Shown one piece after another: positions 1-64,000 of a stretch of DNA of 64,000 nucleotides. The notes under the pieces are model-generated. The model was not told where the DNA came from, did not search any database, and worked only from the letters and a program-made list of their open reading frames with translations. The stretch comes from Bugula neritina. Its lineage: Eukaryota > Bryozoa > Gymnolaemata > Cheilostomatida > Bugulidae. The stretch lies in NCBI GenBank assembly GCA_964035545.1, contig OZ037766.1, positions 12,285,722 through 12,349,721 of the forward strand, in the 5' to 3' direction. The position numbers and the translations under genes are program-made. Each line of letters begins with the position of its first letter. Position 1 is the stretch's first letter.

Positions 1-61
1 CATCAGCTCGGTGGTAGTATGCCACGTGTTCATCTTTGTTCAGCATAACCTGATCCTTCAC
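1..61 (-). CDS. Type II membrane protein (BRICHOS-like?), exon 3, partial
   Basis: This is the third coding exon of the small membrane-protein gene and it runs off the window start. The acceptor is TATAATATAG followed by GTG. It is entered in phase 0 and reads VKDQVMLNKDEHVAYYHRAD, continuing the luminal sequence of the previous exon. The alternating pattern of charged and hydrophobic residues resembles the linker and early BRICHOS region of type II proteins, where a beta-strand with V/I positions leads into the domain. The diagnostic cysteines would lie outside the window, so the family call is an inference. Confidence 0.6.
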   Translation of the reverse strand, partial: MKDQVMLNKDEHVAYYHRAD

Positions 62-982
62 CTATATTATACACAAAGTCTTGTTAACCATTAGCCCCAT
101 TTCTAATATTTTTATTATACATAAACTTTTAAAAATAACATTGCTATAAATTCATATGATATGATATGAAAATGTTAAAAACAATATACCTATACATTTC
201 TAATATTTTTAATATATTATATGAAAATTTTAGTAGCAACCTCCCACATAATACATGTATAATTAAAATAAAACACCTTAAAATTTTTACATTTCCGTAC
301 CAATATTATACCTGATTTCATAGATTGTAGAATCTCAACTTTCAACTAAATATTTACTAACTTTTTCTTTTGGCAACATTACTTCAAATAATGGCTACTA
401 ATTTTATACTCAAAGCCTGTAACATCAATCTATTAGTATGTTTACCAACAGTCATACTGGCAACTTATATATAGATATACAGAATTTTTGCTAAATATTT
501 ACAGCAAATCACTCAAATCTTTATGCAAGAAATCGAATATAAAACACTGCAATATCATTTCAAAAGTTAAAAAAGTGTAATATCTTAAAACATGTGTGTG
601 GTTTTATATTACAAAACAAATAACTTAATCATAAAAAATAGTTATACTGGCATGAGTTGAAATACTCTTAATTCAGCTATATTGTATAATGAAATTAGAT
701 TTCAAGTTGTGGAATAATTTAAGCTGAACGATTTTTTGGTGCTTTTAACTTGCTAAAACATTTTAGGTAGCAAATGGACATGATCATATACATGTTTTAC
801 TTACAGCTGCATGTGGATGTACTGGCATTAGTTAAAATAAGTCAAATAAAAATTTCAGGTTGAAAAATAATGTGCTGCAAACAATGTTTATATACATGTA
901 GCATTTTCGATTTATCAAAATATCTTTAAATTCTTAGATAACAAATGCACAAGAGTTTATATATTTTAAACTCTTTACTCAC
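62..982 (-). other. Intron 2 of the membrane-protein gene
   Basis: This 921-bp AT-rich intron has donor GTGAGT (minus strand, 977-982) and acceptor ATAG next to base 61. I saw no further coding exon or repeat in it. Confidence 0.6.
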
Positions 983-1189
983 ATGTTGGTTGTCAGGAGT
1001 TCTAATGTTAACAGTTGCTTGGATATCTGCACTCACTCTGGTCGTCTTCTCAGGTTCTTTGTGCTGGCAAACTGCATGAGTTTTAGTCAGGCCCATGTAG
1101 ATAACAGCTGACACAGAAACAACCAACAGAATGGAGATAACCAGCAAGGAGACTCCTAGCAGCTTTGACTTGTCGCTTTTCTCAACCAT
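983..1189 (-). CDS. Type II membrane protein (BRICHOS-like?), exon 2 with TM helix
   Basis: The exon starts right after a good acceptor (CTTTACACAG) and ends at a GTGAGT donor. It is 207 bp, phase 0 to 0. It encodes a short Lys/Glu-rich cytosolic segment (MVEKSDKSK), one hydrophobic helix of about 24 residues (LLGVSLLVISILLVVSVSAV), then an extracellular or luminal segment with one Cys and the stretch TVNIRTPDNQH. With positive charges before the helix it should be a type II (N-in) single-pass protein. The layout of a short N-terminus, TM helix and V/I-rich linker is that of BRICHOS proteins, but the decisive domain is outside the window. The ATG at 1189 could also be the start if the upstream exon is non-coding. 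Confidence 0.7.
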
Positions 1190-1411
1190 CTGTGTAAAGT
1201 CATCACATATGACATAGCATAATTATTTCAAGTTGTAAAAGCAGCATAACGTAATGAATGTACTACAGTTTATATACCAGGTTGTCAGCATTTTAAACTG
1301 TTGAGAACCTGGTTGTGGTGTGAAGATACCATTATTACTGCAGTCTATATGCAGTACAGAGTGTAATCTATTTATGGTACAACCAACTTCCACAATTATT
1401 TCATAGCATAC

Positions 1412-1438
1412 CTTTCCACTCAAATAGGCTATCCGCAT
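1412..1438 (-). CDS. Membrane-protein gene, exon 1 (start codon)
   Basis: ATG at 1438 opens MRIAYLSGK, then donor AAAG|GTATGC. It is 27 bp and joins in phase 0 to the next exon, giving MRIAYLSGKMVEKSDK. The reading frame is continuous across the splice, and the sequence just upstream is unusually GC-rich for this window and has promoter-like boxes. The alternative is that this is a 5' UTR exon and translation starts at 1189. Confidence 0.55.
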
Positions 1439-1580
1439 CGCTTGATTCCTGCCTACAGCCTACGCAACGACTGCTAGTTGTCAATTCATTAATTAGATAA
1501 CAGCACGCCCTCGCCCATTGGCTGTGGCTTTACGCTTTGGCAGCCCGGATGTTCAGTGCAGACGTTGAACCTACAGCTAG
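1439..1580 (-). promoter_or_regulatory. Probable promoter of the membrane-protein gene
   Basis: Relative to the very AT-rich surroundings this is a GC-richer patch. On the minus strand it contains a CCAAT box embedded in CAGCCAATGGGCGAGGGCG (about 1507-1526), followed by a GC-box-like GGGCGAGGGCG. It lies about 70-90 bp upstream of the proposed start codon, which is where a TATA-less promoter would sit. No transcription start can be fixed from sequence. Confidence 0.4.
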
Positions 1581-2772
1581 TAGAATAGTAGGCGCTAGCA
1601 ATGCAAGTTCCATCGCATCAATAACAATCAATTTTAATGATATAATTAACAAAATATAATTGAATTTGAATTTGAATTAACTTAAAGAGGCTCAGGTTAG
1701 TTTTGTTTTTCAGTATTTGTAATAGTTTGAAGCTTTCCTTAAGTATTTTTTGATCTATTTCAACTTAATAATAAATATTTGGTTTATTTAACATGTTTAG
1801 AAGTTTAACAAGTTTGGAATGCCAGTGTGGTCAGTGCATGATAGAATTCATGGCTATGTGTTTACTCTATAGTAATATATTTCTCATAAAATTACAAATT
1901 CTTAAGGCAGGTTTTCCAGTTATTGATCAGTTTGTCACAGGATAGTACCCTAATTTGTAGGTAGCTTAAAGTTTTACTTTTACTCATAACAGTATTTTAC
2001 TGCAACTACTAATTCAAGTCAACTTTGAATACAAGTTTAATCTTTGTTTATGTGATTTATGCACTATTATAACTTGTCTTAACCAATATAATTACTTAAC
2101 TTTGTCTATGGCAATTATCATTTAATGTCATTTTATTATAAACTTTAATATTTTTAGTAAACCTACAATGTCATTTCCTAGAGTCAAACTCACCCTAGCT
2201 AGCCACTAAAAGAAGGCAAGAGGTGACTAATCCAAAATATGTATATATGTTTGAATACTTTACAACGACATAAATAATATTTTGTTGGTTTTATTTTAAA
2301 AACCTATTGTAATTGCATATATCAACCTACTTTTACAGTTTCTTACGGCAGTTGGAATAAGTAAAAATAAAGTTACTAACACCAACACCAGTACAACTCA
2401 TCTAAAGTTAGTGGCAACGCTACAATCTGCGAACACAAAATTGAATGAATTTCTAATGTACATGATAATTCAACCTAATCAAAAGTTGCCACGTTTTGTA
2501 AACTGCAATTTCAAAGTTTGGCCTAAATAATTTAGCTTAAAAAACTTTGCTAAAAATTATTACTTTGTTTGAATCGGTAGTACCATAATTAAATTAAAAC
2601 TTTATTTGATGATTTTCAATTATAAAGAAGAAGCTTGCCTTAACGTCTTCGAATGTGTGTTTGTCTGAAGAGCTCATACTAATCTTCATTCTATGAGTTG
2701 AGATTGAATGATTTCAACGGAAATAACTGCAGCCTTTTATACCAGCCTGTCTCACTTGGGGGTACACAGTTA
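1581..2772. other. Intergenic AT-rich DNA
   Basis: No convincing reading frame, RNA gene or repeat was seen. It separates the membrane-protein gene promoter from the hAT element. Confidence 0.5.
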
Positions 2773-2780
2773 GTTTAAGG

Positions 2781-3118
2781 CAGGGGTGTCCAACCTTTTT
2801 AGACCAAGGGCCACTGAAAGGGGAATTTTGTGGCGAGGGCCACATTGTAAACTTTAGCTTGTGCTGGGGGCCACAGTCAGTATTTTTTAAATTATTTTAT
2901 TTAAAATTCTTATGAATCATTACACAATAAAGTCCTAATAGTTAATACAGGCTGCATATTTTGTAGCATGTGTATAAATAAGGCATATGAAAGGTGGTTT
3001 TTAACTTTAATTCATGTATATATGTGAAAAATAATTTTAGGTTCAAGTCTTTGAGGGCCACATGAATGTAGGCTGGGGGACCACATCCGGCCCTGGGGCC
3101 GCCTGTTGGACAGCCCTG
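2781..3118. mobile_element. hAT-type MITE (338 bp) with 8-bp target duplication
   Basis: The element begins CAGGGGTGTCCAACC and ends with the inverted complement of CAGGGCTGTCCAAC (13 of 14 matching), so it has terminal inverted repeats of about 14 bp. It is flanked by the perfect 8-bp direct repeat GTTTAAGG (2773-2780 and 3119-3126), the size hAT transposases generate. Inside are several GGGCCAC-type motifs (around 2808, 2838, 2870 and 3055), giving GC-rich ends and an AT-rich core. It has no transposase, so it is non-autonomous. The intact target duplication and nearly perfect ends suggest a fairly recent insertion. Confidence 0.9.
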
Positions 3119-3126
3119 GTTTAAGG

Positions 3127-6100
3127 TCATGTTTTTCAGTTTCTGGCTCTTTGCCAGGTGCTTTACATTCTATATGAACAATGTTTCACTGATATCTCAA
3201 ACAGGTTGAATGTCATGGCAACAAAAAAAATATGAAAAAGTAAAGAAACTTATGTTCTCCAATATCCTTTTTTTAATTTTTTCAAACGCCAATTCATGTT
3301 TAAGTTATAGCTTGTTGAAAAACATTGTCCCCATTTCACATTCTTTCTAATTTATACGCTCCTGACTTGTATTGTATCTCAATAATATACTGTATTTGAG
3401 TGCTCGTTAGTCTTGATTCACTAACTTTGCTTATACTTTACAAGTGCCAGTGCTGCTGGCTCAAAAGCTACATACTCTGGCCTGTCAGCTAAAACCCAAT
3501 CTTGTATTCCTAGGTTAATTAGCCTAAATAAAACAATTGTCAAATCATGATTTCATGTTTTAGGGATCTTTTCTATTTCAACCTGCTGCCTAGGTAGTTC
3601 TATTTTCTTATCAAAATTTTTGATGTAATTACAGAATTAGTGTTACAGATTTCTTTGGCAACCATCCGAGTTATAAAATGCAGTAATGGTACCTATAATA
3701 TTATATTATCATCGTCATAATATATTATATAATATCATGTGTTTTTCATTATATTGCATAATATATATTTTATTATTGTTGTGCAAACAAGTGCAATTAA
3801 CCTAGTTTTAAAAATGTATCTCTGAATTATTAGAATATTAGTTTAGATATTTTCGTGGTTTGTTAGGTAAACCTAAAAAAAGAGGCTCTATTCCCAAAGT
3901 AAAGGGTGTTGAACAATAATAGATTTCTTGATTAGCCAGTCTGCTACCAAGTGCATCAGTATATTATATGAATAGCTGTGATGCTTTTGTCTTTGTCTAT
4001 AATTTTAATAGGGCAATTAAAATCTGAAATATAGAAAGAAACTTTCTCCAATGTTTTTCCAATATCAGTAGCTTTCCATCATGCTATGAAAAGGGAAACT
4101 AACTTTTCCAATTTTAAAGAATGCACATTCAGGATAAGCAACTCATGCCAAATTATGAGAATAAATAGTTTATAACTTGTTTTAGTTTTTTAATGCCACA
4201 CCCTTTCTACACTAAAAATAGATAATCAACAAGGCAAATTCCTCAAAGATACGAAGTTTGCACTCACAAAAATTAAAATTGGTTGTTTGTATGATAATGG
4301 CAATTTACATTAAATATAGTGTAGGCTATATTATGTAGCCATTCTGCAATTTGTAATAAAATTCTTATACCAATATTTTTAGGGTTCTGTGCATTTGCTA
4401 TATATGTACATTATGCTAAAGCAACATCTTATTTGTCACATCAACAGTTATGCTTTATATTTTCATAAATCTGCTGAAATGTCTTAATCGTAGAAATGTG
4501 CATCTTTTAAAAAAAGGTGAAGCTAGACCTAGATTTGTAATAATGTATATTTATGATGTAATGCTTTATATAGTAAAAAAAGAATAGGCCTATCATTTTC
4601 TGTTATCAATATAGTAGACAAAACTTTTAAGTTGAAACAAAATAAAATTTTTTAATGGTAGCTGTATGCCTTATAAGTAACTCTCGTATCCATGGTGACA
4701 GTTATTAGCAGCACCATGTTTTCTCATTTTGAAGTGTTGCATTATATGTCAAAACCTAGTTTTTGGCTAAATATGCAGATTCATTTTGCATTATATAATT
4801 ATGTATACACATTATAAAAATAATGACTGGAAATGTGTATTTTTATAGAAAACAGATGCATCTGAGCTGTTAATTTGAAGATCTTAATTGTTCGTTTAAT
4901 TTTGACGGTTTGGCAAACATTATTTGTACCATTCGCTTTTAAAAAAGTGAATTATAATATATATTATTTCTATAGCTCAACATTCATAAATTGCAAATTG
5001 CAATACGCTACGTTTCCAAGCCTCGTATTATGCAAATGAATTTTTCATTCAATGTTTGGAAACAGTTGCATCAAATGAAACCACAACGATAAGTTCATAC
5101 ATGCAAATGCATAATGCAAAGCAATGGAAAGGTATTGATATAAGGTGAACAGCTTTTCCTAACTCAGTGAATACAGTCTAAGCCCTAAGCCTTAAGGCAA
5201 ATGCACTGCTTGTTTTGGTGCCATTTCAGAAAGACGCTTCCCAGGTAGACACTAGGTTTTCCACATGGAGCTACTAATTTTTGTTGGTATGATATATGCA
5301 TTTTGTTTGGGGTTTGGGAAGTGTCTATAACTGGGATGAAACCCTTGTTTTGGGTACTTTGCATTTGGGATAAATTGTTAGATTATAATGTTTCTTGCAC
5401 CTAACCAGTTCCTCGAACACAAATTACAACGTTGGTTTGAGAACAATTGTCTTTTTAAATTGACTTTAAATAATTACTAATTTAACGTATGTCAAGAGTG
5501 TTTCACCAGAGCAATTTTGCAAGAAAGCAGCATGAATGTTTTACAAATGAAAATACAATGTAGGTATTGATCACAGTCAAATTTTCTATAAGTTGATGAG
5601 CAAAGAGCAAAGAACAGCATGGATTAGGATTGAGTGTAGATTCAGACCATGCAGCCTGCGATGTAAAAGATACTCATCAGAGCTGACTGATGCGTAAAAT
5701 GTATTATAAAACTACTAACTATACTCTTAACAAACTATAATAAAGATATTAATGCCCTCCCATTGGTTGATATCAGTTCCCATTAACGCCTTATTGGATG
5801 AGTATGCATATATTGTAATATCTTTGCAGCAGCAGATGCTTTTACATAAAAAGAGTTGTCTAAAATCTATTGCATTTGGCAAGATTTTCTCTTTAATTAA
5901 CTTGATTGTGCCAATTAGAGTTTGCAGCTCTACTATTTAATAGATCTTTTTTAAAATAACTACAAGAATTTGTTGCCTCATTTGCCAATAGGCATTTAGA
6001 TAAAAAAAATATCTTTTGGCACACTAAAAGTTCTTTATTGACTGGAAAGTTCATGATTACAGATTTTACCTCAATTATGTCAAACATATCTAAATAATAT

Positions 6101-7480
6101 TTTGCAAGGATATTAATGGCTTAGGTATTGTGTTTATAAAAAATATGTTATGTTGTTTTTTCAGCCCATCAAGCTTATACACTACTGACTACACAAACGA
6201 AAATCCTCAATAAACAATTTAAATAAAATCATATCCCTTCCATGTCTGCTTCAACACTCTCTATAATAATTACAAAAGCCTGTTTATATAAGTTATAAAT
6301 GTCTTGCATAACCTATTATCTTCACTATTTTGCCAAATTAAACAAAAACAACTGTAATAGTCTTTTTATCTAATCATTGATTGATTCTATTTTAAATTTC
6401 TTTAAAACACTTCTCAATAGTTAAAAGACCATAAATGAAATAAAAGGAAAGAAAGCAAAACAACATTAAAATGATCTCGTTACTTTTATTTCCAAATTAT
6501 AAGATATACTATGTCTTACTATATTTTAATATCATCTAATTCTGTACATATAGCTGAGTTTTTACTGCTTGGAATTGTGCCTAAACATAATTAGCAGTGA
6601 TTATGTAATTATTTTTATTTTATGCCAAGATGGAAATTTTAGCCTAGCAGCTTGAGCTTTTTATTTCTTGTTTGAAGGTTAGGTCCACACAGAATGATCC
6701 GGATATCTTGCAACCATTTTTCAACAGTGAAATTTTGAAAAGTTCTAAAATATCTAAAACTTTTCTTGAATAGAAAAGATCCTGTGTTTATTTTAACTAT
6801 TTAGGTTTCTGCAATTTTCTGCATCATATAAACTTATATGTCATCTACAAATTCTCCCATTTTTTATTTTTATTATATAAGGTTTTTTTAGCTAAGTGTC
6901 TCATTAAATAGACATGCAGGCATCTGACTTGTTTGTTTGGTCTGGAAATATACACAAATATTTTTACAGCTTTGAATTTCAAGTACTAAAACTAATCAAA
7001 ATCTAGAAAATTGAAGCAAGACATTCTGAAAGGTATTTGATAAAATACTGAAACTTCCAATAAGCTTGAGAACTCTTCTTTCTCGATCAACCATCTGTGA
7101 CTGGCCACCATTATTGAAGTGATAACTTTTGAGTTGGTTGCTGAATAAACCTGAAAACTTTAGAAATCCCATTTTATATACACCATGTCTACTTAGTCAA
7201 TAGAAATGAGGTCTCGTACATGAGAACTTCTCAGAGCGTTTTAAACATTCGACTGCTGTTATTGCATATTAGCAAAATTCATGAAAATAATGGTAACTTG
7301 TTATGCCTTAAAGGGCCATATTAATTCAAGTAGGGCCTGTATTCTTGCATAGTTACATTGACTAATTACATAAATGTAAAATTGGTCCAATACAGCAAAT
7401 TTAAACCTTATACAAGTTTTAACTAAAAGTAAATAAAAATGATCGTGATTTACTTTAGCCGGGTTTGCATATCTAACACG
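3127..7480. other. Intergenic AT-rich DNA
   Basis: About 4.4 kb of AT-rich sequence. A low-complexity stretch of AT dinucleotide-like runs lies at about 3695-3780. The short open frames here have no recognisable product or coding bias. I see no gene, RNA or mobile element. Confidence 0.5.
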
Positions 7481-7483
7481 ATG

Positions 7484-7635
7484 TATGCCTGTAGATTTAG
7501 CATGACACATGTCACTTAGGTCTGGCATAACACATGCCTGCAGGTAGCACATAACATATGCCTGCAGGTCTAGCATGACACTTGTCTGCAGGTCCAGCAT
7601 GACACATGTCTGCAGGTCCAGCATGACACGTTTCA
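7484..7635. repeat. Small degenerate minisatellite (about 24-bp unit)
   Basis: About six degraded copies of a unit like ACATGTCTGCAGGTCCAGCA plus TGAC lie in tandem. The last two (about 7580-7628) are nearly identical and the earlier ones diverge. The short open frame through it on the minus strand only mirrors the repeat. Confidence 0.7.
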
Positions 7636-8156
7636 GCTAGGTCATGGGGTTGAATCTCAACAGGAAGAGTATTGTGCTATATGCTTGCTCTTGTGCGACA
7701 TGAAAGCGGCAAACTATAAATTAACAAGATGGAGTCTCCACCGAAGTTGTGCCATCATTGTTTATTTGTTTTCATACATTACAAAATAATATCCATTAAA
7801 CGAAATAACTTAGATATATTTTACAAGAGTTGTTTCTTACAAATCAGCTCCCTTTAGTAACATGACCTAAACGTAGATCAGCAGAAGTAGATTGCAGTTA
7901 TACTTGAATGTTTACTCTATCTGATAGCACATACTATTTGCAGCATAAGTTGTCTATCTATTAGAGTAAGCTTCAAGTCAACACAAAAAAGAAACTGTGG
8001 TGGTGGACGCCAAAACTACCCATTATATTGAATAATAAATACAGAATAAAATATGAGTTTGGGTCAGATTTATTTGAAATTATATAGCCCAACTATATTT
8101 TACATTTTGGCTCAAGACAAAACTGCAATTATTTTTGTGATGCATTAACTGCATAT

Positions 8157-8199
8157 AACAGTGTGCTATGCGTTATATTCTAATGCATAGCACACTGTT
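8157..8199. repeat. Perfect 15-bp inverted repeat (hairpin)
   Basis: AACAGTGTGCTATGC (8157-8171) is followed, after a 13-base AT-rich spacer, by its exact reverse complement (8185-8199). It could form a stable stem-loop in DNA or RNA. It lies about 420 bp beyond the likely poly(A) signal of the ankyrin gene. It might be the remains of a palindromic MITE or a small hairpin transcript. No target duplication was seen. Confidence 0.75.
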
Positions 8200-8614
8200 T
8201 AAATTAAGCACCCAATAAAATGCACTTTATTCCTGGCACTACATTTAAAGTTTGCACACTTGAGAAGCTAAGTTATGCTAATGGTAGGCTTGCTATGACT
8301 CATGACCAAAGCATGCACATGGTGGGATGTGACAAGAAAGAGAGAGCATCACTACAAGTTTGTAACTCTGGTTAATGGCATCTTTTTGAAAAATACATCA
8401 ACAGTAAAAGATGTAATTTGTTTCTAGTAATATTATGTGGTAACCAATATCATTTTGATGTTTATAGAGGAACACAACTGTGTATAGCTGAGCCATAAGC
8501 CGTTGGTGGTTGTTGGCAAGGTTGCAACACTAGAGTATTTTATGTAATTGACTAAAGGCACACAAAGAATTGCATCATCACCATATAGGTACAAGCTCAA
8601 AAGAATCAAAGCAG

Positions 8615-8620
8615 TTTATT
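8615..8620 (-). terminator. Candidate poly(A) signal for the distal ankyrin 3' end
   Basis: The minus strand reads AATAAA about 360 bases after the stop codon at 8981. The intervening sequence is AT-rich non-coding DNA, as expected for a 3' UTR. Confidence 0.45.
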
Positions 8621-8980
8621 TTAGGTTCAGCAGCTATCGAAAATAAATTTACAACATAAATATACAAGACTGTAACTAAAACGCAAGTGTAAAATATCTC
8701 AGTATACTAATATGTTAAGACAATAAACATTTGATAATAATAAAATACAACAAAAAAATACAGCTAAATCATTTGGCCTGTTAGCAGGGCAAAAATAACT
8801 TAAATCTCTTGACACTGAAAATTATGAAAGCAGTAGTTAAAATATAGTTTACAACAAAATAACGAAGCCATTTGGCTTTACACATTGACAGTTAATATCA
8901 TTTGTTATACTGATAACTGTGTACCAAGAAAAGTTCTAGGAATGTGGTCTAGTATTTAATATTATTGAGATGTTTCAGTG

Positions 8981-9167
8981 CTATGATGGGGGAGCAGAAA
9001 TATCACAATCTTTAAAATCACAGGCTAATTGATCAATTTTTGCTTGTAACTGAGAAGGAGGTTGATCTCCAGACTGATGCATTAAAACTCTCTCTGTAAC
9101 CACATCTTGTTGTCTTAATCCATCTCGAAATAATGTTCTTGTTAGTCGCTGCTTCACCCAATGGACT
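8981..9167 (-). CDS. ank: Ankyrin distal terminal exon (alternative C-terminus 2)
   Basis: Acceptor TTATTATTAG, entered in phase 2, stop TAG at 8981-8983. It encodes 62 residues beginning RVHWVKQRLTRTLFRDG, then VVTERVLMH, and ends DISAPPS. The basic, beta-like start resembles the short conserved element at ankyrin C-termini, where a Lys/Arg-rich VxR motif follows an acidic tail, but the match is loose. An upstream in-frame ATG and an alternative AG at about 9190 make a slightly longer exon possible. The polypyrimidine tract favours the boundary given. Confidence 0.65.
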
Positions 9168-9560
9168 CTAATAATAACAGTTCCATAGTAATTCAAACTC
9201 TGGCGCATTCAGTGTTAGCAGTGCAACCACCACACACTCTGTTAATGCTATTTTAGGAGAGTACATATAGTAAAGATTTCAGCCAGTTCATTGCCACTGC
9301 ATTCATGCTCCTTGGGGGTAAACATGGTACTAGCTCTGAGAAAGGGGCTATTCTACTCTAGTCTAAGAAAGAGAAGAGGTTTTATAGACATGAGAATATT
9401 ATTACTAGACTGCAGCCGACATCAAATCCAAAGAAATAGCAGCAAGTCATTGAAAGGTTAGAATAAGTTACTGCAAGTAATGAGATAACACAGGGTAATC
9501 TAAAAATAGTGTCACAGAAAGGTTCAGGCGGACAAACAGATCAAGTCATACAGTCTTTAC
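9168..9560 (-). other. ank: Ankyrin intron before the distal terminal exon
   Basis: 393 bp, donor GTAAAG, nothing else recognised. Confidence 0.5.
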
Positions 9561-9621
9561 CTTGTGGTACCAATATCAGCTCCAGCAACGTCTTTATTTG
9601 TTGCTTCTGTCGAGTCACCAG
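9561..9621 (-). CDS. ank: Ankyrin tail exon, 61 bp
   Basis: Acceptor CATTTTTAG, donor ACAAG|GTAAAG. It is read in phase 1 as A-GDSTEATNKDVAGADIGTT and leaves in phase 2, the phase needed by the last exon. It is low-complexity Ala/Thr/Gly/Asp sequence with no domain. Confidence 0.7.
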
Positions 9622-10153
9622 CTAAAAATGTGAATAAAATAAAATTACATGACACACATGAAGTTGGCAGCACCAGATGCAGTAGGAGTATTCAGATCAA
9701 AAGAGCAAGCTGTTAGACAATTAAAATGGTAAACATGGCAACTTTGGGAGCAAATTTAAAAAAAGTCACACATAGCTTTTTATATCAGTTAAGCAAGCAT
9801 ACATTTTTACAATGAAGAACATCTGCACTACATTACATGAACACCCGGGATAGCTGCAATCTACAATACACTGTAATTACAACATGCAAGATGCAACTCA
9901 TAAAATCAATAATCGAGACATGCAACTAAACAAGAGAATGCTGGGGATTTCAGCCTAACCTTTTTGCTGCAAATATTGTACATGCGTTGAGAGCACATCT
10001 ACCAACTACAAACCACAAAAGCTACAACAATGGGTTGAAAAAAAGAAACTGAAAAAGGCAAGCGGCGACAAACAAAAATGTCTCAAGCCAAAAGCAACTA
10101 CAGCCTCACAAGCCAACTAACAATTAGACCAGCCACAACATTGACAAAAGTAC
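9622..10153 (-). other. ank: Ankyrin intron
   Basis: 532 bp between the 61-bp and 4.8-kb exons. No feature seen. Confidence 0.5.
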
Positions 10154-13100
10154 CTTCAGAATTATGACTTCCAGTAGATGATGCTGGAGATTGACAACGG
10201 CTACTTCTTTGAGTGCGTTTAGCTTCTCTTTCAGCTTCAACATCTGCCATGGTGAAAACTTTTTGACGTGGTTCATATCGATAATCAGACTCATAAAACT
10301 CCTTTAGTCTAGTCGAATGACTAGAGCGGCTTGATGTAGTTGATCGTGTTTCATTATCACTATCCCCATTGTCTTTACTCAGTGCAAATGGGTTTGATGT
10401 TGATGGATAACTTTGGTGAAATGACATGCTCATAGAATCTTGATCTTTTTCTTTTTCGACAACTGCATTGGTATCAAATTCAGTAAAATCTGTGGCTGAC
10501 ACATTATCAGCATTAGAAGAATCATGGAGAGTAAGTGAGTCGGTACTGACCGTCATCGGATCAGATGACTTGGGCATCACTAAGGAGTCAGAAGATTCCG
10601 TCATCAAAGTTTCATCAGCAGTTTCAGATGACACTGAATCAACCATTACCTGATATGAAGACTCCGTCATTGGATCTACAGGAGACTCCTGCAGATAGGG
10701 CTTGTGAATTGCTTCACTGCTAAGTGAATCTATTGATTTTTCCATTACGGAAGGCCGCTCACCACCAATTGAATCAATAGACTTGACCATGACTTCATCT
10801 TGTGTATCACCTTGCAGTGAATTGTTGGAAGTTGAAGCAAATAAATCTTGCTCTCCAATATTACCTAATGAGTCGTTGGATTTGGTCATACATTCACCCT
10901 TGTCTTGTTTCTCATCAACAAGACTATCTGTTGATGTTTCCATTTCTTCACACACTGCCAGGTCCTGTGTAACAACTGGTTCATTCATCAGAATGCACAT
11001 TTTCTCTGGCTTCACTATTTTCTCGTCAGATAGATTTACTTTGTTGTCACTAGGTGAACAGCCATTGTTAGTTGTTGAATCTAGCTTATCAAGTTGATTT
11101 AATGGTTTATCTGCTTCTAGCTGATTGATGCTAGTGTCACGACCCTCATGAGGCTTATCACAATTAAATTCATCTAGTGTACTTGCTAAAGCTACATCCT
11201 CAAAGTTGTGAGTTAAGGCAGAATTAGCTGGAGCTGATGAAGCAACAGGGGAATTGCAACTCAAATTTTCTTGTTTAGCTTCATCTAATTGCGGTTCATA
11301 ACTACTTGACTTAGCATTTAGTTCTTCTAGGTGTTTCACAACTTTGTTTGCCTCCCGTTGAACTTCTTCTGACTCAGCATCCATTTCAAGTGATTCAAAC
11401 TCAAATAATGAACTATTAGAGTTAGCTTTTCTTGAACAATCTAAAATTTTGTAAGTATGCAACTGAGAATGATTATCATTGTCTACAATAGCAGCTTCCA
11501 AATGTTCAAACTCTAGCACTGAAGAGCTAATAGATTCTTGATCTCGGTCAATGGCTTTCCTGACTAGCCGATCACCATAAATTGAAGATCTTGGTGAATC
11601 TTTATTATGTGCAACATGACTTTCCAATTGCTCAAACTCAGCTAAAGATGAAGAGACAGATATGGCATCTGCATCGCGGATGTTTGAAAATTTTTGAATG
11701 ACTACAATTTCCGATGATGGCGTACTCACAGCTGATCTCTGGGGGCTATCAATCCGAGGAGTTGTGGGTTCTTGAACTAAAGCAGATTGCGAGTCGGTTA
11801 ATGGCAATGAGATTATTGGTAATTCAGGACCACTAATGCATGTAACATCAGACGTTATAGATGAAGTCATAGAGGCAATCTCATGAAGTCGATCCTCTGA
11901 CTCTTCAACTAATCCACCAGGGGCTATAACAGTATTATAGCTATCAACACTAGATATATCAGCATCGTCGTCAAAGCTGTTATCTTCAAAAGAGTCAATG
12001 GCAGAAGCCTGTTGAGACTGATCAACATAAGAGTTTTGAGGACTATTATTGGAACACATTTCTTCAAGGATTGTATCTACAAATCCTCGATTATCTTCTT
12101 GCTCAGAACTAATAGAACCTTCACTTTCAGATAACTCTTCAACTGCTGACAGCTGCCGATGCTGGTACAAAGAAGGTTCTTCTACATCAAGGATGGTCAC
12201 TTCATCCAACTCCGAAGAATCCTCGGTTAACAAGTTGTCATAAATACTGTTACTAGAACCAGAGTTACTACCCTCAGCAGGTGGAGACACTTCTTGACGA
12301 TAAAACTTGATGGAATCTGAAATGGCTTGAGAAACAATTTGAGAAACTAGATTGCTTTCATTCAGTTCATTTGTGCCATGACTAGAAGTAAAGTCTGTAG
12401 TAGCCTCAAAACTAACACTTCCAGGCACGTTGAAATTGTTTTCTTCAGAAGAAATATTTGTACTGAGGTCTTCATGAACTGGGTCAACACTGCTTGTTGT
12501 GCATGCTGTATCATTACTAGCTGGAGTGTTACCATCATTAGTAAACCTTACTGAAAGCTCCATTTCATCAATGGGACTTTTATCTAGCTCACTTGGATCA
12601 TATGTGAAAGGTTTTAAAGCTGTTGAACTTGCAGGTACATTGAAATCGTTTTCTTCAGAAGGAGTATTTGTACCGAGGTCTCCATGAAGTAGGTCAACAC
12701 TGCTTGTTGTGCGTGCAGTATTCTCACTGGCTGGAGCATTACCACCATCAGTAAACCTTACTGAAAGGCCTGCTTTATCAATTGGACTTATATCTAGTTC
12801 ACTTGGATCATATGTGATAGAAGGGTTTGAAGCTGTTGAACTTGCAGGTACGTTGAAATCGTTTTCTTCAGATGAAATATTCGTACCAAGGCCTTCATGA
12901 ACTGGGTCAATACTGCTTGTTGTGTGTGCAGAATTTTCACTGGCTGGAGCATTACCATCATCAGTAAACCTTACTGAAAGGCTTGCTTTATCAATGGGAC
13001 TTTTATCTAGTTCACTTGGATCATATGTGAAAGAAGGTTTTGGAGCTGTTGAAATATGACCTAGACCAAAATCAATTATGCTAGACAGTGGATCAACTGT

Positions 13101-14941
13101 TGATGGCAGGTGCACTGTTTCTACCCTACTAACTTCACTACTGGCATCGCCAATATTCTGAGAAAAGCTGTCAGAAAATACTTCATCTGAAACACTAGTT
13201 GAAGCAGTAGGCACAGAACTATCGCTAGAATCATGTGTGCTCTTACTGCTTGGCAATATGTCAGTCAACTCTCCAGTTTCCAAGACATAGCACGCGCCTA
13301 TCACACTAGTTTCTGCTGAAGAACATGGAGTTTCATTCAACTCATCCGTAACCGTTTTTGAACTTACGAAGGATGTTTCCAAAACATCACCAGCATCATC
13401 ACTTTCTACATCTGAAAAACTTAGCCTGCGTTCTCCTTCGGAAGAGATACCGGAAAAGCCCCCAAAAGACAATCGACCATGTGCTGAATTAAAACTAGGG
13501 CACAAAGTGGCATCACTAGGTGGTAACCCTGCAGCTTGTTTTACATCTGATGAAATATCCTTTTCAGAATTACACAGCGTATCACAGCCACCACCACAAT
13601 CTTTAGCATCTTCACCAGAACTTCCAAAATCATACGAGGTGCCACTATCTGTCATTATTTGTGGAGATGGAAAAATATCCTGTTTTTCAGTTATACTAGA
13701 ATCTTCTCCGGATGAAAGCTCTTGATCTGATAACATGACTTTGTCAGATGCAGTTTCTGCATCTAAATTAGCAGCACCTAATGACTCCTTTTCTCCACAA
13801 GTCAGCAAAGGATCAGCTGAAGGTGCTGAAATTTCGGCCTGCTTAGCAACAATGCCATCTGTAGAACTACTTCTTGATTGGGAAATGCTTTCTCCAACTT
13901 TAAACACTTCGTTTGAATTAGAATGTTGCTCCTCGTTTGATGCAAGTTCAAAATCTTCGTTTGCGGCTTGAGAGTGTATACTCATCAATGCATCATTAAC
14001 TAGACTTCTAGCTAGTTCATAGATGCTGTTGTCGGCGCTGGTAGGAGATTCAACAGGTAATCTATCTTCTTTAGAAGATATAGCTGCAGAAGAATTATCA
14101 TCAGGTAATAATATATCTCCATCAGCTTCAGAATTGCTTTCTATAGAACTTGAACACTCTAAGTGATGAGCCTTTTCATTTTTGTGTGAGATATCTTCAG
14201 ATGAGGACATCCCATCTGCTACCATACTACGACTAAAATCTTCTGAACCTGGCAAGTCACCCAAATCTTCTAACGGCTTTAGTTTTTCTGCATCGTGAGT
14301 ACTGTCCTCAGTACAATCATCAGTTTGCATGTCCTCATTTTCTTTGTCCGGCAAGAAAGTATTATCCTTAGCTAGACTGGACTCACCACTAACTTGATCA
14401 TCAGATAAAAATGAATCAATTTTTTCAGCAGCACGCAAATTTTCATAAAGTTGATCTAGTGAACTGTTTTTGTCATCAGAAAGAGTAGGTGTGAGTGATT
14501 TATCATCTTGGCTTAAATCCAAAAGCTCACTATGCTTTCCAAGTGATGGATTATCGACATCACCCTCTAATTTACCAGATTGTTCATTTTCTAACGAGCC
14601 TTGCACTTTATCCATTAGTTTTCCAATATAATTGTCAGCTTGATCATCAATAATGTTGAAATCTGGAATTTCTGAATCTTTGTCAACATCCTCAATTGAA
14701 TATATTGTTGATGGCCTAGATAAGTCATCGTATGAGCGATAGGTCTGTGCTGAGTCGGAGCTATTGCTAGTAGTTTTAGGTAATTTTCCAATACAAGCTC
14801 CTTGGACATCACAAACTGTTTTAGGAACTATTAAATCATGGTCAATGACGTCATGTTCGTTCGGACTAGCAGACAAAGTGTGATCACCAGAGGAGCTCAG
14901 CAATGTGCCACCACCAACCTCACAAGCATCAACACCAATAC
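10154..14941 (-). CDS. ank: Ankyrin giant tail exon 2 (4,788 bp, 1,596 residues)
   Basis: Acceptor CACCTATGCAG, donor GAAG|GTACTT, phase 1 to 1, no internal stop. The product is Ser/Asp/Glu-rich and predicted disordered. Three structures stand out. First, a block of about 71 residues is present three times (about 12430-13070), each with TYDPSELDKSPIDK and LSVRFTDDGN. Second, three spaced copies of S-S-x-x-EFE-x-LE (VSSSLAEFEQLE, SSSVLEFEHLE, NSSLFEFESLE at 11380-11660) form a candidate short linear motif. Third, a run of S-x-DS elements such as KSIDSIG and STDSLTL lies at 10555-10930. Near the end is a charged stretch, YRYEPRQKVFTMADVEAERE, the only part that looks able to form a helix. I do not recognise an enzymatic domain. 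Large Ser-rich exons of this type are typical of giant ankyrins. Confidence 0.85.
11380..11660 (-). repeat. Three EFExLE motifs in the 4.8-kb exon
   Basis: VSSSLAEFEQLE (about 11620-11660), SSSVLEFEHLE (about 11490-11532) and NSSLFEFESLE (about 11380-11420) are spaced by about 40 residues. The core S-S-x-x-EFE-x-LE is kept while the spacers vary, which is the sign of selected docking motifs rather than recent tandem duplication. Confidence 0.75.
12430..13070 (-). repeat. Triplicated block of about 210-215 bp
   Basis: Three tandem copies encode YDPSELDxSPIDxxxLSVRFT, a Thr/Ser-rich spacer and SSEENDFNVPASST. The copies differ by scattered substitutions and one indel, so the triplication is not very recent. 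Confidence 0.85.
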
Positions 14942-15476
14942 CTGCATAGGTGAAAATATCCATCAATTTCCAGATAAAGAAACTAGTGAAACACAAATTG
15001 CAAAAAAATAAGATGGCTTCAGCATCAACCGCTAAAACTTATTTTACCCCAAATTATTGCAAAAAACTAAAGATTCTATCAACCACATGAGAATAAACTT
15101 GAGAATTACACCTTTTTAGACAGGTTTTCACCAATTTAAAACTCGCTTAATTTTTTCAATTGCTGATAACACAGAGTTCACAGTTATCAAGTTTTGTCAG
15201 TATTGCAAAGGTCAAAATTTAATTAAATTATTTAATTTGGGAATATATACACTATACAAAAATGGTCTGTAGATTTCCAGATTAAAACTTTACCAAGACC
15301 TAAACGAGGCAATTGTAATTTTTAAGAACAGAAATCAAACAACATAACCTTGATAATAATTTATAAAAACAAAAATGAATTATATTATACAATATTTAAT
15401 TCACATTAGCTTGATTGCATTACTTGATCTACCACATTGACTATCAACTGTCACAGGATCACAACAAAAAAATTAC
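14942..15476 (-). other. ank: Ankyrin intron
   Basis: 535 bp, AT-rich. No exon or repeat recognised. Confidence 0.5.
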
Positions 15477-15509
15477 CTCTCTGGTTGCTATCAATCGAAT
15501 CACTACTGT
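15477..15509 (-). CDS. ank: Ankyrin tail microexon, 33 bp
   Basis: Acceptor TTTTTAG, donor GAGAG|GTAATT, phase 1 to 1, reading DSSDSIDSNQRG across the junction. The length is a multiple of three, so inclusion or skipping keeps the frame. The Ser/Asp composition matches its neighbours. Confidence 0.65.
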
Positions 15510-15805
15510 CTAAAAAGTAAAAATTATTGCCAAGGCCATAAATATTAGTATTAGAAAAAAGTTGAAAAGAAACCAAAAGATGAGGACATATACAGACTCC
15601 ATACCACCCAGTAGATGAGGATTGAAAGAGACACAAATGCTTTTAAATATTTTTCAACAGAAGTCACTCATTCAACATAACCTCGGTAGCTAGCCATGTG
15701 AAAATCACTCAATAGGCAAAACTGAGCTGTAACAATAATAATTAAACAGCTTCATAATATTTGCTGTAAAACCTTTATAGCAAGATTAACTAAATATTGA
15801 CTTAC

Positions 15806-15954
15806 CAGACATCTCTGAATTGAGATTGTCGGGAGATGAGTGGTGCCTAACTTTATCTAAGGTTTGTAGTGACAGCTTGGAGAGATCTTGGTCCGACTGA
15901 GAGCGTTCCAACAGCGGACTGGCAGGATGTGATTTGACAGAGCAATCATCATCT
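15806..15954 (-). CDS. ank: Ankyrin tail exon, 149 bp
   Basis: Acceptor TTGTAG, donor CTG|GTAAGT, phase 2 to 1. It reads DDDCSVKSHPASPLLERSQS then DQDLSKLSLQTLDKVRHHSS. SHPASPLLERSQSD resembles proline-directed or basophilic phosphorylation and 14-3-3-type sites (R-S-Q-S). No folded domain. Confidence 0.7.
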
Positions 15955-16483
15955 CTACAACACCAAAAGAAATCACAGAATGAGTTCTGTTTATATAAAA
16001 TCATAAATATTGACTTTATGTGAAATGAATGAAATCATAAAAACTGACAGATATCTTAATATGAGATACCAGCGTTTATTTATGAAATATAAGGACAAAT
16101 GTAAACTGTCCACCACTGTTATTAAACCATTACAGTTGGAGTATTTGACTACAGGAAATGAGTTTCAAGCATTAAGATCCGTACTGTATTAGTATATGCA
16201 AACACATTTCTTGCTCCAAAAATTTACAATATAATACCAACAAGCTAACCATAATTAATTCCCTGTAAGCACTGCATTACAAAATCATTAGCACTAATGT
16301 CATTAGTGCTGGATATACTTAATGGTGGAACTACAAATAGGAAATTGGACTCATTTTAAATATATTTTCGAGCAAATGTGTTTGGTTCTCTATTTTAAAA
16401 AAGAACTTTGATAACTTGTAAAACACAGTTGGCTGCAATTACATATGACATATGCCTGGTGTAAGCAAATTTGAAAAAAGAAC
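15955..16483 (-). other. ank: Ankyrin intron
   Basis: 529 bp (562 bp if the alternative donor of the preceding exon is used). No feature recognised. Confidence 0.5.
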
Positions 16484-16634
16484 CTTGATGAAATTAGATC
16501 AAGTCCCGATTCATACGTGACATCTATGGGCGGCTCAGAGTGTTGTGACTGTATTGTGCTGGGCATTTCTTCAATAGTACCAAGGCCTCGCTGCTTGCAC
16601 GCATACCTGTCACCCTCGTCACTGCTGCTGTAAT
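16484..16634 (-). CDS. ank: Ankyrin tail exon, 151 bp (donor ambiguous)
   Basis: Acceptor TTATACACAG, entered in phase 1 as DYSSSDEGDRYACKQRGLGT then IEEMPSTIQSQHSEPPIDV. Two donors both leave in phase 2: CAAG|GTTCTT at 16484 and CAC|GTATGA at 16517. Either joins cleanly to the 149-bp exon. SSSDEGD is a casein-kinase-2 type acidic serine cluster. Confidence 0.6.
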
Positions 16635-17023
16635 CTGTGTATAAAACAATACCCTTTTTCTTACAACTGACTCAAGATAATGTAGATTAATAGCTTAAAA
16701 TAAAAAACATAATGGACATACATATAACAACATCTATTGCAAAACATCTATTGCAAGATTAGTGTATTAAATATAACAGTAGGGAAGCAGAATACGGTTA
16801 AGGTTTGGAGGAGTAACTCAATGCAGTCATTAGAAAGGGAAACTCTGTGCAAATAATTGATCATGCTGGACAAAATTTTCCAAGCTGCTGTAATAATATG
16901 ATAAAACACAAGTTGAATGGGGGAAACAGATGGCTTATTTAGGTAACTGCTTAAACTATTATTACAAAAGCTTGGAATATGAGAGAGCCAAGGAAGAAGG
17001 AGTATGTTAGTTAAATGAAGTAC
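16635..17023 (-). other. ank: Ankyrin intron
   Basis: 389 bp. No feature recognised. Confidence 0.5.
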
Positions 17024-18046
17024 CTTTAGATACCACAGAGACATCAGCAAGAATTAAGGACTGCTCAACATCCAAACCTTCCACAAACAAGGCACTTTTA
17101 TTCTCAGACATTTGAAAATCAGAGACTTCAGTTACAAAATCATGTGCTACAACTGCTGCAGAAATGTCAGCATCAACCACTTTGGTAACGTCTGCAATAG
17201 TTTCAGATTCAAAAGCATTATCAATTAGAGATGTGACACTATTATCGGATGAAGAGCCTTCTGGCTCATCAGAATGTAAGCTTTGAGCTTCAGAAGAGAC
17301 ATGCACGTCAAGAGATGAGGCGCAGCTGAGTGCTTTGCCTGCAACGGCTCTGAGTGTACTGGGACATTCGACCACGCCTTTTCCTGCTCCAGCAATTGCA
17401 GCCGGTTCTAGCTCAGCTTCAGAGTTTATGGTTTCAGGTTCAGAAGTTGGCAACTCGGTTGGTGAGCGTACATCTAGCGACGCATCTGTCAACACGCTGG
17501 ACACTATGCTTGACGACTCCTTTTCTTCTTCATTGGAATTTTCTTTTGGTCGGCCTTTGGACAGTTCATCTACTGCGCAGTGAATAAATTTGGAAGAATT
17601 GGCCTCATCACGTAAAGCTGCTGCAAAATTATCTGGTTCTAAAAAACCCTCGTAACTTTCTGAGAGTCGCTCATTTGTATATAGAACATCAGTAGTTGCT
17701 TCATCTTTAGGAAATCTCACATGCTTTTCGGAAGATTTCATTTCAGAAACGCATTTTTCATCAAATGATATTGACAGAGCGTCTTCTTCAAGAGCCGTTT
17801 CACAATCTTGGATCTCCTCAAAGCCCTGGATGTATTCTTCGGTACCACTCTCAATGGTGTCTTCAAGCTCGTGCTTTTCTGCCTCAGAAAGTTGACTGAT
17901 GGCACTTATTTCGCTATGAACCGACAGCGACATGGGCTGACTGCTGACATTTGACGCTGACATGGGTGTGCTGTCACTGAGAGTAGAAGTAGTGAGCACT
18001 TCAGCCTCTTCCAGAGTCATTGTCCCATGATTAGTGACAATTGTTT
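17024..18046 (-). CDS. ank: Ankyrin tail exon, 1,023 bp (341 residues)
   Basis: Acceptor TTTCTATAG, donor AAAG|GTACTT, phase 1 to 1, reading ETIVTNHGTMTLEEAEVLTT onward. The product is acidic and Ser/Thr/Ala/Val-rich, with no internal tandem repeat. The early part (ISQLSEAEKHELEDTIESG) may be helical, and VRFPKDEATTDVLY is a notable less-acidic patch. Unlike the 28-kb exon its codon and residue use is ordinary, so it is probably an older unique segment. No domain recognised. Confidence 0.85.
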
Positions 18047-18560
18047 CTATAGAAAAGGAAGTACATCAAGTAAAATACATAACACATGTTGCAGATCACG
18101 GAAATAACTATCTATAGAGCTCAATGTAGCTTTAAGTTCTACATATGCTATGTACGGAGAAAAACAATTATTTGTGACAAACAGTATAGTTCAAAATAGC
18201 CATTGCACATATACACATTGTTCATGCTTTAAACTTTAAAGCATATGCAAGATTGAAAAAATAAATTATCAACTATCACATGGCAGAAAGAATAGTTCAT
18301 CTAATATAACTAATCTGAAATACTACTGAGCATTGGGCCATACAACATGCACTGCGGGCTGCAGCAAGTAACCAGCATCAAGCAAGTTTATGAAACAAGT
18401 TTGCTCCTCACAACAACTTAGTTGGGTAAAACAATGATATGAATATAAAACTATAATTTGATCAACTCTCTTTTAGAAAATCTACACAACTGCAAATGAG
18501 CAACAACTAAAATAAAGCAGTGTTACAATAGGTATACACGTATAAAGACATTAATTATAC
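18047..18560 (-). other. ank: Ankyrin intron
   Basis: 514 bp between the microexon and the 1.0-kb exon. Nothing recognised. Confidence 0.5.
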
Positions 18561-18578
18561 CTGTGAAATATGGATCCG
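18561..18578 (-). CDS. ank: Ankyrin tail microexon, 18 (or 21) bp with NAGNAG acceptor
   Basis: TATTTACAGCAG precedes CGGATCCATATTTCACAG, then donor GTATAA. Entered in phase 1 it gives A-DPYFT-G, or A-A-DPYFT-G if the first AG is used (exon to 18581). Phase 1 to 1 is kept either way. It is short, so I cannot exclude a chance match, but both splice sites and the phase agree. Confidence 0.45.
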
Positions 18579-18581
18579 CTG

Positions 18582-19999
18582 CTGTAAATATAAGAGGTGG
18601 AGATTTAGTTGTAGACATCCCATTCCATATGATAATCAACAGAAGATGCTACTTGCATCATATTACGACAGCAAACCATGGACAGTCAACAAACTTAGTG
18701 TGACTTTGTACAAAATATATTTCAGAATTACAATAAAACTCGGCGCTTCTCCAGAAGTTGTCTTATCACCCCATGATGATGGGCACACGTGCATACATAA
18801 ATAGCAGAAGTTATGTATTAAAATACCACTTTTCAAAGAAAGCTGCTGAATATGATAAAACCTGTTTTAGAGGAAGTTGTTGACATATATATGAGTATTT
18901 GCTAGTAGTCGTCTTATGTGCAACACTGATTTTACAGGCAACTGATACTCATGTGCAGATGGAATAACCAACAACCGCTGGAACAATATGACAACTGCCT
19001 AATTCTACTATCTCAACGACCCAAATGCAAATTATTAGATGTGAAGATGCCTGGAGTTATACTCTCACAAGTTTTGAGATTGCCACAACATATGAAAGCA
19101 TACAAGTTGAAAGCAGCTGTTACAATATTATAGAAATAAAATGCAGAAACACACTGCAACCAAAATATTAATTCACAACACTGAATAAAGTCTACACAAT
19201 TCATGCTCTAACAAGTTCTATTAGCTGTCAAAATGTAACCCAACAAGTTGTCACACGGTTTAAGTAAGTAGATATATATTTAATCATAGTCTGATAAAAT
19301 ACAAGTGTAAATTAAGTAGCAGGCACAACAAAGAGATGTTGTGCAAAAGATTTACAATTGAATAACAATATTACAAAAGTCAATAGCAGCATACTCCAAA
19401 CATATTGCTTAGCTCACTTAAGCCCAGAATAATAAAATAAATTATAGCAGTTGGCAGAATAGAATGATGCTCATACAACATGCACCTGTACATAGCTACA
19501 CAACAGCACAATGTACATTTGTATATTAATTTAGCAATGCATGAAAAATACAAAAACATTAGAAGATAAGTAGAGCGGCATAAATATAAACAGAAAAAAT
19601 TCTAAATACTCTAAGCCTTCTTTTCCAGAATGCAAGAACATAAAAAGCTAAGCATAATCTGGTAAGTTGAAATATCTTTAAGTAGTCTAAAGGAGAGGGG
19701 TTGGGACTACAGTATAATATAGACATAGAACTAGTAACAAACGAGGGGAGAGCGGGAGAGGTAGGTGTGTGTGCCAAGGCTACCAGATAGACCAATAACC
19801 CAAAACACCACAAAATCAATTCAGTGTCACATTTGCAAATCATGTGATTGCACAGAAGTTGTCTGCTCAGCGGAATAGTGAATAAATTACACATCAATGG
19901 AGTATGTCGACTAGATAAAAGCCTTCATTCGGCTTAGAAAAGTTTGTAGAGTTTAAATACTTGTGACGGGCAGACATAGCGGTAGGGTAACTCACTGAC
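18582..19999 (-). other. ank: Ankyrin intron, 1.4 kb
   Basis: AT-rich sequence with no coding exon that I could support by splice sites plus phase. A short purine-rich patch (GGGGAGAGCGGGAGAGG) lies at about 19744-19760. Confidence 0.5.
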
Positions 20000-20089
20000 C
20001 TGGCTCATCTGACAGATAACTACCAGCATCAAGATAATGATCAACTTCTCCAGCTAATGGTGCTGCAGTAACATGTTCGCAAGAATCAA
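20000..20089 (-). CDS. ank: Ankyrin tail exon, 90 bp
   Basis: Acceptor TTGTTGTAG, donor CCAG|GTCAGT, phase 1 to 1, reading VDSCEHVTAAPLAGEVDHYL then DAGSYLSDEP. In-frame cassette, no domain. Confidence 0.7.
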
Positions 20090-20434
20090 CTACAACAATT
20101 ACGAATCTGGATATAGTCTTCTGCACCACTTTAGAATTTTTTTGCAAGGATTATGATTAGCAAAACTTAGAAGACCTTAAGCAACAATTGAAGAGTAGGT
20201 CAACACACAAAATTGAATTGAAAATTGTATTGCTTATGGAACATGAGAAGCTATGTACCTTACAGAACCCAACATGTGAATTTATAACATGGCAAAACTG
20301 ATTTAGGCCAACGAGGTGAATGCCAGCTCTCATTAGATAAGTCTGTCCAAAGGGTTAAACGTTAAATAGGTTAAAGGTTAATATATCACACTGAGTCTGT
20401 CAGCTTCAACGTTATGCAAGTTACCATACTGTAC
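20090..20434 (-). other. ank: Ankyrin intron
   Basis: 345 bp. Nothing recognised. Confidence 0.5.
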
Positions 20435-20491
20435 CTGAAGTTGATTTGCTTTGAGCCTCATTAGCATCACCAAGCAGTGAACTTTCGAAAT
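20435..20491 (-). CDS. ank: Ankyrin tail exon, 57 bp
   Basis: Acceptor TATTCCCATAG, donor TCAG|GTACAG, phase 1 to 1, reading DFESSLLGDANEAQSKSTS. In-frame cassette. Confidence 0.7.
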
Positions 20492-20608
20492 CTATGGGAA
20501 TAAAAGATGCAATTTATTTATAAAACGGAACAAATATGCTTGGATTTTAGCAATGAAAACTCACATAACTAAATGTAAATGTAAAGTTTGTAACATAATT
20601 ACACCAAC

Positions 20609-20668
20609 CTTGAACTAAATTGTCCGACTGAGTGGAAGATTGATCATCATCACTAACTTTCCATTTGT
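20609..20668 (-). CDS. ank: Ankyrin tail exon, 60 bp
   Basis: Acceptor AATTTTTTAG, donor CAAG|GTTGGT, phase 1 to 1, reading DKWKVSDDDQSSTQSDNLVQ. This is the first exon after the proximal terminal exon. Its phase-1 entry fits the phase-1 exit of the 28-kb exon, which is the main argument that the exons down to 8981 belong to the same gene. Confidence 0.7.
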
Positions 20669-20941
20669 CTAAAAAATTAGTTCACCATACAAGTTATTTC
20701 AAAAATAGTATGCAAGCAAAATAACTAACAGAAGAAGATGTGACAAGACAATGGGAAAGTTGAGTTGAAGATGTAGGAAAGAAAAGAATGGAGCGTAGAT
20801 TTATAGCAATCGGCAAGAGAATTCTTGCACCAGTATATTTTAACAGATATTGTGCTAGAAATTTCTGTGGGTATATAGGCGGCATGTTTTAAGAAACTGC
20901 AACAAAATTGTTAATATAACAGAACATAGGAAATATTCAGT

Positions 20942-20960
20942 TTTATTGTCGCTATTTATT
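20942..20960 (-). terminator. Candidate poly(A) signals for the proximal 3' end
   Basis: Two AATAAA hexamers on the minus strand (20942-20947 and 20955-20960) lie about 600 bases after the stop at 21563. The interval 20961-21562 has no other exon and would be the 3' UTR of isoforms ending there. Confidence 0.45.
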
Positions 20961-21562
20961 ATATATATATAAAAATATTGTACAACATTGAGTTGACTGA
21001 AATTGACCATCATGCAGTCAATTGAATCTACATGCGTTGTTGGTGCAAATTGATGGCAAATGGCATAAACAACAGGGTGAGTAAAGTTTTAATTTGATTA
21101 TTGGATTAATAGGACCATAAAAATCTTTACAGAAAACAAGGCGGATCAAGCATATATAAAAATATCTTTGTAGGATACAACAGCTAAAGGGAACTCATGA
21201 AGAAAAAATATAAATATAACATATGAGCAACAAAGTATACATACTACTTTTGTCTTTGTTATCAAATACTACAAATCACAATAAAATTATTATATATCAT
21301 AGAAAGTAGAACTTACTAACAAAGAGAATGAATATTGCAAAAGTTGTACAATTGTAGATTTGCAAAATAAGAAGAAAGTAACAGTAGTAAGTCTGTGGTA
21401 CCAGTTTAGTAGATAGCATGTGGGTAAATTAGAGAAGCATGAGGCTTAGTGTTGCGGATATTTTCGGATGTAAATTTAGCATTAAGTGCCACAAACTGTT
21501 TTAGTCAAGGGTAGAGCATTTAAGTGGCTTGTTATTTTGGTCAATGCAAAGAGGCGGGGATT

Positions 21563-22602
21563 TCATTGCTGCGAAGCACTACTGCTATGCACATCCATAG
21601 CCATTCCCGGGACACTACTTGCAGCTAAATTCTCTTCACCTTCAATACACGTGGTTTGAGATTGAAGAACAGTAATTGTTCTCTCAACTTCTATATCAGC
21701 TGGCAGATCTTTGGTGTGGGAATGTCCAAGGTCATCAATATCACCCGGACTCATTGCAAGAAAATGAGTCGCTGCAGAACTCTCATCAGGCGATTGATCA
21801 GCAGAAACAGCAGGTGGTGATACACTTTGATCAGAAGAGCCAAGAGACAAAAACTTTTTCACCATAGAAGAATTACTTTCTTTGGTAGAAAGGGTGATAT
21901 CACCATCTTCATTCTTGGTTATCAAATTTTTAGCTACCATTCGTTTTCGAATTGTTTTAGTGATTTTTCGCGTAACAACAGTACCATCTGGTAAAACCTC
22001 AATCTTAGTTTCGGTTTCCAATCTAGGGTCATCTGTAGTAATTTCAGTTTCAAAAGTGATGTCATCAGATTTAGACTGGGTGTGAATATCCAAGGTGCAA
22101 GAGTCATTTGAGGTGGAAACATGGCTGTCAATATCGACATCAATGGCCAACTTCTGTTCAGGATTTGAAGTATTTTGGAAATCGACCTCAATCTCAGAAG
22201 GGCTGGGATGAGATGAACTGTAGTGATGAACGTTGTCAGAAGAATCAGAAGATGGACAATTAACATCATCAGAAAGGGGCTCATGGGCTAGATTTATTTT
22301 AATCTGATTATTTTCACAATCAGTAGTATTACGGGTGTAACTGATTAAGCCAACATCAGCCTGAGGCATGGTCCCAGAAAGCTGGCCTAGATGAGAAGTT
22401 GCTCCGGTAGGGCATGGAAATTCAGAAGAGATTGGGACTTTTTCAAAAGTGCCATCTGTACGGAAAAGAAGTTGATCCTCATGAACTTCAGCACGGTAAT
22501 CAGTTGACGCAACTGAAGAATGCAACGAAAACAGTTGAGGTGTTGGCGAGGAAACATGCACCCATTCATCTTCGTGAACTTCAGAGGGCAGCATATGCAC
22601 AT
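21563..22602 (-). CDS. ank: Ankyrin proximal terminal exon (C-terminal regulatory domain)
   Basis: Acceptor TTTCTGTAG, entered in phase 1, stop TGA at 21563-21565, 346 residues. It opens DVHMLPSEVHEDEWVHVSS, and in its second half has ETETKIEVLPDGTVVTRKIT followed by KTIRKRMVAKN. That acidic, then (D/E)xxGxVVT, then Lys/Arg-rich element is the hallmark of ankyrin C-termini. In vertebrate ankyrins the equivalent reads roughly GNIVTKKIIRKVVR, and in sAnk1 it binds obscurin and titin. The remainder is Ser/Asp-rich and disordered, ending SSASQQ. I take this as the canonical ankyrin C-terminus and the 8981 exon as the alternative. Confidence 0.85.
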
Positions 22603-22809
22603 CTACAGAAAGAAATCAAATGAAACATAAAAATACAAAAAGAAAGTGAAGAGGGCAGGATTTAAACTGAAATCATTACAGATAATTATTCTAAACACCC
22701 TATATAGAAATATACAAAACACTAAAAAGGATAATACAAGTGCGAAATTTGGACTGCTGCATAAAAGTAAAGCCAAAACAATTACTAAAGAAGCATTAAA
22801 AATACAAAC

Positions 22810-25800
22810 CTGAAGAAGTGATAGCAGGAAGAGCGTGCTGCGAGACTGAAGTAGTAACATTTTGACAGACAACAGTTCCATCACGAAGAAGACGATAATT
22901 GGACTCAGTGAAAGTATGACCTGTAGGAACAACCTGGGCACACTGGTCAATGGTATAAGTAATAGAAGCAGAGCCGACAGGCTTATTGTCGACTAGCACA
23001 TAATCGGAATCAGACGATGAACCAGAAGAAATCACAGTTTCATCATCATCGATAACCAGCAGTGAAGGTGCCTTATTACCAAAAACAGTATCAGAAGAAG
23101 AATGACTGAAAGTCACAGGCTGCTCAAGAGGCAAAACAGTGCCTGAATCTAAATGTCTGGAATGACTGGAGACGATAGGAGAGAAGGTTATGACAGAATC
23201 AGCCTCCACAACTTCAATAGCGGATGAACCAGGTAAAAGCTGGGCATCATGAGATTGAAGAGAGACAGGTACAGTGTGACCATTGGAATGGCTGGAAGAA
23301 GGAACGGCCTGTGGAAAAGAAGTATCAAGGGAGTTGGGAGGGGAGGAAGAACTGCGCTGCTCAGTTGTAGAGAGAGAAGACGAATCGTTTGTTCCAAGCA
23401 TGTTAGGTCCATCACTGGTCGAAATATCAGCTTCAATAGCAGTAGAAGAGTTCAACAAAACCATCTCATGTACAGAAACCGACTCGAAAGACTCAACTAC
23501 TCCTGTTGTGTTACAAGCAAGCTGAAGATCACATGTAGACTTCTCAGAATCAGTTGCTTTGTTAAGAATAGACTGGTCTAGTTGCTCATTGACCACAGGC
23601 TCACATTCAACAGCATCTGTAGCTTCAGGTTCGACCTCCTGTTCAAGAACAACATATTCAGCAGAGTCTTGAACTTTTGCTTCAACGTTCTCAGTTGCAG
23701 GTTGTTCAGCATCTGCAGGTTCCTCAGCAACTGGCTGGCCTGCTTCCTCAGCACCCGTCTGGGCTGCCTCTTCAACAACCGTCTGGTCTGGCGCATCAGC
23801 AATAGTCAGATCTGGTTCTTCTGAGACAGGCTGGTCCTGTTTTTTAGCGACCGGCTGGGCTGGTTCCTCAGAAACAAGCAGGTCTACTTCCACAGAGACT
23901 GGCTGGGATGGCTCTTTGACGACAGTCTGTTCTGGTTCTTCAGAGACAAGCTGGTCTTGTTCAGCAGTGGCCGCAAGATCACTTTCAATGGCATTTGCAG
24001 CTACAGGAACAACATCCTCTTCAAGAACAACAGACTCAGCTGCGCCTTGGGCTTCTGCTTCACTGTCGTCAGTTGCAGGTGGTTGAGCATCTGCAGGTTC
24101 CACACCTGCGTGCTGGTCTGGCTCTTCGACAACTGGCTGATCTGGTTCCTCAGCAACAGTGTGGTCTGCTTCCTCAGCAACTGGCTGGTCTGCTTCCTCA
24201 GTCACGGTCTGGTCTGGCTCTTCACCAACAGGATAGTCTGGCTCTTGAGAGACTGGCTGGTCTGGTGCATCAGTGGGCGACTGGTCTGGCTCATCAGCAA
24301 CAGTCAGATCTGGCGCTTCACCAAGAATATGGTCTGTTTCTTCAGGCTCAGGTTGGTCTGGTTTCACAATGACCACAGGTTCACTTTCAACAGCATCTGT
24401 AACTTCAGGTACAACGTCCTCTTCAGCAACAACAGATTCAGCAGCGTCTTTGATTTCTGCTTCAATGTCATCAGTCGCAGGTTGTTCAGCATATGCTTGT
24501 TCCTCAGCAACAGGCAAGTCGACTTCTTCAGCAACATCCGAGACTGATTCCTCTACAACTGGCTGGTCCAGTTCTTCAGCAGCTGTCTGGTCAGGCTCCT
24601 CAGAGAATTGCTGGCCTGGTTCATCAGTGGGCATCTGGTCTGCCTCATCAGCAACAGTCAGATCTGGTTCTTCTGAGACAGACTGGTCTTCTTCAGTAAC
24701 TGTTGGGTATGGTTCTTCACAAACCGTCAGGTCTGGCTCTCTACCAACAGTATGGTCTGGTTCTTCAGACACTGGCTGGTCTGATTCTTCAGCAACCGTC
24801 TGGTCAGGCTCCTCAGAGACTTGCTCGTCTGGTTCATCAGTGGGCGTCTGGTCTGGCTTCTCAGAGACTTGCTGGTCTGGTTCATCAGTGGGCGTCTGGT
24901 ATGGCTCATCAGCAACCATAGGCTCTGCTTCCTCAGCAACAGTCTGGTCTGGTTCTACAGTGACCACAGGCTCACTTTCAACAGCTTCTACAGCTTCAGG
25001 TACAAGCTCTTCTTCAGCAGCGACAGAGTCCGCAGCGTCTTTGACTTCTGAATCAACGTCGCAGGTTGGAGGTTGTTCAGCATCTGTAAGTTCTTCGGCT
25101 ACCGGCTGGTCTGGGTCCACACGAGCTAACGGGTCTGGTTCTTCAGAAACCGTCTGGTCGAGCTCTTCAGCAACAGTCTGGACTGGTTCTTCAGCCACAA
25201 TCTGGTCTGTTTCTTCCGAGGCTGGCTGGTCTGGTTGTTCAGCAGCCGTCTGGTCAGGCTCCTTAGAGACATGCTGGTCTGGTGCATCAGTGGGCGTCTG
25301 GTCTGGCTCATCAGACACAGGCTGGTCTGGTTCCACAATATCCACAGGTTCACTTTCAACAGAATCTGTAACTTCAGGTACAACGTCCTCTTCAGCAACA
25401 ACAGATTCAGCAGCGTCTTTGATTTCTGCTTCAATGTCGTCAGTCGCAGGTTGTTCAGCATCTGCTTGTTTTTCAGCTGCTGTCTGGTCCGGTTCCTCAG
25501 CTACAGACAGGTATGGTTCCTCAGCAACAAGTTGGTCTGCTTCCTCAGTCGCAGTCTGGATTGATTCTTCAGAGGAAGGCAGGTCTGGATCTTGAGCAAC
25601 CGGCTGGTTTGATTCTTCAGCCACAGTCTGATCTAGGTCTTCAGCAAAAGGCTGGTGTGGCTTCTCAGCAACTGGCGGGTTTAGTTGTTCAGCAACCGTC
25701 TGGTCAGGCTCTTCAGAGACTTGCTGGTTTGGCTCATCTGTAACCGTCTGGTCTGCCTCCTCAGCAACAGCCTGGTCTGGCTCTTCAGAGACAGGTTGGT

Positions 25801-28800
25801 CCGGTTCTGCAGTAAACAAGGGCTCACTTACAACAGCATCTGTGGCTTCAGGTACAACCTCCTCTTGAGCGCCAACAGATTCAGTGGCGTCTTTGACCTC
25901 TGCAGGTTGTTCAGCAGACGTCTGGTTCGGTTCCTCAGCCACAGTCTGGTCTGAGTCTTCAGAGACTGGCTGATCTAGTTCTTCAGCAACAGTCTGGTCT
26001 AGGTGTTCAGCAACAGGCTGATCTGGTTCCTCAGAAACTGGCTGGTCCGCGTCTTCAGCAATAAACTGGTCAGGCTCCTCAGAGACTTGCTGGCGTGGTT
26101 CATCAGTTGGGGTTGCGCCTGGCTCCTCAGCAACAGTCAAATCTGGTTCTTCAGGGACAGACCGGTTTTGTTCTTCAGCAACAGTCTGGACCGGTTTTTC
26201 AGCCACAGTCTGGTCTGGTTCTTCAGAGAGAGGCTGGTCTGGTGGCTTAACAGCTGGCAGATCAGCTTTTTCGGCAGCCGTCTGTTCTTGTTCTTCACCA
26301 ACAGTATGGTCTGGTTCTTCTGAGACAGGCTGGTCTTCTTCTGCAACAGTCTGGTCTGGTTCTTCAGAAACCGTCTGGTCGGGCTCTTCAGCAACAGTCT
26401 GAACTGGTTCTTCAGCCACAGTCTGGTCTGGTTCTTCAGCAACCGTCAGATGTGCTTCCACAGCAACAGTCTGGTCTGGTTCTTCAGCAACAGTCAGGTT
26501 TGATTCTTCACCAACAGTCTGGGTCAGCTCATCAGAGACTAGTTGGTCTGGTGCATCAGTGGGCGTCTGGTCTGCCTCATCAGCAACCATAGGCTCTGGT
26601 TCCTCAGCAACAGTCTGGTCTGGCTCTTCAGAAACCGTCTGGTCTGGTTCTTCACCAACAGTATAGTCTGGTTTTTCTGAGACAGGTTGGTTTTCTTCTG
26701 CAACAGTCTGGTCTGGCTCTTCAGCAACAGCCTGGTCTGGTTCTTCAGAAACCGTCTGGTCTGGCTCATCAGCAACCATAAGCTCTGCTTCCTCAGCAAC
26801 AGTCTGGTAGGGTTCTTCAGGGACAGGTTGGCCCGGTTCCACAGTGACCACAGCCTCACTTTCAACAGCTTCTACAGCTTCAGGTACAAGCTTTTCTTCA
26901 GCAGCGACAGAGTCAGTAGCGTCTGAATCAACGTCGCAGGCTGGAGGTTGTTCCACATCTGTAGGTTCTTCGGCTACGAGCTGGTCCGGGTCCTCACCAG
27001 CTGGCTGGTCTGGTTCTTCAGAAACCGTCTGGTCGGGCTCTTCAGCAACAGTCTGGACTGGTTCTTCAGCCAGAATCCGGTCTGGTTCTTCAGATACTCG
27101 CTGGTCTGATTCTTCAGCAACAGTCGGGTCAGGCTCATCAGACACTTGCTGGTCGGGTTCATCAGTGGGCGTCTGGTCTGGCTCATCAGCAACCATAGGC
27201 TTTGCTTCCTCAGCAACAGTCTGGTCTGGTTCTTCAGAAACCGTCTGGTCGAGCTCTTCAGCAACAGTCTGAACTGGTTCTTCAGCCACAGTCTGGTCTG
27301 GTTCTTCAGCAACCGTCAGATCTGCTTCCACAGCAACAGTCTGGTCTGGTTCTTCAGCAACAGCCTGGTTTGATTCTTCACTAACAATCTGGGTTAGCTC
27401 ATCAGAAACTAGTTGGTCTGGTGCATCAGTGAGCGTCTGGTCTGCCTCATCAGCAACCATAGGCTCTGGTTCCTCAGCAACAGTCTGGTGTGGCTCTTCA
27501 GAAACCGTCTGGTCTGGTTCTTCACCAACAGTATAGTCTGGTTCTTCTGCAACAGTCTGGTCTGGCTCTTCAGCAACAGCCTGGTCTGGTTCTTCAGAAA
27601 CCGTCTGGTCGGGCTCTTCAGGAACAGTCTGGACTGGTTCTTCAGCCACAGTCTGCTCTGGTTCGTCAGAGACAGGCTGGTCTGGTGAATCAACAACTGC
27701 TTGGTCTGCATCTTCAGCAGCCATATGCTCTAGCTCTTCAGCAACAGACTGGTCTGGTTTTGCAGAAACTGGCTTGTCTGGTTCTTCAGCAATGGTTTGG
27801 TTTGGCTCATCACCAACAGTTTGGTCTGGCTCTTCAGCAACAGCCTGGTTTGATTCTTCACCAACAGTCTGGGTTGGCTCATCAGAGACTAGTTGGTCTG
27901 GCTCATCAGTGGGCGTCGGGTCTGCCTCATCAGCAACCATAGGCTCTGTTTCCTCAGCAATAGTCTGGTCTGGTTCTTCAGAGACAGGTTGGTCCGAAGC
28001 TACAGTGACCACAGGCTCACTTTCAACAGCTTCTACAGCTTCAGGTACAAGCTCTTCTTCAGCAGCGACAGAGTCAACAGCGTCTCTGCCTTCTGCTTTA
28101 ATGTCGTCAGTTGCAGGTTGTTCAGCATCTGCTTGTTCCCCAGGAACGGGCAGGTCGGCTTCTTCAGCAAGAGCTGAGACTGAATCCTCGACAATTGGCT
28201 GGTCCGGTTCTTCAGCAGCTATTTGGTCTGGCTCCTCAGAGACCTGCTGCTCTGGTTCATCAGTGGGTTTCTGGTCTGGCTCATCAGCAACAGTCAGACC
28301 TGGTTCTTCTGAGACATGCTGGTCTTCTTCAGCAACCGTCTGGTCTGGCTCTTCACCAACAGTATGGTCTGGTTCTTCAGACACTGGCTGGTCTGATTCT
28401 TCAGCAACCGTCTGGTCAGGCTCCTCAGAGACTTGCTGATCTGGTTCAGCAGTGGGCGTCTGGTCTGGCTCATCAGCAACCATAGGCTCTGCTTCCTCAG
28501 CAACAGTCGGGTCGGGTTCTTCAGGGACAGGTTGGTCCAGTTCCACAGTGACCACAGGCTCACTTTCAACAGCTTCTACAGATTCAGGTACAAGCTCTTC
28601 TTCAGCAGCGACAGAGTCAGCAGCATCTGAATCAACGTTGCAGGCTGGCGGTTGTTCAACATCTGTAGGTTCTTCGGCTGTGGGCTGGTCCGGGTCCTCA
28701 CCAGCTGGCTGGTCTGGTTCTTCAGAAACCGTCTGGTCGGGCTCTTCAGCAACAGTCTGGACTGGTTCTTCAGCCAGAATCCGGTCTGGTTCTTCAGATA

Positions 28801-31800
28801 CTCGCTGGTCTGATTCTTCAGCAACCGTCTGGTCTGGTTCTTCAGACACTTGCTGGTCGGGTTCATCAGTGGGCGTCTGGTCTGGCTCATCAGCAACCAT
28901 AGGCTTTGCTTCCTCAGCAACAGTCTGGTCTGGTTCTTCAGAAACCGTCTGGTCGAGCTCTTCAGCAACAGTCTGAACTGGTTCTTCAGCCACAGTCTGG
29001 TCTGGTTCTTCAGCAACCGTCAGATCTGCTTCCACAGCAACAGTCTGGTCTGGTTCTTCAGCAACAGTCTGGTCTGGTTCTTCAGCAACAGCCTGGTTTG
29101 ATTCTTCACTAACAATCTGGGTTAGCTCATCAGAAACTAGTTGGTCTGGTGCATCAGTGAGCGTCTGGTCTGCCTCATCAGCAACCATAGGCTCTGGTTC
29201 CTCAGCAACAGTCTGGTGTGGCTCTTCAGAAACCGTCTGGTCTGGTTCTTCCCGAACAGTATAGTCTGGTTCTTCTGCAACAGTCTGGTCTGGCTCTTCA
29301 GCAACAGCCTGCTCTGGTTCTTCAGAAACCGTCTGGTCGGGCTCTTCAGCAACAGTCTGAACTGGTTCTTCAGCCACAGTCTGGTCTGGTTCTTCAGCAA
29401 CCGTCAGATCTGCTTCCACAGCAACAGTCTGGTCTGGTTCTTCAGCAACAGTCTGGTCTGGTTCTTCAGCAACAGCCTGGTTTGATTCTTCACTAACAGT
29501 CTGGGTTAGCTCATCAGAAACTAGATGGTCTGGTGCATCAGTGGGCGTCTGGTCTGCCTCATCAGCAACCATAGGCTCTGGTTCCTCAGCAACAGTCTGG
29601 TGTGGCTCTTCAGAAACCGTCTGGTCTGGTTCTTCCCGAACAGTATAGTCTGCTTCTTCTGCAACAGTCTGGTCTGGCTCTTCAGCAACAGCCTGGTCTG
29701 GTTCTTCAGAAACCGTCTGGTCGGGCTCTTCAGGAACAGTCTGGACTGGTTCTTCAGCCACAGTCTGCTCTGGTTCGTCAGAGACAGGCTGGTCTGGTGA
29801 TTCAACAACTGCTTGGTCTGCATCTTCAGCAGCCATATGCTCTAGCTCTTCAGCAACAGACTGGTCTGGTTTTGCAGAAACTGGCTTGTCTGGTTCTTCA
29901 GCAATGGTTTGGTTTGGCTCATCACCAACAGTTTGGTCTGGCTCTTCAGCAACAGCCTGGTTTGATTCTTCACCAACAGTCTGGGTTGGCTCATCAGAGA
30001 CTAGTTGGTCTGGCTCATCAGTGGGCGTCGGGTCTGCCTCATCAGCAACCATAGGCTCTGTTTCCTCAGCAATAGTCTGGTCTGGTTCTTCAGAGACAGG
30101 TTGGTCCGAAGCTACAGTGACCACAGGCTCACTTTCAACAGCTTCTACAGCTTCAGGTACAAGCTCTTCTTCAGCAGCGACAGAGTCAACAGCGTCTCTG
30201 CCTTCTGCTTTAATGTCGTCAGTTGCAGGTTGTTCAGCATCTGCTTGTTCCCCAGGAACGGGCAGGTCGGCTTCTTCAGCAAGAGCTGAGACTGAATCCT
30301 CGACAATTGGCTGGTCCGGTTCTTCAGCAGCTATTTGGTCTGGCTCCTCAGAGACCTGCTGCTCTGGTTCATCAGTGGGTTTCTGGTCTGGCTCATCAGC
30401 AACAGTCAGATCTGGTTCTTCTGAGACATGCTGGTCTTCTTCAGCAACCGTCTGGTCTGGCTCTTCACCAACAGTATGGTCTGGTTCTTCAGACACTGGC
30501 TGGTCTGATTCTTCAGCAACCGTCTGGTCAGGCTCCTCAGAGACTTGCTGATCTGGTTCATCAGTGGGCGTCTGGTCTGGCTCATCAGCAACCATAGGCT
30601 CTGCTTCCTCAGCAACAGTCGGGTCGGGTTCATCAGGGACAGGTTGGTCCGGTTCCACAGTGACCACAGGCTCACTTTCAACAGCTTCTACAGATTCAGG
30701 TACAAGCTCTTCTTCAGCAGCGACAGAGTCAGCAGCATCTGAATCAACGTTGCAGGCTGGCGGTTGTTCAACATCTGTAGGTTCTTCGGCTGTGGGCTGG
30801 TCCGGGTCCTCACCAGCTGGCTGGTCTGGTTCTTCAGAAACCGTCTGGTCGGGCTCTTCAGCAACAGTCTGAACTGGTTCTTCAGCCAGAATCTGGTCTG
30901 GTTCTTCAGATACTGGCTGGTCGGATTCTTCAGCAACCGTCTGGTCAGGCTCCTCAGAGACTTGCTGGTGGGCTTCATCAGTGGGCGTCTGGTCTGGCTC
31001 ATCAACAACAGTATGGTCTGATTCTTCTGAGACAGGCTGGTCTGGTTCTTCAGAAACCGTCTGGTCGTGCTCTTCAGGAACAGTCTGGACTGGTTCTTCA
31101 GCCACAGTCTGATCTGGTTCCTCAGAGACAGGCTGGTCTGGTGACTCAACAACTGCTTGGTCTGCATCTTCAGCAACAGTCTGGTCTGGTTCTTCAGCAA
31201 CAGCCTGGTTTGATTCTTCACTAACAATCTGGGTTAGCTCATCAGAAACTAGTTGGTCTGGTGCATCAGTGAGCGTCTGGTCTGCCTCATCAGCAACCAT
31301 AGGCTCTGGTTCCTCAGCAACAGTCTGGTGTGGCTCTTCAGAAACCGTCTGGTCTGGTTCTTCCCGAACAGTATAGTCTGGTTCTTCTGCAACAGTCTGG
31401 TCTGGCTCTTCAGCAACAGCCTGCTCTGGTTCTTCAGAAACCGTCTGGTCGGGCTCTTCAGCAACAGTCTGAACTGGTTCTTCAGCCACAGTCTGGTCTG
31501 GTTCTTCAGCAACCGTCAGATCTGCTTCCACAGCAACAGTCTGGTCTGGTTCTTCAGCAACAGTCTGGTCTGGTTCTTCAGCAACAGCCTGGTTTGATTC
31601 TTCACTAACAGTCTGGGTTAGCTCATCAGAAACTAGATGGTCTGGTGCATCAGTGGGCGTCTGGTCTGCCTCATCAGCAACCATAGGCTCTGGTTCCTCA
31701 GCAACAGTCTGGTGTGGCTCTTCAGAAACCGTCTGGTCTGGTTCTTCCCGAACAGTATAGTCTGCTTCTTCTGCAACAGTCTGGTCTGGCTCTTCAGCAA

Positions 31801-34800
31801 CAGCCTGGTCTGGTTCTTCAGAAACCGTCTGGTCGGGCTCTTCAGGAACAGTCTGGACTGGTTCTTCAGCCACAGTCTGCTCTGGTTCGTCAGAGACAGG
31901 CTGGTCTGGTGATTCAACAACTGCTTGGTCTGCATCTTCAGCAGCCATATGCTCTAGCTCTTCAGCAACAGACTGGTCTGGTTTTGCAGAAACTGGCTTG
32001 TCTGGTTCTTCAGCAATGGTTTGGTTTGGCTCATCACCAACAGTTTGGTCTGGCTCTTCAGCAACAGCCTGGTTTGATTCTTCACCAACAGTCTGGGTTG
32101 GCTCATCAGAGACTAGTTGGTCTGGCTCATCAGTGGGCGTCGGGTCTGCCTCATCAGCAACCATAGGCTCTGTTTCCTCAGCAATAGTCTGGTCTGGTTC
32201 TTCAGAGACAGGTTGGTCCGAAGCTACAGTGACCACAGGCTCACTTTCAACAGCTTCTACAGCTTCAGGTACAAGCTCTTCTTCAGCAGCGACAGAGTCA
32301 ACAGCGTCTCTGCCTTCTGCTTTAATGTCGTCAGTTGCAGGTTGTTCAGCATCTGCTTGTTCCCCAGGAACGGGCAGGTCGGCTTCTTCAGCAAGAGCTG
32401 AGACTGAATCCTCGACAATTGGCTGGTCCGGTTCTTCAGCAGCTATTTGGTCTGGCTCCTCAGAGACCTGCTGCTCTGGTTCATCAGTGGGTTTCTGGTC
32501 TGGCTCATCAGCAACAGTCAGATCTGGTTCTTCTGAGACATGCTGGTCTTCTTCAGCAACCGTCTGGTCTGGCTCTTCACCAACAGTATGGTCTGGTTCT
32601 TCAGACACTGGCTGGTCTGATTCTTCAGCAACCGTCTGGTCAGGCTCCTCAGAGACTTGCTGATCTGGTTCATCAGTGGGCGTCTGGTCTGGCTCATCAG
32701 CAACCATAGGCTCTGCTTCCTCAGCAACAGTCGGGTCGGGTTCATCAGGGACAGGTTGGTCCGGTTCCACAGTGACCACAGGCTCACTTTCAACAGCTTC
32801 TACAGATTCAGGTACAAGCTCTTCTTCAGCAGCGACAGAGTCAGCAGCATCTGAATCAACGTTGCAGGCTGGCGGTTGTTCAACATCTGTAGGTTCTTCG
32901 GCTGTGGGCTGGTCCGGGTCCTCACCAGCTGGCTGGTCTGGTTCTTCAGAAACCGTCTGGTCGGGCTCTTCAGCAACAGTCTGAACTGGTTCTTCAGCCA
33001 GAATCTGGTCTGGTTCTTCAGATACTGGCTGGTCGGATTCTTCAGCAACCGTCTGGTCAGGCTCCTCAGAGACTTGCTGGTGGGCTTCATCAGTGGGCGT
33101 CTGGTCTGGCTCATCAACAACAGTATGGTCTGATTCTTCTGAGACAGGCTGGTCTGGTTCTTCAGAAACCGTCTGGTCGTGCTCTTCAGGAACAGTCTGG
33201 ACTGGTTCTTCAGCCACAGTCTGATCTGGTTCCTCAGAGACAGGCTGGTCTGGTGACTCAACAACTGCTTGGTCTGCATCTTCCGCAGCCATCTGCTCTG
33301 GCTCTTCAGCAACAGACGGGTCTGGTTTTGCAGAAACTGGCTTGTCTGATTCTTCAGCAATGGTCTTGTCTGGCTCCTCACCAACAGTCTGGTCTGGTTC
33401 TTCAGCAACAGCCTGGCTCGATTCTTCACCAACAGTCTGGGTTGGGTCATCAGAGACTAGTTGGTCTGGTTCATCAGTGGGCGTCTGGTCTGCCTCATCA
33501 GCAACCATAGGCTCTGTTTCCTTAGCAACAGTCTGGTCTGGTTCTTCAGAGACAGGTTGGTCCGGTTCTACAGTGACCACAGGCTCACTTTCAACAGCTT
33601 CTACAGCTTCAGGTACAAGCTCTTCTTCAGCAGCGACAGAGTCAGCTACGTCTCCGATTTCTGCTTTAATGTCGTCAGTTGCAGGTTGTTCAGCATCTGC
33701 TTGTTCCCCAGGAACGGGCAGGTCGGCTTCTTCAGGAAGAGCGGAGACTGAATCCTCAACAACTGGCTGGTCCGGTTCTTCAGCAGTTATCTGGTCTGGC
33801 TCCTCAGAGACTTGCTGGTCTGGTTCATCAGTGGGCGTCGGGTCTGCCTCATCAGCAACCATAAGCTCTGTTTCCTCAGCAACAGTCTGGTCTGGTTCGT
33901 CAGAGACAGGTTGGTCCGGTTCCAGAGTGACCACAGGCTCACTTTCAACAGCTTCTACAGCTTCAAGTACAAGCTTTTCTTCAGCAGCGACAGAGTCAGT
34001 AGCGTCTGAATCAACGTCGCAGGCTGGAGGTTGTTCAACATCTGTAGGTTTTTCGGCTACGAACTGGTCCGGGTCTTCACCAGCTGGCTGGTCTGGTTCT
34101 TCAGAAACCGTCTGGTCAGGCTCTTCAGCAACAGTCTGGACTGGTTCTTCAGCCAGAATCCGGTCTGGTTCTTCAGATACTGGCTGGTCTGATTCTTCAG
34201 CAACAGTAGGGTCAGGCTCATCAGACACCTGCTGGTCGGGTTCATCAGTGGGCGTCTGGTCTGGCTCATCAGCAACCATAGGCTTTGCTTCCTCAGCAAC
34301 AGTCTGATCTGGTTCTTCAGAAACCGTCTGGTCGGGCTCTTCAGCAACAGTCTGAACTGGTTCTTCAGCCACAGTCTGGTCTGTTTCTTCAGCAACCGTC
34401 AGATCTGCTTCCACAGCAACAGTCTGGTCTGGTTCTTCAGCAACAGTCTGGTCTGGCTCTTCAGCAACAGCCTGGTCTGGTTCTTCAGAAACCGTCTGGT
34501 CGGGCTCTTCAGGAACAGTCTGGACTGGTTCTTCAGCCACAGTCTGCTCTGGTTCCTCAGAGACAGGCTGGTCTGGTGTATCAACAACTGCTTGGTCTGC
34601 ATCTTCAGCAGCCATCTGCTCTAGCTCTTCAGCAACAGACTGGTCTGGTTTTGCAGAAACTGGCTTGTCTGGTTCTTCAGCAATGGTCTGGTTTGGCTCC
34701 TCACCAACAGTTTGGTCTGGCTCTTCAGCAACAGCCTGGTTTGATTCTTCACCAACAGTCTGGGTTGGCTCATCAGAGACTAGTTGGTCTGGCTCATCAG

Positions 34801-37800
34801 TGGGCGTCGGGTCTGCCTCATCAGCAACCATAGGCTCTGTTTCCTCAGCAATAGTCTGGTCTGGTTCTTCAGAGACAGGTTGGTCCGAAGCTACAGTGAC
34901 CACAGGCTCACTTTCAACAGCTTCTACAGCTTCAGGTACAAGCTCTTCTTCAGCAGCGACAGAGTCAACATCGTCTCTGTCTTCTGCTTTAATGTCGTCA
35001 GTTGCAGGTTGTACAGCATCTGCTTGTTCCCCAGGAACGGGCAGGTCGGCTTCTTCAGCAAGAGCTAAGACTGAATCCTCGACAATTGGCTGGTCCGGTT
35101 CTTCAGCAGCTATTTGGTCTGGCTCCTCAGAGACCTGCTGCTCTGGTTCATCAGTGGGTTTCTGGTCTGGCTCATCAGCAACAGTCAGATCTGGTTCCTC
35201 TGAGACAGGCTGGTCTTCTTCAGAAACCGTCTGGTCTGGATCTTCACCAACAGTATGGTCTGGTTCTTCAGACACTGGCTGGTCTGATTCTTCAGCAACC
35301 GTCTGGTCAGGCTCCTCAGAGACTTGCTGGTCTGGTTCATCAGTGGGCGTCTGGTCTGGCTCATCAGCAACCATGGGCTCTGCTTCCTCAGCAACAGTCG
35401 GGTCGGGTTCTTCAGGGACAGGTTGGTCCGGGTACACAGTGACTACAGGCTCACTTTCAACGGTTTTTACAGCTTCAGGTACAAGCTTTTCTTCAGCAGC
35501 GACAGAGTCAGCAGCATCTGAATCAACGTTGCAGGCTGGCGGTTGCTCAACATCTGTAGGCTCTTCGGCTGTGGGCTGGTCCGGGTCCTCACCAGCTGGC
35601 TGGTCTGGTTCTTCAGAAACCGTCTGGTCGGGCTCTTCAGCAACAGTCTGGACTGGTTCTTCAGCCACAGTCTGGTCTGGTTCTTCAGAGACAGGTTGGT
35701 CCGGTTCTACAGTGACTACAGGCTCACTTTCAACAGCTTCTATAGCTTCAGGTACAAGCTCTTCTTCAGCAGCGACAGAGTCAGCAGCGCCTCTGATTTC
35801 TGCTTTAATGTCGTCAGTTGCAGGTTGTTCAGCATCTGCTTGTTCCCCAGGAACGGGCAGGTCGGCTTCTTTAGCAAGAGCGGAGACTGACTCCTCAACT
35901 ACTGGCTGGTCTGGTTCTTCAGCAGCTGTCTGGTCTGGCTCCTCAGAGACTTGCTGGTCTGAGTCATCAGTGGGTATCTGATCTGGCTCATCAACAACCG
36001 TCTGGTCTGGTTCTTCAGAAACCATCTGGTCTGGTTCGTCGCCAACAGTATAGTCTGGTTCTTCAGCATCATGCTGGTCTTCTTCAGCAACAGCCTGGTC
36101 TGGTTCTTCAGAGACAGTTTGGTCCGGTTCCACAGTGACCACAGGCTCGCTTTCAACAGCTTCTACAGCTTCAGGTACAAGCTCTTCTTCAGCAGCGACA
36201 GAGTCAGCAGCATCTGAATCAACGTTGCAGGCTGGCGGTTGTTCAACATCTGTAGGTTCTTCGGCTGTGGGCTGGTCCGGGTCCTCACCAGCTGGCTGGT
36301 CTGGTTCTTCAGAAATCGTCTGGTTGGGCTCTTCAGCAACAGTCTGAACTGGTTCTTCAGCCAGAATCTGGTCTGGTTCTTCAGATATTGGCTGGTCTGA
36401 TTCTTCAGCAACCGTCTGGTCCGGCTCCTCAGAGACTTGCTTGTGGGCTTCATCAGTGGGCGTCTGGTCTGGTTCTTCACCAACAGTATAATCTGGTTCT
36501 TCTGAGACAGGCTGATTTTCTTCAGCAACCGTCTGGTCTTGTTCTTCAGAAACCGTCTGGTCTGGCTCTTCACCAACAGAATGGTCTGGTTCTTCAGACA
36601 CTGGCTGGTCTGATTCTTCAGCAACCGTCTGGTCAGGCTCCTCAGAGACTTGCTGGTGGGCTTCATCAGTGGGCGTCTGGTCTGGCTCATCAACAACAGT
36701 ATGGTCTGATTCTTCTGAGACAGGCTGGTCTGGTTCTTCAGAAACCGTCTGGTCGGGCTCTTCAGGAACAGTCTGGACTGGTTCTTCAGCCACAGTCTGG
36801 TCAGGCTCTTCAGCAACAGTCTGGACTGGTTCTTCAGCCACAGTCTGATCTGGTTCCTCAGAGACAGGCTGGTCTGGTGACTCAACAACTGCTTGGTCTG
36901 CATCTTCCGCAGCCATCTGCTCTGGCTCTTCAGCAACAGACTGGTCTGGTTTTGCAGAAACTGGCTTGTCTGGTTCTTCAGCAATGGTCTTGTCTGGCTC
37001 CTCACCAACAGTCTGGTCTGGTTCTTCAGCAACAGCCTGGTTCGATTCTTCACCAACAGTCTGGGTTGGGTCATCAGAGACTAGTTGGTCTGGTTCATCA
37101 GTGGGCGTCTGGTCTGCCTCATCAGCAACCATAGGCTCTGTTTCCTTAGCAACAGTCTGGTCTGGTTCTTCAGAGACAGGTTGGTCCGGTTCTACAGTGA
37201 CCACAGGCTCACTTTCAACAGCTTCTACAGCTTCAGGTACAAGCTCTTCTTCAGCAGCGACAGAGTCAGCTACGTCTCCGATTTCTGCTTTAATGTCGTC
37301 AGTTGCAGGTTGTTCAGCATCTGCTTGTTCCCCAGGAACAGGCAGGTCGGCTTCTTCAGCAAGAGAGGAGACTGAATCCTCAACAACTGGTTGGTCCGGT
37401 TCTTCAACAGTTATCTGGTCTGGCTCCTCAGAGACTTGCTGGTCTGGTTCATCAGTGGGCGTCGGGTCTGCCTCATCAGCAACCATAGGCTCTGTTTCCT
37501 CAGCAACAGTCTGGTCTGGTTCGTCAGAGACAGGTTGGTCCGGTTCCACAGTGACCACAGGCTCACTTTCAACAGCTTCTACAGCTTCAGGTACAAGCTT
37601 TTCTTCAGCAGCGACAGAGTCAGTAGCGTCTGAATCAACGTCGCAGGCTGGAGGTTGTTCCACATCTGTAGGTTCTTCGGCTACGAGCTGGTCCGGGTCC
37701 TCACCAGCTGGCTGGTCGGGCTCTTCAGCAACAGTCTGAACTGGTTCTTCAGCCAGAATCTGGTCTGGTTCTTCAGATACTGGCTGGTCTGATTCTTCAG

Positions 37801-40800
37801 CAACCTTCTGGTCAGGCTCCTCAGAGACGTGCTGGTGGGCTTCATCAGTGGGCGTCTGGTCTGGCTCATCAACAACAGTATGGTCTGATTCTTCTGAGAC
37901 AGGTTGGTCTGGTTCTTCAGAAACCGTCTGGTCGGGCTCTTCAGCAACAGTCTGAACTGGTTCTTCAGCCACAGTCTGGTCTGGTTCTTCAGCAACCGTC
38001 AGATCTGCTTCCACAGCAACAGTCTGGTCTGGTTCTTCAGCAACAGCCTGGTTTGATTCTTCACTAACAGTCTGGGTTAGCTCATCAGAAACTAGTTGGT
38101 CTGGTGCATCAGTGGGCGTCTGGTCTGCCTCATCAGCAACCACAGGCTCTGGTTCCTCAGCAACAGTCTGGTCTGGTTCTTCAGAAACCGTCTGGTCGGG
38201 CTCTTCAGCAACAGTCTGGACTGGTTCTTCAGCCAGAATCCGGTCTGGTTCTTCAGATACTGGCTGGTCTGATTCTTCAGCAACAGTCGGGTCAGGCTCC
38301 TCAGACACTTGCTGGTCGGGTTCATCAGTGGGCGTCTGGTCTGGCTCATCAACAACCATCGGGTCTGCTTCCCCAGCAACCGTCTGGTCTGGTTCTTCAG
38401 CAGCCGTCTGGTCTGGTTCTTCACCAACAGTACGGTCTGGTTCTTCACCAACAGTATGGTCTTCTTCTGCAACAGCCTGGTCTGGCTTTTCAGCAACAGT
38501 CTGGTCTGGTTCTTCGGAGACCGTCTGGTCAGGCTCTTCAGCAACAGTCTGAACTGGTTCTTCAGCCACAGTCTGGTCTGGTTCTTCAGCAACTGTCTGG
38601 TCTGGTTCTTCACCAACAGTATAGTCTGGTTTTTCTGAGACAGGCTGGTTTTCTTCTGCAACAGTCTGGTCTGGCTCTTCAGCAACAGCCTGGTCTGGTT
38701 CTTCAGAAACCGTCTGGTCGGGCTCTTCAGCAACAGTCTGGACTGGTTCTTCAGCCACAGTCTGATCTGGTTCCTCAGAGACAGGCTGGTCTGGTGACTC
38801 AACAACTGCTTGGTCTGCATCTTCCGCAGCCATCTGCTCTGGCTCTTCAGCAACAGACTGGTCTGGTTTTGCAGAAACTGGCTTGTCTGGTTCTTCAGCA
38901 ATGGTCTTGTCTGGCTCCTCACCAACAGTCTGGTCTGGTTCTTCAGCAACAGCCTGGTTCGATTCTTCACCAACAGTCTGGGTTGGGTCATCAGAGACTA
39001 GTTGGTCTGGTTCATCAGTGGGCGTCTGGTCTGCCTCATCAGCAACCATAGGCTCTGTTTCCTTAGCAACAGTCTGGTCTGGTTCTTCAGAGACAGGTTG
39101 GTCCGGTTCTACAGTGACCACAGGCTCACTTTCAACAGCTTCTACAGCTTCAGGTACAAGCTCTTCTTCAGCAGCGACAGAGTCAGCTACGTCTCCGATT
39201 TCTGCTTTAATGTCGTCAGTTGCAGGTTGTTCAGCATCTGCTTGTTCCCCAGGAACAGGCAGGTCGGCTTCTTCAGCAAGAGAGGAGACTGAATCCTCAA
39301 CAACTGGCTGGTCCGGTTCTTCAACAGTTATCTGGTCTGGCTCCTCAGAGACTTGCTGGTCTGGTTCATCAGTGGGCGTCGGGTCTGCCTCATCAGCAAC
39401 CATAGGCTCTGTTTCCTCAGCAACAGTCTGGTCTGGTTCGTCAGAGACAGGTTGGTCCGGTTCCACAGTGACCACAGGCTCACTTTCAACAGCTTCTACA
39501 GCTTCAGGTACAAGCTTTTCTTCAGCAGCGACAGAGTCAGTAGCGTCTGAATCAACGTCGCAGGCTGGAGGTTGTTCCACATCTGTAGGTTCTTCGGCTA
39601 CGACCTGGTCCGGGTCCTCACCAGCTGGCTGGTCGGGCTCTTCAGCAACAGTCTGAACTGGTTCTTCAGCCAGAATCTGGTCTGGTTCTTCAGATACTGG
39701 CTGGTCTGATTCTTCAGCAACCTTCTGGTCAGGCTCCTCAGAGACGTGCTGGTGGGCTTCATCAGTGGGCGTCTGGTCTGGCTCATCAACAACAGTATGG
39801 TCTGATTCTTCTGAGACAGGTTGGTCTGGTTCTTCAGAAACCGTCTGGTCGGGCTCTTCAGCAACAGTCTGAACTGGTTCTTCAGCCACAGTCTGGTCTG
39901 GTTCTTCAGCAACCGTCAGATCTGCTTCCACAGCAACAGTCTGGTCTGGTTCTTCAGCAACAGCCTGGTTTGATTCTTCACTAACAGTCTGGGTTAGCTC
40001 ATCAGAAACTAGTTGGTCTGGTGCATCAGTGGGCGTCTGGTCTGTCTCATCAGCAACCACAGGCTCTGGTTCCTCAGCAACAGTCTGGTCTGGTTCTTCA
40101 GAAACCGTCTGGTCGGGCTCTTCAGCAACAGTCTGGACTGGTTCTTCAGCCAGAATCCGGTCTGGTTCTTCAGATACTGGCTGGTCTGATTCTTCAGCAA
40201 CAGTCGGGTCAGGCTCTTCAGACACTTGCTGGTCGGGTTCATCAGTGGGCGTCTGGTCTGGCTCATCAACAACCATCGGGTCTGCTTCCCCAGCAACCGT
40301 CTGGTCTGGTTCTTCAGCAGCCGTCTGGTCTGGTTCTTCACCAACAGTACGGTCTGGTTCTTCACCAACAGTATGGTCTTCTTCTGCAACAGCCTGGTCT
40401 GGCTTTTCAGCAACAGTCTGGTCTGGTTCTTCGGAGACCGTCTGGTCAGGCTCTTCAGCAACAGTCTGAACTGGTTCTTCAGCCACAGTCTGGTCTGGTT
40501 CTTCAGCAACTGTCTGGTCTGGTTCTTCACCAACAGTATAGTCTGGTTTTTCTGAGACAGGCTGGTTTTCTTCTGCAACAGTCTGGTCTGGCTCTTCAGC
40601 AACAGCCTGGTCTGGTTCTTCAGAAACCGTCTGGTCGGGCTCTTCAGGAACAGTCTGGACTGGTTCTTCAGCCACAGTCTGCTCTGGTTCCTCAGAGACA
40701 AGCTGGTCTGGTGACTCAACAACTGCTCGGTCTGCATCTTCAGCAGCCATCTGCTCTGGCTCTTCAGCAACAGACTGGTCTGGTTTTGCAGAAACTGGCT

Positions 40801-43800
40801 TGTCTGGTTCTTCAGCAATGGTCTGGTCTGGCTCCTCACCAACAGTCTGGTCTGGCTCTTCAGCAACAGCCTGGTTTGATTCTTCACCAACAGTATGGGT
40901 TGGCTCATTAGAGACTAGTTGGTCTGGTTCATCAGTGGGCGTCCGGTCTGCCTCATCAGCAACCATAGGCTCTGTTTCCTCAGCAACAGTCTGGTCTGGT
41001 TCTTCAGAGACAGGTTGGTCTGGTTCTACAGTGACCACAGGCTCACTTTCAACAGCTTCTACAGCTTCAGGTACAAGCTTTTCTTCAGCAGCGACAGAGT
41101 CAGCAGCGTCTCTGATTTCTGCTTTAATGTCGTCAGTTGCAGGTTGTTCAGCATCTGCTTGTTCCCCAGGAACGGGCAGGTCGGCTTCTTCAGCAAGAGT
41201 GGAGACTGAATCCTCAACAACTGGCTGGTCCGGTTCTTCAGCAGCTATCTGGTCTGGCTCCTCAGAGACCTGCTGCTCTGGTTCATCAGTGGGTATCTGG
41301 TCTGGCTCATCAGCAACAGTCAGATCTGGTTCTTCTGAGACAGGCTGGTCTTTTTCAGCAACCGTCTGGTCTGGTTCTTCAGAAACCGTCTGGTCTGGCT
41401 CTTCACCAACAGTATGGTCTGGTTCTTCAGACACTGGCTGGTCTGATTCTTCAGCAACCGTCTGGTCAGGCTCCTCAGAGACTTGCTGGTGGGCTTCATC
41501 AGTGGGCGTCTGGTCTGGCTCATCAATAACAGTATGGTCTGATTCTTCTGAGACAGGCTGATCTGGTTCTTCAGAAACCGTCTGCTCGGGCTCTTCAGGA
41601 ACAGTCTGGACTGGTTCTTCAGCCACAGTCTGCTCCGGCAGGTCGACTTCTTCAGCAAGAGCGGAGACTGAATCCTCAACAACTGGCTGGTCCGGTTCTT
41701 CAGCAGCTATCTGGTCTGGCTCCTCAGAGACTTGCTGCTCTGGTTCATCAGTGGGCATCTGGTCTGGCTCATCAGCAACAGTCAGATCTGGTTCTTCTGA
41801 GACAGGCTGGTCTTCTTCAGCAACGGTCTGGTCTGGTTCTTCAGAAACCGTCCGGTCTGGTTCTTCAGACACTGGCTGGTCTGGTTCTTCAGACACTGGC
41901 TGGTCTGATTCTTCAGCAACTGTCTGGTCAGGCTTCTCAGAGACTTGCTGGTCTGGTTCATCAGTGGGCGTCTGGTCTGGCTCATCAGCAACCATAGGCT
42001 CTGCTTCCTCAGCAACAGCCTGGTTCGATTCTTCACCAACAGTCTGGGTTGGGTCATCAGAGACTAGTTGGTGTGGTTCATCAGTGGGCGTCTGGTCTGC
42101 CTCATCAGCAACCATAGGCTCTGTTTCCTTAGCAACAGTCTGGTCTGGTTCTTCAGAGACAGGTTGGTCCGGTTCTACAGTGACCACAGGCTCACTTTCA
42201 ACAGCTTCTACAGCTTCAGGTACAAGCTCTTCTTCAGCAGCGACAGAGTCAGCTACGTCTCCGATTTCTGCTTTAATGTCGTCAGTTGCAGGTTGTTCAG
42301 CATCTGCTTGTTCCCCAGGAACGGGCAGGTCGGCTTCTTCAGGAAGAGCGGAGACTGAATCCTCAACAACTGGCTGGTCCGGTTCTTCAGCAGTTATCTG
42401 GTCTGGCTCCTCAGAGACTTGCTGGTCTGGTTCATCAGTGGGCGTCGGGTCTGCCTCATCAGCATCCATAGGCTCTGTTTCCTCAGCAACAGTCTGGTCT
42501 GGTTTGTCAGAGACAGGTTGGTCCGGTTCCACAGCGACCACAGGCTCACTTTCAACAGCTTCTACAGCTTCAGGTACAAGCTTTTCTTCAGCAGCGACAG
42601 AGTCAGTAGCGTCTGAATCAACGTTGCAGGCTGAAGGTTGTTCCACATCTGTAGGTTCTTCGGCTACGAGCTGGTCCGGGTCCTCACCAGCTGGCTGGTC
42701 TGGTTCTTCAGAACCCGTCTGGTCGGGCTCTTCTGCAACAGTCTGGACTGGTGCTTCAGCCACAGTCTGCTCCGGCAGGTCGACTTCTTCAGCAAGAGCG
42801 GAGACTGAATCCTCAACAACTGGCTGGTCCGGTTCTTCAGCAGCTATCTGGTCTGGCTCCTCAGAGACTTGCTGGACTGGTTCATCAGTGGGCATCTGGT
42901 CTGGCTCATCAGCAACAGTCAGATCTGGTTCTTCTGAGACAGCCTGGTCTTCTTCAGCAACCGTCTGGTCTTGTTCTTCAGAAACCGTCCGGTCTGGTTC
43001 TTCAGACACTGGCTGGTCTGGTTCTTCAGACACTGGCTGGTCTGATTCTTCAGCAACTGTCTGGTCAGGCTTCTCAGAGACTTTCTGGTCTGGTTCATCA
43101 GTGGGCGTCTGGTCTGGCTCATCAGCAACCATAGGCTCTGCTTCCTCAGCAACAGTCTGGTCTGGTTCTTCAGACACTGGCTGGTCTGATTCTTCAGCAA
43201 CTGTCTGGTCAGGCTTCTCAGAGACTTTCTGGTCTGGTTCATCAGTGGGCGTCTGGTCTGGCTCATCAGCAACCATAGGCTCTGCTTCCCCAGCAACAGT
43301 CTGGTCGGGTTGTTCAGGGACAGGTTGGTCCGGTTCCTCAGTGACCACAGGCTCACTTTCAACAGCTTCTACAGCTTCTACAGCTTCAGGTACAAGCTCT
43401 TTTTCAGCAACAACAGATTCAGTAGCGTCTGAATCAACGTCGCAGGCTGGAGGTTGTTCAACATCTGTAGGTTCTTCAGCTTCGAGCTGGTCCGGGTCCT
43501 CACCAGCTGGCTGGTCTGGTTCTTCAGAAACCGTCTGGTCGGGCTCTTCAGCAACAGTCTGGACTGGTTCTTCAGCCAGAATCTGGTCTGATTCTTCAGT
43601 TACTGGCTGGTCTGATTCTTCAGCAACCGTCTGGTCAGGCTCCTCAGAGACTTGCTGGTGGGCTTCATCAGTGGGCGTCTGGTCTGGCTCATCAACAACC
43701 ATCGGGTCTGCTTCCTCAGAAACCGTCTGGTCTGGCTCTTCACCAACAGTATGGTCTGGTTCTTCTAAGACAGGCTGGTCTTCTTTTGTAACAGTCTGGT

Positions 43801-46800
43801 CTAGCTCTTCAGCAACAGTCTGATCTGGTTCTTCAGAAACTGTCTGGTCGGGCTCTTCAGCAACAGTCTGGACTGGTTCTTCAGCCACAGTCTGGTCTGG
43901 TTCTTCAGAGACAGGTTGGTCCGGTTCTACAGTGACCACAGGCTCACTTTCAACAGCTTCTACAGCTTCAGGTACAAGCTCTTCTTCAGCAGCGACAGAG
44001 TCAGCAGCGTCTCTGATTTCTGCTTTAATGTCGTCAGTTGCAGGTTGTTCAGCATCTGCTTGTTCCCCAGGAACGGGCAGGTCGGCTTCTTTAGCAAGAG
44101 CGGAGACAGATTCCTCAACAACTGGCTGGTCTAGTTCTTCAGCAGCTGTCTGGTCTGGCTCTTCAGAGACATGCTGGTCTAGTTCATCAGTGGGTATCTG
44201 ATCTGGCTCATCAGCAACAGTCAGATCTGGTTCTTCTGAGACAGGCTGGTCCTCTTCAGCAACCGTCTGGTCTGGTTCTTCAGAAACCATCTGGTCTGGT
44301 TCTTCACCAACAGTATAGTCTGGTTCTTCAGCAACAAGCTGCTCTTTTTCAGCAACAGTCTGGTCTGGCTCCCCACCAACAGTCTGGTCTGGCTCTTCAG
44401 CAACAGCCTGGTCTGGTTCTTCAGAGAGAGGTTGGTCCGGTTCAACAGTGACCACAGGCTCACTTTCAACAGCTTCTACAGCTTCAGGTACAAGCTCTTC
44501 TTCAGCAGCGACAGAGTCAGCTACGTCTCCGATTTCTGCTTTAATGTCGTCAGTTGCAGGTTGTTCAGCATCTGCTTGTTCCCCAGGAACGGGCAGGTCG
44601 GCTTCTTCAGCAAGAGCAGAGACTGAATCCTCAACAATTGGCTGGTCCGGTTCTTCAGCAGCTATCTGGTCTGGCTCCTCAGTGGGCGTCGGGTCTGCCT
44701 CATCAGCAACAGTCAGATCTGGTTCTTCTGAGACAGGCTGTTCTTCTTCAGCAACAGTCTGGTCTGGTTCTTCAGAAACCGTCTGGTCTGGCTCTTCAGA
44801 AACCGTCTGGTCGGGCTCTTCAGCAACAGTCTGGTCTGGTTCTTCAGCAACCGTCAGATCTGCTCCCACAGCAACAGTCTGGTCTGGTTCTTCAGCAACA
44901 GTCTGGTTTGATTCTTCACCAATAGTCTGGGTTAGCTCATCAGAGACTAGTTGGTCTGGTGCACCAGTGGGCGTCTGGTTTGCCTCATCAGCAACCATAG
45001 GCTCTGGTTCCTCAGCAATAGTCTGGTCTGGCTCTTCAGCAACCGTCTGGTCTGGTTCTTCACCAACAGTATAGTCTGGCTCTTTTGAGACAGGCTGGTT
45101 TTCTTCTGCAACAGTCTGGTCTGGCTCTTCAGCAACAGCCTGGTCTGGTTCTTCAGAAACCATCTGGTCGGGTTCTTCAGCAACAGTCTGAACTGGTTCT
45201 TCAGCCAGAATCTGGTCTGGTTCTTCAGATATTGGCTGGTCTGATTCTTCAGCAACCGTCTGGTCCGGCTCCTCAGAGACTTGCTTGTGGGCTTCATCAG
45301 TGGGCGTCTGGTCTGGTTCTTCACCAACAGTATAATCTGGTTCTTCTGAGACAGGCTGATTTTCTTCTGCAACAGTCTGGTCTGGCTCTTCAGCAACAGC
45401 CTGGTCTGGTTCTTCAGCAACAGTCTGGTTTGATTCTTCACTAACAGTCTGGGTTGGCTCATCAGAGACTAGTTGGTCTGGTTTATCAGTGGGCGTCGGG
45501 TCTGCCTCATCAGCAACAGTCAGATCTGGTTTTTCTGAGACAGGCTGGTCTGGCTCTTCAGCAACAGTCTGGTCTGGTTCTTCAGAAACCGTCTGGTCTG
45601 GCTCTTCACCAACAGTATGGTCTGGTTCTTCTGAGACAGGCTGGTCTGGCTCTTCAGCAACCGTCAGATCTGCTTCCACAGCAACAGTCTGGTCTGGTTC
45701 TTCAGCAACAGTCTGGTCTGGTTCTTCAGCAACAGTCTGGTCTGGTTCTTCAGCAGCAGTCTGGTTTGATTCTTCACTAACAGTCTGGGTTGGCTCATCA
45801 GAGACTAGTTGGTCTGGTTTATCAGTGGGCGTCGGGTCTGCCTCATCAGCAACAGTCAGATCTGGTTTTTCTGAGACAGGCTGGTCTGGCTCTTCAGCAA
45901 CAGTCTGGTCTGGTTCTTCAGAAACCGTCTGGTCGGGCTCATCAGCAACAGTCTGGACTGGTTCTTCAGTGACAGGTTGGTCCGTTTCCACAGAGACCAC
46001 AGGCTCACTTTCAACAGCCTCTACAGCTTCAGGTACAAGCTCTTCTTCAGCAGCGTCTTTGATCTCTGCTTCAATGTTGTCAGTTGCAGGTTGTTCGGCA
46101 TCTGCTTGTTCTTCAGGAACCGTCAGGTCAGCTTCTTCAGCAACAGCAGGGACTGATTCCTCAACAACTGGCTGGTCCGGTTCGTCAGCAGCTGTTAGGT
46201 GTGGCTCCTCATAGACTTGTCGGCCTGGTTCATCAGTTGGCATCTGGTCTGGCTCACCAGCAACAGTCAGATCTGGTTCTTCTGAGTCAGGCTGGTCTTC
46301 TTCAGCAACCGTTTGGTCTAGTTCTTCAGAAACCGTCTGGTCTGGCTCTTCACCAACAGTATGGTCTGGTTCTTCAGACACTGGCTGATCTGATTCTTCA
46401 GCAACTGTCTGGTCAGGCTCCTCAGAGACTTGCTCGTCTGGTTCATCAGTGGGCGTCTGGTCTGGCTCATCAGCAACCATAGGGTCTGCTTCCTCAGCAA
46501 CAGTCTGGTCGGGTTCTTCAGGGACAGGTTGGTCCGGTTCCACAGTGACCACAGGCTCACTTTTAACAGCTTCTACAGCTTCAGGTACAAGCTCTTTTTC
46601 AGCAGCGACAGAGTCAGCAGCGTCTGAAACAACGTCGCAGGCTAGAGGTTGTTCAACATCTGTAGGTTTTTCGGCTACGAACTGGTCCGGGTCTTCACCA
46701 GCTGGCTGGTCTGGTTCTTCAGAAACCGTCTGGTCAGGCTCTTCAGCAACAGTCTGGACTGGTTCTTCAGCCAGAATCTGGTCTGATTCCTCAGATACTG

Positions 46801-49800
46801 GCTGGTCCGATTTTTCAGCAAGCGTCTGGTCAGGCTCCTCAGAAACTTGGTGGTCTGGTTCATCAGTGGGCGTCTGGTCTGGCTCTTCAAAGACTTGCTG
46901 GCCTGGTTCATCAGTGGGCGTCTGGTATGGCTTACCAGCAACCATAGGCTCTGCTTCCTCAGCAACCGTCTGGTCTGGCTCTTCACCAACAGTATGGTCT
47001 GGTTCTTCTGAGACAGGCTGGTCTGGCTCTTCAGCAACCGTCAGATCTGCTTCCACAGCAACAGTCTGGTCTGGTTCTTCAGCAACAGTCTGGTTTGGTT
47101 CTTCAGCAACAGTCTGGTCTGGTTCTTCAGCAACAGTCTGGTTTGATTCTTCACTAACAGTCTGGGTTGGCTCATCAGAGACTAGTTGGTCTGGTTTATC
47201 AGTGGGCGTCGGGTCTGCCTCATCAGCAACAGTCAGATCTGGTTTTTCTGAGACAGGCTGGTCTGGCTCTTCAGCAACAGTCTGGTCTGGTTCTTCAGAA
47301 ACCGTCTGGTCTGGCTCTTCACCAACAGTATGGTCTGGTTCTTCTGAGACAGGCTGGTCTGGCTCTTCAGCAACCGTCAGATCTGCTTCCACAGCAACAG
47401 TCTGGTCTGGTTCTTCAGCAACAGTCTGGTCTGGTTCTTCAGCAACAGTCTGGTCTGGTTCTTCAGCAGCAGTCTGGTTTGATTCTTCACTAACAGTCTG
47501 GGTTGGCTCATCAGAGACTAGTTGGTCTGGTTTATCAGTGGGCGTCGGGTCTGCCTCATCAGCAACAGTCAGATCTGGTTTTTCTGAGACAGGCTGGTCT
47601 GGCTCTTCAGCAACAGTCTGGTCTGGTTCTTCAGAAACCGTCTGGTCGGGCTCATCAGCAACAGTCTGGACTGGTTCTTCAGCCACAGTCTGGTCTGGTT
47701 CTTCAGCAACCGTCAGATCTGCTTCCACAGCAACAGTCTGGTCTGGTTCTTCAGCAACAGTCTGGTCTGGTTCTTCAGCAACAGTCTGGTCTGGTTCTTC
47801 AGCAACAGTCTGGTCTGGTTCTTCAGCAGCAGTCTGGTTTGATTCTTCACTAACAGTCTGGGTTGGCTCATCAGAGACTAGTTGGTCTGGTTTATCAGTG
47901 GGCGTCGGGTCTGCCTCATCAGCAACAGTCAGATCTGGTTTTTCTGAGACAGGCTGGTCTGGCTCTTCAGCAACAGTCTGGTCTGGTTCTTCAGAAACCG
48001 TCTGGTCGGGCTCATCAGCAACAGTCTGGACTGGTTCTTCAGCCACAGTCTGGTCTGGTTCTTCAGCAACCGTCAGATCTGCTTCCACAGCAACAGTCTG
48101 GTCTGGTTCTTCAGCAACAGTCTGGTTTGATTCTTCACTAAAAGTCTGGGTTGGCTCATCAGAGACTAGTTGGTCTGGTGCATCAGTGGGCGTCGGGTCT
48201 GCCTCATCAGCAACCATAGGCTCTGTTTCCTCAGCAACAGTCTGATCTGGTTCTTCAGAGACAGGTTGGTCCGGTTCTACAGTGACCACAGGCTCACTTT
48301 CAACAGCTTCTACAGCTTCAGGTACAAGCTCTTCTTCAGCAGCGACAGAATCAGCAGCGTCTCTGATTTCTGCTTTAATGTCGTCAGTTGCAGGTTGTTC
48401 AGCATCTGCTTGTTCCCCAGGAACGGGCAAGTCGGCTTCTTCAGCAAGAGCGGAGACTGCCCCAACAACTGGCTGGTCCGGTTCTTCAGCAGCTGTCTGG
48501 TCTGGCTCCTCAGAGACTTGCTGGACTGGTTCATCAGTGGGCATCTGGTCTGGCTCATCAGCAACAGTCAGATCTGGTTCTTCTGAGACAGGCTGATCTT
48601 CTTCAGCAACCGATTGGTCTAGTTCTTCAGAAACCGTCTGGTCTGGCTCTTCACCAACAGTATGGTCTGGTTCTTCAGACACTGGCTGATCTGATTCTTC
48701 AGCAACCGTCTGGTCAGGCTCCTCAGAGACTTGCTCGTCTGGTTCATCAGTGGGCGTCTGGTCTGGCTCATCAGCAACCATAGGCTTTGCTTCCTCAGCA
48801 ACAGTCTGGTCGGGTTCTTCAGAGACAGGTTGGTCCGGTTCTACAGTGACTACAGGCTCACTTTCAACAGCTTCTACAGCTTCAGGTACAAGCTCTTTTT
48901 CAGCAGCGACAGAGTCAGCAGCGTCTGAATCAACGTCGCAGGCTAGAGGTTGTTCAACATCTGTAGGTTTTTCGGCTACGAGCTGGTCCGGGTCCTCACC
49001 AGCTGGTTGGTCTGGTTCTTTAGAAACCATCTGGACTGGTTCTTCAGCAACATGCTGGTCTTCTTCAGCAACAGTCTGGTCTGGCTCTTCACCAACAGTC
49101 TGGTCTGGCTCTTCAGCAACAGCCTGGTCTGGTGCTTCAGAAACCGTCTGGTCGGGCTCTTCAGCAACAGTCTGGACTGGTTCTTCAGCCACAGTCTGGT
49201 CTGGTTCTTCAGAGATAGGTTGGTCCGGTTCTACAGTGACTACAGGCTCACTTTCAACAGCTTCTACAGCTTCAGGTATAAGCTCCTCTTCAGCAGCAAC
49301 AGAGGCAGCAGCGTCTTTGACTTCTGAATCAACGTCGCAAGCTGGATGTTGTTCAGCATCTGTAGGTTCCTCAGTTACAGGCTGGTCTGGTTCTTCAGCA
49401 ACCGCCTGGTTAGGCTCCTCAGAGACTTTCTGGTCTGGTTCATCAGTGGGCATCTGGTCTGGCTCATCAGCAACAGTCTGGTCTAGTTCCTCAGAGACAA
49501 CCTGATCGGGTTCCACAGCGACCACAGGCTCACTTTCAACAGCTCTTACAGCTTCAGGTACAAGTTCTTCTTCAGCAGCGACAGAGGCAGCAGCGTCTTT
49601 GACTTCTGATTCAACGTCGCAAGTTGGATGTTGTTCAGCATCTGTAGGTTCCTCAGTTACAGGCTGGTCTGGTTCTTCAGCAACCGCCTGGTCAGGCTCC
49701 TCAGAGACTTTCTGGTCTGGTTCATCAGTGGGCATCTGGTCTGGCTCATCAGCAACAGTCTGGTCTAGTTCCTCAGTGACAGGTTGGTCTGTTTCCACAG

Positions 49801-50844
49801 AGACCACAGGCTCACTTTCAACAGTTTCTACGGCTTCAGGTACAACCTCCTCTTCAGCAACAACAGATTTCGCAGCGTCTTTGAGTTCTGCTTTAATGTC
49901 GTCAGTTGCAGGTGGTTCAGCACCTGCACGTACCTCAGCAACCGGCAGGTCTACGTCTTCAGCAACAGCGGGGACCGATTCCTCAACAACCGGCTGGTCT
50001 GCTTCCTCAGCAACAGCCTGGTATGGCTCTTCAGAAACAGGTTGGTCTCGTTCCACAGTGACCACGGGTGCACTTTCAACAGCTTCTGTAGCTTCAGGTA
50101 CAACCTCCTCTTCAGCAACAACAGATTCAGCAGCGTCTTTGATTTCTGCTTCAATATCGTCGGTTGCAGGTTGTTCAGCATCTGCTTGTTCCTCAGCAAC
50201 CAGCAGGTCGGCTTCTTCAGCAACAGTCTGGACTAGTTCCTCAACAACTGGCTGGTTTGGCTCTTCAGCAATAGGCTGGTCTGGTTCTTCAGAGACAGGT
50301 TGGTCTGGTTCCATAGTGACCACAGGTGCACTTTCAACAGCCTCCGTAGCTTCAGGTACAACTTGCTCTTCGGTCACAATAAGTTCTGTAGTGTCCGTAA
50401 CTTCTGCTTGATTTTGACTTGCTTCAACTTTATCAGCTGCAAGCACTTCATCACTCACTGGTTCTTCAGCTGCAGGCTGCTCTACAGTGATTGTGGGCTC
50501 AATTTCTGATGCTTCAATCCCAATGTCAGGCTTATCAATCAGCTTAACTTCTGAGGTTCGTTCAACTTCTGTAGTGAGCTTTTGTGTAGGTAATTGTGTA
50601 GCAGTATCATTCTGTGCATAATCTTCACCCCTTTTTGAACTACTTTTATTTTCCAGAATTGCCTGAGCTGTCGGGCTTATTTCTTCAATGGAAATGGATT
50701 CATGGAATGGTTTACTCAGGTTATGTGCTTTGCTCTCACTAGAAGCACTTGTTACGGTCATACATAACGTAATTTCTTCTCGTCTCATAAGCTCATTAGA
50801 TACCTGGGCAATTGCCTTCCCAGCAGCATCATTTTCTGATGAAG
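22810..50844 (-). CDS. ank: Ankyrin giant exon 1: 28,035 bp, 9,345 residues
   Basis: Acceptor GTTTTCGTTTTAG before base 50844, donor TTCAG|GTTTGT after 22810, phase 1 to 1, no internal stop. Residues 1 to about 120 (ASSENDAAGKAIAQVSNELM onward) and the last 250 or so are ordinary Ser/Thr-rich disordered sequence. Everything between is a hugely expanded acidic array built on an 8-residue, 24-bp unit (EEPDQTVA, EEPDQPVS and variants). The array is punctuated about 30 times by a 45-55 residue module ending SVAAEEELVPEAVEAVESEP. The array has about 35% Glu plus Asp, almost no Lys, Arg or aromatic residues, and its few Cys sit in the module (PPACDVDSD). It should be a roughly 1-MDa extended polyanion on the cytoplasmic side of the membrane skeleton. 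If the intron after it is retained, a stop follows after four codons. Confidence 0.92.
27400..33280 (-). repeat. Higher-order repeat, three copies of 2,112 bp
   Basis: Sequence at about 27.4-29.5 kb recurs at +2,112 and +4,224 with only scattered differences. For example, the stretches starting 27774, 29886 and 31998 match over about 660 bp with one or two coding changes between the first pair. 2,112 is 88 units of 24 bp, or 704 codons. The third copy diverges from the second near 33280. Confidence 0.85.
36850..40610 (-). repeat. Higher-order repeat, two copies of 1,917 bp
   Basis: Sequence from about 36.85 kb recurs 1,917 bp later (for example 37085 and 39002, 38104 and 40021), nearly identical over about 1.8 kb. 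1,917 is 639 codons, so the frame is kept. Confidence 0.85.
45454..48140 (-). repeat. Nested duplications of 1,713 and 360 bp
   Basis: The block at 45454-45970 recurs at 47167-47680 (offset 1,713). Within the second copy, the unit starting at 47503 recurs at 47863 (offset 360, 15 units of 24 bp). Both offsets are multiples of three. Confidence 0.8.
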
Positions 50845-51272
50845 CTAAAACGAAAACATATATCATCACAAAACCCAAAATAAATGAACTATTATTACAA
50901 ATTTCAACAAAAATACTAGTAAAGTGGTGCTTTGAGTAGATGTTCATGCAATGCTCATTCACATTAGGCAGGCAGCTGATAAAACCTCAAACTCAATTTA
51001 TTCGGCTTCAAAGCTGTTCTTAAAATCAATAGTATAAGCGCCAAGGAATCTACTGTCAGTGAATATACACCTGCCCTGGTCCTGGCTGTGTTTGGAATTA
51101 AGGCAAGGCTGTTAATGGTTGCAGCATCGAGCATATTAGATTGCATATGTATATTATGTATTCGTAATATATAAAAATTCCCCTTTTAGATTCATTACTT
51201 TCGTTCAAAACATAAAATAGCTAAATGTACCAGATGCAATTACAACAAATAATGGAAAACAGAAATACTAAC
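50845..51272 (-). other. ank: Ankyrin intron before the 28-kb exon
   Basis: 428 bp with a good polypyrimidine acceptor. No further exon seen. Confidence 0.5.
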
Positions 51273-51309
51273 CAATGTGTTTTGTTGAATTTTCTGATGA
51301 GGTCTTCAT
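51273..51309 (-). CDS. ank: Candidate alternative first exon 3 (MKTSSENSTKHI)
   Basis: ATG at 51309 gives 12 codons plus one base, then donor ATTG|GTTAGT in phase 1, the phase of the next exons. If unspliced, TAG follows at once. No convincing acceptor precedes it, so it would be a first exon giving the 28-kb exon its own start. The ATG context is weak, and another ATG upstream runs out of phase. It shares TCATCAGAAAAT with the start of the 28-kb exon, which may mean the two are related by duplication. Confidence 0.4.
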
Positions 51310-52068
51310 AACAATTTGGTTCCTTCATGCAAAAGCACTGGCCAGCTCGGAGGCGTAAGTTTTATCAGTACATGCAGCAGTGGTGACATAAAGTGAGTAA
51401 AGTTTCTAGGGCTAGCTAGCCAAAGCTTGTTGAAGCATCAGTGGAGTAGTCATAAACGAAGGAAGGATGTCGATAGTATTTATGGTTAAAGCTATAGCCG
51501 CCAGCGGAAATCATTCAACTACGAGTTTGAAGTCAAACCTTCGAAGGTCAACTCATGTCGCAAATTACTTTTTTATCCAAAATATAGTCCCAACAGTTCA
51601 TTCATTGTCTCTGCAGCGCGGCCATTGCAAATATTAGAGCATTAGAAAGTGTGAGAAAGAAAAGTGAAGACTAGGTGTTTAAGTGGTTAGCATTCTTTGT
51701 CAAAGGGAAGCAAGCAACCAGAGATGAAATTTGAAGAAACTGACATTGCGTTCCATCAGATAAAGATGAAGACTACTGATTATGAAACAGTAATTCCCTG
51801 TCTGTGTAAGAGAGGGCAGTGTGATACGAGAGCCTGATAAGCAATGACTAATGGATATGAAATACTTAATAGCTGTAAGTTTAGAGCAGGCAACATGCTA
51901 TGAACCATAATGTGACAACATAGGACCACAAGCTGTAAAAGCTCTTGAAAAATTTAAAATGGAACTTTTATCTTTAATGAAATAAAGAGCACAACTCTCA
52001 ATATTGTACATGGATTACCTGCATTTTCCGTCCACAGCAACACCAAACAAGAGTAAATTAATACTTAC
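51310..52068 (-). other. ank: Ankyrin intron or promoter-bearing interval
   Basis: 759 bp. Nothing coding was recognised. It would contain the promoter of the candidate first exon at 51273-51309 if that exon is real. No TATA box was clear. Confidence 0.4.
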
Positions 52069-52134
52069 CATCCAAGCCATCCTTTTCATCTGTGCTCACC
52101 AATGGTGTGGGACTGGATTCATTTTCTCGAAAAT
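52069..52134 (-). CDS. ank: Ankyrin tail exon, 66 bp
   Basis: Acceptor TTTATGTAG, donor GATG|GTAAGT (strong), phase 1 to 1, reading DFRENESSPTPLVSTDEKDG then LDG. It is the acceptor for the candidate alternative first exons upstream and the last small exon before the 28-kb exon. Confidence 0.75.
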
Positions 52135-52712
52135 CTACATAAATAAAACAAACTAGGATTAATATAGTTCCATGCTATTATCTAAATTTTACGTCTTAAA
52201 CCAATTACAATACAACATTCAAAGAGTTGGAAGCTACGTTTAACACTTGAAAAACAAATTGAAAATTTACAAAATTGTGTTATTACATGTAAATGCTTTG
52301 CTTTTGAGTTTTACAACTAGAATAGAACACTATGTCACTGGTATCAAGTGTAAACAGTGTAAACAGGTGTTGGAGTTGTCATAACTATAAACTAGAAGTG
52401 ATAGCAGAAAGATTCAACTGATGCAAACCAACAATTAATAATAACTGAGATTACATAATTATATATTACAATACTGGATGGCTAAAATCACATAATATTT
52501 TTAGAAGACTTCACATAATAAGCATTGAAAAACTTACTAATGAAAAACCTATAAAAAGAGTTTAGAAAACATGTATCACATGACTTGAAATTAATAATTA
52601 AAGAAAAAATGTTTTGGGCTTGAAGGAGGTTAAAAAATTGCTTATACCTTCAATCGTATTGAAAATATCAGTCAACTCAAACACTCCAAAAAATAGCCCT
52701 AAAAAAGACTAC
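52135..52712 (-). other. ank: Ankyrin intron
   Basis: 578 bp between the TM first exon and the 66-bp exon. Nothing recognised. Confidence 0.5.
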
Positions 52713-52857
52713 CTGTGTAAGGATCATATCCAGCTAGACGAAGAGTTAGATGAGCTAAGACAATAACACCAGCAAATACGGCACACAAGCAAGTCGTGGC
52801 CCATTTTTGCAGAGAAGAGATATAGTTACAAAACTGGTGTGATATATCAGCCTCCAT
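52713..52857 (-). CDS. ank: Candidate alternative first exon 2 with transmembrane helix
   Basis: ATG at 52857 (GTT ATG G, fair context) opens 48 codons plus one base and ends at ACAG|GTAGTC in phase 1. The peptide starts MEADISHQFCNYISSLQKW, has a hydrophobic helix at about residues 20-42 (ATTCLCAVFAGVIVLAHLTL), and ends RLAGYDPYTG. No acceptor with a pyrimidine tract lies upstream, so it reads best as a first exon from an internal promoter. Joined to the 66-bp exon and then to 21563-22602 it would encode about 417 residues: TM helix plus ankyrin C-terminal domain, the architecture of vertebrate sAnk1 in the sarcoplasmic reticulum. Without transcripts this remains a prediction. An internal-exon reading from a weak AG at about 52894 is possible. 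Confidence 0.6.
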
Positions 52858-53395
52858 AACCAAGATGGAGAAATGAGAACCTAACTCTATGCATTCCTCT
52901 TACAAGATGGCAGGTAGAGAAGACATCAGGATAATTAGAAACAAATAAACTTGCAGTGAGCCAATGAGGAAAGAGTTGCACCTGACCTCTAAAGCTGGTG
53001 TCAGTAAGCTATATACAGGTAATCAATGACCTCTAAGGAATGACACTAAGCTATATCAAATGGCTGTGTTCAGATCCAACAATAATTAGCTAAGCAAAAT
53101 ACTAGAAGTTTAGGGCTACAGTTGAGAGAGTTCGACAGGGCTAAATGACGTTGGATGATAAAGTAAACTACATGACAGTTGCCAAGACCAGACAGTGTCA
53201 AATCTACCTGATGGCTGAATTTCAGTAAGGTAATGACTCAATGTTTGAAGAACGCCATATCTCAACAACATAAACAAACATAGAGAAACACATTACAAAA
53301 AATACCAGAGGTCATCAGAAAGAAGACAAAAATGCCATAGCATTGCTCTAGCAAATAAAAGATTAATTGCATATCACCATGTAGTTTGGACAAAC
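52858..53395 (-). other. ank: Ankyrin intron or promoter-bearing interval
   Basis: 538 bp upstream of the TM first exon. It should hold its 5' UTR and promoter. I could not identify a core element. Confidence 0.4.
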
Positions 53396-53483
53396 CTTCA
53401 CCCTTCTTCGTTATTCCCTTCTTCTTTGACTTGGATTTTATAGCATTAGAACCACAGCAAAGTTTGTAAAATATTTTAGGCAT
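53396..53483 (-). CDS. ank: Candidate alternative first exon 1 (Cys-Cys, polybasic)
   Basis: ATG at 53483 gives 29 codons plus one base and ends at GAAG|GTTTGT in phase 1. The donor hexamer is the same as that of the 28-kb exon. The peptide is MPKIFYKLCCGSNAIKSKSK followed by KKGITKKGE. Adjacent cysteines next to a Lys-rich run are typical of palmitoylated, lipid-binding N-termini. It has no acceptor-like sequence upstream, so it fits a first exon. It would give a second way to anchor repeat-less ankyrin isoforms in a membrane. Confidence 0.5.
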
Positions 53484-54494
53484 CACTAGCAGTTAGGTTC
53501 AACACAGGTGTGTCACACCGGGTTGCTAGACAAGTGTGTAGAAAAATCTGAACAGCCGTAGAAAGCTCATGCTTAGATATACAGCACAGCCAATACTAAA
53601 TTCCACAGTGTGTTGATAGGGCAATAACGCAACAAGCACGATATTGCAGCAACTGACGTAACCAAGGCTAGCAGACTAAACACAAGAGTGTCATGTGATC
53701 AAATACTAAAGCAGAAGATGAAATCAAAAACTTCCAAATTCTTTTATAATTTAATCCAGCCCAGACCTTGTCTGCGGATCTAATAAATAACTAGAGTATC
53801 AGTTGCCAAGAATACTGGTTTAGACTGGTTGAAACTGAGTCAAAAAGAACATTTTTCCAGCTAATGATTTCTGTATGCAATTCCCAGACCATGAACTTCC
53901 TAAACCTCCTCATTATATTCGTACTGTTCATTCAAAATTGGGAATGCTGACAAACCAACTCACAGTATATTCAAATAACAGTGACTATTATAAATAAAAA
54001 ACACATCAGTACATGCAAAAATGTTTGGCATTTTTTGCTAGAGATTAGACATGTATGGAAAACAAGTGACATTATTATGGCAGCAGCACTAGGTTGAGAG
54101 TAATTAGCATAAAATGTGTTGGCCGAATACAAGGCCTCCAGCTAGCAACTGTGTGCTTTATAGAATACTTGCAGCAATTCAAACATTATCTACATAACCC
54201 ATTTTTTATATCAAATCAGTTTAAAAACCTACAAATCACCACTGCATTTCTCATATCGGCAAAAACCTCTTTCATCAACCAGCTCAAAGTCAGAAAGTAT
54301 TAACTAAATTATGTAGGAATGGCAGTATACTTATACCTATTTACCAATATCATTTCAGTGTGTGAATTGCTTTTAAAAATACCTAACGCGCCTAATTGAG
54401 CACCCTTTGAATAGAACTAAACAATAGGACACCCCTGCAAACACATGCAGCAGTAAACACCAAGAGTTGAAGCTGTCAAGATTTCATGACTGAC
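53484..54494 (-). other. ank: Ankyrin intron or promoter-bearing interval, 1.0 kb
   Basis: AT-rich. Nothing else supported by splice sites and phase. Confidence 0.45.
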
Positions 54495-54647
54495 CTTGTG
54501 GTTCAAATGCTTCCATCTGGGCGTTACTTTGGGTGATGGAGACGGAGCTGCTGACTTCAGCAAACATAACAGACGTGCTGGTCTCGGAGAAGGTGGTTAC
54601 TCGTTCGACACATGGAGACAACTCTATGACTTCATCAACAGGCTCAC
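54495..54647 (-). CDS. ank: Ankyrin tail exon, 153 bp
   Basis: Acceptor ATTGCAG, donor CAAG|GTCAGT, phase 1 to 1, reading GEPVDEVIELSPCVERVTTF then SETSTSVMFAEVSSSVSITQ and SNAQMEAFEPQ. In-frame, disordered, no domain. Confidence 0.8.
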
Positions 54648-56164
54648 CTGCAATGGGCATTAGAAAAATTCACTGTTACAGTAGGCAGGCTTTTTCTCCC
54701 TCTACATACTTTAACTAATCATACACACACAAATTCCTTTTCAATGCCAAGTCTTAAATTATCATCACAGATCTTGGAATTAAAATAAAAGTGATTGAGC
54801 ATGCCACCTCTGGTTTGAATTAAAGTTGAAATTTTGTTGCTTGTTACCTAATGCTGTGTCACAACATTAGAGAGCTCAAAAATATACCTAGCTAGTGTAG
54901 AGACAGGTGAACAAAAAGCTGTATTATACAATAGAACAAAAAAGGTGTTGTATAAATGCATTTTTTAATTGATACCTTTTCATTCAGACATTTCATTTTA
55001 CAGTGTACCAACCATTATTTTGGCCAGCTTTACAATCATTGAAAAAGTGCGAAAGAACTATTAATGATTTAATGCTGTTTATGATATAAAAACACATGTA
55101 AGCTCTCCAAGAAATTATGCAGCCCTATTTCCTGTTTATTCCAACAGCAAAAAACCTTTACAGTGAACTCTTTTATTATGCCAATAATTCTGCTCTGCCA
55201 TTATAGACATCATCCCAAACTTTATGTAAACATAATGTGAACATTATGTAAATTCAAACTAAACTTGGCATACCATTGATGTATGGCATTAAGTAAAAGA
55301 ACTTCACATGGAAGACATTTCCCAACAGCAAGGCAGATTAAATTTATTCAAATCTCAAAAATAGATATATACCTATTACCAATTAAGACATACAAGCGAA
55401 GAAAAACCTAATTTTCTGCCATTAAGTTCCTGGCACCTTGTAAGTTTCCTAAGAAAAACATGCAAAACATTGAGCTGTTGGTAGGTGCAAACGTAATTAC
55501 TTGACATGTGCAACAGAATAATCAAAGATAAAATCTAAAAAATATACGAACTGTATCTGTGATTTACTGGCCTTAAATCCTAACCCATGAACATTATTTT
55601 TTATAACATACTAAACTATATGCCGAAGAATACTTTGTGTGCGTTGAAAAATGCTACTGTAATTTGTAATGTAATAGCTAAATACATTATATAGTCTACG
55701 GCTCTAGGCACTACAATATTTCCTAGGATATGAAATCGACAACAAAAAGAGAGCTGAACAAGCCAGTACAAAACTAGTCTGACAATTTAAAGATCTTTAT
55801 AATACAGACAACTTTTTAACTTTTCCATCAAGGTGAAACTTTAAACCAAAGAGTTTCAACTCTAATGGAAGCAACTAGTGACCAATCAATTAATTTATGC
55901 TATAAAGTTAACCCAGTAGAAGCAATTTGTTCTACTTTTATGTTGCATAACATGCCATTAGAGTCACGCAAAATTGCAGCTACAACCTACAGTTTTAAGA
56001 CTTGCAGCTACAACCTGAAGTTCTAAGACGGACATATGCTTTAACAGCAATTTCTATTAAAGATCACACATCAGATGAACAGATAGCCAAAATACAAAAG
56101 GAGAACTTCGAACTTCTCTATCTATTTAGCCCGGCAGGTGCAAACTCAATCATGAATATAATAC
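54648..56164 (-). other. ank: Ankyrin intron, 1.5 kb
   Basis: AT-rich. No exon, RNA gene or mobile element that I can support. Confidence 0.5.
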
Positions 56165-56341
56165 CTTCCATATGCTCTTCTATCAGCACATCTTGTGAAG
56201 AGACTTCCAGCTCTCTGACGAGTGTCTGATATGCTTCCTGGCGAACTAGAGACTTTTCCAACAGCTCTTCTTCATTTGGTGTAAACGACTCAGAGTACCG
56301 AAGATCAGTACTTCTTACTATCACATCTGAGTGGCCAAAAT
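56165..56341 (-). CDS. ank: Ankyrin tail exon, 177 bp (paralogue of the 180-bp exon)
   Basis: Acceptor TTCGAATAG, donor GAAG|GTATTA, phase 1 to 1. It reads DFGHSDVIVRSTDLRYSESF, then TPNEEELLEKSLVRQEAYQT and LVRELEVSSQDV. The central helix (EEELLEKSLVRQEAYQTLVR) aligns with the same region of the exon at 58998-59177, at about 45% identity and with the same phase and length, so the two look like duplicated exons flanking the 1.8-kb repeat exon. Confidence 0.85.
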
Positions 56342-56600
56342 CTATTCGAAACATGAATCAATCCAATTTAACATACTGAAGGAAACAACATGGAGAAATT
56401 GTAATTTTGTATTTCGAGTTTATTGAAGGATGAACCCGAGGAAAAGAGATCATTAAAACATTGTGCCGATATTGGTAAAAGCAAGTGGATGCTAGTAAAT
56501 ACAGCTATAATATTCAGCAATAGTCTACCCTTTGTATTATTACAAACCCAAAGATTCAAAGACCATAAACAGGTAGCAGCAATGATTGTTAAACAAGTAC

Positions 56601-58367
56601 CTTCACCGCCTGCAAAGATGACTTCAGAAGATTGGATGTCTTCAGCCAGAGGAGTAACAATCTCGAGAGATGGTGACACTTCTTCGTAGACAGGCTCAGC
56701 ATGCTCTGCTCCTTCGACATCTAGTGGAACATCATAGGTGTCATTTTCAGTGGCAGGCTCTTTCTCAAGTATCTCACCGGGAGTACTTTCAGTACTACCT
56801 TGGTATGAGACTGGTATCTCGTAGTCTGGGCCACCTTCTGTATCTGACAAGTCGTTGAGTGAATGCTGTACACTTACTGGTGTTTCGTAAGTTGGTTCTG
56901 GTGCATCTATAGCGGTGGCCAATTCTCTGTCAAAACCAGGCGCATCGTATGATGGTGGCTCAACCTCTTCAGAACTGAATTCTTGAGGTTCATCTGCAAT
57001 AGCTGGACTCAAGTCTTGAGGTTCATCTGCAGGAGGTTGACTGAAGTCTTGAGGTTCATCTGCAGGAGACTGACTGAATTCTTGAGGTTCATCTGCAGGA
57101 GACTGACTGAAGTCTTGAGGTTCATCTGCAGGAGACTGACTGAATTCTTGAGGTTCATCTGCAGGAGACTGACTGAATTGTCGAGGTTCATCTGCAGGAG
57201 ACTGACTGAAGTCTTGAGGTTCATCTGCAGGAGACTGACTGAATTCTTGAGGTTCATCTGCAGGAGTTGGACTGTAGTCTTGGGGTTCATCTGCAGGAGA
57301 CTGACTGAAGTCTTGAAGTTCATCTGCAGGAGACTGACTGAATTCTTGAGGTTCATCTGCAGGAGACTGACTGAATTGTCGAGGTTCATCTGCAGGAGAC
57401 TGACTGAAGTCTTGAGGTTCATCTGCAGGAGACTGACTGAATTCTTGAGGTTCATCTGCAGGAGTTGGACTGTAGTCTTGGGGTTCATCTGCAGGAGACT
57501 GACTGAAGTCTTGAAGTTCATCTGCAGGAGACTGACTGAATTCTTGAGGTTCATTTGCAGGAGACTGACTGAATTGTCGAGGTTCATCTGCAGGAGACTG
57601 ACTGAAGTCTTGAGGTTCATCTGCAGGAGATTGACTGAATTCTTGAGGTTCATCTGCAGGAGACTGACTGAAGTCTTGAGGTTCATCTGCAGGAGATTGA
57701 CTGAATTCTTGAGGTTCATCTGCAGGAGACTGACTGAAGTCTTGAGGTTCATCTGCAATAGCTGGACTCAAGTCTTGAGGTATATCTGCAGGAGTTGGAC
57801 TCAAGTCTTGGGGTTCATCTGCAGGAGACTGACTGAATTCTTGAGGTTCATCTGCAGGAGATTGACTGTAGTCTTGAGGCTCATCTGCAGGAGACTGACT
57901 GTAGTCTTGAGGTTCATCTGCAGGAGACTGACTGTAGTCTTGAGGTTCATCTGCAGGAGTTGGACTGTAGTCTTGAGGTTCATCTGCAGGAGACTGACTG
58001 TAGTCTTGGGGTTCATCTGCAGGAGACTGGCTGTAGTCTTGGGGTTCATCTGCAGGAGACTGACTAAATTCTTGAGGTTCATCTGCAGGAGCTGAACTGT
58101 AATCTGCAGAAAGCTCAGTGTGGTATTTTGAAATGTTATCGTCAGTGGAGTAAGTGTCCGGTAGAGATTGTGGTGTGTCAACAGTGTCATCTGTGAGATC
58201 AACAGGCGCTTGAGCCTCTAGGGAAGTCACAGAAGCAAAGACAACTGGGGCAGATTCAGCAGTCGGTGCTGATTGCTGCTCGATAGCAGCTTCACTTTCT
58301 AATATGTCTTCATCCAATTGAGGTCTAGACACACGACATGATTCTTCCATCATATCGTTCACAGAAT
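56601..58367 (-). CDS. ank: Ankyrin tail exon, 1,767 bp, 11-residue repeats and YxxP cluster
   Basis: Acceptor TTGATTGTAG, donor GAAG|GTACTT, phase 1 to 1, 589 residues. It begins DSVNDMMEESCRVSRPQLDE. The central 375 or so residues are about 34 copies of an 11-residue unit, SPADEPQDFSQ or SPADEPQDYSQ. The last 150 residues lose the repeat and hold four YxxP motifs (YDAP, YETP, YEIP, YDVP) plus YEEV. YxxP tyrosines, once phosphorylated, are typical SH2 docking sites for Crk/Nck-type adaptors, as in p130Cas. Many repeat copies carry a Tyr in QDYSQS as well. The product is disordered, acidic and Pro-rich. No known domain. Confidence 0.9.
56670..56955 (-). other. YxxP motif cluster
   Basis: Within about 95 residues the exon encodes SYDAPGF, TYETPVS, DYEIPVSY, TYDVPLDV and VYEEVSP. 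Spacing is 16-31 residues with non-repetitive linkers, so the motifs were not simply copied with their surroundings. Confidence 0.75.
56985..58105 (-). repeat. Coding tandem repeat, 33-bp unit, about 34 copies
   Basis: The unit encodes SPADEPQ(D/E)(F/Y)SQ. Copies fall into types (DYSQ, EFSQ, DFSQ, RQFSQ, DLSP). A six-unit, 198-bp block (DY, EF, DF, RQF, EF, LQDF) is itself repeated, indicating two levels of duplication. Confidence 0.95.
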
Positions 58368-58997
58368 CTACAATCAAGCATAGGCTCTTGTAAACAGAGA
58401 GCACTAAGTCAAACATCCCGTCAATTTCAAACTTGTATTATCCAAACCAATTAGAAGCATGCGCATTTTCAATCCAATTTCTAGCTCAGAGAAAATATTG
58501 GGGCGGTGTGGTTAGACACACCAGCTATTTTACTATTGCAAGTGCAAATGCTATTTTGGCAAGAGGCATAAATCAGAGCAAAACTCATTGCAAGAGACAG
58601 AAGATATAAGTTGAATAAAATTTATAGATTGACTGCTAATATTTTTGACATAGAGTTTTGAAAATAAGTAACTGACATTAGAATTTTGATTATAACACGG
58701 CCAAACTTGCAGCAATTTCTTGCTTGTTCTCATGTTGGTGCGGATAAATTATTTATTTGATAAAACGTAACAGCAATGTTGGATACCAAAAAAGCAACTT
58801 CTAAGCTGTATAGGCTGAGACATGTATAGAGAATATATATAACAAGTTTACACTTTGTCTCTATATAGACTGAAGAGCCGCTTCCATGCAGTAGTAGCCA
58901 CGTCACACGGTTAATAAATTGAAAATCCCAAAAATCATTTCCACCACAACTAAACAACCGACGCTTATACACAGTGACACATTGAGAGACTGTATAC
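58368..58997 (-). other. ank: Ankyrin intron
   Basis: 630 bp. No feature recognised. Confidence 0.5.
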
Positions 58998-59177
58998 CTG
59001 CGTCATCGTCTTCCGTGTCACTAATATCTACAGCTGAAGAGATCAGCTCAAGCTCGGCAACAAAACTATGCAACGCTTCCTCTCTTTGAGCTTTCTGCTC
59101 ATTGAGCTCTTCTTCGGTTAGAGACGGTTTCGGAGATCTAGTTGAATTGTTAACTGGTACAATCTCTGATCCGTCAT
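58998..59177 (-). CDS. ank: Ankyrin tail exon, 180 bp
   Basis: Acceptor GCAAATGTAG, donor GCAG|GTATAC, phase 1 to 1. It reads DDGSEIVPVNNSTRSPKPSL then TEEELNEQKAQREEALHSFV and AELELISSAVDISDTEDDDA. A charged amphipathic helix is flanked by a Ser-Pro site and an acidic CK2-like tail. It is paralogous to the exon at 56165-56341. Confidence 0.85.
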
Positions 59178-59580
59178 CTACATTTGCACACAATAATGCT
59201 GTTAGTTTGACTGTTTTTATACATGCCATGCAAGTAATAAAAACAGAAACAAAAGATGTTAGCAGAAAAAGGATAAACTATCAAATGACAAAAAGCTGAG
59301 TTGTAGAAAGAAATATCTAGAAATTAGAATATGCATCAGCTTTTGAAAAGCCAGTATTTGAAACCTGCCACTAAATCAATATTGAACATATTGTTCTCAA
59401 AATAATATCTTGTGCCAATTTACAAAACAGAGTTTTGTGAGCGTTGTGTACTTCAATCAGAGGTCTAATGCACACTTTCATTCTGCTGTCACCATAACAA
59501 GCGCAAGGTTCTCAAACTTTCCTCCTCAATAAATGGGGCATGGTACATAAAATGAAAAAAAAGGGTATTGTCATCTTTAC
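59178..59580 (-). other. ank: Ankyrin intron
   Basis: 403 bp. Nothing recognised. Confidence 0.5.
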
Positions 59581-59638
59581 CTTCACTTTCAGAGTCTTTT
59601 TGCTGATTTGCAAGAAGGTTGAATTCTTCCAAGTGTCT
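59581..59638 (-). CDS. ank: Ankyrin tail exon, 58 bp
   Basis: Acceptor TTCTTATTTTAG, donor GAAG|GTAAAG, phase 0 to 1, reading RHLEEFNLLANQQKDSESE. It and the 290-bp exon before it are the only tail exons with a phase-0 boundary between them, so the pair would be included or skipped together. Confidence 0.75.
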
Positions 59639-59817
59639 CTAAAATAAGAAAACTAAAATATATACTGTCTATTGTATAATGTCTCAATTCATAATTAGCT
59701 CTGATAGAAAACATTATAACACAGGAATACATGATGGAGGTAAGGTTCGTAAAGAGTCTTTCATAACCTAATAAGTGCTCAATAAAACAATTTGATATTA
59801 AAGTTGTGCAGACATAC

Positions 59818-60107
59818 AGTAATAAGGCTATCCTCGTCATGGACAGAGTCATGTGACTCGTCAGACTGCTGTAAGTCATGTGACTCGTCAGACTGCTGCA
59901 AGTCATGTGACTCGTCAGACTGCTGCTGAGAGTCATGTGACTCGTCAGACTGCTGTAAGTCATGTGACTCGTCAGACTGCTGTAAGTCATGTGACTGGTA
60001 TGGTTGATGCTCTGTATCCACAGCCTCTGTAGTAGATACCAACTCAGGTGAAGACTGGACAGGTGAGAGGCTAGACAATATAGCAGCATCCTTCTCAATC
60101 ACCACAT
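59818..60107 (-). CDS. ank: Ankyrin tail exon, 290 bp, SHDLQQSDE repeats
   Basis: Acceptor GTTGTAG, donor TACT|GTATGT, phase 1 to 0. It starts DVVIEKDAAILSSLSPVQSS and then has five tandem 9-residue repeats (SHDLQQSDE, one copy SHDSQQQSDE), ending SHDSVHDEDSLIT. It is the first exon after the death domain. Confidence 0.85.
59838..59998 (-). repeat. Coding tandem repeat, 27-bp unit, five copies
   Basis: Nearly identical units of GTCATGTGACTCGTCAGACT plus GCTGTAA encode SHDLQQSDE. One copy has an extra Gln codon. The near-identity indicates recent expansion. Confidence 0.9.
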
Positions 60108-60578
60108 CTACAACAAGTACACTTTGACTTTACACTGACAGTAACACTTCTCATATACGAGTACATACTAAATCAAGCAGCATAGTGATAGCAGTTTGAA
60201 AAAAAATTATATCTTCAAGTCAATAATATTTCCTTCAAAATTGTACATTGCCATAAGCTCGGTGCTATACAACTGTTGGGTTAGCAGCAAAAAGAAACCT
60301 TCCGCATAATTCAAGCATAACATACTTTATAATAATTTATGAGCCTAGCATATATGAATAGATGCTGGACAGATGGAAGACATATTGCAGGGCTACTGCA
60401 ATACACTGTGTGTGAAATTAGTACCTATAAACTTATATATTATCAAAATACAACAAGAAGATTATTTCAAATATTACATAGGGACATTAAAACTGCTATA
60501 GTTTATAGTCGGTCAACAGATCAGTATGTTAGCACACGCATAAGAAAGTACACTTAGCAATGTTATGCTAGTATTAAC
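60108..60578 (-). other. ank: Ankyrin intron after the death domain
   Basis: 471 bp. Its first bases, read in frame, give GGT TAA, so retention would end the protein immediately after the death domain. Nothing else seen. Confidence 0.5.
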
Positions 60579-60716
60579 CTTTTGCTCCATCCACACCCAA
60601 TTCTTTTCTAGCAACTTCTTTTTCCTTTTCACTTGTGACAGGTTTGACAGAGTGAATACACTTTATTATCACATCATCTCGATTGATTCTTTGCAACGCC
60701 CTTTCTAAAGTATTGC
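60579..60716 (-). CDS. ank: Ankyrin death domain, second exon
   Basis: Acceptor CTTTCAG, donor AAAAG|GTTAAT, phase 1 to 1. It reads G-NTLERALQRINRDDVIIK, the last helix of the ankyrin death domain (vertebrate counterpart NTLxxxLxxINRxDIV), then a Lys/Glu-rich linker CIHSVKPVTSEKEKEVARKE and LGVDGAKG. Confidence 0.92.
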
Positions 60717-61005
60717 CTGAAAGCATACTTTGATAATTAATATGATTTGAACACCTTTGTTAACAATTAGTCCTAGTAGCTCTAATAAATACAAAAAGTG
60801 TTTTTAATGGACTCCTTCAAAATTTAATTAAGTATTAACTCATTGAAGTGTAGTGACCTGGGCTAAGCTAGAAAATGGAAAAAGTTAACACTCATTCAGC
60901 TGTTGGATGTAATACTCTAATAAGTGTAAAGCCTGGTTACATTGTAAACAGAGGTGCAATAAGTTGGTAAGTGGCTGTAGAGATTCAACACAATACAACA
61001 ATCAC

Positions 61006-61209
61006 CTGTAGCCAGAACACCAGCTTGTTTCATCCACAACTTCAGCATAGAAAGAGATTGTTTTTGCTCATTCTGGCCATCAGCTTGAATCCTATCCACC
61101 TCTTTGTTGCTAATATTAAGTTCTTGTGCCAGACGCGGCCAATCACTGCCCACTTCCTCAGCTATTTCTGGGAGTCTAAGATTAGCGCTGACTATATTTT
61201 CTGAGATGA
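61006..61209 (-). CDS. ank: Ankyrin death domain, first exon
   Basis: Acceptor TTTTGTAG, donor ACAG|GTGATT, phase 1 to 1, 68 residues. It reads FISENIVSANLRLPEIAEEV, then GSDWPRLAQELNISNKEVDR, IQADGQNEQKQSLSMLKLWM and KQAGVLAT. The W-xx-LAxxL pattern with a following DRI and MLKLWxxxxG is the typical ankyrin death domain (helices 1-5). In ankyrins this domain is not known to be apoptotic and contributes to regulation and partner binding. Confidence 0.95.
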
Positions 61210-61381
61210 CTACAAAACATCATATGGTTTCATTTACTTCCAACCGACGTTTTGTTAATAAAAGTATTCATATTTTAGTTTGAAAGTCAGAGTATAAAAC
61301 TGGTTGTTGCTTCCATCGGCCCAACAAAAAAACTCGACTGAAATAACTATGGTCATACAAGGACTTAGTCGCTAAACTCAC

Positions 61382-61463
61382 AGGAAACGCCATGATCTCG
61401 ATAGAGTCTGTATCTTTCATTGAAGTCAGCTGTTCGACTTAGATCAAGGTCAGACGCAGTTTT
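61382..61463 (-). CDS. ank: Ankyrin linker exon between UPA and death domain, 82 bp
   Basis: Acceptor TTTCAG, donor TTCCT|GTGAGT, phase 0 to 1, reading KTASDLDLSRTADFNERYRL then YRDHGVS. It takes the place occupied in vertebrate ANK2 and ANK3 by the long linker that receives the giant exon. Here that linker is only about 28 residues. Confidence 0.8.
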
Positions 61464-62913
61464 CTGAAATCATATTCCATATTGTTGTTATTTATATAAA
61501 TTAAATACTTTTTTTACAAATGAAAGAATGATGGAACATATACCACGTCATGCAATACCAGACTATATATTATTGCAAGTTCCCATGAATTGAAACTTTA
61601 CAGGTAAAACACAAAATATAAATATAATGCATGCATGTAAATATTCTTGTTACTACTAGGACTTACCATTCTAAATTATTTATATTGAGTTAGTAAAAGC
61701 AAGTTTCTGTACACCAATATATTATTTTAGTGTGAAAACAAAAATTTGGCAAAGCATTGAAACCCAAAATAATTATGTAGAATGTAAATTAACAATAATG
61801 GGCAGTTTGTTAAATAAATTTATTAAATAATAAGAATTACTTGGCACGCAGAGATGTTGGTACAAATACAAAACACATATGAACACCGCTCTATATTTAA
61901 ACATAGGCTTACATGGTAGAATTGTATATATGAGCATGTGTGTATATATGAAAAGGTAGATTCTTTCAATAGACAAATAGTCGGATTGTATGGCAAGTGG
62001 AAGTGGCAGCAGATATTAATTGCAAAAAGAGTCTGTGGTGGAAAAGTTAGCAGCATGTTTAATAAATTTTAAACTGCATTGCATATAATTTGTATAAGGT
62101 AATATAAAACATCCTCTAATGGCAAACTGCAATTGAATTTCTTTTCATTCCGGTATGCAGTTATTATTAAGCAATGCTGGGATGTTGACTCAGTTTATGG
62201 TTTAGACTTTAGATAGTTTTTATTATCAAAAATTCACTAACTTGTTTAGCCATAACCATCTTACAGATAATGATATAGTATTTATACTCAGAATAAATTT
62301 CTAAATAATTAGCAAGCATATATTTTAATTTTGCTGCGCCCAGATATCTTTGAGGCTCTTTAAGGTTAAAAGCAAGAAGCAAAATAATAAAATGATGGCT
62401 GCACAAAGCAATGAGGCTTAGCATTGAGGGTAAAGTTCAACATAAATCGCTTAGGTTAGTTCAGGAACCAACATTTTATTTCCGATAAACAATAATCACA
62501 GCAATAGTTTTAAGAATTTCAAATGTCACGTGTTTTCGTTTCAACAATTATCCTGAAATACAAAACATGCAGAAACGAATTAATATATCATAATTAAAAC
62601 ACTGATGACTTCAAATGAATTCTGATGTTAGTCCGGTTAGTAATGGACGAAACAAGTAATTGAAATGCTAAGTAAGCGAAATTAGTTTCTTTGACTGCAG
62701 ATCGAAGAGCAATTATCTGTTGAAACAAATTACGTCTACTTGACTAAACATGATTCTATAAAGCATGGAGACATAGCAGCTAAAGGACATAATAGCGAGA
62801 AATAAAAGAGGGTACAACACCAGCAAGGGTTCACCACATTAAGAAAAGTATAGAAATGCAAGACATGCTCAAATTACAACATTCCCAAGCAGCACCATAC
62901 GCTGTCAACTTAC
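61464..62913 (-). other. ank: Ankyrin intron, 1.45 kb
   Basis: Lies between the UPA and linker exons. This is the only long intron in the interval between UPA and the death domain. I found no coding exon in it. Confidence 0.5.
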
Positions 62914-63174
62914 CAGGTCTTCATCATACTCAGGCAGTTTTATTTGCAGATTGCAGATGGGCATCTGAGATGGTTCGCCTTTAGCTACTTTAGGCTCCCT
63001 CATGAAAGCCACCCTTCCGGTTGGCTCTCTATCTTGGTCACGGATGCGTACAATAAAAGGGAGACGATTCTCTTGGAAAGCTTGGAATTTAATATGTAGC
63101 TGGGTATCATCAGACCGGGTTATTGGTATTAGGTTGCCAGCCATCTCCAGCCATTGTTCCTTATTCTCTAGAAC
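62914..63174 (-). CDS. ank: Ankyrin UPA domain, second exon (261 bp)
   Basis: Acceptor GTGTTTAG, donor CCTG|GTAAGT (strong), phase 0 to 0, 87 residues starting VLENKEQWLEMAGNLIPITR, then FQAFQENRLPFIVRIRDQDR, EPTGRVAFMREPK and PICNLQIKLPEYDEDL. It matches the conserved C-terminal half of the ankyrin UPA domain (family pattern GNLxPxTxSxxxxxFxxFxENRLP and RDxxxEPxGRxxFMxEPK). The UPA packs with the two ZU5 domains and closes the spectrin-binding supramodule. Confidence 0.96.
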
Positions 63175-63440
63175 CTAAACACAGTGGGAGAATTGCTAGA
63201 GCTGCCGTAACAAATTACATTTTAACATGGGCTTTGTTTTCACAAATAATATAACAAACATACAAAATAATCCCAGACCTGCTTAGTTATCATATAAATG
63301 AAAGTGAAGTTTAACATACGTGCTGAGTAAGTTTTAATTAAGTCAATAAGACAAAAAAATAAAATATTTTAAGATTAGTTCAAGAAATAATTATGCATAC
63401 AGACCCTAGCTTGAATTTCTGATTATCTCACAAGGCATAC
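63175..63440 (-). other. ank: Ankyrin intron
   Basis: 266 bp between the two UPA exons. Nothing recognised. Confidence 0.5.
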
Positions 63441-63669
63441 CTCGATGTCTCGGCTGCGGGCCACTTCGGTGAAATACTGTTGGGTCTCCAGAGTCTTATC
63501 AATCTTGTCATCAGTCATGCAGAAGACCCTGAGACGAGCTTCTTTCTGCTCGTGTCGCTTGGCAAACACAACAAACCGAGACACGAAAGGCACATTGCAT
63601 ATTTCTTTGTAGAGGGTGTTGGCCATAGATATAACCTCAGGCACCTGTTGGTAGTCCACTAGCCAGAAT
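63441..63669 (-). CDS. ank: Ankyrin UPA domain, first exon (229 bp)
   Basis: Acceptor TGCTTTAG, donor CGAG|GTATGC, phase 2 to 0. It reads (R)[18 protein letters not shown], then [40 protein letters not shown] and [18 protein letters not shown]. The strings VVFAKxH, EARLRxFCMTDDKxDKTLE and EVARSRDxEV are almost invariant in ankyrins, so identification is firm. Confidence 0.97.
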
Positions 63670-63980
63670 CTAAAGCACAGAGTGGAGCCTCACAATGCAC
63701 ACATTCTCTAATTAATCACTGAAGCAATCAATGTATAAACAGCTGCTGCATTTCGTTCTGGTATGTAGAATAAACTTGACTGTGCTACTATTTTTCCAAA
63801 CATCCTATAGGCAAGAGTAATAAGTTAGCTACCACCATTAATTTTTAATAGAACTCGTCAGGAGAACTGATTTTCAATGAACCTCTTGATTATATAAACT
63901 CATACAGCACAGAACCTGAAAGGAAAAAATTGTTGAAACAAATTTCGCAAAGTCAAGCATGCTAGCTAGCCTAAACTTAC
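63670..63980 (-). other. ank: Ankyrin intron
   Basis: 311 bp. Nothing recognised. Confidence 0.5.
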
Positions 63981-64000
63981 CTGGCAGAAAAGTTGGTGGT
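63981..64000 (-). CDS. ank: Ankyrin exon at the ZU5/UPA junction, partial
   Basis: The last 20 bases of the window encode TTNFSA plus two bases of Arg, ending at CCAG|GTAAGT. It continues into RFWLVD, the FTTNxSARFWL string of ankyrins. The rest of the exon, the ZU5 domains and the ankyrin repeats lie beyond the window. Confidence 0.85.

Follow-up and report, generated by a model that had tools for sequence, protein, structure and literature searches.

A single coding exon of 28,035 bp was found in an ankyrin gene on chromosome 2 of the Bugula neritina assembly, within the 64,000-nucleotide stretch of DNA that was analysed (the window, whose coordinates are used below). The exon lies on the minus strand (50844-22810), its length is a multiple of 3, and it contains 9,344 full codons and one split codon (~9,345 aa). 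The enclosing stop-to-stop frame (22796-50986, minus strand) runs for 9,396 codons without a stop. Both exon ends, the acceptor at 50844 and the donor at 22810, are in phase 1. Scored with approximate weights, this acceptor ranked first among the acceptors scanned over the opening 600 bases of the frame, and this donor first among the donors scanned over its closing 600 bases. The computed mass of the product is 1.00 MDa. The observation of a giant ankyrin exon is confirmed: an earlier note on this DNA had described a single 28-kb coding exon of about 9,345 residues, with phase-1 ends and a product of about 1 MDa, belonging to an ankyrin gene, and all of this agrees with our analysis. Its consensus splice sites are indeed the best at both scanned ends, but the donor (CAG/GTTTGT, score 2.0) is only moderate. 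We consider it probable that the exon is a phase-1 giant-isoform cassette placed after the Death domain, which encodes a disordered acidic spacer and is followed by a tail motif for docking Atg8 proteins. The features are collected in Table 1.

Table 1. Features of the giant ankyrin locus of Bugula neritina (window coordinates)
Feature	Position	Strand	Basis
UPA domain, two exons (63669-63441 and 63174-62914)	62914..63669	-	domain match + gene model
Death domain exon, upstream of giant exon	61006..61200	-	domain match + splice scoring
Tail exon, phase 1-1; 33-bp (11-aa) repeat in 34 copies at 56974-58095	56601..58367	-	
Tail exon, phase 1-1	54495..54647	-	splice scoring + gene model
Predicted short tail exon just upstream of giant exon, phase 1-1	52069..52134	-	gene model
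Giant exon, phase 1-1, 1.00-MDa acidic repeat product	22810..50844	-	frame + splice scoring + composition
38 linker modules between arrays of 8-aa EEPDQTVA-like units	23510..50512	-	matches >50 bits
Higher-order tandem repeat with a 1,917-bp period, 97.1% over 2,738 bp	36710..41364	-	
Higher-order tandem repeat with a 2,112-bp period and a 2,117-bp exact match	29055..33283	-	
SDYVLV, candidate Atg8-binding motif, non-repetitive end of giant exon	22991..23008	-	pattern match
EDEWVHV, candidate Atg8/GABARAP-interaction-type motif, start of next exon	22553..22573	-	pattern + alignment
Next tail exon after giant exon, phase 1-1, ten database relatives	21640..22602	-	
Tail exon, phase 1-1	17024..18046	-	splice scoring + gene model
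Large tail exon within 1,646-aa frame, 71-aa repeat x3, 3' end uncertain	10154..14941	-	

Upstream of the giant exon and on the same strand, ANK repeats, ZU5, UPA and Death domains follow each other in that order. In domain tests Ank exceeded the cut-off in four of four exon frames and ZU5 in the single frame tested; UPA (in two exons) and Death were likewise detected. A dynamic-programming gene model of the region 96-10 kb gave 65 exons, limited to 2,100 bases except for two long frames, for which the acceptors 50844 and 14941 were supplied. Because of these supplied acceptors, and because exons of the same gene served as training set for the codon scores, the model is a consistency check and not an independent finding. 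It missed the Death-domain exon. In an edited version, from which 12 exons judged weak were dropped and to which the Death exon was added, 54 exons encode 15,302 aa, a total that is not claimed as one isoform and of which the giant exon makes up 61%. Neighbouring exons had to be compatible in phase in the model, but did not have to be symmetric; all ten consecutive exons from 58367 to 17024 were phase 1-1, so that each of these tail exons could be skipped without a frame shift.

The link between the giant exon and the ankyrin gene is predicted here from genomic sequence, and an in-frame Met is present near the start of the exon, as would suit a separate coding gene nested in an ankyrin intron with its own promoter. 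We regard such a gene as very unlikely, in view of the top-scoring acceptor and donor, which are in phase 1 like the neighbouring tail exons, and of the unbroken series of ten 1-1 exons (in a model that was given the giant exon as a candidate). Ankyrin anchors cell membranes to the internal cell skeleton; as a cassette of the ankyrin gene, the exon would convert the normal protein to a giant form, and neurons are presumably where this happens.

Four long tail frames gave no Pfam match over the cut-off. The 1,646-aa tail frame has two database homologues. The 71-aa repeat of this frame (at 10101-15038) is present in 3 copies here and in 4 copies in the close relative P0011, and P0012 shows no recognisable copy; all three share three FE-[LM]E stretches. 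Tail frames with their own tandem repeats were seen at 56974-58095 (33 bp/11 aa), 59847-59996 (27 bp/9 aa, absent from the gene model) and 12417-13053 (213 bp/71 aa), and the ankyrin tail seems to evolve repeat arrays repeatedly. Between the ankyrin repeats and ZU5, beyond the end of the window, the model placed 18 exons (78133-68304, ~960 aa), many of which carry PDGK or V-VPAGT-type repeats. Nine of these 18 exon frames were compared with Pfam; none exceeded the cut-off, seven had no match at E up to 1, and the best match was Tcp10_C (E 0.067). This block is possibly a new ankyrin insert.

Several other elements were noted in the region and in the genome. Upstream of the gene, at 104-124 kb in window coordinates, repeated ZU5-like fragments were read by eye, and 19 of the 27 ZU5 matches in the genome are clustered on contig C4 (12.4-13.1 Mb). 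At window positions 929-1222 and at further sites downstream of the gene, a repeated frame resembling MVEKSDKSKLLGVS was seen in four copies; it encodes a short protein that may span the membrane. On contig C6 (11174072-11175412) a near-full COX1 copy has the look of mitochondrial DNA inserted into the nuclear genome, and the COX1-family genes on contigs C17, C65 and C196 look foreign to the animal. The invertebrate code gives a good reading of the mitochondrial COX1 itself, by visual comparison with conserved residues; its codons, like the species match, indicate a protostome.

The product of the giant exon contains 3,002 D/E and 172 K/R residues (K+R 1.7%) and has a pI of 4.05. It was previously called polyanionic and aromatic-free; with 15 F, 28 Y and no W the product is aromatic-poor instead of aromatic-free. 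The residues S, E, T, D, K and P account for 59.4% and S+E for 26.2%, compared with >55% and ~25% in the signature of giant-ankyrin exons (PMC5135030). The basic 8-residue unit, EEPDQTVA, occurs in 112 exact copies, and arrays of such units alternate with 38 linker modules, whose starts are 86-582 aa apart (module edges were our choice, and the coordinates carry a margin of 6 aa). The last ~240 residues are non-repetitive, the last linker ending at residue 9105. Two tandem higher-order repeats are identical or nearly identical over long parts, hence much of the array is young; the one with the 2,112-bp period, judged by its exact match, reflects recent duplication, and the length of the array is probably still changing. 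No homologues of the array were found at E <= 0.001 (residues 1-4000, 500 candidates scored). In the genome all the listed matches to the repeat, part of a total of 162 from searches that score the best candidates only, fall inside the giant exon.

The reading frame of the array is under constraint. Pairs of internal stretches with 75% or more identity across 240 bp lie at 3,011 distinct offsets, every one a multiple of 3. Modulo 24 these offsets occupy each of the eight multiple-of-3 classes, so the in-frame rule is not merely a consequence of the 24-bp unit. Over array residues 111-9110 the coding frame has no stop in 9,000 codons, 3,019 of which are one change away from a stop, compared with 184 and 1,269 stops in the other sense frames and 188, 63 and 178 in the antisense frames. 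When 427 random point changes were simulated (200 trials), a mean of 15.3 stops and a minimum of 7 were produced. Nearest copies that are at least 80% identical differ by 148 synonymous and 279 amino-acid single changes, which is 0.69 of the neutral ratio, and of ~21 nonsense changes expected among them 0 are present. At 70-97% identity, nearest copies carry amino-acid changes at less than the neutral rate (ratios 0.58-0.74); the most recent copies (at least 97%) look neutral at 1.07, a ratio based on 75 changes only. In overlapping, non-independent segments pN/pS was 0.505 in the coding frame, and the two remaining sense frames gave 0.861 and 1.215. One antisense frame gave 0.523, close to the value of the coding frame; the ratio alone is therefore no proof, and the argument is placed on the frame and the stops. 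On these two grounds selection on the reading frame, as proposed in the earlier note, is supported.

The same counts bear on whether the stretch could be an intronic satellite, its long frame a by-product of a 24-bp unit that happens to lack stops. Tandem repeats do dominate the stretch, and antisense frames also reach 753 aa. However, all 3,011 in-frame offsets, spread over the eight classes, at least 63 stops in every other frame, phase-1 ends that agree with the flanking exons and a composition that agrees with giant-ankyrin exons make a satellite very improbable.

A possible, though rather unlikely, case is that the exon is real but that its length was inflated or collapsed by the assembly, or varies between animals; this is compatible with a giant-isoform cassette. 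One tandem match of 2,117 bp is exact, only 34% of the 31-mers are unique, the mean HiFi read is ~9.7 kb (by division of published figures), and the relative mentioned above has one more copy of the 71-aa tail repeat. Against a wrong length speak the 132-fold HiFi coverage of the assembly, its QV of 53.7, and the longest exact repeat, which is well under the mean read length.

Avoidance of cryptic processing sites in the giant exon was considered and dropped, since a comparison with 200 synonymous shuffles, in which the repeat copies are not independent of each other, had a mixed outcome. The strongest internal donor (4.9 vs 7.6) was weaker than in all 200 shuffles, total GT (1,396 vs 1,422.9) was below all 200, and acceptor-like sites numbered 48 vs 91.1. 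No avoidance was seen for middling donor-like sites (55 vs 43.4), GTAAG/GTGAG (54 vs 30.7) or poly(A)-like hexamers (15 vs 8.9).

The start of the next exon contains a conserved motif, EDEWVHV, which fits both the xLIR pattern and the [WF][VI]xV core. All ten database relatives of this exon matched at E 3.7e-26 or better, and in the alignment 7 of the 11 rows (Bugula neritina and six relatives) reach the motif site. The other four do not extend as far as the Trp; in three the sequence begins at a Met inside or next to the motif. Among the seven rows the Trp and W-x-x-[LIV] are kept in all and the strict [WF][VI]xV in five; in all seven W-V-x-[VIL] is retained, next to sequence that has diverged. 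Among the six relatives one is almost the same as the Bugula neritina exon (98%), which leaves five independent relatives. Pairwise identity, with gaps counted as differences, was 0.69 in the seven motif columns vs 0.01-0.16 in the following seven 7-column blocks. Conservation is higher still in other blocks of the exon (up to 1.0), above all around PDGTVVTRKITKT.

A 42-aa query compared with 177,635 PDB sequences (E up to 10) gave two matches, neither significant, 5dpr (E 0.22) and 3x0w (E 0.51). The first is named PLEKHM1 and LC3 and the second LC3B only; in both an EDEWVNV stretch lies ahead of LC3. A search with a motif profile put proteasome beta-8 first (E 0.091; 6 of the 8 matches), with the two LC3 entries at 0.35 and 0.39. 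The Bugula neritina genome contains Atg8-family matches over the cut-off (7 pieces). The [W/F]-[V/I]-X-V motif is reported to prefer GABARAP-subfamily proteins (PMC6499816), and peptides of vertebrate giant ankyrins bind GABARAP strongly (PMC7803741).

Near the exon junction, in a region picked after the matches were seen, 5 xLIR matches occur in 614 aa, compared with a shuffle mean of 0.63, and none of 2,000 shuffles reached 5; across the whole giant exon 3 were found vs 1.6 in shuffles. A second candidate, SDYVLV, was rejected as a lead from structure, the region around it having only two unrelated PDB matches (E 0.23 and 1.6).

Taken together, the acidic array of ~9,000 residues probably grew by in-frame tandem duplication at three levels, namely 8-aa units, linker-bearing blocks and higher-order repeats of 1.9-2.1 kb. 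Its composition fits a disordered polyanionic spacer, and the entropic brush or very long spacer suggested in the earlier note is plausible on that basis; if disordered, the array would have an end-to-end distance of ~0.1-0.3 micrometre and a contour length of 3.4 micrometres (textbook scaling). Included in the mRNA, the array would most likely be a disordered negative spacer holding the C-terminal tail off the spectrin-membrane skeleton, and the conserved W-V-x-[VIL] motif of the tail would then dock GABARAP/LC3-type Atg8 proteins. Giant ankyrins have several ways of coupling the membrane skeleton to microtubules (PMC7159925), and in Drosophila axon diameter is set by a microtubule-organising complex of Ank2-L and Ank2-XL with Futsch (PMC6131297). 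Acidic as it is, the array would be expected to have little affinity for the likewise acidic tails of tubulin, so we read it as a spacer and leave such binding to other tail exons, which may reach microtubules. More tentatively, and with rather more doubt than confidence, it may be proposed that protostome giant ankyrins, like those of vertebrates, carry a conserved GABARAP dock in the tail. In the bryozoan this dock would lie at the distal tip of an acidic tether of megadalton size, and exon length would determine how far away the membrane skeleton can hold or position receptors or vesicles coated with Atg8.

Giant ankyrins were described across Bilateria, with repeat arrays in a subset, by Jegla et al. 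2016 (PMC5135030). According to that paper the long ankyrin exon lies broadly after the Death domain in protostomes and before it in vertebrates, and known long ankyrin exons have a mean length of 8,103 bp (n = 30). Here the Death exon (61200-61006) is followed by the giant exon from 50844 on the minus strand, and the locus combines the Ank-ZU5-UPA-Death set with an exon thousands of bases long. Every tested feature of giant ankyrins was found, composition included; the locus is thus, from its sequence, a giant ankyrin, new in this species and at the large end of the size range. The species list in the figure legend of PMC5135030 is without Bryozoa, and among titles found in a literature search none concerned bryozoan giant ankyrins. 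The exon extends giant ankyrins to Bryozoa and illustrates the length that a single coding exon can reach with its frame kept, and the conserved motif would allow the vertebrate giant-ankyrin link to GABARAP to be tested outside vertebrates.

In size, the exon is more than 3 times the mean long ankyrin exon, in line with the earlier estimate of several times. The record length implied in the same note does not hold against human mucin exons: in a mucin preprint the human MUC12 protein reaches up to 23,080 aa, and its exon, which is longer than the one described here, is the largest of the human genome, far above the 27,303-bp GRIN2B exon. The longest MUC4 allele in that preprint (27,843 bp) falls just below the 28,035 bp of Bugula neritina. 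MUC12 and MUC4 are similar in having single tandem-repeat coding exons of this length or longer; they are mucin glycoproteins and not ankyrins, and are compared for size only. The PEVK segment of titin is a disordered polymer rich in proline, glutamate and valine, with much lysine. By description, not by sequence, it resembles the probably disordered bryozoan array, likewise rich in these three residues, but it is lysine-rich, in contrast to the low K+R content found here.

Among ankyrins, the giant isoform of C. elegans UNC-44 likewise has a long exon after the Death domain, in the longest ORF of its genome; the comparison is by description, and PMC5135030 reports no long-exon homology across these phyla. 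Drosophila Ank2-XL (~1,200 kDa) is of the same order of size as the Bugula neritina product. Also compared by description and not by sequence, it shares an ankyrin gene with more than one long exon, a long exon after the Death domain and a large in-frame array. Its core array consists of 93 repeats of 76 aa, however, whereas the Bugula neritina array is built from 8-aa units and 38 linkers; only in very close species can repeats of the Ank2-XL type be recognised as similar (PMC5135030). The vertebrate giant ankyrin-B and ankyrin-G share a giant exon, and their peptides are the strong GABARAP binders cited above (PMC7803741), but their long exon lies before the Death domain and AnkG is without a repeat array, and in Bugula neritina the candidate GABARAP-type motif belongs to the exon that follows the giant exon.
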